DNA of 64,000 nucleotides from Clostridium sp. (GTDB lineage Bacteria > Bacillota > Clostridia > Clostridiales > Clostridiaceae), in the NCBI RefSeq assembly GCF_017888565.1, contig NZ_JAGHFX010000058.1, positions 310,001 to 374,000 on the forward strand, in the 5' to 3' direction. The notes under the pieces are model-generated. The model was not told the origin of the DNA and ran no database searches. It saw only the letters and a list, made by a program, of their open reading frames with translations. The translations under genes were made by a program, and so were the position numbers. Every line of letters starts with the position of its first letter. Within the stretch, counting starts at the first letter, position 1. Below are positions 1-64,000 of the stretch, piece by piece.

Positions 1-1
1 T

Positions 2-1072
2 GATTATATAACTAAATTAGCTGCAAAATGTACAGCAAGAAGATTAGTTCCAGACTATCAATCAGCAAAGATGATGAGAATGAATTATGAAGGAAATACT
101 TTTCCACCAATGGGATGTAGATCACATCTTTCACCATGGAAGGATGCAGACGGTAATTATAAATGGTATGGAAGATTCAATCAAGGGGTAGTTAGTTTAA
201 ACTTACCTCAAATAGGTATAATTGCTGATGGAGATATGGAATTATTCTGGGATATGTTAAATCAAAGATTAGAGCTTTGTAAAGAATCTCTTTTAACAAG
301 GCATAATATGCTTCTTGGAACACTTTCAGATGTTTCTCCTATACATTGGCAGCATGGTGCAATAGCAAGGTTAGAAAAAGAAGAAAAAATAGATAAGCTA
401 TTAAAAGATGGATATTCAACATTGTCATTAGGTTATGTAGGAATACATGAAATGGTTCAATCAATGCTTGGAGCAAGTCATACAAGTGAAGAGGGAGAAA
501 AATTTGCTTTAGCTGTAATGAATCATATGAATGAAGCATGCCAAAAGTGGAAAGAAGAAACTGGGTTAGGATTTAGTTTATATGGTACTCCAGCAGAAAA
601 TTTAATATACAGATTTTGTAAGCTGGATAGAAACAGATTTGGAGTTATTCCTAATGTAACAGATAAGTTATATTATACTAATTCCTATCATGTTCATGTT
701 TGCGAAGAAATAGATGCGTTTAGTAAATTAAAATTTGAATCTCAATTTCATAACATAAGCTTAGGGGGATGTATTTCTTATATAGAAGTTCCTGATATGA
801 GCAAAAACTTAGATGCAATTGAGCAAATTATAAACTTTATATATCATAATATACAGTATGCAGAAATAAATACTAAACCAGATATCTGTTATAAGTGTGG
901 ATATACTGGTGAGATTAAATTAGATGATAATTTAGAATGGTTCTGTCCATCCTGCGGAAATAAAGAAGAAACGGAAATGCAAGTAATGAGAAGAACATGC
1001 GGTTATATAGGAACTAATTATTGGAATAAAGGTAGAACTGCTGAAATTGGGGATAGAGTATTACATTTATAA
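2..1072 (+). CDS. nrdD: Anaerobic ribonucleoside-triphosphate reductase, C-terminal part (5' end outside window)
   Basis: The reading frame is open from base 2, so the gene starts upstream; about 356 residues are visible. NrdD is the glycyl-radical enzyme that reduces ribonucleoside triphosphates to dNTPs without oxygen. The C-terminus shows the family hallmarks: a zinc ribbon of two CxxC pairs (CYKC near nt 887-898, CPSC near nt 943-954) and the glycyl-radical loop RRTCGYIG, with the radical glycine codon at nt 1001-1003. The activase gene follows 14 bp downstream, as in the usual nrdDG operon. Internal ATG codons, such as nt 71, are not the true start. Confidence 0.96.
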   Translation, partial: DYITKLAAKCTARRLVPDYQSAKMMRMNYEGNTFPPMGCRSHLSPWKDADGNYKWYGRFNQGVVSLNLPQIGIIADGDMELFWDMLNQRLELCKESLLTRHNMLLGTLSDVSPIHWQHGAIARLEKEEKIDKLLKDGYSTLSLGYVGIHEMVQSMLGASHTSEEGEKFALAVMNHMNEACQKWKEETGLGFSLYGTPAENLIYRFCKLDRNRFGVIPNVTDKLYYTNSYHVHVCEEIDAFSKLKFESQFHNISLGGCISYIEVPDMSKNLDAIEQIINFIYHNIQYAEINTKPDICYKCGYTGEIKLDDNLEWFCPSCGNKEETEMQVMRRTCGYIGTNYWNKGRTAEIGDRVLHL

Positions 1073-1086
1073 GGAAGGTTTTTTAA

Positions 1087-1587
1087 ATGAATTATTCTAA
1101 AATAAGAGAATTTGATGTTAGTAATGGACCAGGTATAAGAACTACATTATTTGTGAGTGGATGTACTAATAATTGTGAGGGGTGTTTTAATAAAGATTTA
1201 CAAGATTTCAATTATGGTGATAAATGGACAAAGGAAACAGAAGAAGAATTTATAAGGTATGTTAAAAATCCTAATGTAAAGGGAGTTAATATTTTAGGTG
1301 GAGAACCTATGGATCAAATACATGACAAGGACTTGTTTAATTTATTAAGAAGAATAAAAAAAGAAACTAAAAAAAATATTTGGTTGTGGTCAGGATATTT
1401 ATATGAAAATATAATAAAAAATGAAGATAGAGCATCTATATTGTCTTTAGTAGATGTGCTTATTGATGGTAGATTTGAAATGGATAAAAGAAATATATCT
1501 TTAAAATATAGAGGATCAGCTAATCAAAGGGTAATAGATGTTTCAAAAAGCCTTGAAAAAAATGAAATAGTAGAGATGAAATTATAA
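1087..1587 (+). CDS. nrdG: Anaerobic ribonucleotide reductase-activating protein (radical SAM)
   Basis: This 166-aa radical SAM activase uses a [4Fe-4S] cluster and S-adenosylmethionine to create the glycyl radical on NrdD. The cluster-binding CxxxCxxC motif is Cys26, Cys30 and Cys33 (SGCTNNCEGC), preceded by the NGPGIRTTLF segment typical of glycyl-radical activases. The GGEPMDQ loop (SAM-binding GGE) lies near residue 75. Length is normal for NrdG. It is 14 bp after nrdD, with an AAGGAAGG ribosome binding site, so the two are almost certainly co-transcribed up to the terminator at 1602. Confidence 0.96.
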   Translation: MNYSKIREFDVSNGPGIRTTLFVSGCTNNCEGCFNKDLQDFNYGDKWTKETEEEFIRYVKNPNVKGVNILGGEPMDQIHDKDLFNLLRRIKKETKKNIWLWSGYLYENIIKNEDRASILSLVDVLIDGRFEMDKRNISLKYRGSANQRVIDVSKSLEKNEIVEMKL

Positions 1588-1601
1588 GTATTAATATTAA
1601 A

Positions 1602-1643
1602 GAAGCGCTTAGTAAGTAAATTACTTACTAAGTGCTTTTCTTA
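1602..1643 (+). terminator. Rho-independent terminator of nrdDG
   Basis: A long hairpin, AAGCGCTTAGTAAGTAA paired with TTACTTACTAAGTGCTT, is followed by a T-rich run. It sits 15 bp past the nrdG stop. Confidence 0.9.
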
Positions 1644-1769
1644 TTTTCTATAAAGTATTTTGACAATTATTATAAAGTTTTGACAATATTAAAGGAATAT
1701 TTTGACTGTAATGAGATTATAATGGATAATTAAATTGTATATAATTTTAATTATAAGCGGGGTGGATAT

Positions 1770-3497
1770 ATGATTAAAAATTTAAAAGTTAGAGTAAAAA
1801 TATTTATCCTAACAACGACTTTAACTTTAATGATGCTTATTATAGGGGGGATAGGAATATTCCAACTTAATAAAGCTGATGATAGAATGCAAAAGATGTA
1901 TAATGAAAATTTTTCATCTGTATTGAGCTTGAATAATAGCATAAATGAAGAACGTAGTATTGAAACAAGTATTTATAAAATTATTTTAAATGTTGGTGAT
2001 AAGAATTTTCAAGAAGAGGAAAAAGAGAAAGTAGTTAAGAGTAAAGAAAACTTTGATAAAAATTTTAGCAATTATAAAAATATATATATTGATGATCATA
2101 CAAGTAAATCAATAATAGGAATTGAAACTAAATTGAAATCTTATAGAGAAAAGCAAAATGAAATCATTAATTTAGCTATTTTAGGAAATGGAGCTGAGGC
2201 TAAAAAGCAACTTGAATTAGTTGAACTTGATTTTGGTGAAGGGTTTAGATACGAATTAAACAAGCTTGCTAATTACAGTAATACTATAGCAGAAAGTATA
2301 AAGATTGAAAATGAGCTAGCTATAAAAAAATTAATTACATTACTGTTTATAAGCATAATATTAGTATTAATTACTGGAATTATTGCATCTATAGTTATAA
2401 CAAGGAATATAGTTATACCTTTGAGGATAGCGGTAAATGAAATGGAGATAATTTCAAAGGGAGATTTCTCAAGAGAAATAGATAAGAAAGCTTTAAATAG
2501 AAAAGATGAACTTGGTATTATACTAAAGTATATAACTATAATTCAAAATTCACTTAGTAGTTTATTAAAAAATGTTAAAGTAGAATCAAAAAATACAGAG
2601 TCTTCTATTATGAATATTAATTCAAATATATATGATTTAAATATTAGCTTAGAAAATATGGAAGCAACTTCGGAAGAAGTAACAGCAATTATGGAAGAAA
2701 CATCTGCATCAACTCAAGAAATAGAACATTCAATTCAAGCTATAGAAATATCTGCCGAATCAATTGCAAATAAAGCAAAAGATGGATCAAAAATTGCAGG
2801 TGAAATAAGCAATAGAGCATTAGATAATAAAAATTCTGTTAATTTAGGGCTTAAGAATACAAATGAAGTTCTAGAAAGCACAAAAATAACATTAAGAGAT
2901 GCTATAGAACAAACTAAAGTAATTAACAAGATATATAAATTATCAGAAATAATTATAGAGATTACAGAGCAAACTAATCTTCTAGCTTTAAATGCATCAA
3001 TAGAAGCTGCAAGAGCAGGAGAGTCAGGAAGAGGATTTGCAGTGGTAGCTGAGGAAATAAGAATACTTGCAGAAGCTTCAAAAGAGTCTGTTATAAAGAT
3101 AAAGGAAGCAGGAAATGATATATCTGCAGCAGTTAGAAGTCTTATAGATAGTTCAAATGGCTTAATTAGTTTTATGGATAATGATTTACAAAATGAATTT
3201 TCTAATATGATACGAGTAACAGAAACATATAAAGATGATGGGGTATTAGTAGATAATATAGTAAATGAGCTTGATAAAATATCTAATGATTTGTTAATAT
3301 CTATTAAGGAGATCTCAGACATTATGAATGGTGTATCTAAAGCAACAATAGAAGGCAGTAGTGGAATAAATAATATTGCAAATAAAATTGTAGATGCAAG
3401 TAGTAAATCAGATAAAACTACAATTAACTCAAATAATGCCATGGAGAGTTCAAAAAAATTAATTGAATCTATAGATGTTTTTAAAATAAGAGAGTAA
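1770..3497 (+). CDS. Methyl-accepting chemotaxis protein
   Basis: A 575-aa membrane chemoreceptor that would signal to CheA/CheW. The N-terminus has a transmembrane helix (about residues 9-29), then a roughly 150-residue helical extracellular sensor of the four-helix-bundle MCP type, a second transmembrane helix (about 188-210), a HAMP linker, and a long coiled-coil signalling domain. The conserved hairpin tip is clear: [20 protein letters not shown] followed by [14 protein letters not shown]. The start at 1770 has a GGGGTGG ribosome binding site. No other chemotaxis genes are nearby, so it is an orphan receptor and its ligand cannot be deduced. Confidence 0.93.
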
Positions 3498-3506
3498 GTT
3501 AAATAA

Positions 3507-3771
3507 GGGGCTGTCTCAGAAAGCTATTTAATATAAAATTTATTCAATTTCAAGTAAGCCTTATTGTCTTAAAAAATGTAATCTCATATTTTTATAAAGG
3601 AGCTCGCGAAACGCGAGCCCTTTTATAAAAATATGAGATTACTTACTTAAAGATGTTTTTAAACTTAAATAAAAATATTGTCTATTATTTATATATGCGT
3701 AAAAAGGAAAGCTCGAATTAGAACTTCCAGTTTTATCGGCTAATATCAAAATTTATTTTATATAATCCCTT
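3507..3771. repeat. Dispersed 265-bp repeat with inverted ends, copy A
   Basis: This non-coding stretch matches, in reverse complement, the block at 15012-15277. Shared blocks include the end beginning GGGGCTGT, the segment around CTATTTAATATAAAATTTATT, a central GC-rich palindrome (GAGCTCGCG-AAA-CGCGAGC), and TTTTATCGGCTAATATCAAA near the other end. In this copy the centre forms a near-perfect stem about 28 bp long between AATCTCATATTTTTATAAA and its complement. Both ends carry GGGGCTGTNTCA-like sequence in inverted orientation (clear in copy B, degraded at the right end here). It looks like a MITE-like or terminator-derived element between two convergent genes. Confidence 0.75.
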
Positions 3772-3776
3772 AAATA

Positions 3777-4919
3777 CTAATTAGATTTAACATCATATTT
3801 GTAACTCAACATTATTTCTTTTTTGGAATTAGGTCCAATTATAGTTTTAAAACAAGGATTTCCATTTTTATCAGTTTCATATCTATCGGTAGCAAAATTC
3901 ATTTCCCAAGGTGCAAATATAGGTTCACATATCTTTATATTAATGGCTTCATTTTTTGTATTAGTAATTATATATTGAACTTCCTTAAGGATATAATCTT
4001 TATATTTTTGATAAGTAATTATTTTTCTTTGAGAAGTAACATCAAATGCTTTTCCCATTACATAGGAAACTTCTCTATCTTTAGCAATGTCTTTTATAGA
4101 ACTTCCACCTACAAACTCTAAATTACCATCAAAACGAGTATAAGAATTTATATTACCAGATGGGAGTGGGAAACCTAAATTGTTTTCAGTTGTATTTTGA
4201 AATTTAATTATTATATTAGCATTTATAGAATCATATCCAAAGTCATAGAGTTTATTATATACAATTCCATCTTTATAGAAGTTTTTTATTCTCTTTATTG
4301 TGTTGTTAAGAAAATTATATTTATCTGGTACTGTATAAATATAGTAATCAGCAATCTCTATATCAGCAATAGGAGTACTACTTTCTAATTTAGTAGATTG
4401 AATAGGAGCATTAGAAATATATAAATTTTTGTAAGCTAAATTCACATCTCCAGCAACAACCTTCAAAGTAGCATTATTATAATCTATACCAGATTTATTT
4501 ATAAGGTTGAACCAAGAGTGAATTTCTAATGTTTTTTCATCTAAAATTATTGTATAACTACTAGACCATCTAATATTATCAGTTAAATAATATGCATTAA
4601 TTTCTTTTGAATCAATACTATTTCCCTTAATCAATATTGAATTAGGTATTAAGTTTTCACATGTATTACATGGAGATAGATTAGAATTTTTATCATTACA
4701 GCAAAGATAGTTAAATATCATTATAAAGTCATCCATGCCTGTGATTATAACAGATGTTTCATCTATATACTTGCTTATATCAAAGTATTCAATAGAAATA
4801 TAAGGATTAGCATCAGATTTATTTCTTGGAAGATCTCTAGTTTCATTTATTAAAGCTATATTATTATATACTGTTAGCGAAAGACTTGTAGTTTGTGCAC
4901 TTGTGGATTTTCCGTACAT
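3777..4919 (-). CDS. DUF4139-like protein of unknown function
   Basis: A 380-aa protein without a signal peptide or membrane helix. The central part (WSSSYTIILDEKTLEIHSWF, then NKSGIDYNNATLKVVAGDVN) strongly resembles the DUF4139 domain, a beta-rich domain also seen in MucA-inhibitor-like proteins: a WxxSYxLxLxExxLxxxxWxxxxNxSG pattern followed by AxLxLVAGDVN. The C-terminal part, with LSYKYDVKS at the end, fits the same family. A cysteine-rich patch (CCNDKNSNLSPCNTC) lies around residue 75. The function of the family is not established. The gene ends right beside repeat copy A. Confidence 0.6.
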   Translation of the reverse strand: MYGKSTSAQTTSLSLTVYNNIALINETRDLPRNKSDANPYISIEYFDISKYIDETSVIITGMDDFIMIFNYLCCNDKNSNLSPCNTCENLIPNSILIKGNSIDSKEINAYYLTDNIRWSSSYTIILDEKTLEIHSWFNLINKSGIDYNNATLKVVAGDVNLAYKNLYISNAPIQSTKLESSTPIADIEIADYYIYTVPDKYNFLNNTIKRIKNFYKDGIVYNKLYDFGYDSINANIIIKFQNTTENNLGFPLPSGNINSYTRFDGNLEFVGGSSIKDIAKDREVSYVMGKAFDVTSQRKIITYQKYKDYILKEVQYIITNTKNEAINIKICEPIFAPWEMNFATDRYETDKNGNPCFKTIIGPNSKKEIMLSYKYDVKSN

Positions 4920-5079
4920 TCAAACCCCTTAGAATAATTGTTATAGTATTATGATATAAAAATTTATATAATAAGTGAATAGATATTTTATATTAAAGAT
5001 AAAAAATATATTATATAAGTTTATTTATTTTGTTATTTTTCGTTAGGTTAATTTAAATATTTATTTTTATATAGAAATA

Positions 5080-5110
5080 AAATAACCGATAAGATTTAAA
5101 GTCTTATCGG
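5080..5110 (-). terminator. Terminator of speD-speE
   Basis: The hairpin CCGATAAGA / TCTTATCGG is followed on the minus strand by TTATTTTATTT. It lies just past the speE stop. Confidence 0.8.
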
Positions 5111-5121
5111 CACTTTATTAA

Positions 5122-5973
5122 CTAATCATTTAGGATTTCTTTAACGTAATTTGGAATCATAAAAGCTCCTTTATGTAGGTCTGTGTTATAGTATTTTGTA
5201 GTTAAGCCTAATGAGTTCCAGTGATTAGCATCAAAATCCTTTAATGGATGCAGTTCTTTAGAAGCAAAGCAGAACATCCAATGTCCAGACGCATATGTAG
5301 GCATATGATATTGATATGCTTCACATATATTGAAGATTCCCCTTAGTTTACTAAATGATCTTTTCATTTCTCTTGCATTATGAGGGTAATAAGGACTTTC
5401 ACATTGGTTTATGAGAATTCCTTTTTCAGTTAAAGCAGAGAAACAATCTTTATAAAATTCAGTAGTAAATAATCCTTCTCCTGGTCCTATTGGATCAGTA
5501 GAATCTACTATAATTAAATCATATACATTTTTCTTGTTTTTAACGAATTTAATTCCATCTTCAAAAAATAGATTTACTCTTTTATCATTTAGCTTATTTG
5601 ATGTAAAGGGTAAAAATTCTTTTGAAGCTCTAACAACAGCTTCATCTATTTCAACCATATCTATATTTTCAACAGTCGTATATCTAGTTAATTCTCTAAC
5701 AGTACCGCCATCTCCAGCGCCTATTACTAAAATATTTTTAATATTTTTATTAGTAGCCATAGCCACATGAGTTATCATTTCATGATAAATAAATTCATCT
5801 TTTTCAGTAACCATTGTCCAGTTATCAATTACAAGTACTCTTCCAAATTCATAAGTATCCAATACATCAATTTTTTGAAATGGGCTTTGCTCAGAATACA
5901 AGTGATTTTTAACCTTCATAGAAAAATTTATGTTTTGAGTTTGATTTTCAGTGTACCATAATTCCATATCCAT
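5122..5973 (-). CDS. speE: Spermidine synthase (polyamine aminopropyltransferase)
   Basis: A 283-aa enzyme that transfers the aminopropyl group from decarboxylated SAM to putrescine. The family's nucleotide-binding motif is present as VIGAGDGGTVRE, and the active-site aspartate segment as DSTDPIGPGEGLF. An N-terminal beta domain (residues 1-55) precedes the Rossmann core, as in bacterial SpeE. The ribosome binding site GGAGGG overlaps the last codons of speD, so translation is probably coupled and the start at 5973 is preferred. With speD it forms a two-gene spermidine operon; the putrescine-forming genes are not in the window. Confidence 0.95.
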   Translation of the reverse strand: MDMELWYTENQTQNINFSMKVKNHLYSEQSPFQKIDVLDTYEFGRVLVIDNWTMVTEKDEFIYHEMITHVAMATNKNIKNILVIGAGDGGTVRELTRYTTVENIDMVEIDEAVVRASKEFLPFTSNKLNDKRVNLFFEDGIKFVKNKKNVYDLIIVDSTDPIGPGEGLFTTEFYKDCFSALTEKGILINQCESPYYPHNAREMKRSFSKLRGIFNICEAYQYHMPTYASGHWMFCFASKELHPLKDFDANHWNSLGLTTKYYNTDLHKGAFMIPNYVKEILND

Positions 5974-5976
5974 ATC

Positions 5977-6396
5977 TTAACCCTCCATTTTATGCTTTAC
6001 TTGAATATTATCGTATGCTCCATTAGAAAAAGTTTTAACTTTATCAACTAAGCCTCTTGCAACTTCAGTAGATTCACTTCTTTCGGCTTTTAAAGCATCT
6101 TCAAGATATTTAAATGCAAGCCAAGGATTAACAGTATCACCACAAGTAAATAGATCTACTGACGCATAACCATATTCAGGCCATGTATGAATTGTAAGAT
6201 GAGATTCCTGGATTATAACAGCACCGCTTACTCCCCAGGGATTAAATTTGTGGAAACAACTTGTAACTATAGTTGCATTAGATACAATAGCAGCTTCTTT
6301 CATATGCTCTTCAATGATAGCATGATCCTTCAAAATATCCTTGTCACAGTTATAGTATTCCACCAAAATATGTCTTCCTAGTTGTTCAATTTTCAT
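5977..6396 (-). CDS. speD: S-adenosylmethionine decarboxylase proenzyme
   Basis: About 139 aa. The start at 6396 (MKIEQLGRH) is chosen because GGAGGG lies just upstream; a longer frame to 6432 has no such site. The enzyme decarboxylates SAM to supply the aminopropyl donor for SpeE. It is a short prokaryotic class 1B proenzyme: the self-cleavage site is visible in QESHLTIHTWPEYG, where the serine after the glutamate becomes the pyruvoyl group. The conserved DLFTCGD segment carries the catalytic cysteine. The gene is first in the operon, three bases ahead of speE. Confidence 0.94.
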   Translation of the reverse strand: MKIEQLGRHILVEYYNCDKDILKDHAIIEEHMKEAAIVSNATIVTSCFHKFNPWGVSGAVIIQESHLTIHTWPEYGYASVDLFTCGDTVNPWLAFKYLEDALKAERSESTEVARGLVDKVKTFSNGAYDNIQVKHKMEG

Positions 6397-6665
6397 AAAA
6401 ATCCCTCCATAAATTATAAATTTTAGTTCCATCCAATAGATAAATATTTAATTAGCAAAAATGCTTCACTCATGAAACCTCCTAAAATCACATAAAAGTT
6501 TAGTAATAGTAAACTTAAAGTTAAACTATACTAACTATATCATTTTAGCAATATGGGGAAATGTTGTCAATTAATATTTTGGTGTAAATAAAGTACGAAT
6601 TTGCGTTAAAAATTGAAGGAGTTGTGACATTATATAAGATTTTAATTAGTTATTTATTATTTAGG

Positions 6666-7988
6666 CTAAATAGAATTATCAGCATTTTCATATAAATTAT
6701 TTAAATCTTCTAAGTCTACTAAGCCTTCTAAATTATCTGAGGTTGAATAATATTTATTCTCATCAAAAGAATTTTCAGATTTACTAATTATAATAGTACA
6801 TATGCAATCTCCCATTGTATTGACTGTACTTCTACACATATCTAATATTCGGTCAATACCAAGAATTAATCCTATGCCCTCAATAGGTAATCCAACTGAC
6901 TGAAGGACCATTGAAAGCATTACCATACCAACACCAGGTACCCCTGCAGTTCCAATTGATGCTAATGTCGCTGTTAATATAATAGTTAAAATATTTGTGA
7001 TACTTAAATTCATATTATAAACTTGGGAAATAAATATAGCAGCTACACCTTGCATTATAGCAGTACCATCCATATTAATAGTTGATCCTAGAGGAATGGT
7101 AAAGGAAGAAATAGACTTATCAACTCCCATTTCATCCATTGCTTCCAATGTAACAGGTAAAGCAGAATTGCTTGAAGCAGTTGAAAATACTATGGAAGCA
7201 GGTTTTATAAATTTTTTAAAGAAAGGTTTAATACTTAGTTTAGTAAATGCCTTAAACAATCCTCCATATATAAAAAAGGAGTGTATAAGTAAAGATAGAA
7301 GTATAACAAACATATACTTAATAAGTGGGATCATTGCATTAAATCCAATGGTTGCAAAAGTATTTGTCATTAGTGCAAAGACACCAAAAGGGGCAAAATT
7401 CATAATTATTTGAACTAATTTCATTATTACTTCATTTAATGAGTCAAAGAAGTTTTTTACTAGAGCAGATTTCTTTCCTACCATGCTTATAGATAAACCA
7501 AATAAAATTGAAAAGAAAATTATTTGAAGCATGTCTCCTTTAACAAATGCTTCAAATGGATTAGTAGGGACTATTTCAATTATAATATCTATAAATGATT
7601 TGTTTTGTGAAATTACTGGTTCATTTATTAATAGATGCGACATATCAAGTCCATTACCAGGTTTTATTAATATAGAAAGAATTATTCCTATAGTTATTGC
7701 AATACATGTTGTAGTGACATAAAAGAAAAATGTTTTTCCACCAACTCGTCCAAGTTTTTTTATGTTTTCAATTGAAGCAGCTCCACATGTTAGCGAAATG
7801 AATACAAGGGGAACTACCATCATTTTTATTGAAGATAAAAATACGCTAGATAAAACCTTTACAAATCCATTTAAAATAATAGTGTCCCGAATGAATTCAG
7901 ATTTTAAATTTTGTACTATAATTCCAAATAGTGCACCTAATAACATTGATATAAATATTCTTTTTGTTAAGCTATAAGTTTTTTTCAT
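6666..7988 (-). CDS. Dicarboxylate/amino acid:cation symporter (DAACS family)
   Basis: A 440-aa multi-helix membrane protein of the glutamate/aspartate/C4-dicarboxylate symporter family (GltP/GltT/DctA fold). The re-entrant loop signature appears as STASSNSALPVTLEAM, followed by the cation-binding NMDGTA motif in helix 7, then GVPGVGMVM in the second hairpin and the substrate-binding DRILDMCRSTVN in helix 8. The ribosome binding site is AGGAGG. It is monocistronic. The substrate (glutamate, aspartate, serine or a dicarboxylate) cannot be decided from sequence alone; the arginine in helix 8 (CRSTVN) fits acidic substrates. Confidence 0.92.
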   Translation of the reverse strand: MKKTYSLTKRIFISMLLGALFGIIVQNLKSEFIRDTIILNGFVKVLSSVFLSSIKMMVVPLVFISLTCGAASIENIKKLGRVGGKTFFFYVTTTCIAITIGIILSILIKPGNGLDMSHLLINEPVISQNKSFIDIIIEIVPTNPFEAFVKGDMLQIIFFSILFGLSISMVGKKSALVKNFFDSLNEVIMKLVQIIMNFAPFGVFALMTNTFATIGFNAMIPLIKYMFVILLSLLIHSFFIYGGLFKAFTKLSIKPFFKKFIKPASIVFSTASSNSALPVTLEAMDEMGVDKSISSFTIPLGSTINMDGTAIMQGVAAIFISQVYNMNLSITNILTIILTATLASIGTAGVPGVGMVMLSMVLQSVGLPIEGIGLILGIDRILDMCRSTVNTMGDCICTIIISKSENSFDENKYYSTSDNLEGLVDLEDLNNLYENADNSI

Positions 7989-8220
7989 AAAATACCTCCT
8001 AAAAAATTCCTTTTAAATACCATAATAATATTATGATATATATAAGGGAATTTGACAAGCTATTATAAAAAATAAGTTGTCAGATTAAAATTTATTTAGA
8101 TTTGTACTAGTATACAAAAAAAATAAAATATATGGAAAAAAATACAGTAATCATTTACAATTGCTTTAAGAAAGGTTTCTATAATTAATTTTATATAAAA
8201 ACAAGAAACATAAGATTTGT

Positions 8221-8234
8221 TGGAAACGTTTCCG
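8221..8234. promoter_or_regulatory. Candidate cre / LacI-family operator
   Basis: TGGAAACGTTTCCG contains a perfect 12-bp palindrome GGAAACGTTTCC, close to the CcpA cre consensus. It lies 39 bp upstream of the amylopullulanase start, where binding would fit carbon catabolite repression or control by a local maltose-type LacI regulator. Confidence 0.6.
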
Positions 8235-8272
8235 AAAAGATCTTTGATAATTAAATAAAAAGGAGGATTATT

Positions 8273-11200
8273 ATGAGGGTAAATAGTGTTTTAAAACACA
8301 AGGCTAAGTTAAGCATCTTTACAGTTATACTATTTTGTCTAACATTAATACCTATTCCAAACAATGTAGTTAAAGCAGAAACTATTGGAAATCAAAAAGT
8401 TAAGGTTAGATTCTTTAAAGAAGATGGTGATTATTCTGGATGGAATATTTGGACTTGGTGGCCAAGTAGGGATGGGCATTCAGTTGAATTCACACATAAG
8501 GATGAAAAAGGGGTATATGCAGTACTTGATGTACCTAAATCAGGTGAACTTGGAGTAATTGTTAGAAAGGGAGAATGGGAAAATAAGGCTACAGGAAATA
8601 TTCAATATGATTTATCAAATGGTGAAAAAGAGATAATAATAACTGCTGGAGCTCTAGATCAAGATAAACCAGAGCCTAAAAGTATAATATATGAAGATTT
8701 ATATAAGGATTTTTCAAAAATAAATATTAAAGTAAACTATAATAGACCTAGCAAAGATTATGAAGGCTGGCAATTGTGGAATTGGATAGAGGGTGGACAA
8801 AATGGGTCAGAAGATACTGTTGCTTTATTTACAGAATCCAATGATTATGGAAAAATATCAAATTTATCATTTGCTAAAATAACTAAAGAAAATAAAAAGG
8901 TTGGTATCATAGTTAGGCAGGCTAGTTGGAGTAAAGATGGAGGCGATAAGCTAATAGATTTAGCATACCTTGATTGTAATGGAAATTTAGAAGTTTATTA
9001 TAAGCAAAATGATGATACAACATATTATGTAAAGCCTACTATAAGTGTTGAGCTACCAGAAAGTGGGGATATAATAGCTGATGAATTAGTTAATCAGCCA
9101 GGAGGAAAAAATAAGTGGTTTATAGCAGGATCATTTCAAAATTGGAATAATAGTAATCCTGAAACTCAATTAAAACATTTAGTAGATGGATTTTTTGAAT
9201 ATTCAACAGTTTTAGAAGCAGGTAAGCATGAGTTTAAAATTGTTAAGAATGGAACCTGGGATGGATTTAGCAATAATGGAGATAACTTTATTCTGAATTT
9301 AACAGAAAAGACCAAAGTTAATTTTTATGTTAATGAAGAATTAAATCAAGTTAAGATAAATGTGCCTGGAGTTAATGGAATGTCTCAATATATTCCTGAA
9401 TTAAGTAATGACAAGTGGCCAAGATTAGTTGGAGATATTCAAGAAATATTTGGTGAGGTGAAATGGTCTCCAGAGAAGGCTAAGCAAATGTTTGTAGATT
9501 ATAATTTTGATGGAAGTGTATATAAGCTACAAAGAAATCTGCCAGCAGGAAAATTTGAAACAAAAGTAGCTTTTGGGGCAAATTGGGATGAGAGTTATGG
9601 AGCAGATGAAGGTGGAAGTAATTTAATAGTAAATACTCTAGACCCAGCAGATGTTATATTTACTATAAATTATAAAGGTGATAAAAAGTTAACTCATAAT
9701 TATAAGGTAGCAGAAGGAAATTTTGATGGGCTCATAAATAAATCAGCAATAACATTTGATTCAAGAAGTATCACTTATAAAAAGCCATTTGGAGCAATAA
9801 AAGAGGAAAGTGAGGATTTAACTCTAAGAATTGGAGTAGCAAAAGATGATGTTCAAGTTGCAAAGGTTGAACTTATAGATGGTAACGGAGTAGCAAAAAG
9901 CTATGATATGAGAAAAGCAACTACAATTAATGAAACAGATTACTATGAAGTAATAGTACCCAAAACAGACTTTAAGGGAATTGGTATTTGGGGTTATAAA
10001 TTTATATTGGTTGATGGAAAAACAAAGCTTGAATATGGTGATGATGGTTTAAGTGGTGGAAGTGGTTCAACAGCAGAAGAAGGTGTACTGCCATATAATC
10101 TAACAGTATATGATAAAGATTATAAAACTCCAGATTGGATGAAGAAAGCAGTTGTATATCAAATATTCCCTGATAGATTTTTTGATGGAAATGAAGAAAA
10201 TAATAGAGCTAAACTATTAGATGGATATAGAGGTTATATTGATGCTGATGGGAATCTTAAGTCATATGATATTCAATATTATGATGGAGGAGTAAAAAAT
10301 GATCCAGCATTATCAAAGGTATGGGGTGAGTGGAGTGATTATCCTGAAAATCCAAGACATGCAACTCCTGAAAATAAACCATATTATCCTAATTCAAAAA
10401 CAGATAGTATATGGACTAATGAATTTTATGGAGGAGATATTCAAGGAATAGAAGAAAAACTTCAGTATTTAAAATCAATAGGAATATCAGCTATATATTT
10501 AAATCCAGTGGCTTGGGCTGCATCTAATCATAAATATGATGCAACTGATTATAAATCATTAGATCCAATGTTTGGACAACCTGTTTATAATAAAGAAGGT
10601 GATCCTACTTCAGGATTAAATTATGAAGCAACTAGAGCATATTCAGATAGAGTATATCAAGCTTTTGCAAAAGCTGCTGAAGAGAATGGAATTAAGTTAA
10701 TAGCAGATGGTGTATTTAATCATGTTGGTGATGATTCTATATATTTTGATAGATATGAGAAGTATCCAGAAATTGGGGCTTATGAATATTGGAGAAAGGT
10801 ATGGGATAAAGTTAATACAGGAAAATCTCAGGAGAAAGCAGAAAAAGAGGTTATTAAGGAATTTGAAAATACAAAGAATCCTTTAACTGGTAAAAATTAC
10901 TCTTATCCAGAAGACTTTAAGTTTACAACTTGGTTTAAAGTAGAAAATGAATGGGTTATAAGAGATAAGGATGGAAATGCTTTAGATGCAAAAGATCAGC
11001 ATTATAAATATGAAGGCTGGTGGGGATATGATTCATTACCAGTAATGGAGGCAAAAGCGCCTCAAGAAGGTGATGAGTTAGCGATTTCCGGAAATCATGA
11101 ATGGAATAATGTTGATTATAGAGAGAATGTTATCGGATACGATTTAACAGGTATGAGTGATAGAGAAGCAGAAAAAAATATGGAATATGCAGCATCTCAA

Positions 11201-14200
11201 AGATGGATGTGGATGGGTGCAAGGGGTTGGAGATTAGACGTTGCACCAGATGTATCAACAAGTACATGGCAAAAATTTAGAGAAGCTGTAAAATCAACTG
11301 CTGGAAGACTAGATGTTAATGGAAATGTAATAGATGATCCAGTTATATTAGGAGAAGAATGGGGAGTTGCAACTCATTATTTATTAGGAGATCAATTTGA
11401 TTCAGTTATGAACTATCAATTTAGAGCTGCCCTTCAAAATTATATAATAAGTGGTAATGCAGTGAATTTTAACAATGCATTAGAAGTAATAAGAGAAAAC
11501 TATCCTAAAGAAGCATGGCAAGCAATGTTAAATTTAGTAGATTCTCATGATACTATACGTAATATAACTAAGATAGATAATCCTACATGGGAAGAAGAAA
11601 ACACTAAGATTGCTCCAGAAGCATCAGACAATGCATTAAAACTACAAGCATTAACAGCTATATTCCAAATGGGATATGCAGGAGCACCTACAATTTACTA
11701 TGGTGATGAGGTTGGTGTAACTGGAACAAAGGATCCGGATTCAAGAAGATCATTCCCATGGGAAAGAGTTTCAGAATCTAATGGAGAGTATTCTGCTGTA
11801 GGTAGATATTCAGAATTATTCGATGTGTATAAAAATGCTGCAAGAGTCAGAAATGAAAATCTTGATTTGTTTGCAACTGGTGAACTTCAAACTGCTTATG
11901 CAAATGATAATGTTATTGCTTATGCAAGAAAGAATTCTGAAAAGGGAGCATTATTAGTTTTAAATCAATCAAATACAGAGAAAACTATTGAAGCAGATGT
12001 AACAGGGTTCTTACCAGAAGGCTTAATTTTAAAGGATGAGTTATATGGAAATATATCTGCAACTGTAAAAGATGGAAAAGTAAAAGTAACAATTCCAGCT
12101 CAAACAGGATTAATGATGGTATCTAGCAATAAGATAGTAACAGTTGATAAAGTACAAGGACTTAAGGCGAAAGCTGAACAAGGAAAGGTTACTCTTACTT
12201 GGAATGAAGTTTCTGGTGCTACAAAATATAATATCTATAGAACTAATCTTGAAGGTCAAAAATCTGAAAAGGTTGGAGAAGAAACTAATACAAGTTTTAT
12301 TGATGAAAATGTTGTAGATGGAACAAGATATTATTATTATGTTACAGCTATAAATGAAGGTGGAGAAAGTGAATTTAGTGATTCAGTAACTGCATTACCT
12401 TCATTTAATATTAAATCAATTAGTAAACCTAATGCTGTAAAAGATTTAACTATTGGTGTAGGCAATAAAACTGATGAAATAGTTGTAAATATTAATATTC
12501 CAGGATTAACTGACAATAGTGAATATAAGGGAAAGGAAGTTCCAAACTTTGAAGCTAGACTTATGTATTATAAGGAGGGAACATCAAAAGATAATGCCAA
12601 TAGTACTAAGTTAAGATACAAAGCAGATTTAGATGATGGATCAAAAGCTTATTATGCAACATTTGAACCAACAGAAGCAGGAATATATAAATATTATGCT
12701 AAAGCAACAACAAATGCTGGAGATAATTATACAGAGTCAGCTGAAGCATCAATGAATGCAATAATGAATAGTGAAGATAATACTGCACCAAAATCACCTA
12801 TACTTAATGATATTCTTGTAGAATCTAATAGGGCAAAACTTAATTGGGAATCAGATGGAGTTGATGTCGAAGGATTTGAAGTATATCGTAAAGAAGGTAA
12901 TAGTGAATTTGTAAAAGTTTCTGTAGAAGATAAAGTTTCTAGAGAATTTGTAGATTTTACAGTAAGTAATGATAAAAACTATACTTATAAAGTTACAGCA
13001 TATGATAAATTCTACAATAGAGCTTATTCAGAAGAAAAATCTGTTACTCCAACACTAGTTATGGTAGATGTAACATTAAGACTTCATATTCCAAACTATA
13101 CACCAGCTACAGATGATATTTATATTGCAGGAGATTTAAATGGGTGGAATGCATCAGGTGGAAGACTTACAGTACCAAGTGGAGCAACATCTAGAGATAT
13201 AGTAGAATATAAATTTAAAATGATGGCAGGAAAAAGCATTCAATATAAATATACAAGAGGATCATGGACTACAGAAGCATTTACAAGTCATAACCGTGTT
13301 CAAAATGACACTGAAGATTATGGTAATTGGGCATATAGTTCAACTGATACTAATATGAAATTAACAGTTAAGAATCAAGGTGGAAATTCAATGATTGTAG
13401 ATGATTATGTACTTCGTTGGGTAGATATGCCTATGATGGTTTCTATGCCAAGAATATCTTATGGAGATAGTATAGAATATGAAACTGATAAAAAGGACTT
13501 TACATTAAAAGCTACAGTGCCATATGGAGTAGAGTTTACAATAAATGATGAAGATATTAATAAATTATATCCTGGTGCTATGGACGAATATGGTAATGTA
13601 TATGTAGAAAAAATAGAGTTGAAACCAGGTATGAATGAATTAAAGCTTCATATTGAGCCTACACAAGAAACTATTGATTTACCTTGGTATACCGATGACG
13701 GTAGAGCTGGACAAGCAACAAAGACAATAATGATGAAAATTAATTGTACAGCAGAGCCGGAAGAAGAAAAGCCAGAGGATGTGAAGGTAACAGGAGTAAG
13801 CTTAGATAAGACATCAGCAGAATTAAAGATAAATGAGATCTTAGAATTAAAAGCAAATATTTCACCATCAGATGCAATAAATAAAGAAGTTACTTGGACA
13901 ACAAGCGATGAAAAGATTGCAAAGGTAGATGAAAATGGAAAAGTAACAGCAGTAGGAGTAGGAAAAGCAACAATAACAGTAACAACGAAGGATGGAAACT
14001 TTAAAGCTACATGTGAAATTACCGTGAAAAATGAAGAAGTACCGGTAATAAAAGTAACAGGAGTAAGTTTAGATAAGACATCAGCAGAATTAAAGATAAG
14101 TGAGAGTTTAGAATTAAAGGCAACAATTTCACCATCAGATGCAACAAATAAAGAAGTTACTTGGACAACAAGCGATGAAAAGATTGCGAAGGTAGATGAA

Positions 14201-14986
14201 AATGGAATAGTAACAGCAGTAGGAGTAGGAAAAGCGACAATAACAGTTATAACAAAGGATGGAGACTTTAAGGCTACATGTGAAGTTACTGTAAAAGCTG
14301 ATAAGAATGATAATGGAACAACTAATCCTATAGAAAATATAATAGATAAAGTAGAAAATCCTAACGGAAAGAATGAAGTAATTATAAAAAATCCATCAAA
14401 TGAAATTAGACTTGAAATAAAAGATATTGAAGCTATAAAGAATGGAAATGGATCTTTTGAAATTAAAAATGGAGATCATACAATAATACTACCATTTAGT
14501 TTAATTGATAAAGAATTATTGAAAGAAGGTTCAAGTATAATTTTTGAAATGAAGGTTAATGAAGATGCAACTATTACATCTGGAATTAAAGGAGTTAAGA
14601 AAGTATTTGAATTTAATCTATATGTTAAGACTGGTGATGAACTAGTTACAATTCATAACTTTAAAGATGGAGTTGCAACTATAACATTAAAGTTAACAGA
14701 TGAGGATCTAAAAGGATTAAATAAAGAAAACTTAGCTGTATTCTACTATAATGAAGAAACTAGAACATTCGAGCAATTAGAAACAACTATAAATGGAAAT
14801 GAAGTAACATTTAAAACATCACATTTTAGTAAGTTTATAATTGCAGAAAAGGCTAGTAATGAAAATGGAGTAACTTTACCAGCTACTGGTGGAAATAGTC
14901 CTGTAAATGGAATAGTATTCGGATTTTTATTAGTATTAACAGGAGGATTTTTTATATTTAATAAAAAGAAAGAATTTTTAAATTAA
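8273..14986 (+). CDS. Cell-wall anchored amylopullulanase (GH13), multi-domain
   Basis: A 2237-aa secreted enzyme for starch, glycogen or pullulan. Order: signal peptide (cleavage near Ala35); two pullulanase-type starch-binding domains (about 40-125 and 145-255, DYSGWNIWTW and DYEGWQLWNW); two X25-type modules (about 285-475); a GH13 N-terminal beta domain; catalytic GH13 domain (about 620-1230) with IADGVFNHVG, nucleophile Asp989 in GWRLDVA, acid/base Glu1028 in ILGEEWG and Asp1093 in VDSHDTI; Fn3 (about 1290-1380 and 1506-1596); a CBM20-like starch-binding domain (about 1598-1726, IAGDLNGWN); two Big2 Ig-like repeats (about 1837-2009); a shared C-terminal domain; sorting signal LPATGG at 2202 with hydrophobic tail. 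RBS AGGAGG. A cre-like site lies upstream. Bond specificity (alpha-1,4, alpha-1,6 or both) is inferred from architecture. Confidence 0.93.
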   Translation: MRVNSVLKHKAKLSIFTVILFCLTLIPIPNNVVKAETIGNQKVKVRFFKEDGDYSGWNIWTWWPSRDGHSVEFTHKDEKGVYAVLDVPKSGELGVIVRKGEWENKATGNIQYDLSNGEKEIIITAGALDQDKPEPKSIIYEDLYKDFSKINIKVNYNRPSKDYEGWQLWNWIEGGQNGSEDTVALFTESNDYGKISNLSFAKITKENKKVGIIVRQASWSKDGGDKLIDLAYLDCNGNLEVYYKQNDDTTYYVKPTISVELPESGDIIADELVNQPGGKNKWFIAGSFQNWNNSNPETQLKHLVDGFFEYSTVLEAGKHEFKIVKNGTWDGFSNNGDNFILNLTEKTKVNFYVNEELNQVKINVPGVNGMSQYIPELSNDKWPRLVGDIQEIFGEVKWSPEKAKQMFVDYNFDGSVYKLQRNLPAGKFETKVAFGANWDESYGADEGGSNLIVNTLDPADVIFTINYKGDKKLTHNYKVAEGNFDGLINKSAITFDSRSITYKKPFGAIKEESEDLTLRIGVAKDDVQVAKVELIDGNGVAKSYDMRKATTINETDYYEVIVPKTDFKGIGIWGYKFILVDGKTKLEYGDDGLSGGSGSTAEEGVLPYNLTVYDKDYKTPDWMKKAVVYQIFPDRFFDGNEENNRAKLLDGYRGYIDADGNLKSYDIQYYDGGVKNDPALSKVWGEWSDYPENPRHATPENKPYYPNSKTDSIWTNEFYGGDIQGIEEKLQYLKSIGISAIYLNPVAWAASNHKYDATDYKSLDPMFGQPVYNKEGDPTSGLNYEATRAYSDRVYQAFAKAAEENGIKLIADGVFNHVGDDSIYFDRYEKYPEIGAYEYWRKVWDKVNTGKSQEKAEKEVIKEFENTKNPLTGKNYSYPEDFKFTTWFKVENEWVIRDKDGNALDAKDQHYKYEGWWGYDSLPVMEAKAPQEGDELAISGNHEWNNVDYRENVIGYDLTGMSDREAEKNMEYAASQRWMWMGARGWRLDVAPDVSTSTWQKFREAVKSTAGRLDVNGNVIDDPVILGEEWGVATHYLLGDQFDSVMNYQFRAALQNYIISGNAVNFNNALEVIRENYPKEAWQAMLNLVDSHDTIRNITKIDNPTWEEENTKIAPEASDNALKLQALTAIFQMGYAGAPTIYYGDEVGVTGTKDPDSRRSFPWERVSESNGEYSAVGRYSELFDVYKNAARVRNENLDLFATGELQTAYANDNVIAYARKNSEKGALLVLNQSNTEKTIEADVTGFLPEGLILKDELYGNISATVKDGKVKVTIPAQTGLMMVSSNKIVTVDKVQGLKAKAEQGKVTLTWNEVSGATKYNIYRTNLEGQKSEKVGEETNTSFIDENVVDGTRYYYYVTAINEGGESEFSDSVTALPSFNIKSISKPNAVKDLTIGVGNKTDEIVVNINIPGLTDNSEYKGKEVPNFEARLMYYKEGTSKDNANSTKLRYKADLDDGSKAYYATFEPTEAGIYKYYAKATTNAGDNYTESAEASMNAIMNSEDNTAPKSPILNDILVESNRAKLNWESDGVDVEGFEVYRKEGNSEFVKVSVEDKVSREFVDFTVSNDKNYTYKVTAYDKFYNRAYSEEKSVTPTLVMVDVTLRLHIPNYTPATDDIYIAGDLNGWNASGGRLTVPSGATSRDIVEYKFKMMAGKSIQYKYTRGSWTTEAFTSHNRVQNDTEDYGNWAYSSTDTNMKLTVKNQGGNSMIVDDYVLRWVDMPMMVSMPRISYGDSIEYETDKKDFTLKATVPYGVEFTINDEDINKLYPGAMDEYGNVYVEKIELKPGMNELKLHIEPTQETIDLPWYTDDGRAGQATKTIMMKINCTAEPEEEKPEDVKVTGVSLDKTSAELKINEILELKANISPSDAINKEVTWTTSDEKIAKVDENGKVTAVGVGKATITVTTKDGNFKATCEITVKNEEVPVIKVTGVSLDKTSAELKISESLELKATISPSDATNKEVTWTTSDEKIAKVDENGIVTAVGVGKATITVITKDGDFKATCEVTVKADKNDNGTTNPIENIIDKVENPNGKNEVIIKNPSNEIRLEIKDIEAIKNGNGSFEIKNGDHTIILPFSLIDKELLKEGSSIIFEMKVNEDATITSGIKGVKKVFEFNLYVKTGDELVTIHNFKDGVATITLKLTDEDLKGLNKENLAVFYYNEETRTFEQLETTINGNEVTFKTSHFSKFIIAEKASNENGVTLPATGGNSPVNGIVFGFLLVLTGGFFIFNKKKEFLN

Positions 14987-15011
14987 TAATGTAAAGAAAA
15001 ACTAAATTAAA

Positions 15012-15277
15012 GGGGCTGTATCAAGATAAATTTTGATATTAGCCGATAAAAATGGAAGTTCAAACTTGAGCTTCCATTTTGCATATATATAAACAATATA
15101 TATATAAATTTCTAGTTAAGTCAAAAAAACGTATTTAAGTAAGTAAAATCAATGGTTTAAAAAGAGCTCGCGTTTCGTTAGCCCCTTTATAAAAATAAGA
15201 TATTAACTTTTTTAAGACAATAAAGCTTACTTGAAATTGAATAAATTTTATATTAAATAGATTTATGAGACTACACC
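15012..15277. repeat. Dispersed 265-bp repeat with inverted ends, copy B
   Basis: This is the inverted counterpart of 3507-3771. It opens with GGGGCTGTATCA and ends with the approximate complement of GGGGCTGTCTCA. It shares the blocks TTTGATATTAGCCGATAAAA, GAGCTCGCGTTTCG and AATAAATTTTATATTAAATAG with copy A. The middle has diverged, so the large hairpin seen in copy A is partly lost. It lies directly after the amylopullulanase gene. Confidence 0.75.
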
Positions 15278-15667
15278 TATTGTTAATTTTCTTTAATATG
15301 TTTAACTAAAGTTTTACTTAACATAATAAATTATATTTACTTAACATAATATAAGAAATTTAATAAAAGTATTTAAATAATAAACAAATAATAAAAAATA
15401 ATATAATATGTAAAGTATATTAAAAAATACACTAAATAGTATGTCGAAATATAGAAAAAAATAATCATTTTATATAATTATATTCGACTTGAAGTACAGG
15501 AACTAAATGATAAAATTAAATTAGTAAAAGATGGAGGGGGGAATTTTTGGGGGAGGTACAAAGGTATTCTATTTTAAATTTGCTTTTAAGTTTGGCATAA
15601 TTAATTAAAGGTATAAGAATAATTACTTATACCAAGAGCTTATTAAAATATTTTAAGGGGGATGAAT
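15278..15667 (+). other. AT-rich leader of the nucleotidase gene, with G-rich patch and hairpin
   Basis: About 390 bp without a convincing gene. Two features stand out: a G-rich patch at 15535-15558 (GGAGGGGGG then GGGGGAGG, Shine-Dalgarno-like but without a start codon at the right distance), and a hairpin GGTATAAG / CTTATACC at about 15610-15633, some 25 bp ahead of the ribosome binding site. A short open frame at 15455-15577 has no start codon and may be a decayed remnant. Confidence 0.4.
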
Positions 15668-18600
15668 ATGAAAAAGCTTTTAAAAAGCAGGATATTAAGC
15701 TCATTTATGGCACTTACAATGATAGTAGGACTAATAACTGTACCAGTAAAAGAAGTGAAAGCAGAAAAATCAAGTAATATAGTGATAAGTGAAGTATATG
15801 GCGGTGGAGGAAATGGTGGATCTAAATATAAAAACGATTTCATAGAACTGTATAATCCAACAGATGCTGATGTAAATATTGATGGTTGGAAAATAGAGTA
15901 TGCAGCTAAAGCAGGTAATTTTGCAGGAACATCAAATTTCACTATTTTATCAGGAGTTATTAAAGGGAATGGATATTACTTAATACAGGAAGCAAAAGGA
16001 GCTGCTGGAACAGATGAATTACCAGACCCAGATATAAAAGATGGTAAAATAGCTATGGGAGGGTCTGACTGTAAAGTTAGACTTGTAGATAGTAATGCAC
16101 AAGTAATTGATTTAGTTGGGATAGGAGCAGCTAATGAAGCAGAAGGAAATGCTACTGCAAAGGGAATGGGAAATACTCTAAGTGTTCAGCGTAAAGATAA
16201 TGATGGTTCAAATAATGGAGTAACTAACGGTTGGGATACAAATAACAATGAAAATGATTTTTACGCAAAAGAGCCAACGCCTAGAAATACAAGTTACTCA
16301 GCCATAGATATTTCATTAACTGGATTAAATATTGATGAAAATATATCTTTAGAAGTTGGAGAAAATAAAAGCTTAACACTTTCTTATGTCCCTGAAAATA
16401 CAACAGAAAAAGGTGTTGAATATATAAGTTTAAATCCTGAAATAGCAACAGTAGCTAATGAGGGAAAAGTTGTTGCCGTTAAAGAAGGGGAAACAACTAT
16501 AGAAGTTAGATCAACAATAAAAGCAGATATAAAAGCAGAATGTAAGGTGACTGTAAATAAAGTTACAGATAAAGTTGGACCAACAGTTAGTGAGTTAAAG
16601 CCAGCTAATGGACAAAATATAGGAGATTTAAGACGCCCTGAAATTAGTGCAACTTTTAATGATGAATCAGGAATAAATATGGATTCAATTAAGTTATCAC
16701 TTGATGGAAAAGATGTAAGCGGTAACATAAATAAAGATAGTCAAATCGTAAAATACTCTGTAGAAGAAGATTTAGCAGATGGTACTCATACTGTTTTAGT
16801 TGAAGTCAAAGATTCTTTAGGAAATTTAACATCTCAAGAATGGAAGTTTACAATTGGAGAGGTTCAGAAAAATTTATATTTTGGGCAATTACATTCTCAT
16901 ACTAATATATCAGATGGTACCGGTACAGTAGATGATGCCTACCAATATGCACAAAATAATGCAAAGGTAGATTTTTTAGCTGTAACAGACCATTCTAACT
17001 GGTTTGATAATGATACAAAAGCAAGTCTAGCTGATGGATCAATGAGTGAGGCATGGAATAAAGGATTAACTGCTGCAGATAAATATAATAAAGATGGAAA
17101 TTTTGTAGCTATTTATGGATATGAAATGACATGGTCAGGATCAACTGGTGGATATGGGCATATAAATACTTTTAATACACCAGGATTTGAGACAAGAACA
17201 AATAACAAGATGGATTTAAAAAATTACTATAATGCTTTAAAGACCCAAAAACAATCTATTTCACAATTAAACCACCCAGGAAAAACTTTTGGAGATTTTA
17301 GTGACTTTGCCTATTATGATGCTGAAATAGATAAGCAAGTTACATTAATTGAAGTAGGAAATGGTGAAGGAGCTATTAGAGGATCAGGATATTTCCCTTC
17401 ATATGAATATTATACAAGAGCACTTGATAAAGGATGGCATGTTGCTCCTACTAATAACCAAGATAACCATAAAGGTAAATGGGGAAATGCAAATACAGCG
17501 AGAACTGTTGTAGAAGCCTCTGATCTCTCAAGAGAGTCTGTTTATGATGCAATAAAAGAAAGAAGAGTTTATGCAACAGAAGATGAAAATTTAGAAATTT
17601 CTTATGAAGTTAATGGAAATACCATGGGATCAATAATACCACAAACCGATTTATTAGAGTTTAATGTTAATGTTGAGGATATAAATTCTGGAGATAATAT
17701 TAAAAAGATTTCAATAATAGGTGATGGTGGCAAAGTTGTTAAATCAATTGATAATATAAATTCTACAACTAAGAACTGGTCATTTACATTAGATAAATCA
17801 ACAAGTTCATATTACTATGTAAGAGTAGATCAAGCAGATAGTGATATAGCGGTTACATCTGCAGTTTGGGTTGGAGAAAGAGAAAATTTTGGGATTTCTA
17901 CAGTGGATTCTGATACAGAAGTAATTATTGCTGGTGAAGAATTTAATATAGGAACTACTATATATAACAATGAAGCAGTATCTATAAATAATGTTAAAGT
18001 AGATTACTATTTAAATAATGGAAGTGAAGCTATAGATACTCAAATTATTGAGAAAGTAGATGCAGGTTCATCAATAGTTGCAAAGTTACCACATAAATTT
18101 GAAAAAGCTGGAGATTATTCGTTCCAAGTAAAAGTAACAGCTACTATTAATGGAGAAGTTAAAGAATTTAAAGGAGCAATTGAAGTTGAAGTTTTAGGAT
18201 CAAATGAAGTTTCTAAAGTTATTATAGATGGTGCGCATCAAAATCAATATGTATCAGGAGATTATTCAGGTAAAGTTACAACATTAACTGCTTTAATGGG
18301 ACAAAATAAGGTTAAATCAATTATAAATACTAAGGCTATAACAGATGAAGTATTAAAAGGAATATCATTATTAATTTTATCAGACCCACAAAGCACAACT
18401 AATGCAACTTATGGGTTAGTTCCACAAAAGTATACTCAAGATGAATTAGATGCAATAGCTAGGTTTGTTAAAAATGGAGGTAATATTGCAATAACATCAA
18501 AGGCAGATTATAAAGATGCTACTGGGGAGTATGGTAATGCAGTTCAAGGAAATTCAGTACTTGAAGCAATAGGAGCAAAAATAAGATTTAATGATGACCA

Positions 18601-21600
18601 AGTTACAGATGATAACGAAAATGGTGGTCAAGCGTTTAGATTATATTTTGATGATTATAATACAGAAAGTAGCTGGATGAATGGAATAGATACAACTAAA
18701 AAATATAGTTTTTATAGTGGATCAACTCTTATAATGCCATCGGATACATCCAATATCGATATTTTAGTAAAAGGTCATGCAACTACTTATGGAAGTGATG
18801 CTGATAACCAAAAGGACAATGTCACAGTAGGAAAAGGTGATGTTGTCGGTTTAGCAGTTGAAACGTTAAGTAACGGTGCAAAAGTTATAGCATCAGGTGC
18901 TACATTCTTCTCAAACTTTGAGATGGATGGATTAGATTATTCTAATTATCAAATAACAGAAAAAGTTATAAAAGAACTTGCTGCGGCACCTGAACTTCCA
19001 GTAAGCAAAATTGCTGATGTAAGAGTAGATTCTAACAATGATAATCTTCCAGATAGATTTGGTGAATCTGTAGTAGTTGAGGGATATGTAACAGCAGCAT
19101 CAAATTTAGCTGCGCCTGGAAATTCATTCTTTGATGTTATTTATGTTCAAGATGAAACAGCAGGGTTAACTATATTCGGTGTTTCAACAACATCAGTAAA
19201 ATTAGGTCAAAAAGTAAGAATTAAAGGAAAAGTTTCATCATATCTAAATGATGCTCAAGTAGCTCTTAAAAATGAAAGTTTAGGATTACAAATAATTGAT
19301 GAAAATATTAATTTAGTACAGCCGATGAAACTTTCAACAAAAGATAGTATGCTAGAAGAAAAAGAAGGTCTTTTAGTTAAGGTTGAAGGAAAAGTAACTA
19401 GGATTGAAGGACAAAGTATATTTGTAGATGATGGTTCAGGAGAATCAAGAGTATATGTTGAAGGGTATGTAAGAAGCAGTAAAAATCCAGGAGTAGATGA
19501 TGAATGGAAGGAAAGAATTAATGTAGGAGACAAAATTTCTGCAATTGGACTTGCATCTGAAGATCCAGAGGGGCATAGATTAAGAGTCAGAGACTCAGGA
19601 GAAATTGAAAAATTATCTAGTAATGATGTAGAGATAACAATACTTCATACTAATGATACACATGGAAGAGTTAAAGGGGATTCAAGTGTTATTGGTATAG
19701 ATACTATATCAGCAATAAAGAAGAGCATTCAAAATTCTCTATTAGTTGATGCAGGTGATACACTTCATGGATTACCATTTGCCACAATGAAAAAAGGCGA
19801 AGATATTGTAACATTAATGAAACTTGCAGGGTATGATGCGATGACACCAGGTAATCATGATTTTAATTATGGGTATCAAAGACTTTTAGAACTTGCTAAT
19901 ATGTCATCAGAAGGAGATAATAGTTTCCCTATAATTTCTTCAAATGTTATGAAGGGAGATAATACATTATTAAATTCAAATTTAATAAAAGAAATAGATG
20001 GAATTAAAGTTGGATTATTTGGATTATCAACTCCAGAAACTGCATATAAGACTAACCCTAATAATGTTATAGGGATAAAATTTAACGATCCTATAGAAAG
20101 TGCTAAAAAGCAAGTTGAAGAGTTAAAGGCTAAGGGTGCTAATGTAATAATTGCCATAGCCCATATTGGAACAGATGCTTCTAGTGAAATAACATCTCCA
20201 ATGATAGCAAAAGCGGTTAGCGGAATAGACATAATAGTAGATGGACATAGTCATAGCAAATATCCAACAGGCTTGGAAGCTGACAATGGAACTATAATAG
20301 TAAGTACAGGGGAATATGAAGCGAATCTTGGACAAGTAAAAATTACTATAGATAAAGAAACAAAAAAAGTGTTAAATAAAGTAGCAACTTTAATTCCAAA
20401 GAGCACAGCATCTACCATAGAGCCTGATGAAACTGTAACTGCAAAAATTAAAGATATTGATGAAGTACAAGAGGTAATTTTATCAAAAGTAGTAGGAAAT
20501 TCTAAGGTTATTTTAGATGGAGCGAGAGAAAATGCTAGAACAAAAGAAACTAATCTTGGAAATTTAATAACAGATTCAATGATTCATGTAACAGGTGCTG
20601 AAATTGCCATAACTAATGGTGGTGGAATACGTGATAGTATAAATGAAGGAGAAATAACAAAAGGAGAAATTATTAAGGTTCTCCCATTTGGAAATTATAT
20701 AGTTACTAAGTATTTAACAGGAGCACAAATAAAAGATATTCTTGAGCATGGAGTTAAGTCATATCCAGCTACTGCAGGACAATTCACTCATGTAGCAGGA
20801 ATAAAGTATATATTTGATAAAGATAATGAAGCAGGTAATAGGATAATTAGTATAACTATGGATGGAAAAGAATTAGATATGAATGCAAAATATCTTGTTG
20901 CTACAAATGATTTTATGGCGGCGGGTGGAGATTCGTATCCACACTTTAAGGATGCTAAAACAGAAAATGAATTCCAAGCATTAGACGAAGCTTTAGAAGC
21001 ATATATTAAAGAACTTGGAGATGTAAATTATGCTGTTGAAGGTAGAATAGTAGTTGGAAAAGTAACACCAGTAGTAAAAGTAACAGGAGTAAGCTTAGAC
21101 AAGACATCATCAGAATTAAAGATAAATGAAAGCTTAGAATTAAAAGCAAGCATTTCACCATCAGATGCAACAAATAAAGAAGTTACTTGGACTTCAAGTA
21201 ATGAAGATATTGCAAAGGTAGATGAAAATGGAAAAGTAACAGCAGTAGGAGCAGGAAAAGCAACAATAACAGTAACAACAAAGGATGGAAACTTTAAAGC
21301 TACATGTGATATCACTGTGAAAAATGAAGAAGTACCAGTAATAAAAGTAACAGGAGTAAGCTTAGATAAGACATCATTAGAATTAAAGATAAATGAAAGC
21401 TTAGGATTAAAAGCTAGCATTTCACCAGCAGATGCAACAAATAAAGATGTAACATGGACATCAAGTGATGAAAAGATTGCAAAGGTTGATGCAAATGGAA
21501 AAGTAATAGCAGTAGGAGCAGGAAAAGTAACAATAACGGTAACAACAAAGGATGGAGGCTTTAAAGCTACATGTGAAGTTATTGTAAAAGATGATAATGG

Positions 21601-22273
21601 AACAACTAATCCTATAGAAAATATAGTAGAAAAAGTAGAAAATCCTAATGGAAAGAACGAAGTAATTATAAAAAATCCATCAAATGAAATTAGACTTGAA
21701 ATAAAAGATATGGAAGCTATAAAGACTGGAAATGGATCTTTTGAAATTAAAAATGGATATCATACAATAATACTACCATTTAGTTTAATTGATAAAGCTT
21801 TATTAAAAGAAGGTTCAAGTATAATTTTTGAAATGAAGGTTAATGAAGATGCAAGCGTTACAGCTGGAATTAAAGGAGTTAAGAAAGTATTTGAATTTAA
21901 TCTATATGTTAAGACCGTCGATGAAATAGTTTATATTCATAACTTTAAAGATGGATTTGCAACTATTACATTAAATTTGACAGATGAGGATTTTAGGGGA
22001 TTAAATAAACAAAACTTAGCTGTATTCTACTATAATGAAGAAACCAAGACTTTTGAACAATTAGAAACAACTATAAACGGAAATGAAGTAACATTTAAAA
22101 CATCACATTTTAGTAAATTTATAATTGCAGAAAAAACTAATAATGAAAATGGAGTGACTTTACCAGCTACTGGTGGAAATAATCCTATTTATTTAATAAT
22201 TATAGGGTTAATTATAGTTGGATTCGGTGCATTTATGTTATTCAATAAAAAGAAAAAAGAAGCAAATGAATAA
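15668..22273 (+). CDS. Cell-wall anchored multi-domain PHP-type metallohydrolase / 5'-nucleotidase
   Basis: About 2201 aa. The start at 15668 is preferred over 15662 because AGGGGG ends at 15661. Order: signal peptide (after VKA); lamin-tail domain (about 35-200, VISEVYGGGGNGG); Ig-like domains (about 215-400); CehA/PHP-type metallohydrolase (about 402-738, GQLHSHTNISDGTG and AVTDHSNWF); a CARDB-like segment; a GATase-like or DUF4350-like domain (about 848-1108, ILSDPQS); OB-fold (about 1131-1312); metallophosphatase with ILHTNDTHG, DAGDTLHG, GNHDFNYG and GHSHSKYP; 5'-nucleotidase C-terminal domain (ITNGGGIRDSI); two Big2 repeats; shared C-terminal domain; LPATGG at 2165. It resembles YhcR-type surface nucleases/nucleotidases and likely scavenges extracellular nucleotides or nucleic acids. 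Confidence 0.88.
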   Translation: MKKLLKSRILSSFMALTMIVGLITVPVKEVKAEKSSNIVISEVYGGGGNGGSKYKNDFIELYNPTDADVNIDGWKIEYAAKAGNFAGTSNFTILSGVIKGNGYYLIQEAKGAAGTDELPDPDIKDGKIAMGGSDCKVRLVDSNAQVIDLVGIGAANEAEGNATAKGMGNTLSVQRKDNDGSNNGVTNGWDTNNNENDFYAKEPTPRNTSYSAIDISLTGLNIDENISLEVGENKSLTLSYVPENTTEKGVEYISLNPEIATVANEGKVVAVKEGETTIEVRSTIKADIKAECKVTVNKVTDKVGPTVSELKPANGQNIGDLRRPEISATFNDESGINMDSIKLSLDGKDVSGNINKDSQIVKYSVEEDLADGTHTVLVEVKDSLGNLTSQEWKFTIGEVQKNLYFGQLHSHTNISDGTGTVDDAYQYAQNNAKVDFLAVTDHSNWFDNDTKASLADGSMSEAWNKGLTAADKYNKDGNFVAIYGYEMTWSGSTGGYGHINTFNTPGFETRTNNKMDLKNYYNALKTQKQSISQLNHPGKTFGDFSDFAYYDAEIDKQVTLIEVGNGEGAIRGSGYFPSYEYYTRALDKGWHVAPTNNQDNHKGKWGNANTARTVVEASDLSRESVYDAIKERRVYATEDENLEISYEVNGNTMGSIIPQTDLLEFNVNVEDINSGDNIKKISIIGDGGKVVKSIDNINSTTKNWSFTLDKSTSSYYYVRVDQADSDIAVTSAVWVGERENFGISTVDSDTEVIIAGEEFNIGTTIYNNEAVSINNVKVDYYLNNGSEAIDTQIIEKVDAGSSIVAKLPHKFEKAGDYSFQVKVTATINGEVKEFKGAIEVEVLGSNEVSKVIIDGAHQNQYVSGDYSGKVTTLTALMGQNKVKSIINTKAITDEVLKGISLLILSDPQSTTNATYGLVPQKYTQDELDAIARFVKNGGNIAITSKADYKDATGEYGNAVQGNSVLEAIGAKIRFNDDQVTDDNENGGQAFRLYFDDYNTESSWMNGIDTTKKYSFYSGSTLIMPSDTSNIDILVKGHATTYGSDADNQKDNVTVGKGDVVGLAVETLSNGAKVIASGATFFSNFEMDGLDYSNYQITEKVIKELAAAPELPVSKIADVRVDSNNDNLPDRFGESVVVEGYVTAASNLAAPGNSFFDVIYVQDETAGLTIFGVSTTSVKLGQKVRIKGKVSSYLNDAQVALKNESLGLQIIDENINLVQPMKLSTKDSMLEEKEGLLVKVEGKVTRIEGQSIFVDDGSGESRVYVEGYVRSSKNPGVDDEWKERINVGDKISAIGLASEDPEGHRLRVRDSGEIEKLSSNDVEITILHTNDTHGRVKGDSSVIGIDTISAIKKSIQNSLLVDAGDTLHGLPFATMKKGEDIVTLMKLAGYDAMTPGNHDFNYGYQRLLELANMSSEGDNSFPIISSNVMKGDNTLLNSNLIKEIDGIKVGLFGLSTPETAYKTNPNNVIGIKFNDPIESAKKQVEELKAKGANVIIAIAHIGTDASSEITSPMIAKAVSGIDIIVDGHSHSKYPTGLEADNGTIIVSTGEYEANLGQVKITIDKETKKVLNKVATLIPKSTASTIEPDETVTAKIKDIDEVQEVILSKVVGNSKVILDGARENARTKETNLGNLITDSMIHVTGAEIAITNGGGIRDSINEGEITKGEIIKVLPFGNYIVTKYLTGAQIKDILEHGVKSYPATAGQFTHVAGIKYIFDKDNEAGNRIISITMDGKELDMNAKYLVATNDFMAAGGDSYPHFKDAKTENEFQALDEALEAYIKELGDVNYAVEGRIVVGKVTPVVKVTGVSLDKTSSELKINESLELKASISPSDATNKEVTWTSSNEDIAKVDENGKVTAVGAGKATITVTTKDGNFKATCDITVKNEEVPVIKVTGVSLDKTSLELKINESLGLKASISPADATNKDVTWTSSDEKIAKVDANGKVIAVGAGKVTITVTTKDGGFKATCEVIVKDDNGTTNPIENIVEKVENPNGKNEVIIKNPSNEIRLEIKDMEAIKTGNGSFEIKNGYHTIILPFSLIDKALLKEGSSIIFEMKVNEDASVTAGIKGVKKVFEFNLYVKTVDEIVYIHNFKDGFATITLNLTDEDFRGLNKQNLAVFYYNEETKTFEQLETTINGNEVTFKTSHFSKFIIAEKTNNENGVTLPATGGNNPIYLIIIGLIIVGFGAFMLFNKKKKEANE

Positions 22274-22289
22274 GGGATATTAAAAAATG

Positions 22290-22316
22290 AGGCTGCTAAG
22301 TTATTTTTAGCAGCCT
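22290..22316. terminator. Shared terminator between convergent genes
   Basis: AGGCTGCTAA / TTAGCAGCCT hairpin. It is T-rich on both sides (TTTAA on plus, CATTTTTTA on minus) and serves the nucleotidase gene and ytaF. Confidence 0.85.
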
Positions 22317-22940
22317 TTAAAATGCTCTTAAAAAAGCTAAAATGATTAGCATTGCGCCTGATAACCAAGAGAGATTTATATTTGTATTTTCGACTAATTT
22401 TCTCCCTATAAATGCTCCGAATAAAATTGCTATTATGCCAATTAATAAGGCAACTATAAGAACTTGAATATAGTTAATAGATATAAGGCTGCTACCAAAT
22501 CCAACTGCTAAACTATCTAATGATAGAGCCATAGCAAGATAGAAGGCCTCTTTTGATGTAAGTATTTTAGATTTATCAAAATCAGCCTTTATTTCATCAG
22601 CATATACTTGTAAAACGATATTAAAATCGAATAATTTAAAAGTCAATGGTGATAAATCATTTGATTTATTTTTTATATAAGATTTCAATAAACTTTCAAA
22701 AAGTCTATATACTCCTAAAAGAAAAAGTACAAGAAAACTTATAATTCTTGCAACATTAGCAGATATATAATTTTGAAGGAATCCACCAACTAGAAGTGAA
22801 AATCCGAGCATACTAGCTGAAATTATATCCACTATCAACGCAGAGGTAAGTGGGATTTTAATTTTACTAGTGCCATATGCAATACTTGCTAGGAATGAAT
22901 CTATTGATACTGATAAAACTAATAATATTGTCTCTAGCAT
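22317..22940 (-). CDS. ytaF: Sporulation membrane protein YtaF (MntP-like)
   Basis: A 207-aa integral membrane protein with about six helices. Two internal repeats each carry an acidic membrane motif: SIDSFLASIAYG near the N-terminus and SLDSLAVGFGSS in the second half. This is the pattern of the MntP/YtaF group of putative manganese-efflux-like proteins. YtaF is known as a sporulation membrane protein in spore-formers; its exact role is not settled. It is convergent with the nucleotidase gene and shares a terminator. Confidence 0.85.
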   Translation of the reverse strand: MLETILLVLSVSIDSFLASIAYGTSKIKIPLTSALIVDIISASMLGFSLLVGGFLQNYISANVARIISFLVLFLLGVYRLFESLLKSYIKNKSNDLSPLTFKLFDFNIVLQVYADEIKADFDKSKILTSKEAFYLAMALSLDSLAVGFGSSLISINYIQVLIVALLIGIIAILFGAFIGRKLVENTNINLSWLSGAMLIILAFLRAF

Positions 22941-23102
22941 AAATTTGTCCTCTGAAATTATTATTACTTCATAATATGAAAAAAATATGCATATAGTTAC
23001 AAAATTTGATTACACATAAATATAGTGAAGTAAAAAAATAGTGGTAAAAAATCTTTTTTAAATATAAAATATTATTTGATAATTAAATTAAAGGAGAACA
23101 AA

Positions 23103-23372
23103 ATGAATAATAAAGAATTAAACTTAGATGATAATGAAAAGAAGATAATGAGCTTTTTAGATGAAGATGGTAATAAAGTAGATTTTGAGGCTATAGCAAG
23201 AATTTATTTAGAAGAAATAGAATATTTATTATTAGCTCCAATCGATGAAAAGAGTGAAGATGTATATGTCTTTAGAGTAGATAACGTAGATGGAAAAGAG
23301 GAGTTAAACTTAGTAGAAGATGATAAGGAGTTTTTAGCTGTTAAAAAGGAATATAAAAAATTGTTATATTAA
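23103..23372 (+). CDS. DUF1292 (YrzB-like) acidic protein
   Basis: 89 aa. The start at 23103 is set by AAGGAG seven bases upstream; an in-frame ATG at 23076 lacks one. The sequence fits DUF1292: a [17 protein letters not shown] beginning, then EYLLLAPID, a VFRVDN strand, and a C-terminal [17 protein letters not shown]. The protein is strongly acidic and probably cytosolic, function unknown. It is 12 bp ahead of the next gene and likely co-transcribed. Homologues lie in the yrrK-yrzB region of other Firmicutes. Confidence 0.8.
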
Positions 23373-23384
23373 TTGGAGGAAATT

Positions 23385-23783
23385 ATGAATTGTAGTAAGA
23401 TTATAGAAATATTAGATGAAAATTGTTTAACTGAAATTGAAGAATTAAAAAAAGGAGATGGTCTATTCTTAGTAAAATTCTTTTTAGACTTTGATGAAGA
23501 TGTTTTAAAAGCAGCAAGAAGTTATTCAAATGAAGAAAGCGATTATGAAGAAGAAAGTAGTCAATGGTATAAAGAATACTTCATTCCGTATCTTTATGAA
23601 TATGGAAATGATGAAGTTGTTGATATAATTGAAGAAATAGTTGAAGAGTTAGAAATTTCAGGAGAGGTTATGGCTTTTCAAATTGATTCAGTAAACTGTG
23701 AAAGCATTCAATTCATGGCCTTATTTACAGAAGAAGATAGTGATTTATCTATTGAGGATGTTGCAAAAGAGTTTATTTGCTAA
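23385..23783 (+). CDS. Conserved acidic hypothetical protein
   Basis: 132 aa. Start set by TGGAGG seven bases before ATG 23385. I do not recognise the family. It is very acidic (runs such as ESDYEEESSQW and EIVEELEISGE), has no signal peptide or membrane helix, and appears to have a mixed helix/strand fold. It follows the DUF1292 gene closely and precedes the 6S RNA promoter, so it probably forms a two-gene unit with DUF1292. Confidence 0.65.
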   Translation: MNCSKIIEILDENCLTEIEELKKGDGLFLVKFFLDFDEDVLKAARSYSNEESDYEEESSQWYKEYFIPYLYEYGNDEVVDIIEEIVEELEISGEVMAFQIDSVNCESIQFMALFTEEDSDLSIEDVAKEFIC

Positions 23784-23811
23784 TTGATAGGTACACATGA
23801 AAAAAATTCTA

Positions 23812-23839
23812 TTGCATATGAAATAATCTATGATATAAT
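23812..23839 (+). promoter_or_regulatory. Promoter of 6S RNA
   Basis: TTGCAT, 16 bp, then TATAAT. It lies 8-10 bp ahead of the predicted RNA 5' end. Confidence 0.65.
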
Positions 23840-23847
23840 AAAATCAT

Positions 23848-24048
23848 AAAATAAATCCTGAGATGTGCGCTAAGCTTATAATATTCAACCTACATTATTG
23901 ATACGGGATTTGCAATAGCTAAAACAATGTCAGGCTTCAGTAATTCACTTTAAGTGGCAGGAGAAGGCAGCGGATTAGTGAGCTTAACCCACCTGCGAGC
24001 CGCAGGTATGAATATTTAAGTGACCGGCATGTTGGGAGTATATTTGCT
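23848..24048 (+). ncRNA. ssrS: 6S RNA
   Basis: 6S RNA binds housekeeping RNA polymerase and down-regulates transcription in stationary phase. The 5' arm CCTGAGATGTGCGCTAAGC closely matches the conserved CTGAGATGTTCGCAAGC start of E. coli 6S RNA. The 3' half contains CACCTGCGAGCCGCAGG, comparable with the conserved GCCTGCGGCGGC region. The ends (AAATAAATCCTG and GGGAGTATATTT) can pair to form the closing stem. It is flanked by a good promoter and a strong terminator, and carries no reading frame. Exact ends are estimates. Confidence 0.85.
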
Positions 24049-24051
24049 AAT

Positions 24052-24079
24052 AACACCTTATATAATAAGGTGTTTTTTA
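24052..24079 (+). terminator. Terminator of 6S RNA
   Basis: A perfect hairpin AACACCTTAT / ATAAGGTGTT with a 3-nt loop, followed by TTTTTT. Confidence 0.9.
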
Positions 24080-24212
24080 TTTAAAGAATATAGAAACTTT
24101 TTAAGTTAATAGCTAAAAAAGTTTCTATATTTTTTTATAAGGAATTATATTTAACTAATTTATAAATAAAGTAATCATCAAATTCACACATAATAAATAT
24201 TGAGTAGACTAT

Positions 24213-24413
24213 TTAAGCAACCTTTTTCAAAGGGTTGCTACCAAAGTGTTTTCTAATATATCTTTTATAGATATTCTTTTGTGATTTACTTATTAGCTTG
24301 TCCAAATCTTGTGAAAGATAAATTATTAATTTGTTGCTTGGAGAAAGGTATCCTAATAAGAAGTTTAGTATAGCTTTCTTTAGTATTATTTGTCTTCTAC
24401 ATTTCTTTATCAT
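24213..24413 (-). CDS. Spo0E-like aspartyl-phosphate phosphatase
   Basis: 66 aa from ATG 24413, with GGAGG 11 bases upstream; a longer frame to 24431 would include the ribosome binding site. Spo0E-family proteins remove phosphate from Spo0A~P and so delay sporulation. The signature is visible as SPSNKLIIYLSQDLDKLI, matching the family pattern (S..v..LSqeLDkLI). The first half is the expected short helix. It is monocistronic. Motif preserved, but family members are short and divergent, so moderate confidence. Confidence 0.65.
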   Translation of the reverse strand: MIKKCRRQIILKKAILNFLLGYLSPSNKLIIYLSQDLDKLISKSQKNIYKRYIRKHFGSNPLKKVA

Positions 24414-24719
24414 TTTTAGTAGCACCTCCATCTATTTACAAAATACATCTTGTTATAACAATATTATACCAAAAAGTGTAAAAATGTAAAATGAAATCAT
24501 AAAACAAATAACAACAAATTTGTCTAAATTTTTTCTGTAAATTTTATCATAATTTGTAATATTAAAGAATATAATGAAAATTATGTAATGATATTTATTT
24601 AATATAAAAAATAAAGGGAAAAGAGTTTGTCGAAATTATATAAGTTGATATTGATTAAAATAGAGGGTAAAATATAAGAAAGGGTTAAATTTAAATTAAG
24701 TTAAGAAGGAGAACTAAAG

Positions 24720-24911
24720 ATGGATTACCAAAACATGAAGATGGATGATGTAATAAAAAGAATTAATGAACTTTACAAGAAAAGTAAAGAAGAGGGATTA
24801 AACGATTCAGAAAAAGAAGAGCAACAAATTTTAAGAAGAAGATATATAGATAGTGTAAAAAGTAATTTTAGAGCTCAACTAGAAACAGTAGAACCAAAAA
24901 AAAGAAATTAA
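24720..24911 (+). CDS. DUF896 (YnzC-like) protein
   Basis: 63 aa with AAGGAG upstream. The sequence INELYKKSKEEGLNDSEKEEQ followed by RRRYIDSVKSNFRAQLE is the DUF896 helical-hairpin signature. In Bacillus subtilis, YnzC belongs to this family and is linked to the SOS operon; its function is unclear. Here it is 12 bp ahead of hprK and probably in the same transcript. Confidence 0.9.
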   Translation: MDYQNMKMDDVIKRINELYKKSKEEGLNDSEKEEQQILRRRYIDSVKSNFRAQLETVEPKKRN

Positions 24912-24923
24912 AGGGTGATAAAT

Positions 24924-25832
24924 TTGTCAGTTACAGTTGAAAAGATAATAAAAGATTTTGACATGGAAGTATTAGTTGAAGGAGAGAAAAATGTAGAAGT
25001 ATTTGTTAATGATATAAATAGACCAGGATTACAATTATCAGGGTTTTATAATTACTTTGCTCCTGAAAGAATACAGGTAATAGGAAAAGCTGAATGGAGT
25101 TTTTTAGATGCTATGGGGTTAGAACTTCGTAAGAAAAGAATAGATAAATACTTCAGCTTTAATTTAAAATGTTTAGTAATTACAAGGGACTTAGAGCCTC
25201 ACGAGGAATTATTAAAAGCAGCTAAGAAAAATAAAATTTGGCTTATAAGAACGAGATTAGTTACTACAAAACTGATTAGTAAGTTAACAATTTATCTTAC
25301 AGGACAATTAGCACCAGAAACTAGACTACATGGAGTATTAGTTGATGTATATGGAATAGGAATATTAATAACAGGTGAAAGTGGAATTGGCAAAAGTGAA
25401 ACTGCTTTAGAACTTATAAAAAGAGGTCATAGATTAGTAACTGATGATGCAGTAGATATAAAAGAAATTGATGGTGAGTTAATTGGTAGATCTCCAAGAA
25501 TTACTATAGGTATGCTTGAAGTAAGAGGAATTGGAATAATAGATGTAGCATCATTATATGGATTAAGTTCAATATTACCTGAAAAGGATATACAATTGCT
25601 TATGCATTTTGAACATTGGAAAGATGATGGGGATTACGATAGACTAGGATTAAATGATGATCGTCAAGATATATTGGGGGTTAAAGTTAGAAAGCTTAGA
25701 GTTCCTGTAAGGCCAGGAAGAAATATTGCTGTGATAATAGAAGCTGCTGCTGTAAATTATAGACATTCACTTATGTCTGATGTTACTCCAGTAGATATAA
25801 TTGAAAGTAGAATGGATAAGATAATAGAATAA
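24924..25832 (+). CDS. hprK: HPr kinase/phosphorylase
   Basis: 302 aa from TTG 24924, chosen because AAGGGTG lies six bases before and the product then begins (M)SVTVEKIIKDFDMEVLVEG, as in other HprK proteins; GTG 24915 is the alternative. HprK phosphorylates and dephosphorylates HPr on Ser46 and so drives CcpA-dependent carbon catabolite control. Visible motifs: Walker A GESGIGKSE, the HRLVTDDAVDI segment, and the signature LEVRGIGIIDV. It is the regulator upstream of cre sites such as the one before the amylopullulanase. Confidence 0.96.
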   Translation: MSVTVEKIIKDFDMEVLVEGEKNVEVFVNDINRPGLQLSGFYNYFAPERIQVIGKAEWSFLDAMGLELRKKRIDKYFSFNLKCLVITRDLEPHEELLKAAKKNKIWLIRTRLVTTKLISKLTIYLTGQLAPETRLHGVLVDVYGIGILITGESGIGKSETALELIKRGHRLVTDDAVDIKEIDGELIGRSPRITIGMLEVRGIGIIDVASLYGLSSILPEKDIQLLMHFEHWKDDGDYDRLGLNDDRQDILGVKVRKLRVPVRPGRNIAVIIEAAAVNYRHSLMSDVTPVDIIESRMDKIIE

Positions 25833-25896
25833 TACTTATATTAATATAGTATAGATTTAAATAATAATTACAATAAATAAAATTAGGAGGGCTAAT

Positions 25897-27294
25897 ATGG
25901 ACAAAAAGGAAGATAAAAAAAATCCTTGGTTAAAATATACAGGAGATAAGAAAGAGGAATTATTTGATTTTTGTAAAGGATATATAGATTATATGTCTTT
26001 ATGCAAGACAGAAAGAGAATGTGTATTAACAAGTGTAGATATGGCTATTGCTCTAGGATATAGAGATTTAGAAGAAGTTATAGAAAATGGAGAAACTTTA
26101 AAATCAGGTGATAAGATATTTATCAATAATAAAGATAAAGCATTAGCACTATTTCTTATTGGTGAAGAGCCAATTGAAAAAGGTATGAGAATAATAGGAT
26201 CTCATGTAGATTCTCCAAGATTAGATTTAAAGCAAAATCCTCTATATGAAGATTCTAACCTTGCTATGATGGAAACACATTATTATGGTGGAGTAAAAAA
26301 ATATCAATGGGTTACATTACCTTTAGCATTACATGGAGTTGTTGTTAAGAAAGATGGTACAAAAATTGATGTAGTAATTGGTGAAGATAATAATGATCCT
26401 GTTGTAGGAATATCTGACCTTTTAATACATTTATCTGCAGATCAACTTCAAAAGAAGGCTAATGTAGTTATTGAAGGTGAAGATTTAAATTTATTAGTTG
26501 GAAACATGCCTTTAGAAGGGTGTGAAAAGGATGCTGTTAAAGCAAATATTCTTAATATTTTAAAAGAAAAGTATAATTTTGAAGAAGAAGATTTTTTATC
26601 AGCAGAAATAGAAGTAGTTCCAGCAGGAAGAGCTAGAGAATATGGATTAGATAGAAGTATGATAATGGCATATGGTCAAGATGATAGAGTTTGTGCTTAT
26701 ACTTCATTAATGGCTCTTTTAGATTTAGATAAGAGTAAATACACTTCAGTAGTATTATTAGTAGATAAAGAAGAAGTAGGAAGTAACGGAGCAACTGGTA
26801 TGCACTCAAAATTCTTTGAAAATGTTGTTGCTGAAGTAATGGATAGACTAGGAGAATATTCAAGTTTAAAGTTAAGAAGAGCATTAGCAAATTCAAAGAT
26901 GTTATCAGCAGATGTTACAGCGGCTTATGATCCTAATTATCCTTCTGTAATGGAGAAGAAAAACTCTGCATATTTTGGTAAGGGTCTTGTATTTAGTAAA
27001 TATACAGGAGCTAGAGGAAAATCAGGATGTAATGATGCAAATCCAGAGTTTATGGCATGGCTTAGAAATGTTATGGATAAAAATGATGTTTTATTCCAAA
27101 CAGCTGAACTTGGTAAAGTAGATCAAGGCGGCGGTGGAACAATCGCATATATCTTAGCAGAATATAATATGGAAGTTATTGATTGTGGAGTAGCACTTCA
27201 AAATATGCATGCTCCTTGGGAAGTTTCAAGTAAGCTAGATATCTATGAAACTATGAGAGGATATAAAGCTTTCTTAGAAGAGGAATTAAATTAA
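25897..27294 (+). CDS. M18 family aminopeptidase
   Basis: A 465-aa cytosolic zinc aminopeptidase of the M18 (aspartyl aminopeptidase / aminopeptidase I) family. Metal-binding and catalytic segments: IIGSHVDSPRLDL, YGQDDRVCAYTSL, VDKEEVGSNGATG, SADVTAAYDPNYP, and a C-terminal GTIAYILAEYNMEVIDCGV then NMHAPWE containing the last histidine ligand. Length is normal for the group. It has AGGAGG at the right distance, and its own terminator at 27305. It is separated from hprK by 64 bp. Confidence 0.92.
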   Translation: MDKKEDKKNPWLKYTGDKKEELFDFCKGYIDYMSLCKTERECVLTSVDMAIALGYRDLEEVIENGETLKSGDKIFINNKDKALALFLIGEEPIEKGMRIIGSHVDSPRLDLKQNPLYEDSNLAMMETHYYGGVKKYQWVTLPLALHGVVVKKDGTKIDVVIGEDNNDPVVGISDLLIHLSADQLQKKANVVIEGEDLNLLVGNMPLEGCEKDAVKANILNILKEKYNFEEEDFLSAEIEVVPAGRAREYGLDRSMIMAYGQDDRVCAYTSLMALLDLDKSKYTSVVLLVDKEEVGSNGATGMHSKFFENVVAEVMDRLGEYSSLKLRRALANSKMLSADVTAAYDPNYPSVMEKKNSAYFGKGLVFSKYTGARGKSGCNDANPEFMAWLRNVMDKNDVLFQTAELGKVDQGGGGTIAYILAEYNMEVIDCGVALQNMHAPWEVSSKLDIYETMRGYKAFLEEELN

Positions 27295-27304
27295 TTTAAA
27301 AAAT

Positions 27305-27358
27305 AAAGCTGTATCAATATGAGTCTTATTTAACTTGTATTGATACAGTTTTATTTTT
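27305..27358 (+). terminator. Terminator after the M18 aminopeptidase
   Basis: CTGTATCAATA / TATTGATACAG hairpin followed by TTTTATTTTT. Confidence 0.85.
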
Positions 27359-27431
27359 ACTATAAATAGGTATAAGTATTTAAAATTTTAAGATATTATT
27401 ACATAAGGAATTTAGAATTTTAATTCTACAC

Positions 27432-27468
27432 TATTTTATTCACATATTTTAATTATGTGAATAAAATA
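27432..27468. repeat. 15-bp inverted repeat upstream of the holin gene
   Basis: TATTTTATTCACATA and its perfect complement TATGTGAATAAAATA are separated by 7 nt. There is no T-run after it, so it is more likely an operator or a 5'-UTR hairpin than a terminator. It ends 27 bp before the holin start. Confidence 0.6.
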
Positions 27469-27494
27469 TATCATAGGCAAGGAGGGGATTTATT

Positions 27495-27713
27495 ATGAAC
27501 TTTGATTGGTCAAGATTTAAGAACTATGGTTTATGGGTTTCTATTCTTGCATTAATACCAATGATTTTAAGTGCTTTTGGTATAGATGTAGTACCAGAAG
27601 AGTATCAAGCTATAACTAACACGATACTATCTATATTAGTAGCATTAGGAATAGTTAGTAATCCAACAACTCAAACTAAGTGGTTTAATGATGATAAAAG
27701 AATAGGTAAATAA
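27495..27713 (+). CDS. Phage holin-like small membrane protein
   Basis: 72 aa with a strong AAGGAGGGG site. It has a short amphipathic start (FDWSRFKNYGLWVS), then two hydrophobic segments separated by VPEEYQAITN, and a charged tail containing NPTTQTKWFNDD. This is the layout of small phage holins of the phi-LC3 type, where helix 1, a short polar turn and helix 2 are followed by a NPTT-like motif. No endolysin or other phage gene is adjacent, so it is a lone or domesticated holin. It has its own terminator. Confidence 0.7.
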   Translation: MNFDWSRFKNYGLWVSILALIPMILSAFGIDVVPEEYQAITNTILSILVALGIVSNPTTQTKWFNDDKRIGK

Positions 27714-27735
27714 ATAGATTTAAATGTAATTATTT

Positions 27736-27770
27736 AAAGAGATATTATTTTTTGGTAGTATCTCTTTTTT
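27736..27770 (+). terminator. Terminator after the holin gene
   Basis: AAAGAGATA / TATCTCTTT hairpin followed by a T-run. Confidence 0.8.
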
Positions 27771-27847
27771 ATTATTAAAGATATTTGAAAGCCTTAATAA
27801 ATTAATATAAAATTAAATTATTATAATATTGAAAAGTGAGAGTATAT

Positions 27848-29065
27848 ATGAAAATTGGGGAATTTAGTAAGGTAAACAAAATAAGCATAGAAACTGTAAG
27901 GCATTATATAGATTTAGGGATTATAATACCATATAAAAATGGTGCTCAATATGAATTTAATGAAAAATGTCAAAATGAGATTGAAAATATTTTAGAACTA
28001 AAATCTTTAGGTTTCACATTAAATGAAATAAAATCTATTTTTATTTATGAAACATTAGGAAAACTTAGCGCTGCTGAAAAAAATAATATCTTACATGATA
28101 TATTTACTTTAAAGCAAAGGGAAATAAATAAAAAAATAAATAAATTGGTAGAAATAGAAGGTAAATTGATAAAGAAAATAGAAAGTATAAATACAGTAAA
28201 GGTAAAAAGAAATTTTAAATTAGGAATAGATATTAAAAATTTAAATTTACTATCATGTGTTATTTGTGGACAAGATTTATACTTAGAAGAGGGAAATATA
28301 AAAAACAATCAAATATTAGATGGAAAATTAAAATGTGCTTGTGGTATGGGATATAGTATAAAGTCTGGAATATTAATTGTTGATGAATATTCTGAGAAGG
28401 ATGGAAGTAAAGTATATAACAATGTAATTAAAGAATATATAAAAGAAACGGATAAAAATTATATTTTAAGCGTAAGAAAAGGATTAGATTGGGCATGTAA
28501 TAACCTTTGTAAAATTGATTTTAATGATAAAGTAATCTTAGAAATAGGAACTGGATTAGGATTTTTACTAAGAAATTTATATGATAATTTAAATGATAGC
28601 AGTTTATATATTGCTATAGATAATAATATTGAAAAGCATAATTACTTAAAATCATTAATTGAAAGAAGTAATTTAAAAAAGAATATAATGTTTATTTGCA
28701 CAGATTTTAAATATATACCGATAAAGAAAAAATCTATTGATATATTTCTAGACTATGGAGGTAGTAGTAATTATTGGTTTGAAGAAAATGATTTTTCTAT
28801 TAAAGATATATTAAAGTATTTAAAGGAAGATTCATATGTTGGATTATCATATATTTTATTTAAAAAATTTGCATTAAATAACTCTATAAAAGAAGAAAAT
28901 AGAAAGAATTTTAATATTAATTATATTAAAGAAGAACTAAGGAAATATAATTTTACTATGATATCCGATCAAAAATCAGATTATTTAAATAAGCCTAGTA
29001 TATATGAAGATTACTTTTCAAGTAGTGAAGAAGTTTACTCATATTTATATTTTGGAAAAAGGTAG
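27848..29065 (+). CDS. MerR-type HTH protein fused to a zinc ribbon and a methyltransferase-like domain
   Basis: 405 aa from ATG 27848 (MKIGEFSKVNKISIETVRHY); a GTG at 27836 is possible. Residues 1-70 are a MerR winged-helix domain, followed by a coiled coil (about 75-115). A treble-clef-like ribbon CVIC...CACG (about 138-165) resembles the ribbon found before RlmA-type methyltransferases. Then comes a class I SAM-methyltransferase fold with VILEIGTGLGFLLRNL (motif I) and a DYGGSSNYW segment. The ligand sensor of MerR proteins thus seems replaced by an enzyme-like domain. It is followed by an MFS exporter that it may control. No SAM binding is proven. Confidence 0.72.
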   Translation: MKIGEFSKVNKISIETVRHYIDLGIIIPYKNGAQYEFNEKCQNEIENILELKSLGFTLNEIKSIFIYETLGKLSAAEKNNILHDIFTLKQREINKKINKLVEIEGKLIKKIESINTVKVKRNFKLGIDIKNLNLLSCVICGQDLYLEEGNIKNNQILDGKLKCACGMGYSIKSGILIVDEYSEKDGSKVYNNVIKEYIKETDKNYILSVRKGLDWACNNLCKIDFNDKVILEIGTGLGFLLRNLYDNLNDSSLYIAIDNNIEKHNYLKSLIERSNLKKNIMFICTDFKYIPIKKKSIDIFLDYGGSSNYWFEENDFSIKDILKYLKEDSYVGLSYILFKKFALNNSIKEENRKNFNINYIKEELRKYNFTMISDQKSDYLNKPSIYEDYFSSSEEVYSYLYFGKR

Positions 29066-29087
29066 GGTTAACCCTATCTTTTTTTAT
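29061..29087 (+). terminator. Short hairpin at the end of the MerR-methyltransferase gene
   Basis: GGTAGGG-TTA-ACCCTATC followed by seven T, overlapping the stop codon. Confidence 0.7.
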
Positions 29088-29166
29088 AAATCCAATAAAA
29101 ATATATATAATAAGTACTTGATATGGTGTTAAGAAGATATTATAGAATTTTCTAGAGGTGATAAGA

Positions 29167-30426
29167 ATGAAATTTATAAAAAATAAAGAGGATAAAAATA
29201 TTATCTTATTTTATCTAGGAAGCTTAATATCAATATTTGGGACAGCTATATATACTTTTGCAATAAGTTTATATACTTTAAAAATAACTGGGTCAAGTAT
29301 TAGTTTTTCTACGACTTTGATTTTGAGTATACTACCTATAATTATATTAAATCCAATTGTAGGAGTTATAGCTGACAAATTTAATAAGAAGAAATTAGTA
29401 GTTACAGCGAATCTATTAAATAGTATATTTCTATTTGTAATATATTTAATAAGTGATTGGAAAGGATTAAGCATCGGAATTATTTATTTAAGTACTTTTG
29501 TTATTACTAGTATAAATATTATATTTGATGTTAGCATAGATTCAGCAATACCTAATATTGTTTCAAAAGAAAAAATAGTTAATATCAATGCAGGAAATAG
29601 AATAATAGATTCAATATCCTCTGTACTTGGTCCTGTGCTTGGGGGAATTGCTTTTGCCGTATTTAGTATAGAGTATTTTATATTAATAAATTCTATTTCA
29701 TTTTTAGTTTCAGCTATTTTAGATATTTTAATTGATTTTAAATATAATATTGATAGTGAATTAGAAGAAAAAAACGAAGAAAATATTACTATAGGAAAAT
29801 TAAATTATTTTAAAGAAATAGCAGAAGGTTTTAGATATTTAGTAAATAAAAGATATATTGTTGATATTTTAGCTATATTTATAATATTTAACTTCTTTAT
29901 ATCTTTCTCAGTTACAATTCCAATACCCATTATATTAAATAATATATTAGAAATTCCAGCTAAAAGCTTTGGATTAATTCAAGGAGCAATTCCAGTAGGG
30001 ATGATAATAGGTGCTTTTATGGTAAAAAAGATTATAGCTAAATATAAATTAAATAGTATATTTTCAGTAATAGGAATAATTATGTCTGTTAATATAATAT
30101 TACTTTCTATTCCACTTCTTATTAATAGTATAAATAATAAACATATATATGTTATTTACTATTTGGTTATAATGATTTTTATGGGTATATGTATATCTTT
30201 AGTTGATATTCCATTTTCATATACTATGCAAACTAATATAGAAGAAGAATTTAGAGCGAGGTCTTTAAGCTTAACAATAAGTATAGTAAAAGTAGTTGTG
30301 CCTATATCATATTTAATATCAGGAGTTTTACTTCAAAGTATAGAAGCTTATGTAGTAGTTTTATTTGGGGGAATTTCAGTATTGATAGTAAGTACAATAT
30401 TTTATAAATATATAACAAATAAATAA
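29167..30426 (+). CDS. MFS transporter (drug-efflux type)
   Basis: 419 aa with about 12 transmembrane helices. Start ATG 29167 has AGAGGTG six bases upstream; the GTG at 29158 overlaps that site. The loop between helices 2 and 3 reads GVIADKFNKKKLV, the MFS motif A (GxxxDrxxrrxxl). The layout matches the macrolide-exporter-like / enterobactin-exporter-like branch. It lies 100 bp after the MerR-methyltransferase gene, and the pair could form a regulator-exporter module, with a partial terminator between them. Confidence 0.85.
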   Translation: MKFIKNKEDKNIILFYLGSLISIFGTAIYTFAISLYTLKITGSSISFSTTLILSILPIIILNPIVGVIADKFNKKKLVVTANLLNSIFLFVIYLISDWKGLSIGIIYLSTFVITSINIIFDVSIDSAIPNIVSKEKIVNINAGNRIIDSISSVLGPVLGGIAFAVFSIEYFILINSISFLVSAILDILIDFKYNIDSELEEKNEENITIGKLNYFKEIAEGFRYLVNKRYIVDILAIFIIFNFFISFSVTIPIPIILNNILEIPAKSFGLIQGAIPVGMIIGAFMVKKIIAKYKLNSIFSVIGIIMSVNIILLSIPLLINSINNKHIYVIYYLVIMIFMGICISLVDIPFSYTMQTNIEEEFRARSLSLTISIVKVVVPISYLISGVLLQSIEAYVVVLFGGISVLIVSTIFYKYITNK

Positions 30427-30507
30427 AGAGATGTCTTATACACCTCTTCATTTAGACTGTAAAATTATAATAGTATTTTACACTAAAATATTTGAATATA
30501 TAGTATC

Positions 30508-30532
30508 AAGGGGCTGTTATAGACAGCTCCTT
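30508..30532 (-). terminator. Terminator of the PHP gene
   Basis: AAGGGGCTGT / ACAGCTCCTT hairpin overlapping the stop codon region of the minus-strand PHP gene. It can also act on the convergent MFS transcript. Confidence 0.65.
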
Positions 30533-31367
30533 AGTTGTAAGATAGCACCCAATTTAGCATTGAAATTATAGAACCATCTTGAGGAATATTAACATCTCCT
30601 ACATTTCCATGGCCTTTATCATTAGGAATTCCATGACAATCAGATCCGCTTGAAATAAATAAATTCTTATCTTTAGCTAGTTTTAAAAATTTCTCTGTAT
30701 CTTTTTCGGTATTTTTATAATAGATTGCTTCAAGTCCATCGAATCCTAGATTTAATATATCTTCAACTGGAGTCTTCTTAACTAATACAGGATGTGCTAA
30801 AAAAACTAAAGCATTATATTTCTTTAATAATTCAATACCTTCCTTAGTAGAAAGTTTAGTTGATGGAATATAAGCAGGACAATTATTGCCTATGAAATTA
30901 TCAAATATATAATCATGGTCATAAGAATAACCAGCATCTATTATAGCTTTTGCTATATGAGGTCTAGCAATAGTATCTTTTCCATTTGATAAAACCTTAT
31001 TTATATCAATTTCAATATTATGATATTTTTTTAAGTTATCAACTATCTTATATGCTCTGGAAATTCTTCTTTCTTTAAATTCATTTAATATATTATTAAG
31101 TTTTGGATTATCATAATTATCTTTATTAAAAAAGCCTAAAATGTGAATTGATTCTCCATTATATTCTGTAGATAGTTCTATTCCAGGAATTAATTTAACA
31201 TTAATAGCTTCTGCTTCTTTTAAAGCTTCTTTTATACCAGTTAATGTATCGTGATCTGTTAATGAAACATAGTCTAAGTTTCTTTCTTTTGCCATTTTTA
31301 CTATATCGCTAGGAGTAAATCTACCATCAGAGCAAATAGAATGAATATGCAAATCGCATTTAAACAT
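30531..31367 (-). CDS. PHP domain phosphoesterase (TrpH/RNase AM-like)
   Basis: 278 aa, cytosolic. It carries the PHP metal-binding motifs: DLHIHSICSDGRFTP, LTDHDTLTG, IPGIELSTEY, FLAHPV and SGSDCHG, which bind three metals. The close family includes E. coli YciV/TrpH, a 5'-3' nucleoside-bisphosphate phosphatase and RNA 5' exonuclease. The order and spacing of motifs here match that group, not the polymerase-linked PHP. A ribosome binding site GGAG lies in front of the ATG at 31367. It is monocistronic. Confidence 0.85.
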   Translation of the reverse strand: MFKCDLHIHSICSDGRFTPSDIVKMAKERNLDYVSLTDHDTLTGIKEALKEAEAINVKLIPGIELSTEYNGESIHILGFFNKDNYDNPKLNNILNEFKERRISRAYKIVDNLKKYHNIEIDINKVLSNGKDTIARPHIAKAIIDAGYSYDHDYIFDNFIGNNCPAYIPSTKLSTKEGIELLKKYNALVFLAHPVLVKKTPVEDILNLGFDGLEAIYYKNTEKDTEKFLKLAKDKNLFISSGSDCHGIPNDKGHGNVGDVNIPQDGSIISMLNWVLSYN

Positions 31368-31499
31368 ATATCTTCTCCTTTCAAATTAATAATATATAAC
31401 TTAAAATTTTAAAGTTATATATTATTATGATATAATCTATTCATTAAAAATATTTTAACACAATAGATTTACTTTTAATACAAAACATGGAGGATATTT

Positions 31500-32093
31500 A
31501 TGCTTTTAATGATAGATAATTATGATTCTTTTGTATTTAATTTAGTTAGGTATATAGAAGAGCTAGGAGAAGAAGTTTTAATATATAGAAATGATAAGAT
31601 AACAATTGAAGAAATAGAAAAATTAGATATAGATGGAATAATAATTTCTCCAGGACCAAAGACACCAATTGAAGCAGGGATATCATTAGAGATTTTACAT
31701 AATTTCAAAGGAATTAAGCCTATACTTGGAATATGTTTAGGTCATCAGTGTATAGGTCATTATTTTTCTAGTAATATAATTAAAGGAAAAGAGCCTGTGC
31801 ACGGAAAAATAAGTTATATTAATCATTCAAATAAAGACATATTTAAAGATGTAAAAAATCCATTAAGGGTAACAAGATATCATTCACTTATAATAGATGA
31901 TAAAAATCTTAGCAATGATTTAGAAGTAACTAGCTATACTGAAGATAATGTAGTTATGGGAGTAAAACATAAAAAATATCCTATCTTTGGAGTTCAATTT
32001 CATCCTGAAGCTGAAATGACAGAAGATGGACATAAAATAATAAAGAATTTTATTGAAATATCAAAGAACTTTAAGGAGGATATGAATGGTTAA
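31500..32093 (+). CDS. pabA: Aminodeoxychorismate synthase, glutamine amidotransferase subunit
   Basis: 197 aa class I glutamine amidotransferase. Catalytic cysteine in GICLGHQCIG and histidine in FGVQFHPEAE; the N-terminal MIDNYDSFVFNLVRY is typical of PabA/TrpG. It supplies ammonia to PabB for 4-amino-4-deoxychorismate. The context (pabB, pabC, folate genes) points to pABA rather than tryptophan; dual use cannot be excluded. First gene of the folate operon; it overlaps pabB by 8 bp. RBS GGAGG. Confidence 0.93.
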   Translation: MLLMIDNYDSFVFNLVRYIEELGEEVLIYRNDKITIEEIEKLDIDGIIISPGPKTPIEAGISLEILHNFKGIKPILGICLGHQCIGHYFSSNIIKGKEPVHGKISYINHSNKDIFKDVKNPLRVTRYHSLIIDDKNLSNDLEVTSYTEDNVVMGVKHKKYPIFGVQFHPEAEMTEDGHKIIKNFIEISKNFKEDMNG

Positions 32094-33435
32094 AGTAAGA
32101 GAAGTTAAAATAAATTCTAATCCTCTTGAGGTGTATAATGTTTTCAAGGATGAAATAAATACAATACTATTAGATTCATCTAAAGAAGATAAAGTTCTAT
32201 CTAAATTTTCATTTATAGGAATAAATCCTTTTATGATTTTTGAATCAAAGGGACAAGAGGCATTTATTAACAAAGTAAAAGTTCAAGGTGAACCTTTTAT
32301 AGTTTTAGAAAGACTTATAGAAAAATACAGATGTTATAATCATGATTATAACAATATTCCTCTTATTTCAGGAACAATAGGATATATATCATATGATACA
32401 GGAAGAATATTGGAGAGTCTTCCAGATACAAGTGATGAAGATTTTAATATAAGTGATATGAAGTTTATTTTTTATAGGAATATAATAGTTTTTGATTTAG
32501 AAAATAATAAACAATACATAACATCAATAAATGATTATGGTTATAATGAAGAGTTAGATTACTTAGAAGAAAAGATAGGTTTAGCAACTATAATAAAAGA
32601 GAAAAATTTTGAATCATTAAATAGTAATTTTAAATCTAACTTTGAAAAAGAAGATTACAAAAATGCAATTACTAAATTAAAAAACTATATTGTAAATGGT
32701 GATGTTTATATTGCAAATATGACTCAAAGATTTTATACAGAAAATGAAGAAGAGTCTTTTGAAATATATAAAAAGCTAAGAACTATAAATAAGGCGCCTT
32801 TTTCTGCTTATATGAATTTTGAAGATTTTCAAGTGATAAGTTCTTCACCTGAAAGATTTATAGAAATAAATAAAGGGAAAGTAGTTACAAGGCCAATAAA
32901 AGGGACAAGACCTAGAGGAGAAAATGAAGAGGAAGATATAAAAAATAGTTTAGAGCTTATAAATAGTGAGAAAGATAGAGCTGAGCTATTAATGGTGGTA
33001 GACCTTGAAAGAAATGATTTAAGTAAGGTGTGCAAACCTCACACTGTAAAAGTAACTGAACTGTTTAAACTTGAAAAATATGCAACTGTATTTCATTTAG
33101 TTTCAACTGTAGAGGGAGTATTAAAGGATGATGTATCAGCAGTAAAGTGCATAAGAGAATGCTTCCCTGGAGGATCTATAACAGGAACACCTAAAATTAG
33201 AGCTATGGAAATAATAGAGGAATTAGAAGGATTAAAAAGAAACCTTTATACAGGTTCTATAGGCTATTTTGATTTTAGAGGAAATGCAGATTTTAATATA
33301 GCTATAAGAACAATTATTAAAAAAGAAAATAAAGCTTACTTTGGAGTTGGTGGTGGGATAACTTATGACTCTATAGAAGAAGATGAGTATAATGAAACAC
33401 TAGATAAAGCTAAAGCTTTAATGAGGGTATTATAA
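32086..33435 (+). CDS. pabB: Aminodeoxychorismate synthase component I
   Basis: 449 aa chorismate-utilising enzyme. The PIKGTRPRG motif, with lysine where anthranilate synthase has alanine, is the mark of PabB. Other conserved segments: VDLERNDLSKVC, CFPGGSITGTPKIRAMEII and YTGSIGYFDFRGNADFNIAIRT. It converts chorismate plus ammonia to aminodeoxychorismate. Translation is coupled to pabA and to pabC (TAATG overlap). Confidence 0.95.
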   Translation: MVKVREVKINSNPLEVYNVFKDEINTILLDSSKEDKVLSKFSFIGINPFMIFESKGQEAFINKVKVQGEPFIVLERLIEKYRCYNHDYNNIPLISGTIGYISYDTGRILESLPDTSDEDFNISDMKFIFYRNIIVFDLENNKQYITSINDYGYNEELDYLEEKIGLATIIKEKNFESLNSNFKSNFEKEDYKNAITKLKNYIVNGDVYIANMTQRFYTENEEESFEIYKKLRTINKAPFSAYMNFEDFQVISSSPERFIEINKGKVVTRPIKGTRPRGENEEEDIKNSLELINSEKDRAELLMVVDLERNDLSKVCKPHTVKVTELFKLEKYATVFHLVSTVEGVLKDDVSAVKCIRECFPGGSITGTPKIRAMEIIEELEGLKRNLYTGSIGYFDFRGNADFNIAIRTIIKKENKAYFGVGGGITYDSIEEDEYNETLDKAKALMRVL

Positions 33436-34190
33436 TGAGAAATATAATAGTAGGAAAAGATAAGATAACTATAGATAGTGGATATTTTTTTGCTAGAGGT
33501 GTATTTGAAACAATATTAGTAAAAGATAAGCCAATATTTTTAGAGGAACATATAAATAGACTTAATAATGGTATTAATACGCTACAAATTGGAGAATTAG
33601 TTGAAGTAGAAGATATTAATAATATAATAAAAGACTATGATATAAGACATTGTGCTTTAAAGATAGTTGTCACTGAAAAAAATATAGTATTAGAAACTAG
33701 AGAGCTACTATATAAAAGTGGAGATTATTTAAGGGGATTTTCATTAAAGTTAGCAGATACAATAAAAAATTCTACATCGAAATTAACATATATAAAATCT
33801 ATGAATTATTTAGAAAATCTTTTAGAACGAGAAGAGGCTTTAAAAGAAGGATATAATGAGGTTATATTCTTAAATGAAAAAGGATATGTATGTGAGGGTA
33901 GTTTATCTAACATATTTATTGTGAAAGATGGCATAATAGTGACTCCAGAAGTTAAAAGTGGATTACTTCCAGGAGTAGTTAGAGATTATGTAATTAAAAA
34001 TTTTCAAGTAGTAGAAAAAGAAATAAACTTAGATGAAGTGATGAATGCTGATGAAATATTTATAACAAATAGTTTATTAGGTATAATGGGTGTAAGTAAA
34101 TTTGAAAATAGAATTTTGACAGAAAATAAAATCACAATTAAGATTAGAGAAGAGTATGAATCAAAAATTGAAAATAGGAGGTGCTCTTAA
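33435..34190 (+). CDS. pabC: Aminodeoxychorismate lyase (class IV PLP enzyme)
   Basis: 251 aa fold-type IV PLP enzyme that splits aminodeoxychorismate into pABA and pyruvate. The PLP lysine is in [18 protein letters not shown], and the class IV signature follows: [20 protein letters not shown], then [12 protein letters not shown]. The start ATG overlaps the stop of pabB. Its stop overlaps the folE start. Confidence 0.93.
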
Positions 34191-34744
34191 TGATAGATAG
34201 AGAAAAGGTATTAGAAGGAGTAAAACTAATACTGGAGGGTATTGGAGAAGATCCAAATAGAGAAGGGCTTTTAGATACTCCAGATAGAATAGCGAGAATG
34301 TATGAAGAAATATTTTCAGGCATAGGAAAAGAAGCAAAAGATGAATTGTCAAAAACTTTTACTGTTGAAGGTAATGATTTAGTACTTGAAAAAGATATAA
34401 CATTTTATTCAATGTGTGAGCATCATCTTGTACCTTTTTATGGCAAAGCTCATATTGCATATATACCAAAAGGAAGGGTTGCAGGACTTTCAAAACTTGC
34501 AAGATGCGTAGAAGTTTATGCGAAAAAACCACAATTACAAGAAAGATTAACAACAGAAGTTGCTGATGCAATAATGAAATATTTAAATGCAGAAGGTGTT
34601 ATGGTAGTAATTGAAGGTGAACATATGTGCATGACTATGAGAGGTGTGAAAAAGCCAGGAACAAAAACTATTACTACAACATATAGAGGATGTTTCAAAG
34701 AAGATTACGAATTAAGAAAAGAAGTAATGAGTTTATTAAAATAG
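34190..34744 (+). CDS. folE: GTP cyclohydrolase I (type IA)
   Basis: 184 aa. The start ATG 34190 overlaps the pabC stop and has AGGAGG seven bases before it; an in-frame GTG at 34181 lies inside that site. FolE makes dihydroneopterin triphosphate from GTP. Zinc ligands are in [10 protein letters not shown] and HMCMTMRGV. Further signatures are [19 protein letters not shown] and KTITTTYRG. First pterin-branch enzyme of the operon. Confidence 0.96.
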
Positions 34745-34755
34745 GAGGTAGATTT

Positions 34756-35229
34756 TTGGAAAATGTTAATAAAATTCTAAATAATCCTAAATATAAAAGC
34801 TTATTAAATGAATTAAATGAATTAGAAATAAATAGAGAATTTTGTAATCATACCCTTGAACATTTTTTAGATGTTGCAAGAATTGCTTATATAACTGTAT
34901 TAGAAAAAGGATTAAGATATAATAAAGAAGTAATATACTCAATAGCATTATTACATGATATAGGAAGAGTTTTGCAATATAATGAAGGCATAGATCATCA
35001 TAAAGGTAGTGCTATAATAGCAGGAGAAATATTAAAAGATACAAATTTTTCTGATGAAGATAAAGCATTAATTATTAAATGCATAAAAGAGCATAGAAAA
35101 GAAAGTGATGATGAGCTTTCAAAAATAATATATAAAAGTGATAAGCTTTCAAGAAATTGTTTTAATTGTAAGGCTTATAATGATTGCTATTGGGATGAAA
35201 ATAAGAAAAATAAAATTATAATATTATAA
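34756..35229 (+). CDS. HD-domain phosphohydrolase in the folate operon
   Basis: 157 aa from TTG 34756, with AGGAGG at the end of folE; the upstream ATG at 34690 lies inside folE and lacks a site. HD-superfamily motifs: His36 (NHTLEH), His67-Asp68 (SIALLHDIGR), HHKGS, IKEHRKES and a final aspartate in YKSDKLSRNC, then a CxxC...C cluster (CFNCKAYNDC). HD proteins hydrolyse phosphate esters. Its place between folE and folP suggests a role in pterin phosphate removal, a step for which no other candidate is visible here, but this is inference. Confidence 0.8.
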   Translation: MENVNKILNNPKYKSLLNELNELEINREFCNHTLEHFLDVARIAYITVLEKGLRYNKEVIYSIALLHDIGRVLQYNEGIDHHKGSAIIAGEILKDTNFSDEDKALIIKCIKEHRKESDDELSKIIYKSDKLSRNCFNCKAYNDCYWDENKKNKIIIL

Positions 35230-35254
35230 AAATATAATATAGGGGCAGGGAAAT

Positions 35255-36064
35255 ATGAAGATAGGAAGAAAAATAATAAATTTAGATGAAAGAACTTATG
35301 TTATGGGAATACTAAATGTAACGCCAGATTCTTTTTCTGATGGTGGTAAATATAATGAAGTTCACGAAGCTTTAAAAAGAGCAAAACAAATGTTAGAAGA
35401 TGGAGCCGATATAATAGATATAGGTGGAGAATCAACAAGACCAGGAGCAGAATATGTATCTGAAGAAGAAGAAATAAAAAGAGTAGTTCCAATAATTAAA
35501 GCTATAAGAAGTGAATTAGATGTTTTAATATCAATAGATACTTATAAAAGTAAAACTGCAGAAGAAGCTATAAAAGCAGGAGCTGATATTATAAATGATG
35601 TATGGGGATTTAAAAAAGATGAAAATATAGCTAAAGTAGCAGCAGAATATAATGTTCCATGCATATTAATGCATAATAGAGAAAATAAACCTTATACAAA
35701 TTTAATGAAGAATGTATTGGAAGATTTAATAGAAAGTATAAATATAGCTTTAAACGCTGGAGTAAAAAGAGAAAATATTATATTGGATCCAGGTATAGGA
35801 TTTGCTAAAAATTACGAAGAAAATTTAATTGTAATGAACAACTTAGAGCAGATTGTAAATATAGGATTTCCTGTTTTACTTGCAACTTCTAGAAAATCAA
35901 TGATTGGATTAGCTTTAGACTTACCAGTAGATGAGAGAGTAGAAGGAACAATAGCAACTACTGTTATGGGGATAATGAAAGGCTGTAAAATTGTTAGAGT
36001 ACATGATGTGCTAGAAAATAAAAGAGCTTGCATAATGACTGATAAAATATTAAAAATGAAATAG
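35255..36064 (+). CDS. folP: Dihydropteroate synthase
   Basis: 269 aa TIM barrel that joins pABA to hydroxymethyl-dihydropterin diphosphate; target of sulfonamides. Signatures: GILNVTPDSFSDGGKY (loop 1), DIIDIGGESTRPGAEYV (loop 2), DPGIGFAKN, RKSMIG and RVHDV at the C-terminus. Length is typical. It lies 25 bp after the HD gene with an AGGGGCAGGG-like site. Confidence 0.97.
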   Translation: MKIGRKIINLDERTYVMGILNVTPDSFSDGGKYNEVHEALKRAKQMLEDGADIIDIGGESTRPGAEYVSEEEEIKRVVPIIKAIRSELDVLISIDTYKSKTAEEAIKAGADIINDVWGFKKDENIAKVAAEYNVPCILMHNRENKPYTNLMKNVLEDLIESINIALNAGVKRENIILDPGIGFAKNYEENLIVMNNLEQIVNIGFPVLLATSRKSMIGLALDLPVDERVEGTIATTVMGIMKGCKIVRVHDVLENKRACIMTDKILKMK

Positions 36065-36074
36065 AGGGAAGACT

Positions 36075-36890
36075 ATGGATAAGTTATATTTAAAAGATGT
36101 TGAAATATTTGCAAACCATGGCGTGTTTGATGAAGAAAAATCTCTTGGGCAAAAGTTTATATTATCTTTAGAATTGGATGTAGATTTAAGCTTAGCATCT
36201 AAGACAGGAGACTTAACAAAGTCTGTTCATTATGGGGAGCTTTGTCATAACATAGAAAAAGAGTTTCAAAAAGAAAGTTATGATTTAATAGAAACTGCGG
36301 CAGAAAAGACAGCAGAATATGTATTATATAATTATGATTTAGTTAAAAATATAAAAGTATTATTAAAAAAACCATGGGCTCCAATAGGAAGACATTTAGA
36401 TACAGCAGCAGTAGAAATAAATAGAGGTTGGCATAAAGCCTATATTGCATTAGGTAGCAATATTGGAGAAAAGGAAGAAAATATAAATATTGCTATAGAA
36501 AAAATTAAAAGCAATAAAGAAATAAAGGTGATAAAAGAGTCTACTATAATAGAAACAGAACCTTGGGGATATGAAAATCAAGATAGTTTCAAAAATGCTG
36601 TAATAGAAGTAGGTACTATATTAAATCCAAGAGAACTAATGACTTTACTTCTAGATATTGAAAAAGATATGAAAAGAGAAAGAATAATTAGGTGGGGACC
36701 AAGGGTAATAGATTTAGATATAATTTTTTACGATGATTTAGTAACCAGTGATGATTTTGTAACAATACCACATCCTAGGATGGAAGAAAGAGAATTCGTA
36801 TTAGCTCCATTAAATGAAATAGCTCCTAATATGATACACCCTTTAAATAAAAAAAGAGTATTTAGAATGTTAGAAGAAATAAAAAAATAA
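36075..36890 (+). CDS. folBK: Bifunctional dihydroneopterin aldolase / HPPK (FolB-FolK fusion)
   Basis: 271 aa fusion. Residues 1-118 are FolB (LKDVEIFANHGVFDEEKSLGQ, with the catalytic glutamate in HYGELCHNIE). Residues 119-271 are 6-hydroxymethyl-7,8-dihydropterin pyrophosphokinase: AYIALGSNIGEKEENI, ETEPWGYENQDSFKNAV, and RIIRWGPRVIDLDIIFYDD with IPHPRMEEREFVLAPL. The fused enzyme performs two successive steps before FolP. Last gene of the operon, followed by a terminator. Confidence 0.96.
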   Translation: MDKLYLKDVEIFANHGVFDEEKSLGQKFILSLELDVDLSLASKTGDLTKSVHYGELCHNIEKEFQKESYDLIETAAEKTAEYVLYNYDLVKNIKVLLKKPWAPIGRHLDTAAVEINRGWHKAYIALGSNIGEKEENINIAIEKIKSNKEIKVIKESTIIETEPWGYENQDSFKNAVIEVGTILNPRELMTLLLDIEKDMKRERIIRWGPRVIDLDIIFYDDLVTSDDFVTIPHPRMEEREFVLAPLNEIAPNMIHPLNKKRVFRMLEEIKK

Positions 36891-36950
36891 AATAGTAAAC
36901 AAAATAATAATCAAAATAGTTTTATGAAAGAACATAAGTTGATTAAAATT

Positions 36951-36999
36951 GGACAGTAGATAGGCTTGAATAAAAACAAGGATTTATCTACTGTCTTTT
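36951..36999 (+). terminator. Terminator of the folate operon
   Basis: GACAGTAGATA / TATCTACTGTC hairpin followed by TTTTA; it also faces the convergent lipoprotein gene. Confidence 0.8.
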
Positions 37000-37013
37000 A
37001 AAATATTATAAGA

Positions 37014-37502
37014 CTATCCCTCAAATCCACTTGAAACTTTCTTTATATACTCACAAAATTTATATAAATTATAATAATCAGAAACACCTTCCATAGAAAT
37101 CAGATCTTCTTCATAGACACCATCCCAAGGATGAACTGATATTAATTTGTCATTATATGCATTTATTATATATTTTGAATCTGAAAACTCTATAATTAAC
37201 TTATATTCAGGATTAAGGTCTTTTTCTATTTCAGCTCCATAGTTTTCATCACTTAATGATTCAACAAATTCAGGTAGAATGCTGTGTTCGTCCTCATTAA
37301 CATTATAATACTTATATACATTTAAATCAAAAATCTTAATTGTATAGGATTCTTTATTATTTAGTTTTTCTTGAATTTCATTCGTATAGTAATTATTACT
37401 AGGTTTAGACTTTGGTCTTATGTATTGTGACTTATTAAAATTACAACCAGTAAATAAAAATATAATTAATACAGAACTAAAAGCAAAAAAATATTTCTTC
37501 AC
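37014..37502 (-). CDS. Small lipoprotein, possibly DUF4883-like
   Basis: About 162 aa starting at GTG 37502 (MKKYFFAFSSVLIIFLFTGC), with GAGGAGG six bases upstream; the extended frame starts inside that site. The signal peptide ends in a lipobox LFTGC, so the protein should be lipidated and surface-anchored. The mature part has no motif I can name with certainty; it resembles the clostridial DUF4883 lipoproteins in size and acidic character. No function can be given. Confidence 0.65.
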   Translation of the reverse strand: MKKYFFAFSSVLIIFLFTGCNFNKSQYIRPKSKPSNNYYTNEIQEKLNNKESYTIKIFDLNVYKYYNVNEDEHSILPEFVESLSDENYGAEIEKDLNPEYKLIIEFSDSKYIINAYNDKLISVHPWDGVYEEDLISMEGVSDYYNLYKFCEYIKKVSSGFEG

Positions 37503-37619
37503 GATATACCTCCTCAAATAATAAGCTATATATAAACTTATTCCTATAAAAAAGACTTTAGAACATTTTCACATAAAAGAGAATAGAATGAACTAATAAT
37601 AATTTTCCTTGGAGGCAGG

Positions 37620-38051
37620 GTGAAGTACGGAATAGATATAAATAATATTAGAATTTTAAATGCCATTTCACAAGGATTAAAAGAAAGAGGCAATTTTATT
37701 GTAGATTTATCTGAAAATCAGAATAAGAATATGGGGAAAAACTTATTAGAAAAAGTCTTGATTGCCAATATAACTAATATAGATTTTTATATTGGAATAG
37801 AATTTAAAAATGATATTTCTATGTGCAAAATATTCTATGATAAAAATTCAAAAGTTTGTTGTGAAATGGTAGAAAATCTTTTTAAAGATAACCTTAAAAA
37901 GACGATTTGTGAAAAAGGTGAGCATCTTTATTTACTTAAAAATATAAATGCACCTGGATTATATATAAAGGTACCACTAGAAGATGAAGAGATAATAGAA
38001 AAATTAAATATAGAAGGAATAGTTAATATATTAGCTAATTTTAATTTATAA
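37620..38051 (+). CDS. Uncharacterised protein, degenerate amidase_3-like fold suspected
   Basis: 143 aa beginning at GTG 37620 with GGAGG four bases upstream. Not recognised with certainty. The order of segments (NAISQGLKERGNFIVDLSENQN, KVLIANITNIDFYIGIEFKND, APGLYIKVPLEDEEIIEKL, EGIVNILANF) recalls N-acetylmuramoyl-L-alanine amidase type 3 (L..RG..V, L..R...AN....FISIH.N, ...E..F..N). The zinc histidines and catalytic glutamate are missing, so it would not be a working amidase. No signal peptide. Confidence 0.5.
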   Translation: MKYGIDINNIRILNAISQGLKERGNFIVDLSENQNKNMGKNLLEKVLIANITNIDFYIGIEFKNDISMCKIFYDKNSKVCCEMVENLFKDNLKKTICEKGEHLYLLKNINAPGLYIKVPLEDEEIIEKLNIEGIVNILANFNL

Positions 38052-38081
38052 TGCGTGATAATAAAAATAATAGTCTTAATA

Positions 38082-38127
38082 TGGTGTGAAATTTTTTGAA
38101 AACTATAATTTCATACCATATTTTTAT
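38082..38127 (+). terminator. Terminator after the amidase-like gene
   Basis: TATGGTGTGAAATT / AATTTCATACCATA hairpin followed by TTTTTA. Confidence 0.85.
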
Positions 38128-38208
38128 GAAATTATATAAAAAGATTTTAGTAATAAAAATATAGTTTTTGTAGTAGAAATAAGTATCAGTAATAATGGGG
38201 AGAGTATT

Positions 38209-39237
38209 ATGCAGATAATAGCTACTATAGGACCAAAATCTACAGATAAATGGATTATTAAAGAACTTATAGAAAATGGGGTAGACATATTAAGGTTAAA
38301 TTGTTCTCATTTTAATAAAGAAGAATTTGAATATGTGATAAAATTTTCTAGAGAGATAAAAAGAAATGTACATATACTAGTTGATTTATGTGGAAAAAAA
38401 ATAAGGGTATCTAAAGATTTAGAATATATATATAAGATTTATAATGGACAAGAAGTGTATTTTTGTGGAGAAGATTTTTATAGGAATATAGATACTTCAA
38501 AACTTAATGAAATGAAGCTTATTCCGCTAACGATAGGAACTGAAGAAATAATAAAGAGTGATATAAAATCTATATCTATGAAGGATAATACTATGAATTT
38601 TGAAATTATAGAAATAGATAAGGGAGTAATAAAGGCTAAAGTTCTTAGAGGTGGAATTGTAAGAGGGGGAAAGGGATGTAATTTATCTAATATATATGAT
38701 GATAAAGCTTTTTTAAGTGAAAAAGATAAAGAAAATATATTATGGGCATTAGATAATGACGTAGATATAATTTGCCAATCTTTCGTTGAAAGAAAAGAAG
38801 ATATAAATATAATAAAGAAATTAATAAAAGAAAAATATCCAGATAATAATTGCAAGCTATGGGCTAAAATAGAAACACCTAATGGAATAAATAATATTAA
38901 AGAAATTTTGGAAGTAGTTGAATCTATTGTTATAGGGAGGGGAGATTTAGTACCAGAGTCAGGGATATTAAATGCTGTGAATCTTCAAGAACAAGCTATT
39001 GATATTATAAAGAGAAATGATAAAAAGGTTATTATAGCTACACATGTATTAAATAGCATGAAGAATGGACATCCTGCAACTTTACCAGAAATAGAAAGCA
39101 TTCATAAATTTATTAAATATGGAATTAATGGATTTTTATTAGCTGGCGAAACATCTATAGGAAAAGCACCAATACAAACTGTTAAGTTCTTAAAAAATGC
39201 AATAGAATATTATAGTATAGGTGATAGAAATGAGTAA
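38209..39237 (+). CDS. Truncated pyruvate kinase-like protein
   Basis: 342 aa, against 470-590 for normal pyruvate kinase: the C-terminal allosteric domain is absent. Kinase-barrel motifs remain: ATIGPKS, ILRLNCSHFN (ATP-binding Arg), AKIETPNGINN (catalytic Lys and Glu), IGRGDLVPESG (metal-binding Asp), IATHVLNSM and LLAGETSIGKAPIQTV. A B-domain-like insertion occupies about residues 65-160. Residues for phosphoenolpyruvate and metal binding seem kept, so it may be active on a related substrate or be a specialised kinase. RBS GGGGAGAG. A tiny membrane protein overlaps its end. Confidence 0.75.
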   Translation: MQIIATIGPKSTDKWIIKELIENGVDILRLNCSHFNKEEFEYVIKFSREIKRNVHILVDLCGKKIRVSKDLEYIYKIYNGQEVYFCGEDFYRNIDTSKLNEMKLIPLTIGTEEIIKSDIKSISMKDNTMNFEIIEIDKGVIKAKVLRGGIVRGGKGCNLSNIYDDKAFLSEKDKENILWALDNDVDIICQSFVERKEDINIIKKLIKEKYPDNNCKLWAKIETPNGINNIKEILEVVESIVIGRGDLVPESGILNAVNLQEQAIDIIKRNDKKVIIATHVLNSMKNGHPATLPEIESIHKFIKYGINGFLLAGETSIGKAPIQTVKFLKNAIEYYSIGDRNE

Positions 39238-39331
39238 GAAGATAGAAAATATAATTTATTCAGTATTGTGGGTACTTTTAGGAGTTGCGATAATTTTATT
39301 ATTTTTATATGTATATAAACGTGTTTGGTAA
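39230..39331 (+). CDS. 33-aa single-pass membrane microprotein
   Basis: Overlaps the end of the pyruvate kinase-like gene by 8 bp. Sequence pattern: a charged start (MSKKIEN), one hydrophobic helix of about 22 residues (SVLWVLLGVAIILLFLYVY) and a basic end (KRVW). There is a weak AGGTGATAG site before ATG 39230. Translational coupling and the clean helix make it a plausible small gene, function unknown. Confidence 0.5.
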   Translation: MSKKIENIIYSVLWVLLGVAIILLFLYVYKRVW

Positions 39332-39417
39332 GATGTATTTTAAAGGATAATATTTATATTTAATATACAACTAGTTTTAATTATGTAATTTATTAATTGA
39401 AATATAAATTTAAGTTT

Positions 39418-39450
39418 AAAATCTTTGAAGTAATATTCAAAGATTTTTTT
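39418..39450 (+). terminator. Terminator
   Basis: AATCTTTGAA / TTCAAAGATT hairpin followed by TTTTT. It ends the pyruvate kinase-like transcript. Confidence 0.85.
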
Positions 39451-39664
39451 GTGTTTATTACCTTCAGTTTCGAAATAGACATATATTAATTTGCTTTGAC
39501 TTATAACAAAGTGTGGAATAGATGAAATTATATATTTTCATTTTTTTATTATAAAAGATTCATAAGCTTAAAAATCGTACGATAAATATGAATAAGAAGA
39601 CTTAATTTTAATGTATAATTGATTGAAACAAGTAATTTAAAATGATACTAAAGGTGGGAAGGTA

Positions 39665-40438
39665 ATGTACAATATATTACATATAGAGCAAAGTGGGTTT
39701 TTCTCTAAGTTATTAGAAAAAATTGTTAAAGAAAAGGGACATAAGTATATTAATGTAAGGGATTTTAATGAGGCAAGAGACGTTTTAAGTTCACAAAAGA
39801 TTAGTCTTATAATATCATCCTTATATGCTAATGGTGGAGAGATTGAGGAATTTGTAGAAGTGATAAACAAAAGATTTGATATTCCCATCTTTGTAGTAAC
39901 TAGTGAAGATATGGATGATAAAAGAAAAGATTTAGTTAATCTGGGAATAAGTGAGTATATACTAAAGAAAGATTTAGAAGAAGAAGTTAGAAATTATTTA
40001 GATATTATATTTAGAACTGATGAGTATATGAGAGATCTTCAAGAAGCTAATATAGCAATAGTTGAAGATAATGAATTTTTTTTAGAGTTAGAAAAAGAAA
40101 TATTAAGAAGTAGAAAAATATATAATGTAGATTACTATAAAGATGGGAAGTCATTAATAGATAGTGGGAAAAAGTATGATATATATTTAATAGATATTAT
40201 TTTAAAAAATGAATTTGGTAAAGATATAATTAGAAAAATAAGAAGAAGTAATATTGACTCATCAATAATAGCTGTAACTGCCTTAGATAATAATAAAGCA
40301 TTGTCTAAGATTTTAGATTGTGGTGCGGATGACTTTATAACTAAGCCAATAGATGAGGAGTTATTCATAGCAAAGTTAAAGTCTAATGTAAGGATATATA
40401 GTCTTCAAAAAAAGTTAGATAAATTTATTAAAAATTAA
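39665..40438 (+). CDS. Double receiver-domain protein without output domain
   Basis: 257 aa, two tandem CheY-like domains. The first (1-115) lacks the phosphoacceptor: the expected Asp is replaced in LIISSLYA; a conserved Lys lies in ILKKD. The second (about 125-250) is complete: IVEDNEFF acidic pair, phosphoacceptor Asp in DIYLIDIIL, ITKPIDEE with Thr and Lys. No DNA-binding or enzyme domain follows, so it probably acts as a phosphorelay or protein-interaction module. No kinase is adjacent; the orphan histidine kinase at 41.8-43.9 kb is the nearest. Confidence 0.85.
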   Translation: MYNILHIEQSGFFSKLLEKIVKEKGHKYINVRDFNEARDVLSSQKISLIISSLYANGGEIEEFVEVINKRFDIPIFVVTSEDMDDKRKDLVNLGISEYILKKDLEEEVRNYLDIIFRTDEYMRDLQEANIAIVEDNEFFLELEKEILRSRKIYNVDYYKDGKSLIDSGKKYDIYLIDIILKNEFGKDIIRKIRRSNIDSSIIAVTALDNNKALSKILDCGADDFITKPIDEELFIAKLKSNVRIYSLQKKLDKFIKN

Positions 40439-40562
40439 TATTCTTAAGGGAAAAGAAATATTTTCTTATAGTTTTTGTAACAGTACTGACATAAAAACAT
40501 AGTATTATATGTATATAGTTGTTAGCGCAGCTTAGCAATTAATAATTTATCCCCTTAATAAA

Positions 40563-40597
40563 AAAATGATATCCCACCATGGATATCATTTTTTTAT
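40563..40597. terminator. Bidirectional terminator between convergent genes
   Basis: AAAATGATATCC / GGATATCATTTT hairpin with T-run on plus and A-run on the other side. Confidence 0.85.
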
Positions 40598-40601
40598 TAT
40601 A

Positions 40602-40922
40602 TCATTCCCTACAAAAGCTTTCACAATTAGTTTGGCTATATAATTTAGCGTCATTTCCTGAAACATTTATAGAATTTAATGAACATAATTGATTTTCGTT
40701 ATATTTACAACTATTAACCTTACATACTAAACAACTACAAGGATCTCCTTCATCATAAACATTATTAGTTAAATTCCCATAGGTATATCTATCTAAGAAT
40801 GATCCACAACATGTATCAGATTCAACATCTGAATTTTTTCCAACAACGTTGATACGGTTAGCAAAACAAATATTTTCTTTGTTATGGGAACAATTATTTG
40901 CGCTACAATAAATTTTTTGCAT
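40602..40922 (-). CDS. DUF1540 cysteine-rich protein (two copies)
   Basis: 106 aa with two DUF1540 units: C-x4-C-x6-C...C-x-x-F patterns at residues 6-41 (CSANNCSHNKENICFANRI, then CCGSF) and about 65-104 (CKVNSCKYNENQLCSLNSI, then CESF). The cysteine spacing suggests metal binding. DUF1540 proteins are common in clostridia, function unknown. It sits next to reverse rubrerythrin, but with its own start and GGAGAG site. Confidence 0.85.
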   Translation of the reverse strand: MQKIYCSANNCSHNKENICFANRINVVGKNSDVESDTCCGSFLDRYTYGNLTNNVYDEGDPCSCLVCKVNSCKYNENQLCSLNSINVSGNDAKLYSQTNCESFCRE

Positions 40923-40948
40923 TGAAATCTCTCCTTCTTAACCAATAA

Positions 40949-41491
40949 TTAATTAAAATATCTATCTAATAAGCCTTTGAATGCACAGCCATGTCTAGCT
41001 TCATCCTTACACATTTCATGAACTGTATCATGAATAGCATCAAGGTTTTGTTGCTTAGCTAAATCAGCGAGCTTCTTTTTACCATCACAAGCACCATATT
41101 CAGCTTCGACTCTAGCTTGTAAATTTGCTTTTGTATCAGCAACAACAACTTCACCTAAAATTTCTGCAAATTTGGAAGCGTGCTCAGCTTCTTCATAAGC
41201 AATTCTTTTATATGCCTCGGCAACTTCTGGATATCCTTCACGATCTGCTTGGCGTGACATAGCTAAGTACATTCCAACTTCAGTACACTCACCTGTAAAG
41301 TTAGCTCTAAGTGCTTCTAAAATTTCAGGGTCAAGATTACTTCCAGTACCAATTTTATGTTGATCTGCCCAATTCATTTCATCAGTGATCTCCTGGAATT
41401 TTTCAGGACCTACCTTACAGACAGGACAAAATTCTGGTGGTGTATTTCCTTCATGGATATAGCCACAAACAGTACAAACAAACTTTTTCAT
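40949..41491 (-). CDS. Reverse rubrerythrin (NADH peroxidase component)
   Basis: 180 aa. The N-terminus is a rubredoxin domain ([10 protein letters not shown] and CPVCKVG) followed by a four-helix di-iron domain, the reverse of classical rubrerythrin. Iron ligands are in [40 protein letters not shown] and CKDEARHG. Reverse rubrerythrins of Clostridium acetobutylicum act as terminal NADH peroxidases in oxygen defence. RBS AGGAGG. Confidence 0.93.
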
Positions 41492-41684
41492 TTTGAATCC
41501 TCCTTAAAATAAATTTAGATAATAATCTAAAATATAATACTAGTATTTACTAAATATCGTAAAAAATACATAATTAATAAAAAGAAATATTTTAATATTA
41601 AATCATAGTAGATGCTAATATTGAATTAAAGTAAATTATAATATTTAAGAATATATGTATACTAAATTCTTGGGGGAGGAAGAG

Positions 41685-41726
41685 GTGGGGAAAGCTTATT
41701 TTAATAATAATGGAGATTATAATTAA
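41685..41726 (+). CDS. Possible 13-residue micro-ORF with strong ribosome binding site
   Basis: GTG 41685 follows the excellent site GGGGGAGGA at 41672-41680. The product would be MGKAYFNNNGDYN. A terminator-like 15-bp hairpin follows nine bases after the stop. It lies in the intergenic space between two divergently transcribed stretches. Too short to prove by sequence alone. Confidence 0.3.
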   Translation: MGKAYFNNNGDYN

Positions 41727-41734
41727 TAAATGAA

Positions 41735-41777
41735 AAAGTTATACTAAGTATTAAAAAATAAAACTTAGTATAACTTT
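41735..41777. terminator. Terminator-like 15-bp hairpin
   Basis: AAAGTTATACTAAGT and its perfect complement ACTTAGTATAACTTT separated by 13 nt. It can end the histidine kinase transcript (minus) and anything on plus. Confidence 0.75.
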
Positions 41778-41785
41778 CTATATAT

Positions 41786-43918
41786 TTAAAATAACTCATA
41801 AATATCAGATAATTCTCTTATAATTTTTTCATCATCTATGAAGTATTTAAAATCAGTATTTTCTAAAGGCTCCTTTTCAGATAGGATTGGTAAATTAACT
41901 ATAAATTCAGTGCCATCAGTATATTCATCATTAACAATAATAGATCCTCCATGCATCTCAACTAGCGCTTTTGTTATTGATAAACCAATACCACTGCCTT
42001 CAGTTTTTCTAGAGAGAGTATCATCTACTTTAAAAAATTTATCAAAGATAAGATTTCTTAAGTTGCTTGGTATTCCTATACCATCATCTCTTACAATTAT
42101 TTTAGCGAAATCTTTATCAGTGTTAACTTTAACTAAAATATTTCCATTAGGATTAGTAAATTTTATTGCATTAGATAGAAGATTTAGCAATATTTTTTCT
42201 AATGCATAAGTATCTAAATTCATATATAATTTTTCAACATTCGTATCAAAAACGACATTAAGCTTCTTATATCTTGTATAGGGAATTATAGATAAGGTTA
42301 AGTCTTCAAGAAAAGATACTATATCGAAATGTACAAGATTTAATTTAGCCGAACCAGAATCAATTTTAGTTATATCTATTAAATTATTTATTAGTTTCAA
42401 CATTCTTAAGCAATTTTGTCTTACGCTCTTTTCATATTTTAAAAAACATTCTTTTAGTGAATCAGGATCTCTATCCTTTAAAGAACTCATAAGCTGCACA
42501 GAAGAATAAATTATATTAACAGGAGTTCTAAGTTCGTGACTGAGATTAGAAAAGAAGTCGTCCTTAATTGAATGGTAACATTTTAGATTTTCATAATCAT
42601 CAAATAATTGAATATAAATATCAGATTTTTTACTTCTATTATAATTTTCAAGAGTTTCTTTTGAAGCCTTAAGATAATTAAGAGCTTCCTTATAATTTTC
42701 AATAGCTTCAAAATCTTTATAGATCAATTCATATGAATATATTGTGTTTTTATTTTTGTATTTTTCAGAATAAAGTAATGACTTTTTATGATGGAATAAA
42801 GCGTTATCATAATCATTTAATTTAAAAAATAAATTTCCATATTCTATTTCTATCCAATAATCAAATTCCATAAATTTAAACTTTGAAATATTACTTTTAT
42901 ATATATAGTATGCATTGTCTAAGTAATAAAATAAGTCATTTAATGATGAATCAATTATGAAATCATAGTTTTGAGATATTTTACATTGGACTAGTAGTAG
43001 ATTATACTTTATAAGATAAAAATCAATATAATAAAGATCTAACTTATAAATACTTTTTTCAATAATATTTAATAATTCATCTATCTCAGTTAACTTTGTA
43101 TTAGATTTCATATATATTTTTAATAACTTAATATAGATATCAATTTTAATATTAATAGGTAATGAATACTCATAATTTTTTAAAATACTTTTATATAACT
43201 TTGTACTATCTTTAAATTTATATAATTGCATATAAACTGAAGCTATATGATAGTTTGCTAAAATTTCTATTTCATTTTGAACATTAAATTTTGAAATAGA
43301 TATAGCTTTATTTAAAAGCTTTATTGATATACTATTTAAATTTAGATATTTATAATATATAATTCCAAGTATTAAATATGCTTGAGGCGCATATTGATAT
43401 TCATGTTCTGCTAAAATTTTAAATGAACTATCAATATTATTATATAAGGAAATATCAAATTTATAGATTTTTAAGTTTATGGCAGAAGTATTTATATGAA
43501 GAAAAAGAAGAAGTTCAAATTGATTATTATCTTCTAAAAATAATTTACCTAAATTAAAATATTTCTTGTGTGAATCAATATTATTAATTTTTAAATTAAT
43601 AATAGACAAATAAATATATAAGACTCCTATAAAGAATGAATCTTTTATAAGGTCTTTACTTTGAATCAATTCATTAAATATGCTTATAGCATAAAAGTAT
43701 TCTTCTAATTTTTCATTACAAATTCCAATTATAAGTTTTATTATAAACTGTTCATTTTTATCAATACTATCATTAATTAATCTATTTTCCATATCTTCAG
43801 TTAAATCATTAAGATAAGTTCTATTTATAAATATATTTGGGGTGAAAAGTAAATTCTTTATTATATCTATATAAAAATTATTAGAATTAGTTATTATTTC
43901 TTTGTTGACAATTTCCAT
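41786..43918 (-). CDS. Cytosolic sensor histidine kinase with helical (TPR-like) N-terminal region
   Basis: 710 aa from ATG 43918, with GGAGG eight bases upstream; the longer frame starts inside that site. No membrane helix is clear. Residues 1-440 are a helix-rich solenoid resembling TPR repeats, with several Y-x-L-G/A-x-x-Y patterns. Then HisKA with phospho-acceptor His461 (SNLSHELRTPVN) and HATPase_c: N box LLSNAIKFTN, G1 DDGIGIP, G2 GSGIGLSITKALVEMHGG. The signal would be cytosolic, perhaps a peptide or protein partner. No response regulator is adjacent. Confidence 0.88.
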   Translation of the reverse strand: MEIVNKEIITNSNNFYIDIIKNLLFTPNIFINRTYLNDLTEDMENRLINDSIDKNEQFIIKLIIGICNEKLEEYFYAISIFNELIQSKDLIKDSFFIGVLYIYLSIINLKINNIDSHKKYFNLGKLFLEDNNQFELLLFLHINTSAINLKIYKFDISLYNNIDSSFKILAEHEYQYAPQAYLILGIIYYKYLNLNSISIKLLNKAISISKFNVQNEIEILANYHIASVYMQLYKFKDSTKLYKSILKNYEYSLPINIKIDIYIKLLKIYMKSNTKLTEIDELLNIIEKSIYKLDLYYIDFYLIKYNLLLVQCKISQNYDFIIDSSLNDLFYYLDNAYYIYKSNISKFKFMEFDYWIEIEYGNLFFKLNDYDNALFHHKKSLLYSEKYKNKNTIYSYELIYKDFEAIENYKEALNYLKASKETLENYNRSKKSDIYIQLFDDYENLKCYHSIKDDFFSNLSHELRTPVNIIYSSVQLMSSLKDRDPDSLKECFLKYEKSVRQNCLRMLKLINNLIDITKIDSGSAKLNLVHFDIVSFLEDLTLSIIPYTRYKKLNVVFDTNVEKLYMNLDTYALEKILLNLLSNAIKFTNPNGNILVKVNTDKDFAKIIVRDDGIGIPSNLRNLIFDKFFKVDDTLSRKTEGSGIGLSITKALVEMHGGSIIVNDEYTDGTEFIVNLPILSEKEPLENTDFKYFIDDEKIIRELSDIYELF

Positions 43919-44163
43919 TAACACAACCTCCACAAAATGACTAGTTTATATAATATTTTACCATAAATTCAATTTTATGTATAATATTTATGAGAAAGTT
44001 GATGAAAAAGTTATTATTTTGGAAGAAATTATATCATTTAGGTTTGCGTATAGGGTTAATATAAATATAAAAAATACATATTTATAATAAAAATAAATGG
44101 TGCAATATAGTTATATATTCATATTATAAAGAAAGTGTTAATTATGATATGGAGGATATTGCT

Positions 44164-45264
44164 ATGAAAAGAATAATATATAGTGCTTTATCTAATATGT
44201 TATCTCGTAGTGAAAATATGAAGAATACAAAAGCTGAATTATCTTCATTAAAGGAATTTCCATATAAAATAGAAATTATAGCAGAAAATTTATTTGTTCC
44301 TTGGGCTATAGACATAAGCAGTGATGGTAAAATATATTTTACAGAAAGATCAGGTATAGTTAGGATAATTGAAAATGGTAAACTTAAGGAAGAGCCATTA
44401 ATTAGGTTTACTTCACCTTTCATAAGTAGAGGGGAAGGTGGCTTGATGGGAATTGCACTAGACCCAAGTCATTTAGAGAATAATTATATTTATGTAATGC
44501 ATTCATATTTAGAAGAAAATAAAATCTATAATCGAGTAATTAGATTAATTGAAAGAAATAACAAGGCATTTATTGATAAAATTATTCTAGATAAAATTCC
44601 AGGTGGAGAAATTCATAATGGAGGACGTATAAAGATAGGAGAAGATAAGAAGATATATATAACAACGGGGGATGCAGGAAATCCTAATTTATCACAAGAT
44701 GTTAGAAGTTTAGCAGGAAAGATATTAAGAATAGAGTTAGATGGAAGTATTCCCAAAGATAATCCAATTAAAAATTCACCAGTTTATAGTTTAGGTCATA
44801 GAAATCCACAAGGATTAGCATGGAGTTCAAATAATGTTCTGTATGGATCAGAGCATGGACAAACAGCGCATGACGAGATAAATATTATAAGGCCAGGAGC
44901 CAATTATGGGTGGCCTTTAGTTCAGGGAGATGAAAATTCTAATGTAATAAAATCACAATTACCATTGATTCAAAGTGGAAATATTACATGGGCACCATCA
45001 GGAATGACTTTTATAAATAAAGGTCCATGGGCAGGTAAATTACTAGTAGCTACTTTACGTGGAGAACAGTTACTTGTAGTATCATTAGAATCAAATGGAA
45101 CATCTGTAAATAACATAGACTCATTGTTTAAAAATAAGTATGGACGATTACGTGAAGTTGTTCATAGTAAAGATGGATCTATTTATATTACAACAAGTAA
45201 TAGGGATGGAAGAGGTAATATTAATGTCGGAGATGATAAAATTATAAGATTAATTCCTAGTTAA
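44164..45264 (+). CDS. Glucose/sorbosone dehydrogenase-like beta-propeller (PQQ-type fold)
   Basis: 366 aa from ATG 44164, with GGAGG upstream. The propeller matches the GSDH family of soluble aldose dehydrogenases: NLFVPWAIDI, SRGEGGLMGIALDPS, GGEIHNGGRIKIGED, GDAGNPNLSQD, SLGHRNPQGLAW, SEHGQTAHDEINII and GANYGWPLV. These are residues used for PQQ and calcium in homologues. It has no signal peptide and anaerobes of this group are not known to make PQQ, so the cofactor and reaction are open. Confidence 0.85.
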   Translation: MKRIIYSALSNMLSRSENMKNTKAELSSLKEFPYKIEIIAENLFVPWAIDISSDGKIYFTERSGIVRIIENGKLKEEPLIRFTSPFISRGEGGLMGIALDPSHLENNYIYVMHSYLEENKIYNRVIRLIERNNKAFIDKIILDKIPGGEIHNGGRIKIGEDKKIYITTGDAGNPNLSQDVRSLAGKILRIELDGSIPKDNPIKNSPVYSLGHRNPQGLAWSSNNVLYGSEHGQTAHDEINIIRPGANYGWPLVQGDENSNVIKSQLPLIQSGNITWAPSGMTFINKGPWAGKLLVATLRGEQLLVVSLESNGTSVNNIDSLFKNKYGRLREVVHSKDGSIYITTSNRDGRGNINVGDDKIIRLIPS

Positions 45265-45313
45265 GTTAGGAAGAATAAGAGAATTTTGAACAATATATTA
45301 TACATTTTAAAAT

Positions 45314-45338
45314 AAGGGGCGTTTTTATACAGCCCCTT
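45314..45338. terminator. Terminator after the sugar dehydrogenase-like gene
   Basis: AAGGGGC / GCCCCTT hairpin with an 11-nt loop. The T-run is weak. Confidence 0.55.
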
Positions 45339-45486
45339 TAGTATTATAAAATAAATTTATAATACTAAATAAAAATATAAATAATATATATTTACTGAGG
45401 TAATATCAGTATTATATAATTCAATTAATTAAAGATACTTTACATATTTACAATATATAGTGATGATTTTACTAAGAGAGGTTAAG

Positions 45487-46386
45487 ATGAGTAGGATGTT
45501 AGAAGATTTTAAAATTGGCCTTGTACTTTCCGGAGGTGGAGCTAAGGGAGCATATGAGGCTGGAGTTTTTAAAACATTATGGGAATTAGATTTAATAGAT
45601 AATGTAAAAGTTATATCAGGAACTTCTGTAGGATCTGTGAATGCTTTGCTATTTGCTATGAATGATAGAAAAATTATAAAAGATAGTTGGAGTAGTATAA
45701 CATATTCTAGATTCATAAGATTACAAGAAAGAACTAGAAATATAAAAATACCTGAATTTATAAAGACTATTGCTCATGGTAATTATGAGAATAGCATAAT
45801 AGAGCAAATAAAAAATAATGATATAGGGCTTTTATCACAAATAGGTATAGAAAATTTTATAAAGGAGTATGTAAATATAGAAACTATAAATATGCATAAT
45901 AGAGATATATATGCATGTGCATATAATGTAGATAAAAAAAGTCCAGAGTACTTTAAGTTAAATGAATATAGCAATGAAGAAATATTGAATATAGTTTTAG
46001 CATCTTGTGCTATACCAATAATCTTTAGTCCTATAAAAATAGGAAATAATAGATATGCAGATGGAGGAATTAAGTCACCAGAGTACTCTAAAAATAATAT
46101 AGACAATATTCCAATAGCACCATTAAAGAAATATGATTGTGATTTAATAATTGTTGTAGGTTTATCTAATAAGGATAGGTTAAATAAAGATGGATTCGAT
46201 AAAAATAAAATTATAGAGATATATCCATCTAAAAAGATAGAATTAGTTAATGGAGCTGGAAGTGTAATGATAAATAAAAGTAAGTTAAATGACAACATTG
46301 AATTAGGTTACAGAGACTCTATGATTAAGTTAGCTCCTTTAATTATTAAGCTTATTAAGGATAAGTATAATAGAGAACAAGAATAA
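45487..46386 (+). CDS. Patatin-like phospholipase / acyl hydrolase
   Basis: 299 aa from ATG 45487, preceded by GAGAGG. Patatin motifs: oxyanion loop LSGGGAKGAYEAG, nucleophile serine in GTSVGSVN (GxSxG), and the dyad aspartate in YADGGIKSPEY (DGG). No signal peptide, so it acts in the cytosol or at the membrane. Length is typical of bacterial single-domain patatins. Substrate unknown. Confidence 0.9.
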   Translation: MSRMLEDFKIGLVLSGGGAKGAYEAGVFKTLWELDLIDNVKVISGTSVGSVNALLFAMNDRKIIKDSWSSITYSRFIRLQERTRNIKIPEFIKTIAHGNYENSIIEQIKNNDIGLLSQIGIENFIKEYVNIETINMHNRDIYACAYNVDKKSPEYFKLNEYSNEEILNIVLASCAIPIIFSPIKIGNNRYADGGIKSPEYSKNNIDNIPIAPLKKYDCDLIIVVGLSNKDRLNKDGFDKNKIIEIYPSKKIELVNGAGSVMINKSKLNDNIELGYRDSMIKLAPLIIKLIKDKYNREQE

Positions 46387-46408
46387 TAACTTTTGATAAT
46401 AGATTGAT

Positions 46409-46438
46409 AAAAGGGATTCTAGAAAGAGTCCTTTTTTA
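46409..46438 (+). terminator. Terminator of the patatin gene
   Basis: AAAGGGATTCT / AGAGTCCTTT imperfect hairpin with a T-run. Confidence 0.65.
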
Positions 46439-46575
46439 TGCATAATAATATAGAAATAGACAATTTGAAAATGTTTGTTTATGAAGAAAGCTTATATATT
46501 AGTTAAAAATTATTTAGGAAAAATAAGATAATTAAATTAAATAAGAAGTTTTATTGCATATTTATATAGTATAAA

Positions 46576-46607
46576 GTAGTTACTAAAAATTATATTGAAG
46601 TAACTAC
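46576..46607. repeat. GTAGTTACT-N14-AGTAACTAC element, copy 1
   Basis: Perfect 9-bp inverted repeat with a 14-bp AT-rich centre, 17 bp ahead of the J-domain gene. Confidence 0.8.
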
Positions 46608-46624
46608 GAGGAAGGGGATATAAA

Positions 46625-47431
46625 GTGTATTGTGTAATACAAGAAATAAAACTTAAAAAAGAAAATACTTATGGAGAATACAAAGAACTTGAGGCATATT
46701 ATACATCATCAGTTAAATATGGTGTTAATTGTGGATATTATGGGTATGAATATACAGGAGGTAGATTTAAAAGATCTATAAAGAAGGCTTATAAAATAAG
46801 TATTCATAAGAGTTATAGGGAAAATGGTAAAGTTAAAAAGAAACAATGGAGTATAGGTACAATTGAATATTATGAAATTGCTACTAATTCTGATACATGG
46901 ATAGGTGATTATTGCAATTTAAATAATAAATGTGAATTAATCGGGATAAGAGAAGAACAACTTTGTAAAATGATATATAAAAAACTTAATCCATTAGTTG
47001 AAAAAATAGGGAAGGAATATAGAAAAACGAAAGAATACGAAACTCATAAGAAACATGAAAAAATAATAAATAAGTATATAAAAGATAAAATAAACTTTGA
47101 AGAAATATATGGAAGAGGCTCTTATGATAAATGTTATGATGTTTTTGGAATACTTAGAAATAAGGAAATGCTAGAACAAATAAAAAGACAGTATGAATCA
47201 GCTAAAGAACAGCAGCGTAGTTACTATGAAGATTTTAAAAGTAACTACAAAAGCTATAATTCAGATAGTAGTTACCAGAAAAATAAACATAGTAACTACA
47301 ATAAAGAAGATAAGGACAAGTATAAGAAAATATATAAAACCTTAGCAAAAACATATCACCCAGATATAGCGAAAGATGATGGGGAAATGATGAAAATAGT
47401 TAATAAATTAAAAGTAGAATGGGGGATATAG
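46625..47431 (+). CDS. Protein with C-terminal J-domain-like segment
   Basis: 268 aa beginning at GTG 46625 with AAGGGG in front. The last 40 residues read KYKKIYKTLAKTYHPDIAKD and then GEMMKIVNKLKVEWGI, a J-domain half with the HPD motif that stimulates Hsp70 ATPase. The rest is basic, rich in Tyr/Lys/Asn, without a domain I recognise. The segment before the J-domain contains two copies of a 32-bp repeated DNA element encoding SYYEDFKSNY and SSYQKNKHSNY. It lies just outside the left end of the tRNA-Leu island and might be part of older mobile DNA. Confidence 0.6.
   Translation: MYCVIQEIKLKKENTYGEYKELEAYYTSSVKYGVNCGYYGYEYTGGRFKRSIKKAYKISIHKSYRENGKVKKKQWSIGTIEYYEIATNSDTWIGDYCNLNNKCELIGIREEQLCKMIYKKLNPLVEKIGKEYRKTKEYETHKKHEKIINKYIKDKINFEEIYGRGSYDKCYDVFGILRNKEMLEQIKRQYESAKEQQRSYYEDFKSNYKSYNSDSSYQKNKHSNYNKEDKDKYKKIYKTLAKTYHPDIAKDDGEMMKIVNKLKVEWGI
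47217..47248. repeat. GTAGTTACT-N14-AGTAACTAC element, copy 2 (inside the J-domain gene)
   Basis: Perfect 9-bp arms with the same 14-bp spacing; in frame within the coding sequence. Confidence 0.8.
47268..47299. repeat. GTAGTTACC-N14-AGTAACTAC element, copy 3 (inside the J-domain gene)
   Basis: One mismatch in the left arm, same 14-bp spacing. It starts 51 bp after copy 2. Confidence 0.75.
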
Positions 47432-47462
47432 TAGTTACTAAATATATTTATGTAGTAACCAC
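47431..47462. repeat. GTAGTTACT-N14-AGTAACCAC element, copy 4
   Basis: One mismatch in the right arm, same spacing. It begins at the last base of the J-domain gene. Confidence 0.75.
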
Positions 47463-47514
47463 ATGTATATACTTGGATATAGATAATTTCTAAATTTATT
47501 TTATGATTAAATAA

Positions 47515-47558
47515 AGAAAAAACACTTAAATCTTGAAGTTACAAGAGTTTAAGTGTTT
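47515..47558 (-). terminator. Displaced host terminator of tRNA-Leu
   Basis: AAACACTTAAA / TTTAAGTGTTT hairpin with a T-run on the minus strand. It abuts the left att repeat, so before integration it would have directly followed the tRNA-Leu gene. Confidence 0.65.
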
Positions 47559-47579
47559 TTGGTGCCGGCAGAGGGAATC
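47559..47579. repeat. attL core (copy of tRNA-Leu 3' end)
   Basis: 21 bp TTGGTGCCGGCAGAGGGAAT plus C, identical to 61337-61357. It corresponds to the CCA end, acceptor stem and part of the T-arm of tRNA-Leu. The match breaks at 47580. Confidence 0.9.
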
Positions 47580-47682
47580 AAAATATCAATTTTGGTACAA
47601 GTATTAAATAACTCTGTAATTTTGATATTTAAAGGGTTTATACCATTTCGCAAATTATAATATTTTTATTAATTGTTACACT

Positions 47683-47709
47683 AGTTGTAACAAAAAGTGT
47701 AACAAAAAA
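47683..47709. promoter_or_regulatory. Left arm-type integrase binding repeat
   Basis: A 27-bp stretch with two TGTAACAAA units, matching 61251-61277 at 26 of 27 positions in the same orientation. A further inverted TTGTTACA lies at about 47673-47680. Confidence 0.65.
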
Positions 47710-47733
47710 ATAGGCTGATATAAATATACCAAC

Positions 47734-48912
47734 CTATGCAAACATATTATTTATCTTATCATATTCTTTAATATCTTTATGTTTATTGACTTCTGCATAA
47801 ACTCCCATAGTAACAGATATATCAGTATGGCCTACCCAGTTCATTATAGTTTTTAAATTAATATCGTTACTTATACAGTTAGTAATAAATATATGTCTTA
47901 AACTATGGAAATGTATATCAGTTTTTATTTCAGCCTTCTTAAGAGCTGCTTTTAAACGCCTATTAGGTTGTTTATTATCTAAATAATCACCATTTTCCTT
48001 ACAGAAGATTAATTTATTATCAAAATATAACTCTCCAAGCCTAAGTTTATTTTCTTTATTATTTTTGATAAGAGATTTGAGTATAGGAGTAAGTAAAGAT
48101 GGAAAAGGAACTTCTCTTATACTCTTTTTAGTCTTAGGAATAGTAACTCTATTTTCATAGATCTTCTTACCTTCCTTAGTACGTTCTCCAGTCCATACAT
48201 ATTTAACAGATTTATTTATTCTTATAACTCTATTATCAAAGTCTATATCCTTTTCTTGTAGAGCCATAGCCTCACCTAGACGAAGTCCACACATTAAGCC
48301 TAATAATATTATTCCCTCGAGTTTATCTCCTTGTAGAGCTTTTATTAAGGCTTTTTGCTCATCTTCTGAAATATAGTTTTCTTTTTCTTCTATAACATCA
48401 TGATTTTTAGGATAAACTATACCTCTAGTAGGATTATTCTTAACTTTATTTATAGTAATAGCGTAATCAAAGCATTTACCAATAGCACGATTAAGATTTT
48501 TAATTTGTGATAAAGTATGTTTTTCTAATAATTTATTAGTTATTTTTTGAAGATATAAAGTATCTACATCAATTAATTTAACATCATTTAATCCTTTAGT
48601 AGGTTTTATATATAATCTATATATACCTTCAATTCTTTCAAAGGTAGACGGCTTTAATTCTTGTTTTTTAATATTCCATATCCAATCATAAAAGAAGTTT
48701 CCTAAAGTGGAATTATCGCTATTTATCGTATGTGTTTCTTGGTATTCTTTTAATTTGGCTTTAGCTTCCTTTTGAGTTTTACCATATATGACTTTTCTTT
48801 TAGGTTTTCCAGTTAGAGGGTCATATCCTTTAAATATAGCAATACGCCAGTATTTTATACCATTTCTAGTTACCCACCCGGCAGAGCCTTCACCATTAGA
48901 CCTTTTAGCCAT
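47734..48912 (-). CDS. int: Tyrosine integrase of the island
   Basis: 392 aa from the second ATG (48912), with AAGGAG nine bases upstream. Three domains typical of phage/Tn916-like integrases: an N-terminal AP2-like arm-binding domain (RKVIYGKTQKEAKAKLKEYQ), a SAM-like core-binding domain (about 60-160) and a catalytic domain. Catalytic residues are visible: Arg in GLMCGLRLGEAM, His-x-x-Arg in FHSLRHIFIT, His in WVGHTDISVT and Tyr in MGVYAEV. It points at the adjacent attL core, 155 bp away. It should integrate the island into the tRNA-Leu gene. Confidence 0.95.
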   Translation of the reverse strand: MAKRSNGEGSAGWVTRNGIKYWRIAIFKGYDPLTGKPKRKVIYGKTQKEAKAKLKEYQETHTINSDNSTLGNFFYDWIWNIKKQELKPSTFERIEGIYRLYIKPTKGLNDVKLIDVDTLYLQKITNKLLEKHTLSQIKNLNRAIGKCFDYAITINKVKNNPTRGIVYPKNHDVIEEKENYISEDEQKALIKALQGDKLEGIILLGLMCGLRLGEAMALQEKDIDFDNRVIRINKSVKYVWTGERTKEGKKIYENRVTIPKTKKSIREVPFPSLLTPILKSLIKNNKENKLRLGELYFDNKLIFCKENGDYLDNKQPNRRLKAALKKAEIKTDIHFHSLRHIFITNCISNDINLKTIMNWVGHTDISVTMGVYAEVNKHKDIKEYDKINNMFA

Positions 48913-48942
48913 TATATACATCTCCTTTCTTATATTTTATGA

Positions 48943-49005
48943 TGTAGTGGTATTGACACTACATTTCCCCATTATGTTGGCGATAATTCCACACAAGTGG
49001 GGAAA
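48943..49005. promoter_or_regulatory. Two inverted repeats in the int promoter region
   Basis: TGTAGTG / CACTACA (7-nt centre, 48943-48963) and TTTCCCC / GGGGAAA (48964-70 and 48999-49005) lie end to end, just upstream of the int ribosome binding site. Possible operator or attenuator controlling the integrase. Confidence 0.45.
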
Positions 49006-49009
49006 GATT

Positions 49010-49043
49010 CGGAAAAAGGTTACCGAATATAATTAGGCAACCT
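49010..49043 (-). terminator. Terminator after the Uma2 gene
   Basis: On the minus strand AAGGTTGCC / GGTAACCTT with one mismatch, followed by TTTTTCC. Confidence 0.6.
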
Positions 49044-49050
49044 TAATAAA

Positions 49051-49626
49051 TTAAGTTAAGTCTAAAGATGAAAAATCAATATTAAGGTCTTTAAATATAG
49101 ATACTGGTACCACATCATCAAATGAATAGATATTAGGTGTATCATAGCCAGTATCAGTTAGGTTATAAACTAATATATTCTTTTTCATAGGGTTAATAAT
49201 CCAGTATTCTTGTACTTTATACTTTTCATATAAACCAGCTTTTCTTATATAGTCATTGCTAGGATTAAAAGGCGATACAACTTCTACAATCATATTTGGT
49301 GAGCCTGTGCAACCTTTATCAGTTAATTTAGACTTATCACATATAACAGATATATCGGGTTGAACTATATTCTTGCTACTATTAATACCCTCATTATCAT
49401 CAATAAGAATTACATCAAATGGAGCAGGATAGACTTCACAGGAGCCATTATTGGCTTTAGTATAGTTTTCTAGTTGGTTAGATACCTTCATAATTATTTT
49501 TTGATGTATTCTTGAAGGAGCAGGGCTCATATTATATATTTTTCCTTCAATAATCTCTATACGCTCATTTTCATCATAAGTAAGGTAATCTTTATAAGTA
49601 TAAGTTTTATTTTCCTTTGCTAACAT
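49051..49626 (-). CDS. Uma2 family (DUF820) restriction-endonuclease-like protein
   Basis: 191 aa with AGGAGA upstream. The Uma2 pattern is complete: YLTYDENERIEIIEGKIYNMSPAPSRIHQKI at the start, the PD-(D/E)XK core VQPDISVICDKSKL with the metal-binding Asp, MIVEVVSPFNPSNDYIRK as the E-x-x-S strand, KAGLYEKYKVQEYWIINP with the Lys, and a C-terminal beta strand. Uma2 proteins are PD-(D/E)XK nuclease-fold proteins; biological roles are unclear. It lies between int and the repressor, a position used for accessory genes. Confidence 0.88.
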   Translation of the reverse strand: MLAKENKTYTYKDYLTYDENERIEIIEGKIYNMSPAPSRIHQKIIMKVSNQLENYTKANNGSCEVYPAPFDVILIDDNEGINSSKNIVQPDISVICDKSKLTDKGCTGSPNMIVEVVSPFNPSNDYIRKAGLYEKYKVQEYWIINPMKKNILVYNLTDTGYDTPNIYSFDDVVPVSIFKDLNIDFSSLDLT

Positions 49627-49734
49627 AATAAAATCTCCTTTCTTATATTTAATATCTTCGTCTTAATTTCGGACTAAGTATAAAATGTAGTTACCTTTGA
49701 TTTTTTTTATAGTATCTACATATTAGTTTGGGGG

Positions 49735-50256
49735 TTATCTTTTAGTTAATTCAGCTAAATCATTAATAAGATTAGTTTGGTTTTTAATCAATTCATTAGC
49801 AGAAGGGACAGGAGAATCCTCTCTACCTTCAAATTTTATTGAAATTCCCAAATTATAAATATTGCGATATAAATCATGTATTAGGTTGAGTTTATCTAAA
49901 TTACCTTCTTTTGAATCAGAGAAAATTGTTAAAAACATTGTATCGACAATATTTGTAATTAATTTAGAAACTTTAGGGTTATCAGATAACTCAATTATTT
50001 TTGAAAGTGCTTGAAAATCATTGTGTAATATAACACTATTGAATTTTCGATAATCACTTCTACCTAAAATATAATCTGTTTGAACATTTAGGGCGTCAGA
50101 TAATTTTTCAATAGTTTCAAATTTGGGAATTCTATCTCCTCTTTCATACTTATTTATAGCAGATAGGGAAATTTTACTTTTATCAGACAATTCTCGTTGC
50201 GTTAAGTTTCTTTCAGTACGTAACTTTCTTATATTATTACCGATAGTATTATCCAT
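49735..50256 (-). CDS. XRE-family repressor of the island
   Basis: 173 aa with GGAGG. The N-terminus (IGNNIRKLRTERNLTQRELSDKSKISLSAINKYERGDRIPKFETIEKLSDALNV) is a classic lambda-repressor-like HTH. The C-terminal region (85-173) is helical and lacks an autocleavage (LexA) peptidase motif, so induction would need an anti-repressor or a helper-phage protein, as in Stl of SaPIs. It is divergent from the Cro-like gene across an operator region. Confidence 0.88.
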   Translation of the reverse strand: MDNTIGNNIRKLRTERNLTQRELSDKSKISLSAINKYERGDRIPKFETIEKLSDALNVQTDYILGRSDYRKFNSVILHNDFQALSKIIELSDNPKVSKLITNIVDTMFLTIFSDSKEGNLDKLNLIHDLYRNIYNLGISIKFEGREDSPVPSANELIKNQTNLINDLAELTKR

Positions 50257-50305
50257 GGTTAAAACCTCCTTACTTCAATTATAGCAACAAAAATATAGAA
50301 AGTAC

Positions 50306-50317
50306 ACACTTTTGTGC
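50306..50317. promoter_or_regulatory. Operator copy 1
   Basis: ACACTTTTGTGC, next to the -35 box of the rightward promoter. Confidence 0.75.
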
Positions 50318-50346
50318 TTGACATACACTTTTGTGCGTGATAATAT
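50318..50346 (+). promoter_or_regulatory. Rightward early promoter
   Basis: TTGACA, 17 bp, TAATAT. Operator copy 2 lies between the boxes, so repressor binding would block transcription of the Cro-like gene and everything downstream. Confidence 0.75.
50325..50336. promoter_or_regulatory. Operator copy 2
   Basis: ACACTTTTGTGC, same orientation as copy 1, centre 19 bp away (near two helix turns). Confidence 0.75.
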
Positions 50347-50357
50347 AAAATTAACAA

Positions 50358-50369
50358 GCACAAAAGTGT
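50358..50369. promoter_or_regulatory. Operator copy 3
   Basis: GCACAAAAGTGT, the inverted form, centre 33 bp after copy 2; lies between the promoter and the Cro-like start. Confidence 0.75.
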
Positions 50370-50386
50370 GTAAAGGTGGTGAGTAA

Positions 50387-50587
50387 ATGGGATTAAAATT
50401 AAAGATTAAAAGAATAGAAAAAGGTATTAAACAATGCGAGTTAGCAGAAAGAGTAGGAATTTCTAGATATTCATTATCAGCACTGGAAAGAGATAAGATA
50501 AAAAGTCCTAAATTAGAAGTTATGAAAAAAATAGCAAAAGTACTTGACACATCAGTTACTGAACTTTTTTTCAGTGAAGAAGAATAA
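50387..50587 (+). CDS. Cro-like XRE-family protein
   Basis: 66 aa, a single HTH domain (LKLKIKRIEKGIKQCELAERVGISRYSLSALERDKIKSPKLEVMKKIAKVLDTSVTELFF), with AAAGGTGGTGAG as ribosome binding site. Divergent from the repressor gene; both likely compete for the three operators between them. First gene of the island's rightward transcript. Confidence 0.85.
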   Translation: MGLKLKIKRIEKGIKQCELAERVGISRYSLSALERDKIKSPKLEVMKKIAKVLDTSVTELFFSEEE

Positions 50588-50735
50588 TTGTTGCTACTTA
50601 TGGCAATAAACATATCAAAAATCTTTCGCAACAAGTGGCGAAAATAAATCATATCTAAATGACACTACAGAGTAAGACAAAAATAAAGTGCAATGCTTTA
50701 TAGATATTAAATAGAGAAATGAAAGGATTGATATT

Positions 50736-51221
50736 ATGGCATATACAAAAAATGGAATGAATATGTATGTAGGTCGATATCGGGTGGTATGTGAATTTTG
50801 TAGAGAAACGTTAAAACCTTGTAAAGAGGATAATTATATCTATTGCAAGAATGGAGGTCAAATTTACCGTTTTGATGATGAAACCTTAGTTTACTATAAA
50901 GAAGGTAGAAATAAAGCAAATTTAACAGTAAATAGCTTAAAGTCGCAAGGAATTGAAATAATAAATAATAATTCAACAGATGAAGACTTAATGTTTAAGT
51001 TCTATGAAAAAGATATACATAAAATAGCTGATATTTTTGGAGCAAGAACATTAGGGGCAAATATAAAATCAGCTAGCAAGAGGAATTTAAAATTATTTGA
51101 ATGGTTCAATGAAAATAAACAGTATTATCTTGAAAAAGGACTAATAAAAGAAATTTCAGAAGAGAGAAAAGAACAAGCTAGAAAATCTCTTGAAAAATTT
51201 AGGGAGAGAATAAGCGAATAA
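50736..51221 (+). CDS. Hypothetical island protein with N-terminal cysteine motif
   Basis: 161 aa, ribosome binding site GAAAGGATTG. I do not recognise it. The first 45 residues contain CEFCRETLKPC and a later cysteine (YIYC), a possible zinc knuckle, followed by a RFDDETLVYY strand. The C-terminal half is basic and helical (KSASKRNLKLFEWFNENKQYYLEKGL). It occupies the place where antirepressor or early regulatory genes sit in related elements. Confidence 0.6.
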   Translation: MAYTKNGMNMYVGRYRVVCEFCRETLKPCKEDNYIYCKNGGQIYRFDDETLVYYKEGRNKANLTVNSLKSQGIEIINNNSTDEDLMFKFYEKDIHKIADIFGARTLGANIKSASKRNLKLFEWFNENKQYYLEKGLIKEISEERKEQARKSLEKFRERISE

Positions 51222-51347
51222 AGAGTTAAATTTAAATTTTAGAGCGTATTTAGGTATAAAACTATATTTAAATATTCAAAAGCTGAAATAGGAGCCTAAA
51301 AGCATTAATACTTAAATTTGTTTAATAAAATTATGGAGGGATAAAGA

Positions 51348-51578
51348 ATGGAAGAATTAGAACAACAACCAATAACAATACAAGAGTATAGAAAGAAAGT
51401 AGATAAATTAACTTGTAAAATTCCAGAACTTGCAGAAATGTTAGATATATCTGTAGATAAAGCAAGAAGATTAACACATATAGAAGGATTTCCTTGTATA
51501 CGTATGGGGAGAGATATAAGGATTATTTTAAGCAAATTAGATGAATGGTTATCAGAACATATCGGAGAAGTATTATAG
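51348..51578 (+). CDS. xis: Excisionase-family HTH protein
   Basis: 76 aa with GGAGGG. The core KIPELAEMLDISVDKARRLTHIEGFPCIRMGRDIRIILSKLDEWL is the MerR-like winged HTH of the excisionase/AlpA-type family (helix-turn-helix, then R.GR.IRI...LDEWL). It likely bends att DNA and directs the integrase to excision. Position early in the rightward transcript is as expected. Confidence 0.8.
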   Translation: MEELEQQPITIQEYRKKVDKLTCKIPELAEMLDISVDKARRLTHIEGFPCIRMGRDIRIILSKLDEWLSEHIGEVL

Positions 51579-51589
51579 GAGGTGTAGGC

Positions 51590-51691
51590 ATGGATATAAA
51601 AATATTTAGAGCATATGTGAAGTTATGTAAGGAATGGGACAAGCCTATTACATGGAGTGGACTTCATAATTTTAAAATGGCATTTAAGTAG
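51590..51691 (+). CDS. 33-aa hypothetical island protein
   Basis: AGGAGGTGTAGGC then ATG 51590. The product MDIKIFRAYVKLCKEWDKPI and then TWSGLHNFKMAFK is compact and basic, with aromatic residues. The very good ribosome binding site and the tight fit between neighbours support a real gene. Function unknown. Confidence 0.6.
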   Translation: MDIKIFRAYVKLCKEWDKPITWSGLHNFKMAFK

Positions 51692-51699
51692 GTGAGAAC

Positions 51700-52527
51700 T
51701 TGAATATTCCTTATCATAAAATAGATTCAAGAATACTTGAATATGAAATAGATAGTATAGAGTTTAAGTTTGGTATGTGGATTACAAAAAAAGAATTTGG
51801 GCAAAGGTTAAATAATAATAATCCATTACCTAAAGGACAATTTTTTATGAGTGTTAGAGTTGTTGCTAAGGATATAGAAATTACTGAAATGATTGCTAGA
51901 AGGTTAATAAAACAGTTTACAAAGTTAGATATTATAAGACTTGTAGCGAGTTCAAAAAATCCAAAACAAGGGTCGATTTATGAGTATTTAGTACAGGTTG
52001 AAAACAACACAGTAGAAAACATAGTAGTAACACAGTTAGAACACAGTAAAAGTGAGAGAACAAAAGGACTTGAAGATAATAAAGAACACAGTAAAAACAC
52101 ATATAATAACACAGTAGATAACACATCTAAAAATAAAAATAAAAGAAAAGAAAATATATATAATACTATTTTTGATTTTTGGATAAGTAAAAATGTTAGA
52201 AAGCATAGAGCATTAACTAATGAAATGAAAAAAGCTATAGATAAAGCATTAAAGGAATACTCTAAAGATGAAATATTGGAGGCTATTAATAACTATGGCG
52301 ATATGTATAATGACCTTAATTATCAATGGTGTAACTATCAATGGGGATTAAATGAATTTCTAGTAAGAAAGGATAAAGATGGTATAAGACAAATAGGATT
52401 GTTTTTAAATGATGGTAGCAAGTATTTAAATTACTTAAAAGTCAATGAAATGAAGACAAAGAAAGTGGAACAAAGTAATGATAGTAAAAGTATAGAAATA
52501 GAGGAGTTTTTAGGAGGAAGAGTGTAG
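51700..52527 (+). CDS. DnaD-like replication protein
   Basis: 275 aa from TTG 51700, AGGTGAG upstream. The N-terminal half looks like a winged-helix replication protein (FGMWITKKEFGQRLNNNNPL, then MIARRLIKQFTKLDIIRLV). A low-complexity linker rich in Asn/Lys/Ser follows, then a C-terminal helical region (IYNTIFDFWISKNVRKHRAL ... QWGLNEFL) similar to the conserved end of phage DnaD/DnaT-like loaders. It lies directly ahead of the helicase gene, as helicase-loader genes do. Confidence 0.65.
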   Translation: MNIPYHKIDSRILEYEIDSIEFKFGMWITKKEFGQRLNNNNPLPKGQFFMSVRVVAKDIEITEMIARRLIKQFTKLDIIRLVASSKNPKQGSIYEYLVQVENNTVENIVVTQLEHSKSERTKGLEDNKEHSKNTYNNTVDNTSKNKNKRKENIYNTIFDFWISKNVRKHRALTNEMKKAIDKALKEYSKDEILEAINNYGDMYNDLNYQWCNYQWGLNEFLVRKDKDGIRQIGLFLNDGSKYLNYLKVNEMKTKKVEQSNDSKSIEIEEFLGGRV

Positions 52528-52528
52528 A

Positions 52529-53839
52529 ATGAAATCTTATTATGACAAGGATTTAGAGGAAAAATCTTTAGGAATTTATATAAGTAACCCTAATTTGCTA
52601 TATGAAAGTAGATTAAAGACAGATTATTTTCATAATACCCAAAATGGAATAATGTTTGAAACTATGATGAGATTGAAAAGTCAAAATAAAGATATAAATA
52701 TCATAACTGTAACTAAAGAGTTATCTAAAAACAAGAATAGTAAATGGTTACCTTCTGATATTAGTGATTTATTAGAACATAGTATGTATAGGTCAGCCAT
52801 AGAAAGTATTGAAAGAGAAATAATTTCACTATATGAAAAAAGAAATTTTAAAGAGCTAATACAAAAGTCTTTAATTAGATTAGAAGAGGAAGAGAACTTT
52901 GATATTGTAAAGGCTGACTTAATAAAAAATATAGAAACTAAATCAAGTGATGATATACCTATTATATCTATTACAGAATGTGTTGAGAAAGCCATAGAGA
53001 TAACAGAGGAGGCTTATAACTCTAATGGAAAAATAACAGGTATGGAAAGTGGATATAAGCATTTAGATGCCGTATTAAATGGATTTGAAAAGCCGAGTTA
53101 TATAGTTATAGGAGCTAGACCGGGAGTAGGGAAAACTGCATTTTCTTTAGAATTAGCAAAGAGATTATCGGAAAGAAATAATATATTGTATTTCTCTTTA
53201 GAAATGCCATTTGAGCAATTAGGGCAAAGATTATTAGCAAATACAACAAGTGTTCCACTTAAAAATATAAAAAATGGAAGAGTTACAGGAGAAACCTTTA
53301 ATAGACTTTTATATGGACCTAGTAAGTTATCAAATAACAAATGTTATGTAATAGAGAAAGAAAATTTAAAGATAGAAGATCTAGTAAGTATATGCACATC
53401 ATATAAACGAAAAAATGGGCTAGATGGAATAATAGTAGATTATTTTACTTTATTAAAAAGCTATAAATCATTTAGGGATAATAGGCTTTTATATAACTAT
53501 ATTAGTGAAGAACTAAGAATGTTATCTAAGAAATTAAAAATAAATATAATTTTATTGGCTCAATGCAATAGAAAGGCAGATGAAAAGAGAGATTTACAAT
53601 TAAATGATTTGAAAGAAACTGCTAATTTAGAGCAGGACGCTAATGTTGTAATGTTCTTAGAACAAAAAGATGATATAAGACCTTTAAAAGAAGGAGAGCC
53701 TAGAGAAGATTATATAAGAGCAACTATAAGAAAAAATAGAAGTGGAGAGAATAATATAGGAATAATGTTTAGGTATTATAAAGGCACTCAAATATTAGAT
53801 GAAGAAAAAGCTATTAGAATAAAGAAAGATGATAATTAA
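52529..53839 (+). CDS. DnaB-type replicative helicase
   Basis: 436 aa hexameric helicase, one base after the DnaD-like gene. N-terminal helical domain (1-110), linker, then RecA-like motor: Walker A GARPGVGKTAFSLELA, H1a LYFSLEMP, Walker B in DGIIVDYFTLL, H3 ILLAQCNRKADEKRDLQLND and H4 ATIRKNRSGENNI. Like phage and satellite helicases it would drive element replication after induction. Confidence 0.92.
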   Translation: MKSYYDKDLEEKSLGIYISNPNLLYESRLKTDYFHNTQNGIMFETMMRLKSQNKDINIITVTKELSKNKNSKWLPSDISDLLEHSMYRSAIESIEREIISLYEKRNFKELIQKSLIRLEEEENFDIVKADLIKNIETKSSDDIPIISITECVEKAIEITEEAYNSNGKITGMESGYKHLDAVLNGFEKPSYIVIGARPGVGKTAFSLELAKRLSERNNILYFSLEMPFEQLGQRLLANTTSVPLKNIKNGRVTGETFNRLLYGPSKLSNNKCYVIEKENLKIEDLVSICTSYKRKNGLDGIIVDYFTLLKSYKSFRDNRLLYNYISEELRMLSKKLKINIILLAQCNRKADEKRDLQLNDLKETANLEQDANVVMFLEQKDDIRPLKEGEPREDYIRATIRKNRSGENNIGIMFRYYKGTQILDEEKAIRIKKDDN

Positions 53840-53842
53840 GAG

Positions 53843-54022
53843 GTGATAAATATAGGTAAGACAGAAGAATTAATATATAAAGCCTTAATAATAGGCGAGA
53901 AGTATGTACAAGCTGATAAGCCTACTAAAATTGAAGTTGGTAAGCTTATGACCAGTAATAGAAGAGTTAAAAAAAGAGGTATAAAAAGAAAAAATGCTTA
54001 TAGATACTACCAATATCTATAA
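53843..54022 (+). CDS. 59-aa hypothetical island protein
   Basis: Open frame from GTG 53843, or from a later non-ATG codon at about 53852, after AAGAGGTGAT. Basic C-terminal end (RRVKKRGIKRKNAYRYYQYL). It continues the operon without a gap. The start codon is uncertain, and no family is recognised. Confidence 0.45.
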   Translation: MINIGKTEELIYKALIIGEKYVQADKPTKIEVGKLMTSNRRVKKRGIKRKNAYRYYQYL

Positions 54023-54025
54023 GCA

Positions 54026-54084
54026 AGGAGCTATCCAATAGGATACCTTTCATTCAGCAATTTAAGTGTATCCTATAAGCTCCT
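54026..54084 (+). ncRNA. Strong two-part stem-loop between small island genes
   Basis: AGGAGCT (54026-32) pairs with AGCTCCT (54078-84) and ATAGGATAC (54038-46) with GTATCCTAT (54068-76); bulges of 5 and 1 nt separate them and the loop is 21 nt. There is no T-run after it. It lies 12 bp before the next ribosome binding site. Candidate regulatory RNA structure or processing site. Confidence 0.5.
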
Positions 54085-54110
54085 AAATGTAAATAGGAGG
54101 AATTAGGCAA

Positions 54111-54323
54111 GTGAAGGTTTCAATAAATAATAAAAAAATATTTAAATATAAAGGTGTAGTTCATATAGTTTCAGAAATAAAAGAAGATATTAAAGGCTTT
54201 ACTGGTTGCTATCAGAAGAGAGAAGGTATTAAGTATTGTCTTATAAATTCTAATTTAAGTCCAATGAAAAAGAGAAGAACACTACATAATTTAATTAAAG
54301 ACAAGCATTTAACTAGGGGGTAG
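54111..54323 (+). CDS. 70-aa hypothetical island protein
   Basis: Starts at GTG 54111, with AGGAGG nine bases before. The C-terminal part (YCLINSNLSPMKKRRTLHNL) faintly recalls the start of ImmA/IrrE peptidases but has no HExxH, so no activity is proposed. Two Cys, basic. Confidence 0.55.
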   Translation: MKVSINNKKIFKYKGVVHIVSEIKEDIKGFTGCYQKREGIKYCLINSNLSPMKKRRTLHNLIKDKHLTRG

Positions 54324-54326
54324 ACT

Positions 54327-54470
54327 ATGGCAAAGATACAAATTAGATATGAGAATGAAATAGAAAAGCTTAAGATATTAGAGGTTTTATCTAAGGGAAT
54401 TAAAATAAAGAAGATAAGTGAGACTATTAAAATTGGTAGATATTATAGGGTTTATGTAGAAATAGAGTAA
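54327..54470 (+). CDS. 47-aa hypothetical island protein
   Basis: ATG 54327 after AGGGGG. Product is basic and strand-rich (MAKIQIRYENEIEKLKILEV, then GIKIKKISETIKIGRYYRVYVEIE). Such small proteins are frequent in the early regions of clostridial phages. Unknown role. Confidence 0.6.
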   Translation: MAKIQIRYENEIEKLKILEVLSKGIKIKKISETIKIGRYYRVYVEIE

Positions 54471-54516
54471 TAGATAAAAAGATTAGTATAGTTTTGTAAG
54501 TGGAAGGAGAAATATT

Positions 54517-55431
54517 ATGATAGTTAAATATAAAAGTAAAGAGCAAATAATAGATGAAAAGATGGAGAGTTTAAGAGAGTTTTTTTCAAAAAAAGATTTT
54601 AATCGTTGGGTTAGAATAAATAAGAATGTAGCAGAAGGAAATGATAGAATTGCTATTAGTAATAATTTCTTAAAGTTAAAATTTAAACTTGTGAATATAT
54701 ATAAGGATTTAGATAATTATCGCAAGGAAAAGAAAAAGGCAAGTAAAGTATTAGAATTAGAATTTATAGATAAAAATACTGAAAGACAATACAAAGAATA
54801 TATTAACAAGCTAGATAATCTTATAGAAAATTATAATAATCAATTAAATTCATTAGGATATGTATTAGTTAATTTATATGTACCTATGTTAGATAAATAT
54901 TTTAATAAAAAAGAGATAGTTCAACTTATAGGTGGATCATATGAGCAAATAAAAAAGATTGATGAGTGGTATAAAAAAAGAGAAACAGGAACAAGGTCAA
55001 TTACAGATTCTTATATTATTCATCATGGGGAATATAGATGGAGAAAGGGAAGAAGTAAAGACTTTATAGATTGTCCTAATTGGGAAATGCCTTTATTTAA
55101 TTGTATGAGTGACTATATGTGGAAAGCTATTAATGACAATCCTAAAACAAGAGCAGAAATGGACAATAAGTTTGAAGAAATGTTCCAAGATTCTATGGTG
55201 AATGTAACTATTGATTCAAATGGGAATATTATTGCGACAGAGAAGGTAATACAAGAATTAAGCATAAAAGAATTAGTGATAGATTATCAAGGTAAATTTA
55301 TAAGTGAATTAAAAAAAGACAATATATTTGATAATAAAACATATAGAGTTAAAAGGCTTGAAAATAATGTATATTGTATAGTTGATAAAGATAATAAAAT
55401 GATAGAAAAAATATATAGGAAAAACATTTAA
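54517..55431 (+). CDS. Hypothetical island protein (304 aa)
   Basis: RBS GGAAGGAG. Not recognised. The first 110 residues are coiled-coil-like and charged (YKDLDNYRKEKKKASKVLEL). The middle holds a cluster of aromatic and charged residues (SYIIHHGEYRWRKGRSKDFI, CPNWEMPLFNCMSDY). The last 90 residues are strand-rich. No membrane segment. It is the largest unassigned gene on the island and is followed by a good terminator. Confidence 0.6.
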   Translation: MIVKYKSKEQIIDEKMESLREFFSKKDFNRWVRINKNVAEGNDRIAISNNFLKLKFKLVNIYKDLDNYRKEKKKASKVLELEFIDKNTERQYKEYINKLDNLIENYNNQLNSLGYVLVNLYVPMLDKYFNKKEIVQLIGGSYEQIKKIDEWYKKRETGTRSITDSYIIHHGEYRWRKGRSKDFIDCPNWEMPLFNCMSDYMWKAINDNPKTRAEMDNKFEEMFQDSMVNVTIDSNGNIIATEKVIQELSIKELVIDYQGKFISELKKDNIFDNKTYRVKRLENNVYCIVDKDNKMIEKIYRKNI

Positions 55432-55448
55432 AAATATAAGGATATAAT

Positions 55449-55500
55449 ACCACAAGAAAATATATAAGCCTAAAAGCTGAATATTATCTTGTGGTTTTTT
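55449..55500 (+). terminator. Island operon terminator
   Basis: ACCACAAGA / TCTTGTGGT hairpin followed by TTTTTT. It ends the first rightward operon. Confidence 0.85.
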
Positions 55501-55610
55501 ATTAAATATAAATATCCGTTGGGTACAGAACGGTAAAAAAAGAAAATAAAGAAAATAAATATTATAATGGTATATAGGATATATCCAAATGAATTATATG
55601 TGAGGAAAAG

Positions 55611-55784
55611 ATGACAGAGAAAGAGTATTATAAAAATTATAGAGAGAAAAATAGAGAAAAATTAAACGCTTATCAAAGGGAATGGCGGAAGAGAAATAAA
55701 GAAAAAATTAAAGAGTATAGGCGAAGATATTGGGGAAATAAATCTAAAAATTTAATAATGGAAGGTGAGAAAAATAATGAATAA
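55611..55784 (+). CDS. 57-aa highly charged island protein
   Basis: ATG 55611 after GAGGAAAAG. The product is a repeat of KNR/REKN units (KNYREKNREKLNAYQREWRK, RNKEKIKEYRRRYW). The pattern is typical of the N-terminal region of phage HNH endonucleases and of short phage-encoded proteins. It overlaps the next start by 8 bp. Confidence 0.6.
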   Translation: MTEKEYYKNYREKNREKLNAYQREWRKRNKEKIKEYRRRYWGNKSKNLIMEGEKNNE

Positions 55785-56502
55785 AAGAGCTAAGAAATTT
55801 GAAGAGATAGAAGAAATTGAAATAATTTCAAAGGCGTTACAAGGAAGTAAAATATCAAGCATATCAAAAGAATACCTTTCAAACGAGAAAACAATAAGAG
55901 AAGTATTATATCGACATGGTTACAAGTATGATAAGCAACTAAAGAAGTGGTATCACAAAGAGTCACATAAAGAATCCATATATATATTTAAAAACTGTGA
56001 TATTGAGGAAGAAATTCAATATTTATCAGAAAATAGATATTATGAAAGATACATTAATCCATATCCGGATAGTTTGATGAATGATGAAAATATATCAATA
56101 GGTAAAGAAATGTACAAAGAACTTGAAGAAATGGCAGAAGAATATGGGGCAGATTCCCCAGAGGAGTTAATAGAGTTAATATTACTTAGATTCTTAGATA
56201 AAAATAGAAAAATAGATAAAAGTAAAGAGTTTGGAATTAAATATTTAAAGCAAGAAAGCTATGATGAAGAAGAAATTAAAATATTAATAAAGTATCATGA
56301 AAAAGTTAATATCTCCACTTTAGAAAATTTACTGTGGGAGGAAATGGATTCTTCTGATTCAAAGGGAGCGCTAGAAGAGATAAAAGGATTTTATATAAGA
56401 GAAATATCCAATAAGAAAAAAATAGATATTAATAAATTAGAGAAAATGGATTTTTATAATTTAAAAGAATTATATACAAAATTAAATAATAAGGGAGTTT
56501 AA
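55777..56502 (+). CDS. Hypothetical island protein, possible DNA-binding
   Basis: 241 aa from ATG 55777, with GGAAGGTGAG six bases upstream. The N-terminus reads like an HTH of the homeodomain/transposase sort (EIISKALQGSKISSISKEYL, NEKTIREVLYRHGYKY). A segment at about 110-150 (ISIGKEMYKELEEMAEEYGA) resembles a ribbon-helix-helix. Not assigned to a family. Coupled with the flanking genes. Confidence 0.5.
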   Translation: MNKRAKKFEEIEEIEIISKALQGSKISSISKEYLSNEKTIREVLYRHGYKYDKQLKKWYHKESHKESIYIFKNCDIEEEIQYLSENRYYERYINPYPDSLMNDENISIGKEMYKELEEMAEEYGADSPEELIELILLRFLDKNRKIDKSKEFGIKYLKQESYDEEEIKILIKYHEKVNISTLENLLWEEMDSSDSKGALEEIKGFYIREISNKKKIDINKLEKMDFYNLKELYTKLNNKGV

Positions 56503-56503
56503 T

Positions 56504-57199
56504 ATGAAATTAAGAGAAGTAACAGAAGAAAGAAAAAATTATTTTGAAAACAAGGTAATTTCTACATTGAATAATTACAATGATATGATTACCGAAACAG
56601 ATAAAATGTTATTTAGATATGGAGTTATACATTACAATCAAACTCAAAATAAATATTCACTACAATTTGCTTCAGAACAGAAGGAAGCACTTAAAGTAGA
56701 AATAAAAAACCTTAATGTATCAACATTGGACAAGGTAATATCAGACTTGAAAGAGATAAAAGAAAATTATATTAATGAAATAGCTCCACAAATAGCAACA
56801 ACAGATCCTTTAGAATTGAATTTTATAGAGAAAGAATTAAAAGTAATGAGTGATTCAGAACTTTTAGATTATTATAAGGAAAATTATTTAGATAAAAATA
56901 TTACTAGACTTGTAAAGATTGAATATAGGGGTAGAAAGGGACTTATAAATGGGAATAGGATAATAATAGATTTACCAGACTATGATGTTAAAGATGATAT
57001 AACAATTAACTTAGATACTCAAATAAAGAAAGTAGTAGGATTAAGACAAGTCGCAAGCAATATGTGTAGCTTTGTAGGGGAAATAGATTCAACAGGAACA
57101 CCGGTGCCAAAACTTATTCCTTGGAATACTGTTTTTGCTAACGTAGAAAAGAGAAATATGCATGAGATAACAAAAGTAAGTTTAAAAGATTTTATTTAA
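56504..57199 (+). CDS. Hypothetical island protein (231 aa)
   Basis: ATG 56504 follows the preceding stop by one base; site AAGGGAG. I do not recognise the family. The middle holds a helical region with YKENYLDKNI, then a strand-rich C-terminus (YRGRKGLINGNRIIIDLPDY, KVVGLRQVASNMCSFVGEID). No transmembrane segment. Co-transcribed with neighbours. Confidence 0.55.
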   Translation: MKLREVTEERKNYFENKVISTLNNYNDMITETDKMLFRYGVIHYNQTQNKYSLQFASEQKEALKVEIKNLNVSTLDKVISDLKEIKENYINEIAPQIATTDPLELNFIEKELKVMSDSELLDYYKENYLDKNITRLVKIEYRGRKGLINGNRIIIDLPDYDVKDDITINLDTQIKKVVGLRQVASNMCSFVGEIDSTGTPVPKLIPWNTVFANVEKRNMHEITKVSLKDFI

Positions 57200-57211
57200 A
57201 GGGGAAAATTT

Positions 57212-57400
57212 ATGGATGAACTAAAACAATATATTGAAGAAAGAATTAAGTATATAACAAGCACTAGAGGAAAAATGAGAGTAGAGGCTTACGAATTAGG
57301 ATATTTATATGAAAAGTTTATAATAGAGAAATCTGAATCAGAAGATAAAGAGCAGTTAAGAGAAAATTTAATCAATTTAATTGAAGTAAATAATAAATAA
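57212..57400 (+). CDS. 62-aa hypothetical island protein
   Basis: AGGGGA before ATG 57212. Helical and charged (MDELKQYIEERIKYITSTRG, VEAYELGYLYEKFIIEKSES). Small helical proteins of this kind occur between the early and late regions of clostridial prophages. Unknown. Confidence 0.6.
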   Translation: MDELKQYIEERIKYITSTRGKMRVEAYELGYLYEKFIIEKSESEDKEQLRENLINLIEVNNK

Positions 57401-57423
57401 GAAAGTATTTAATAATTTATAAC

Positions 57424-57458
57424 GATAATGGAGTAACTTATTTGGTTACTCCATTATC
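57424..57458. repeat. 14-bp perfect inverted repeat
   Basis: GATAATGGAGTAAC / GTTACTCCATTATC with a 7-nt loop. Only a weak T-run follows, so terminator or operator before the second recombinase. Confidence 0.6.
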
Positions 57459-57479
57459 AATAATATAAGGTAGGGGGTT

Positions 57480-58025
57480 ATGGTGAGAGTAGATCCAATT
57501 AAGAATAGAAATAATGTAATAAAAGTTATAAATGAACTTAAAAAAGGAGAGGAAAGGAATGTAATATTATTTAAAATAGGAATATATACAGGATTAAGAA
57601 TAGAAGATATTTTAAGATTAAAAGTAAAAAATATAAATGGTAATACCTTAGAGATTCAGCAAGGAAAGACTAAGAAATATAAGAGGATACAGTTAAATGA
57701 TGACCTTAGAAAAAGCCTAAAAGCTTATATAAAAGGCAAGAATGAAGAAGAATATATTATAAAAAGCAGAAATGGAAGTAATAAACCTTTAAGCTATACA
57801 CAGGCATATAGAATAATAAAATCAGCTATAAAGAAAGCTAGGATAAAAGGTAATTATGGAACACATTCACTAAGAAAAACATATGCTTATGCTTTATATG
57901 AAAATAACGATTTAAGTATAGTACAAGGAGCATTAAACCACGATAATCAATTAACTACATTGAAATATATTGGTGTTACAGATGAGGAAATAAATAGAGC
58001 CACAATGAATATAAAATTTGATTAA
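57480..58025 (+). CDS. Short tyrosine recombinase (catalytic domain only)
   Basis: 181 aa, start ATG 57480 or GTG 57483 (AGGGGG better spaced for GTG). Catalytic residues visible: Arg in GIYTGLRIEDIL, Lys in GKTKKYKRIQL, His-x-x-Arg in GTHSLRKTYAY, His in ALNHDNQLTTLKYIGV with the final Tyr. The N-terminal core-binding domain is missing. Small recombinases of this kind sit before the packaging genes of clostridial phages; here none follow. Confidence 0.85.
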   Translation: MVRVDPIKNRNNVIKVINELKKGEERNVILFKIGIYTGLRIEDILRLKVKNINGNTLEIQQGKTKKYKRIQLNDDLRKSLKAYIKGKNEEEYIIKSRNGSNKPLSYTQAYRIIKSAIKKARIKGNYGTHSLRKTYAYALYENNDLSIVQGALNHDNQLTTLKYIGVTDEEINRATMNIKFD

Positions 58026-58557
58026 AAATATAAATGAATGTAATTTTTTAATGCAAGATTTTGCATTGAGTGTCAGAGTAGAAAATAAAATATTAATTAG
58101 GCAAGATAAATAAAGGATTTATAAGCATAAAAATGAATGCAATAGTTTATATAAAACTTACATTAAAAAAGTAAGAGGAAACCCTTATAAATGCAAGGCT
58201 AGCTGGCAAAAAGATTTTAATTTATAAAAAGTAATAATTTTAGTGCATTATCAATTAGAAAGAAATTTATACAAATTTTTTTCGGTTTAACTCAACTAAA
58301 ATCGGGAACACAAGTAAATACAGGGCTAGACAGAGAAAATTTAGACAAAAACTTTTATTATAGCTTTGGGAAATAAAATGTAAAAAATAAACAATTAAAT
58401 GTATCAAAAAACGAACGTTTAACAATACCTAAAGAAATAAAGAGAAAACACCTCATAAATGGCTTAAAACCGTTAATAAATATGTATCATTAGGATTGTA
58501 TAGTTTGATGATACATATTATAATTAACTTATAATATTATTAGAGCGAGGGTTAAAA
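58026..58557. other. Gene-free island stretch
   Basis: About 530 bp between the two recombinase genes. No reading frame with a ribosome binding site is seen; AT-rich, possibly decayed. The final part holds a 12-bp inverted repeat (58479-58519). Confidence 0.5.
58479..58519. promoter_or_regulatory. 12-bp inverted repeat upstream of the resolvase gene
   Basis: AATATGTATCAT / ATGATACATATT with a 17-bp centre, 38 bp ahead of the resolvase start. Such repeats occur in res sites and operators of serine resolvases. Confidence 0.5.
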
Positions 58558-59166
58558 ATGATAGTAAGTTATTTAAGAGTAAGTACATTAAATCAAGAAG
58601 TAGGAAGACAAGAATATCAATTAGATAAATTAAATATTAAGTTTGATAAGGAATATATAGATAAATGCACTGGAAAGAATAAAGAAAGACCACAATTAAT
58701 TAAAATGATTAATGAATTAAAAGAGGGGGATATTCTTTATTGTGAAAGTATCAGCAGATTAGGAAGGAATCTAAAAGACTTAATTGAGATAGTAGAACAA
58801 TTAATTAATAAAGGTGTTAGAGTTATTTTAGTAAAAGAAGGTATCGACACCAGTACAACAACTTATAAGTTATTGATAGGTATATTTGGAGCAATAGCAG
58901 AAATGGAAAGAGAAACTATCCAAGAAAGAACATTACAGAGTATAGAAAGATTAAAAGAAATAAAATCCAATACTGGTGAAGTTGCGACTAAGAGTGGTAA
59001 ATGGTTTGGTAGAGAAGAAAAGAAAGTTAGTGATCTACCGAAAGACTTCAAAAAGTATTATGATAAAATGACCAATAAAGAAATAACTAAGGTTGAAATG
59101 GCTAAGTTATTAGGAGTTGGAAGAGCAACATTGTATCGTTGGATAGCTTTATATGAGAATAAATAG
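58558..59166 (+). CDS. Serine recombinase (resolvase/invertase family)
   Basis: 202 aa. Catalytic Ser9 in VSYLRVSTLNQEVGRQEYQL, then YCESISRLGRNLKDLIEIVE (Arg-rich active site) and FGAIAEMERETIQERT (E helix). The C-terminal HTH (MTNKEITKVEMAKLLGVGRA, TLYRWI) binds DNA. A gene for resolution or for acquiring cargo; the adjacent inverted repeat may be its site. Confidence 0.92.
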   Translation: MIVSYLRVSTLNQEVGRQEYQLDKLNIKFDKEYIDKCTGKNKERPQLIKMINELKEGDILYCESISRLGRNLKDLIEIVEQLINKGVRVILVKEGIDTSTTTYKLLIGIFGAIAEMERETIQERTLQSIERLKEIKSNTGEVATKSGKWFGREEKKVSDLPKDFKKYYDKMTNKEITKVEMAKLLGVGRATLYRWIALYENK

Positions 59167-59276
59167 TATTTATAAAGGTTATCAAGAACAATCATATAGA
59201 AGCTTTTTAATAATTCTAAGGAGCTGTTTGAAAGTAATAGATGGGAAATTTAAAATAATAGAGTTACATTTTATTG

Positions 59277-59306
59277 ATAGACACTTATAGAAATATAGGT
59301 GTCTAT
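59277..59306 (+). terminator. Weak terminator-like hairpin
   Basis: ATAGACAC / GTGTCTAT with a 14-nt loop, upstream of the membrane-protein cargo gene. Confidence 0.5.
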
Positions 59307-59341
59307 TATTGTATAATTATGGTATGGAGGGGGGAGAATGA

Positions 59342-59926
59342 ATGGAAGAAAATGATATTAGAGATACTATAGAAGAAACAGTAAATAATAGTATGAAAAA
59401 ATATTTTAAGAATGGAACTAAGAAATTAAATTTATACACAATACTGCAAGTAATGTGGATGATAGAATTGTACTATTTGGGAACAAATGCAATTTATGAG
59501 TTTTTAGTTGAAAATCCGAAAATAAATAAAGATTTTAATATTGCTACTATTTATCTACCAAAAGAGATTGAAACTTATAATAACTTAATTAAAGAATATT
59601 TTTCATCATGGAGTAGTTTTGTTATATTCTTTGCAATAGCTATGATTATTTGTGGAATATGTTTTGCATTTATACGATTAATCCCAGTGTTAGGAGACTA
59701 TAGATTAATATACTCATATTCATCTTATGGAATAGTAGTAGGAGGATGGTTAATTTTAATATACTGTACATACTATTTATATTTAAATATAGGGATATTA
59801 TTTATGACACTCCCTATATTTATAAGTATGGGGGTAATTGCTATAGAGAATTTAAAAAAGTATTTAAAAAGGAGTCCTATAATTAAGTTAATAGAAGCAT
59901 TTTATCCAGATGCTAGGTATTGGTAA
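59342..59926 (+). CDS. Cargo: predicted multi-pass membrane protein
   Basis: 194 aa, site GGAGGGGGGAGA. Hydrophobic segments at about 31-52, 98-122, 132-152 and 154-175, so three or four helices. The N-terminus is acidic and soluble (MEENDIRDTIEETVNNSMKK), and the end is basic (KYLKRSPIIKLIEAFYPDAR). Not recognised. Standing alone between the resolvase and the next cargo pair, it is a typical place for superinfection or accessory functions. Confidence 0.6.
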   Translation: MEENDIRDTIEETVNNSMKKYFKNGTKKLNLYTILQVMWMIELYYLGTNAIYEFLVENPKINKDFNIATIYLPKEIETYNNLIKEYFSSWSSFVIFFAIAMIICGICFAFIRLIPVLGDYRLIYSYSSYGIVVGGWLILIYCTYYLYLNIGILFMTLPIFISMGVIAIENLKKYLKRSPIIKLIEAFYPDARYW

Positions 59927-60338
59927 ATAAAGAAGTGATAGTATGTATTAAATAAAAGGAATAAAAAGTATATTTAATAATTCTATTATATAAAAGTATA
60001 ATATTAGAATTTAATAATAAGATATCGAAATTATACTATTTCGTAGTTAGTATAGCGAAATAGTATTTTTATTTATTAAAGTTTACTAATATTAAACTAA
60101 AATTAGAAAGTTTGATTTTAAAGGAATAGCTTAAATAGGTGCTTTAAAGTAATTTCGCTAAATAGTGATTATACGAAATACTATTGAAAAATATGATTTA
60201 CAACTTTATAGATAGGATTCCTCATAAGATTAAAGAACTAGTATAGAGTAATAGAATGTAATTTTAAAGGGATAAAATAATCAATCTTTACTAATAGGAA
60301 AAATAAATATAAAATTGTAAATATAAGGAGGTGATATT
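59927..60338. other. Gene-free stretch with repeated CGAAATAGTAT-like motifs
   Basis: About 410 bp. ATACTATTTCG / CGAAATAGTAT forms an inverted repeat at 60033-60066 with a T-run, a likely terminator for the membrane-protein gene. A related CGAAATACTATT lies near 60175-60186. No reading frame is supported. Confidence 0.5.
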
Positions 60339-60494
60339 ATGCCAATTACGCCTAAAAATAATAGTACAAGCTCTAATAACCAATCTACTAATAACAACAG
60401 ACAGTCAACTGGTTATTTTGAAAAAAGAAGTATTAATGAGGGAACTAAATTAGTAAGCCAGCCATCTTACGCAAAACCACCAAGAAAAGAATAA
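60339..60494 (+). CDS. Cargo: 51-aa disordered protein
   Basis: ATG 60339 behind the near-ideal site AAGGAGGTGAT. The protein is disordered, rich in Asn/Ser/Thr/Gln (NNSTSSNNQSTNNNRQSTGY), then a short motif (FEKRSINEGTKLVSQPSYAK, PPRKE). It lies 12 bp ahead of the DUF6338-like gene and is surely co-transcribed. Short low-complexity proteins of this type seem to accompany DUF6338-like genes, but I cannot verify it here. Confidence 0.7.
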   Translation: MPITPKNNSTSSNNQSTNNNRQSTGYFEKRSINEGTKLVSQPSYAKPPRKE

Positions 60495-60506
60495 CGGAGA
60501 ATAATA

Positions 60507-61178
60507 ATGAGTCCAGATAATATAAAAGGATACATTGAAATTATCCCAATGCTATTTTTATATATAGTTCCAGGATATTTGTTTTTTAGGGTTTTTAATT
60601 TTGTACTAAATAAAAAGAATGAAAAACTTACTCAAAATATAGTAGAATACATAATTTGTAGTTATGTAATAATGGCTATAGTAAGATTTATACTTGGCTT
60701 ATTTTTTAATGAAGTAGTTATTGAGTTACCAGAAGTTATCGTAAGTATATTATTATTAAGTGGTATATTGGGATACGTAGGAAGTAGATTAATTTTATCA
60801 GATTGGTTTTCTGGGAAAATATTAAATAAATTAAATATAACTAGAACAATCAATAATAATATTTTTGAAGAATATTTCAATGATAAAAAAGGATTATGGG
60901 TTAAGATATACTTGAAAGATGATAAATTAGTTTATTATGGTGCTATTGTAGGCTTTGATGTAAAAGAAAAATATGAAGATGGATATATAATTATAAACCA
61001 ATATGAAGTTTATAAATATGATAAGAGTACTATTTATGATAGTACATTAGATATTAAATGTAAGGTGAATAATTTAGCATTTATAAAAGTCGCTAATATA
61101 AGTAGAATTGAAGCTAGGTATAGCGAAGATAGTAAATTACTTTGCAAGATATTAAATAACTCACAAAAATATACTTAG
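60507..61178 (+). CDS. Cargo: DUF6338-like membrane protein
   Basis: 223 aa with three N-terminal helices (MLFLYIVPGYLFFRVFNFVL; about 50-68; about 78-98) and a cytosolic domain. The pattern of VPGYLFF in helix 1 and, after the helices, LWVKIYLKDDKLVYYGAIVG (W-V-x-V-x-L-K-D-x-x-x-x-x-G) matches DUF6338. Function unknown. Last gene of the island before attR, with its own terminator. Confidence 0.6.
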   Translation: MSPDNIKGYIEIIPMLFLYIVPGYLFFRVFNFVLNKKNEKLTQNIVEYIICSYVIMAIVRFILGLFFNEVVIELPEVIVSILLLSGILGYVGSRLILSDWFSGKILNKLNITRTINNNIFEEYFNDKKGLWVKIYLKDDKLVYYGAIVGFDVKEKYEDGYIIINQYEVYKYDKSTIYDSTLDIKCKVNNLAFIKVANISRIEARYSEDSKLLCKILNNSQKYT

Positions 61179-61219
61179 TAATGGAATTATATAAATATGA
61201 ATAGTTATATTAAGTATTA

Positions 61220-61250
61220 AAGAGAATTCTAGAAATAGAGTTCTCTTTTT
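61220..61250 (+). terminator. Terminator of the island cargo
   Basis: AGAGAATTCT / AGAGTTCTCT hairpin followed by TTTT. Confidence 0.85.
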
Positions 61251-61277
61251 AGTTGTAACAAATAGTGTAACAAAAAA
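61251..61277. promoter_or_regulatory. Right arm-type integrase binding repeat
   Basis: Same orientation and 26 of 27 positions identical with 47683-47709 (two TGTAACAAA-type units). Confidence 0.65.
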
Positions 61278-61326
61278 TAAAAATGACTTTATCAAAAGAT
61301 ATTTAAACCTAGTGATAAAGCCATTT
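61270..61326 (-). terminator. Element-borne terminator for tRNA-Leu
   Basis: AAATGGCTTTATCA / TGATAAAGTCATTT on the minus strand, followed by a T-rich run. It lies just beyond the tRNA 3' end, inside the island. Confidence 0.75.
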
Positions 61327-61336
61327 CTTATAATTA

Positions 61337-61357
61337 TTGGTGCCGGCAGAGGGAATC
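61337..61357. repeat. attR core within tRNA-Leu 3' end
   Basis: 21-bp direct repeat of 47559-47579; keeps the tRNA gene intact. Confidence 0.9.
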
Positions 61358-61421
61358 GAACCCTCACGGTAAAACCGCATGATTTTGAGTCATGTGCGTC
61401 TGCCAGTTCCGCCATGCCGAC
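61338..61421 (-). tRNA. tRNA-Leu (anticodon CAA), attachment site of the island
   Basis: Reading the minus strand: acceptor stem GTCGGCA / TGCCGGC, D-arm GGCGGAACTGGCAGACGC, anticodon stem CATGA / TCATG with loop CTCAAAA (anticodon CAA, decoding UUG), class II long variable arm CGGTTTTACCG, T-arm GAGGG / CCCTC with TTCGATT, discriminator A and encoded CCA. The gene is complete, 84 nt. Its 3' 20 bases are duplicated at the left end of the island. Confidence 0.95.
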
Positions 61422-61511
61422 TGGTTGCAAAAACTATTATATCAGAATAGGATTAAAATAGCAAGTAGTAAAATTTTATGGAACAAAAGGGAAAATTTTT
61501 GTAAGATTATG

Positions 61512-61540
61512 TTGTTTGAGATTTGGACATCTGTTATTAT
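61512..61540 (+). promoter_or_regulatory. Promoter of the Fe-S scaffold/GGGtGRT operon
   Basis: TTGTTT, 17 bp, TATTAT. The predicted start lies a few bases later at the beginning of the leader structure. Confidence 0.5.
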
Positions 61541-61542
61541 AG

Positions 61543-61602
61543 ATGTAGGATAAATTTGCCCATGGTGGGATGGGATTTGTCCCGATTACTTGTAGTCTAC
61601 AT
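61543..61602 (+). ncRNA. Candidate structured leader RNA
   Basis: ATGTAG (61543-48) can pair with CTACAT (61597-602), enclosing two small hairpins CCCA-TGG-TGGG (61559-69) and GGGA-TTTG-TCCC (61572-83). It is unusually G/C-rich for this region. It begins almost at the predicted transcription start, and lies 63 bp before the gene. No known riboswitch class was recognised. Confidence 0.4.
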
Positions 61603-61665
61603 ATTTAAAAGGTATTAATAAGCCAAAAGGACTATAGCAATCTATAATTAGGGAGGAGATATAAT

Positions 61666-62358
61666 ATGATGTATTCAAGAGAAGTGGAAGAAATGTGCGT
61701 TGTTGCTAAGGGACCAAATCACGGACCTGCACCAATTCCTGTTGAAGGAAGATGGGTACAAGCTAAAGAGGTTAAAGACATTTCAGGATTAACTCACGGA
61801 GTGGGTTGGTGTGCACCTCAACAAGGAGCTTGTAAATTAACTTTAAATGTTAAAGATGGAATAATTGAAGAAGCATTAGTTGAAACAATTGGATGTTCAG
61901 GTATGACTCATTCAGCTGCTATGGCTTCAGAAATATTACCAGGAAAGACTATATTAGAGGCATTAAATACAGATTTAGTTTGTGATGCTATTAATACAGC
62001 AATGAGAGAATTATTCCTTCAAATAGTTTATGGAAGAAGCCAAACTGCTTTTTCAGAAGGTGGACTACCTATAGGAGCTGGACTTGAAGATTTAGGAAAG
62101 GGGCTTAGATCACAAGTTGGTACTATGTACGGAACAGTTGCAAAGGGATCAAGATACCTAGAAATGGCAGAAGGTTATGTAACTAAGATTGCTTTAGATG
62201 CAAACAATGAGATTATTGGATATAGATTCGTTCACTTAGGAAAGATGATGGAAATGGTTGCTAAGGGAATGGATGCTAATGAAGCTATGGAAAAAGCTAC
62301 AGGACAATATGGTAGATTTGACGAAGCTGTAAAAGTTATTGATCCAAGACACGAATAG
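61666..62358 (+). CDS. Iron-sulfur cluster assembly scaffold-like protein
   Basis: 230 aa, site GGAGGAG. It has conserved cysteines in GVGWCAPQQGACKLTLNV and ETIGCSGMTHSAAMASEILP, the arrangement of NifU/IscU-like scaffold proteins that always precede GGGtGRT proteins in anaerobes. Later part VGTMYGTVAKGSRYLEMAEG and FVHLGKMMEMV is specific to this branch. Cytosolic. Co-transcribed with the next gene; its real role in anaerobic metabolism is unclear. Confidence 0.8.
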   Translation: MMYSREVEEMCVVAKGPNHGPAPIPVEGRWVQAKEVKDISGLTHGVGWCAPQQGACKLTLNVKDGIIEEALVETIGCSGMTHSAAMASEILPGKTILEALNTDLVCDAINTAMRELFLQIVYGRSQTAFSEGGLPIGAGLEDLGKGLRSQVGTMYGTVAKGSRYLEMAEGYVTKIALDANNEIIGYRFVHLGKMMEMVAKGMDANEAMEKATGQYGRFDEAVKVIDPRHE

Positions 62359-62378
62359 TTTGAAGGGGGAAAAGTATT

Positions 62379-63377
62379 ATGCCATTATTTGAAAGTTATG
62401 AAAGAAGAATTAATCAAATCACTCCTGTATTAGAAAAATACGGAATGACTAAAATAGAAGATGCTAAAACAGTTTGCGACGAAAAGGGTATAGATGTTTA
62501 TGATATCGTAAAATCTACTCAGCCAATCGCTTTTGAGAATGCTATGTGGGCTTATACTCTAGGTGCTGCAATAGCTATTAAAAAAGGATGTGTAAAAGCT
62601 GCAGATGCTGCTGAAGCTATCGGAGAAGGCTTACAAGCTTTTTGTATTCCAGGTTCAGTTGCAGATGATAGAAAAGTTGGGTTAGGACATGGTAACTTAG
62701 GAGCTATGCTTTTAAGAGAAGAAACTAAGTGCTTTGCTTTCTTAGCAGGACACGAAAGCTTTGCAGCAGCAGAAGGTGCTATAAAAATAGCTGAAAAAGC
62801 TAATAAAGTAAGAAAAGAACCATTAAGAGTTATATTAAATGGTTTAGGAAAAGACGCTGCATATATTATATCAAGAATCAATGGATTTACTTATGTTGAA
62901 ACAAACTTTGATTTCTACACAGGTAAGTTAGAAATAGTTAGAGAAGTTCCATATTCAAATGGACCAAGAGCTAAAGTTAAATGTTATGGAGCAAATGATG
63001 TTAGAGAAGGTGTTGCTATAATGCATCATGAGGGAGTTGACGTATCAATCACTGGTAATTCAACTAACCCTACAAGATTCCAACATCCAGTTGCTGGAAC
63101 ATACAAAAAGGAATGTGTTGATCAAGGAAAGAAATACTTCTCAGTAGCATCAGGTGGTGGTACAGGAAGAACTCTTCACCCAGATAATATGGCAGCAGGT
63201 CCAGCTTCATATGGTATGACAGATACAATGGGAAGAATGCACTCAGATGCTCAATTTGCAGGATCTTCTTCAGTTCCAGCACACGTTGAAATGATGGGAC
63301 TTATCGGAATGGGTAACAACCCAATGGTTGGAGCTACTGTTGCAGTTGCTGTTGCTATAGAAGAAGCAATGAAATAA
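62379..63377 (+). CDS. GGGtGRT protein
   Basis: 332 aa, site AGGGGGA. The name-giving motif GGGTGRTLHPDNMAAGPASY is at about 253-272, followed by a C-terminal small-residue-rich segment (GMGNNPMVGATVAVAVAIEEA). It also has a GLGHGNLGAMLLREETKCFAFLAGHE segment. This family is widespread in anaerobic bacteria together with the scaffold-like protein in front; its function is not known. Complete length. Confidence 0.88.
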   Translation: MPLFESYERRINQITPVLEKYGMTKIEDAKTVCDEKGIDVYDIVKSTQPIAFENAMWAYTLGAAIAIKKGCVKAADAAEAIGEGLQAFCIPGSVADDRKVGLGHGNLGAMLLREETKCFAFLAGHESFAAAEGAIKIAEKANKVRKEPLRVILNGLGKDAAYIISRINGFTYVETNFDFYTGKLEIVREVPYSNGPRAKVKCYGANDVREGVAIMHHEGVDVSITGNSTNPTRFQHPVAGTYKKECVDQGKKYFSVASGGGTGRTLHPDNMAAGPASYGMTDTMGRMHSDAQFAGSSSVPAHVEMMGLIGMGNNPMVGATVAVAVAIEEAMK

Positions 63378-63456
63378 AGCAAAATAAAGGGTTTTATGGT
63401 TTTTTAATAAATAAAAGCGTATATTAAAATTTATTGAAAATAACTAAAAGTTTAAT

Positions 63457-63510
63457 TTTGTCAATGAATTGTCAACGGAATTTTATATACGTTGACATCA
63501 TGTTGACAAA
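63457..63510. repeat. Four-part palindrome of GTTGAC-type half sites
   Basis: TTTGTCAA (63457-64), GTCAACG (63471-77), CGTTGAC (63490-96) and TTGACAAA (63503-10) form two nested inverted repeats with equal 6-bp gaps and a 12-bp centre. Ideal operator geometry for a repressor, or a long hairpin. Confidence 0.65.
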
Positions 63511-63516
63511 TGATAA

Positions 63517-63548
63517 GAGAGTGACTATTTTATTAGTTGCTCTTTTTT
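63517..63548 (+). terminator. Terminator after the GGGtGRT gene
   Basis: GAGTGACTA / TAGTTGCTC (two wobble pairs) followed by TTTTTT. Confidence 0.8.
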
Positions 63549-63750
63549 GTTTATATAAGCTTGTTAATGAAATAGTATTATTAATTTACGAATTATAACA
63601 CTAGAAAAGTAATAAAAGTATAGAGATGTAAATATTATCACAAAAAATAATTATAAAAAATAAAATAATATTCGTTTAATACTTGGAATTTGTCTAAAAA
63701 TGATGTATTATAATTCATGGATTTATAAAATAATACGAAAGAGGGATAAA

Positions 63751-64000
63751 ATGAAGAAAGAAACAAGAACTAATAGATTTATAGATAGTTATTTTGGTAT
63801 AACTGAAAGTGGATCTAATATTAAAAGAGAAATGTTAGCAGGAATAACTACATTTATGACAATGGCATATATATTAATTGTTAACCCTTCTATACTTTCA
63901 CAAGCGGGAATGGATAGTGGAGCTGTATTCACAGCAACTGCAGTTTCAGCTATTGTTTCAACTTTAATAATGGGAATATATGCAAAGCTTCCATTTGCTC
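63751..64000 (+). CDS. NCS2 family purine permease, N-terminal part (runs off window)
   Basis: ATG 63751 after GAGGG. The visible 83 residues (MKKETRTNRFIDSYFGITES, then REMLAGITTFMTMAYILIVN and PSILSQAGMDSGAVFTATAV) match the start of AzgA-type adenine/guanine/hypoxanthine permeases (LdxyFgixxxgtxxxxExxAGxTTFlTMAYIlxVNPxIL). No purine riboswitch is seen upstream. Confidence 0.93.
   Translation, partial: MKKETRTNRFIDSYFGITESGSNIKREMLAGITTFMTMAYILIVNPSILSQAGMDSGAVFTATAVSAIVSTLIMGIYAKLPFA

Follow-up and report, generated by a model that had tools for sequence, protein, structure and literature searches.

A 13.8-kb island lies at positions 47559..61357 of the window, the 64-kb stretch (64,000 nucleotides) of Clostridium DNA analysed here. 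It is bounded by a perfect 21-bp direct repeat, TTGGTGCCGGCAGAGGGAATC, which occurs twice in the window; none of 100 shuffles gave a repeat as good, with three mismatches allowed. ARAGORN places a tRNA-Leu(caa) gene on the minus strand at the right-hand boundary (Table 1), so that the right-hand repeat copy forms the gene's 3' end. The joined flanks (47451-47579 plus 61358-61500) aligned without a break over the island junction with uninterrupted tRNA sites in G006 (locus L113; 91% identity over 218 bp) and G015 (L115; 82% over 236 bp). The left arms of these matches are short, about 50 and 70 bp, respectively, and the genomes diverge beyond them. With the repeats and these empty sites, the limits given in an earlier note on this DNA proved exact to the base. 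Prophage-type genes were seen by eye to the left of the empty site in G006.

The island has a coding density of 82%. The host genome (G000) contains no second copy of it, only patches in common with the contig C66 and with prophage contigs, and a megablast-level search of phage and plasmid records found no near-identical island.

Gene content of the island

Nineteen of the 22 open reading frames (ORFs) were scanned against Pfam and PHROGs, the other three encoding 47-51 aa. Profile searches found every gene that the earlier note had recognised: the integrase at the left end, the divergent repressor/Cro pair, the excisionase-like gene, the weakly matching DnaD-like gene and DnaB. Beyond that note, a short tyrosine recombinase, a serine recombinase and a Uma2/PDC-S03 gene were identified, the last with a homologue (57%) adjoining the integrase in G087.

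Table 1. Features of the island and its insertion site (positions in the window).
Feature	Position	Strand	Evidence
attL, left copy of 21-bp direct repeat	47559..47579	+	repeat search; undisturbed site in relatives
Tyrosine integrase, 395 aa	47734..48921	-	PF00589 8.3e-27; phrog_1 2e-70; relatives 69-95%
Uma2-family nuclease-like, defence-candidate cargo (PDC-S03)	49051..49626	-	PF05685 2e-29; PADLOC PDC-S03 7.7e-55
CI-like repressor	49735..50256	-	HTH_3 1.8e-18
Cro-like regulator, divergent from repressor	50387..50587	+	HTH_3 8.4e-14
161-aa early protein, no family	50736..51221	+	no match: Pfam, PHROGs, PADLOC, NCBIfam
Excisionase/AlpA-like HTH_17 protein	51348..51578	+	PF12728 6.5e-9; TIGR01764 barely over cut-off
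DnaD-like replication initiation/loader gene	51700..52527	+	weak: phrog_16167 3.4e-5, phrog_186 4.2e-4
DnaB-like replicative helicase	52529..53839	+	PF03796 1.8e-54
47-aa ORF	54327..54470	+	homologue in 5/5 relatives first compared
304-aa protein, phrog_11432, middle gene	54517..55431	+	1.1e-81
245-aa protein	55765..56502	+	weak RHH_1 match, below cut-off; 30% homologue in G002 element
231-aa protein	56504..57199	+	no recognisable relative (no match: PHROGs, Pfam, PADLOC, NCBIfam)
Short tyrosine recombinase without N-terminal domain	57480..58025	+	phrog_216
Serine recombinase with HTH tail	58558..59166	+	PF00239 1.1e-35
194-aa protein, membrane-like (by eye), cargo	59342..59926	+	no family above cut-off
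Non-coding hairpin repeat	60015..60215	+	also in second satellite-like element and 3 host prophage contigs
DUF6338-like protein, membrane-like (by eye), cargo	60507..61178	+	6.6e-5, 23 bits vs Pfam cut-off 26.5
attR, right copy of 21-bp repeat, tRNA-Leu(CAA) 3' end	61337..61357	+	repeat search; ARAGORN
tRNA-Leu(caa), host gene rebuilt by island	61338..61421	-	ARAGORN; Rfam tRNA at 61341-61421

The excisionase scored 29.6 bits against the NCBIfam model "excise" (cut-off 28.8) and has homologues in G063 and G003 (65-66%). The DnaD-like gene, which matched neither Pfam nor NCBIfam, has homologues in G002 and G035; with DnaB it makes up the replication genes, no primase being found in the island. 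Identity of the 47-aa ORF is 42-87% in G063, G003, G035 and G066, and 74% over residues 10-47 in G002. The phrog_11432 gene occurs in 5 of 68 genomes of the genus, its own included, and in none of 50,697 phage records; by eye, it also lies in a G020 prophage that has genes for head and tail, with a TerS-like gene downstream of it. Relatives of the serine recombinase (41-76%) are present in 8 of the 68 genomes, again counting its own. Two prophage regions, G000:C62 and G065:C3, repeat the order of short tyrosine recombinase, gap and serine recombinase; next in both come genes for TerS-like, TerL, portal and capsid proteins, where the island has cargo instead.

Related elements and their late genes

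Eight repeat-bounded elements of 12.1-16.5 kb were found in Clostridium, at several tRNA genes: the island of the window, G063, G003 (C. paraputrificum NCTC 11833), G002, G035, G066 (C. nigeriense), G065 and C66, a second satellite-like element in the host genome. Not counted were G029 (20.2 kb, 17-bp repeat), G069 (36.7 kb between repeats, with TerS and TerL genes recognised by eye), G085 (lacking a convincing repeat), G087 (not delimited), G022, G031 and G073 (gene order odd or contig edge reached), G026, G072 and G205 (short contigs), and G027 (a small element with its integrase about 51 kb from the tRNA-side marker gene). Four of the eight have the integrase family and the tRNA of the island and differ in their middles, and relatives of similar size have the same early layout as the island, with different cargo.

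According to the earlier note, the satellite reading would be refuted by close relatives in which the element has all of its structural phage genes. None was seen among the relatives that could be delimited: of eight with a related integrase, counting that of the window, four are bounded, measure 13.4-15.9 kb and include no full prophage with the island integrase. The other four sit in a small element or on contigs of short length. No integrase of at least 60% identity was found in the 50,697 phage records. Viral contigs yielded one close integrase (75%), on a 15,053-bp contig that proved to be the G002 element, with 100% identity across 11.2 kb; 40 further viral-contig integrase loci in an alignment scan had identities of 47% or less.

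Some relatives carry single late genes. Two, one of them G003, have an intact tape-measure gene, of 870 or 800 aa (phrog_1535, 6e-158 and 7e-170), as their sole recognised virion gene. These genes stay open at full length in two species, and each protein is closer to one from another genome than to the other. G022 and G031 also have tape-measure genes, to which G031 adds scaffold and full capsid genes. The G002 element encodes TerS (phrog_309, 1.8e-33), a prohead protease (PF04586, 3.2e-32) and about half of a capsid gene, which lacks its N-terminal half and looks like a product of decay. At the right end of G066 and G035 lie a G2P-like HUH Rep and an FtsK-like ATPase. G069 is related through phrog_11432 and sigma genes, and its TerL matches that of G020 at 5.7e-48 (phmmer).

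In the 19 scanned ORFs of the island, no terminase, portal, capsid, tail, lysis, relaxase, coupling-protein or conjugation gene was recognised, in agreement with the earlier note as regards capsid, tail, terminase and conjugation genes; nor was a terS, a capsid-redirecting gene, or a cos or pac site identified in the island. A phrog_2 TerL profile had matched 10 of 11 genomes, with no match in seven elements of six of them. That negative proves little, because the terminases of C60, C71 and G069 likewise escaped the profile, and it was replaced by a phmmer search with seven TerL, five portal and five capsid proteins from clostridial prophage loci against six-frame translations of the eight elements. 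While the control stretches (C62, C71 and G069) were matched, the sole match in the elements was the G002 capsid fragment; neither TerL nor portal was found in G002.

Two stretches of DNA were compared between the island and prophages. A model of the hairpin repeat found five distinct copies in the host genome (the island, C66, and prophage contigs C62, C60 and C71), two of which, both in prophages, sit between a TerS-like gene and TerL. Under stricter filters, with weak matches lost, the hairpin model matched 17 of the 68 genomes. It matched no Rfam family at the gathering score (sub-threshold STnc450, 19.2 bits vs 37), and as RNA it folds only slightly better than shuffled sequences (z -1.9 and -2.4). 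As a packaging signal it was rejected because many of the matches were seen by eye to be flanked by ordinary genes of chromosomes or plasmids, and because the repeat is missing from four of the eight complete elements; an intergenic repeat scattered through genomes is the likelier reading. A cos or pac site common to the island and C62 was also considered: the stretch that separates the short recombinase from the serine recombinase contains one 16-bp word, GGTTYAACTCAACTAA, in both, but the word is absent from G065:C3, which has the same gene layout. Under strict scoring, 437 of 500 shuffles were as good as the best local alignment of the two gaps; under permissive scoring, none of 300 was.

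Nature of the island

We consider the island to be probably a phage-satellite-type element that works like a phage-inducible chromosomal island (PICI): small, apparently intact, site-specific and of phage origin. The satellite-like reading is well supported: the limits are precise, the site is seen both occupied and undisturbed, size and gene order fit, no virion gene was recognised, and relatives of about that size have the same early layout.

As in PICIs, the element is compact and att-bounded with its own integrase, and has no complete set of virion structural genes. Divergently transcribed regulators of the stl/str type are a PICI trait, and the island has such a pair in its two HTH_3 genes. 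A primase or Rep is usual in PICIs, whereas the island has a DnaD-like gene, weakly matched, and DnaB; it differs further in its serine recombinase and in the short tyrosine recombinase that it has besides the integrase. No terS or capsid-size module was recognised in the 19 ORFs, whereas the relative G002 has TerS. Judged by the PICI layout in PMC13376191 and PMC10803314, the island resembles PICIs and SaPIs in size, a tyrosine integrase at one end, regulators, a putative replication module, the lack of structural genes, and accessory genes adjoining the integrase and at the far end. Published figures put phage satellites at 7-20 kb and the PICI mean at 9.5 kb. PICI is only a candidate family for the island, since no gene for packaging was recognised in it and its dependence on a helper is a prediction. 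Of the PICI/SaPI likeness claimed in the earlier note, the satellite-like anatomy and kind are supported and the family is unproven, no terS or capsid-redirecting gene having been recognised.

According to their description, PICMIs of Vibrio rank with the smallest satellites, have fis as their integration site and use a DUF3987/DUF5906 primase. By that description the island resembles them in its integrase, AlpA-type HTH (PF12728 is in the PICMI model list), defence cargo, and lack of a capsid-remodelling or terS gene; it differs in lying at tRNA-Leu instead of fis and in having no DUF3987/DUF5906 Pfam match. Likeness to cf-PICIs (capsid-forming PICIs) belongs to G002, through its TerS, its prohead protease and its partial capsid gene, rather than to the island, which has no capsid gene; even in G002 about half of the capsid gene is missing, and neither TerL nor portal was found. 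MGE-PaFe-9508 of C. botulinum, which its authors (PMC10868621) speculate to be a satellite phage, is plasmid-borne, whereas the island is tRNA-inserted; the two are likened by description only, but the notion of a satellite has thus already been published for the genus. None of the terminase, portal, capsid and tail genes of a complete prophage was recognised in the island, nor, by Pfam, were the relaxase or conjugation genes of an IME or ICE.

The decayed prophage that the earlier note put forward as the main alternative is still the main rival, although we regard it as unlikely. The island would then be a reduced (cryptic) prophage, derived from a temperate phage that used the tRNA and lost all of its late region, with early genes and cargo left, perhaps excisable but with no route from cell to cell. 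The order of short recombinase and serine recombinase, as found before prophage TerS-like genes, is expected of a truncated prophage and counts against a satellite, as do the phrog_11432 relatives in the G020 prophage and in the G069 region and the half capsid gene of G002. By eye, relatives of phrog_216 also lie in prophages with structural genes, and different single late genes in different relatives are expected from independent deletions. This origin is weakened, however, by the similar size of all eight bounded elements at their several tRNA genes, by the lack of a full prophage among the four bounded integrase relatives or of a close integrase among phage records, and by the tape-measure genes of two species, which are open at full length although no further tail gene was recognised beside them. 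The integrase is under purifying selection, with a dN of 0.026 and a dS of 0.397 between the island and G063 copies, which also argues against a reduced prophage. Since the dS of the neighbouring host gene (0.356) is near that of the integrase, a long residence at the site is possible.

It is improbable that the island is an IME-like element, moved by a conjugative plasmid or natural transformation, with a switch and replication genes taken from phage. The lack of a recognised packaging gene and the HUH Rep and FtsK-like ATPase of G066 and G035 would suit such an element, but the island has no recognised relaxase or coupling protein, and the terminase, protease, capsid and tape-measure genes of its relatives would be useless for conjugation. 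A stationary defence island with a phage-derived integrase is very improbable indeed, since, despite the PDC-S03/Uma2 cargo and a dS of the integrase close to that of the host gene, sister genomes have the site undisturbed, an Xis and a replication module are present, and related elements with other cargo occupy the same site and other tRNA genes.

As a satellite-type element, the island would respond when a helper phage is derepressed or infects the cell and its repressor is relieved. Xis and integrase would excise it, and the DnaD-like protein would load DnaB so that the excised circle replicates. Its DNA may then be packaged in helper particles and delivered to a new cell, where the integrase would rebuild the tRNA on insertion. 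The left-end Uma2/PDC-S03 gene and the right-end genes would be cargo, perhaps for defence.

More tentatively, the elements might form an unnamed Clostridium satellite clade with a common early module and the 47-aa gene, many with a phage sigma-like factor (which the island lacks), each member pirating a different single helper step. If so, a tape-measure protein would have been captured at least twice from different phages, and members with this gene only would seize tail assembly (length or DNA delivery) and not the capsid, while others carry TerS with capsid genes. Members without a virion gene, such as the island, would use an unrecognised protein (55765-57199) or a DNA signal common to the helper, for which the hairpin would be a candidate.

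In the open-access literature (subscription papers being outside its scope), searched by title and the start of the abstract, we found no paper devoted to Clostridium phage satellites and no satellite with a tape-measure but no other tail genes; one clostridial prophage paper mentions PICIs in passing. The host has two elements and possible helpers (the prophage contigs C62, C60 and C71 are candidates) in one genome, and excision and packaging are therefore directly testable. If these elements are mobile, clostridia would gain a satellite clade with precise ends, and tape-measure genes without other tail genes would mark tail assembly as a target of satellite piracy.

Island limits, insertion site and gene content

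The 21-bp direct repeat TTGGTGCCGGCAGAGGGAATC, which bounds the island as attL and attR, occurs exactly twice in the window, with starts at 47559 and 61337, and in none of 100 shuffles; this agrees exactly with the limits in the earlier note, which had also placed the island in a tRNA-Leu gene. The right copy is the 3' end of that gene. The joined island flanks matched one genome (G006) at 91% over 218 bp and another (G015) at 82% over 236 bp, of which only about 50 and 70 bp, respectively, lie left of the junction. In sister genomes, tRNA-Leu is followed directly by the sequence found left of attL in the window. Further left, the genomes diverge, with prophage-type genes there in G006 (by eye). 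An inverted repeat and a run of T residues make the conserved left piece resemble the tRNA terminator.

The leftward genes encode an integrase, a Uma2-like protein and a repressor. The rightward genes encode, in order, Cro, a 161-aa product, an excisionase, a DnaD-like protein, DnaB, small products, a 304-aa protein (phrog_11432) and proteins of 245 and 231 aa; two recombinases follow, first a short one of the tyrosine type and then one of the serine type, and the last two products are membrane-like and DUF6338-like. The integration, switch and replication genes named in the earlier note were all found. The 22 listed ORFs give a coding density of 82%. Pfam and PHROGs, run on 19 of them, named none for terminase, portal, capsid, tail, lysis or conjugation, which for terminase, capsid, tail and conjugation matches the first reading of the sequence. 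The Uma2 gene corresponds to the PADLOC defence candidate PDC-S03 (7.7e-55), and a 57% homologue of its protein adjoins the integrase in the G087 element.

The phrog_32441 gene outside attL has homologues in a region of G069 and in the G035 element, the latter covering just the C-terminal part; for this reason, it may be a remnant of an earlier element at this site. Repeats resembling those in and around this gene occur twice at its G069 homologue (L016:13776, 14461), twice in locus L180, and singly in L105 and L021.

Coordinates of features in the window and in compared loci (L)
Feature	Position	Strand	Remark
GTAGTTAC-N16-GTAACTAC repeats	46576-47463		three, plus one imperfect copy
phrog_32441 protein	46625-47431		2.2e-94; J-domain-like C-terminus (by eye); outside island, next to attL
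Terminator-like hairpin	47737-47710	minus	after integrase, near left island end (terminator scan)
Hairpin repeat	60015-60215		TATTTCG-N12-CGAAATA, then GTTTA-N7-TAAAC, then second inverted ATTTCG...CGAAAT
Terminator-like hairpin	61219-61248	plus	near right island end (terminator scan)
tRNA-Leu(caa)	61338-61421	minus	3' end is right TTGGTGCCGGCAGAGGGAATC copy
Tape-measure genes	L105:12385-14997; L022:16053-18455		in two satellite-like elements without other recognized virion genes
G2P-like HUH Rep and FtsK-like ATPase	L121:14682-16884; L014:18711 to L015:1145		right end of two related elements

Related elements

Relatives of the integrase (E up to 1e-130; 69-95% identity) were found in 8 of 206 family genomes, its own included; no match of at least 60% identity appeared in 50,697 phage records, the fifteen matches listed being about 30% identical. 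Bounded elements at tRNA-Leu(CAA), as for the island, carry the integrases of G063 (95%; 13.7 kb), G003 (C. paraputrificum by its contig; 77%; 13.4 kb) and G002 (75%; 15.9 kb). Those of G026 and G072 sit on contigs below 8 kb. The G205 contig measures 16 kb and its early genes look phage-like (by eye), and G027 has a small element, separated by ~51 kb from the marker gene next to the tRNA. A close relative with a complete structural module, which the earlier note held would refute its reading, was not seen with any integrase relative, G026, G072, G205 and G027 being too short or small to settle the point.

Gene comparison showed that six elements, and the loci at which a sigma-like factor is encoded, follow a common plan, in which the integrase is succeeded by repressor/Cro, by replication and small middle genes and, last, by variable genes. 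All six elements of the initial comparison have a 47-aa ORF; the sigma-like factor occurs in 12 of 68 genus genomes, and is absent from the island, G063 and G002. Eight elements (12.1-16.5 kb, island included) have clear terminal repeats, and lie at tRNA-Leu(CAA) (island, G063, G003, G002 and G035) or at tRNA-Arg genes (C. nigeriense G066, contig G000:C66 and G065:C11). The element on G000:C66 (L271, about 6.9-19.0 kb) is a second satellite-like element of the host, 12.1 kb long, in tRNA-Arg(acg), the tRNA kind used in C. nigeriense.

Another island without recognized virion genes (by eye; L251, G011:C27, about 7.6-19.3 kb) encodes an integrase, a repressor, an 819-aa primase-like protein, a serine recombinase 72-74% identical to that of our island (58558-59166), and a three-gene ATPase cluster resembling a defence system. 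The G066 and G035 elements, with HUH Rep and FtsK-like genes, look like the outcome of a fusion between modules of a satellite and of a rolling-circle plasmid.

Virion genes and helper-like prophages

Seventeen reference proteins (TerL, seven; portal, five; capsid, five) were drawn from prophage loci of clostridia, most of them labelled by eye and together spanning part of the phage types. In a six-frame phmmer search of the eight elements they matched only a capsid fragment in G002; the control stretches matched. With PHROGs run on part of the relatives' ORFs, five of the eight complete elements, island included, had no virion gene within what was searched. G063 and G003 carry intact tape-measure genes of 870 and 800 codons (phrog_1535, 6e-158 and 7e-170), and seven other large ORFs there had no PHROG match. 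Because these two proteins share 37% identity, and are 52% (G003, to one on G006:C8) and 40% (G063, to one on host prophage contig C60) identical to tape-measure proteins elsewhere, their genes were probably captured separately. The G002 element has TerS, a prohead protease and half a capsid gene: the C-terminal half is there, and the stretch examined contains no N-terminal half. In G069, TerS, TerL and a baseplate-hub-like gene lie in a larger region.

Host prophage contig C62 has TerL (profile) and TerS, portal, capsid and sheath genes (by eye). There and, by eye, on G065:C3, the TerS-like gene comes straight after a serine recombinase, which a gap separates from a short tyrosine recombinase before it. 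The island keeps this order, followed by cargo instead of the TerS-like gene, and the shared arrangement is consistent with the island having descended from phages of this type or undergone exchange with them. A packaging site common to the island and helper-like prophages was tested for and is unproven. The hairpin repeat has five distinct host-genome copies, all in satellite-like elements or prophage contigs; its model finds matches in 17 of the 68 genomes of the genus, frequently with ordinary genes on either side. The repeat matches no Rfam family at gathering score.

Satellite or reduced prophage

On balance, we favor an element that works like a phage satellite. A reduced prophage, the main rival, seems less likely. 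The truncated G002 capsid gene, the lack of a recognized packaging gene in the island, and an integrase synonymous divergence from G063 (0.397) close to that of a neighbouring host gene (0.356) speak for decay, but the integrase dN/dS of about 0.07 against G063, and the narrow size range and recurrence of the elements, speak for an intact one. Such similar divergence also leaves room for an element that has long occupied the site and had its middle replaced. Limits and anatomy stand as first proposed, and the satellite-like kind is well supported; the island should not be classed as a PICI, because a packaging/interference module was sought and not found among the ORFs scanned. As a phage-satellite-like element, the island adds a new form to the range of satellites, and the clade around it is of interest.
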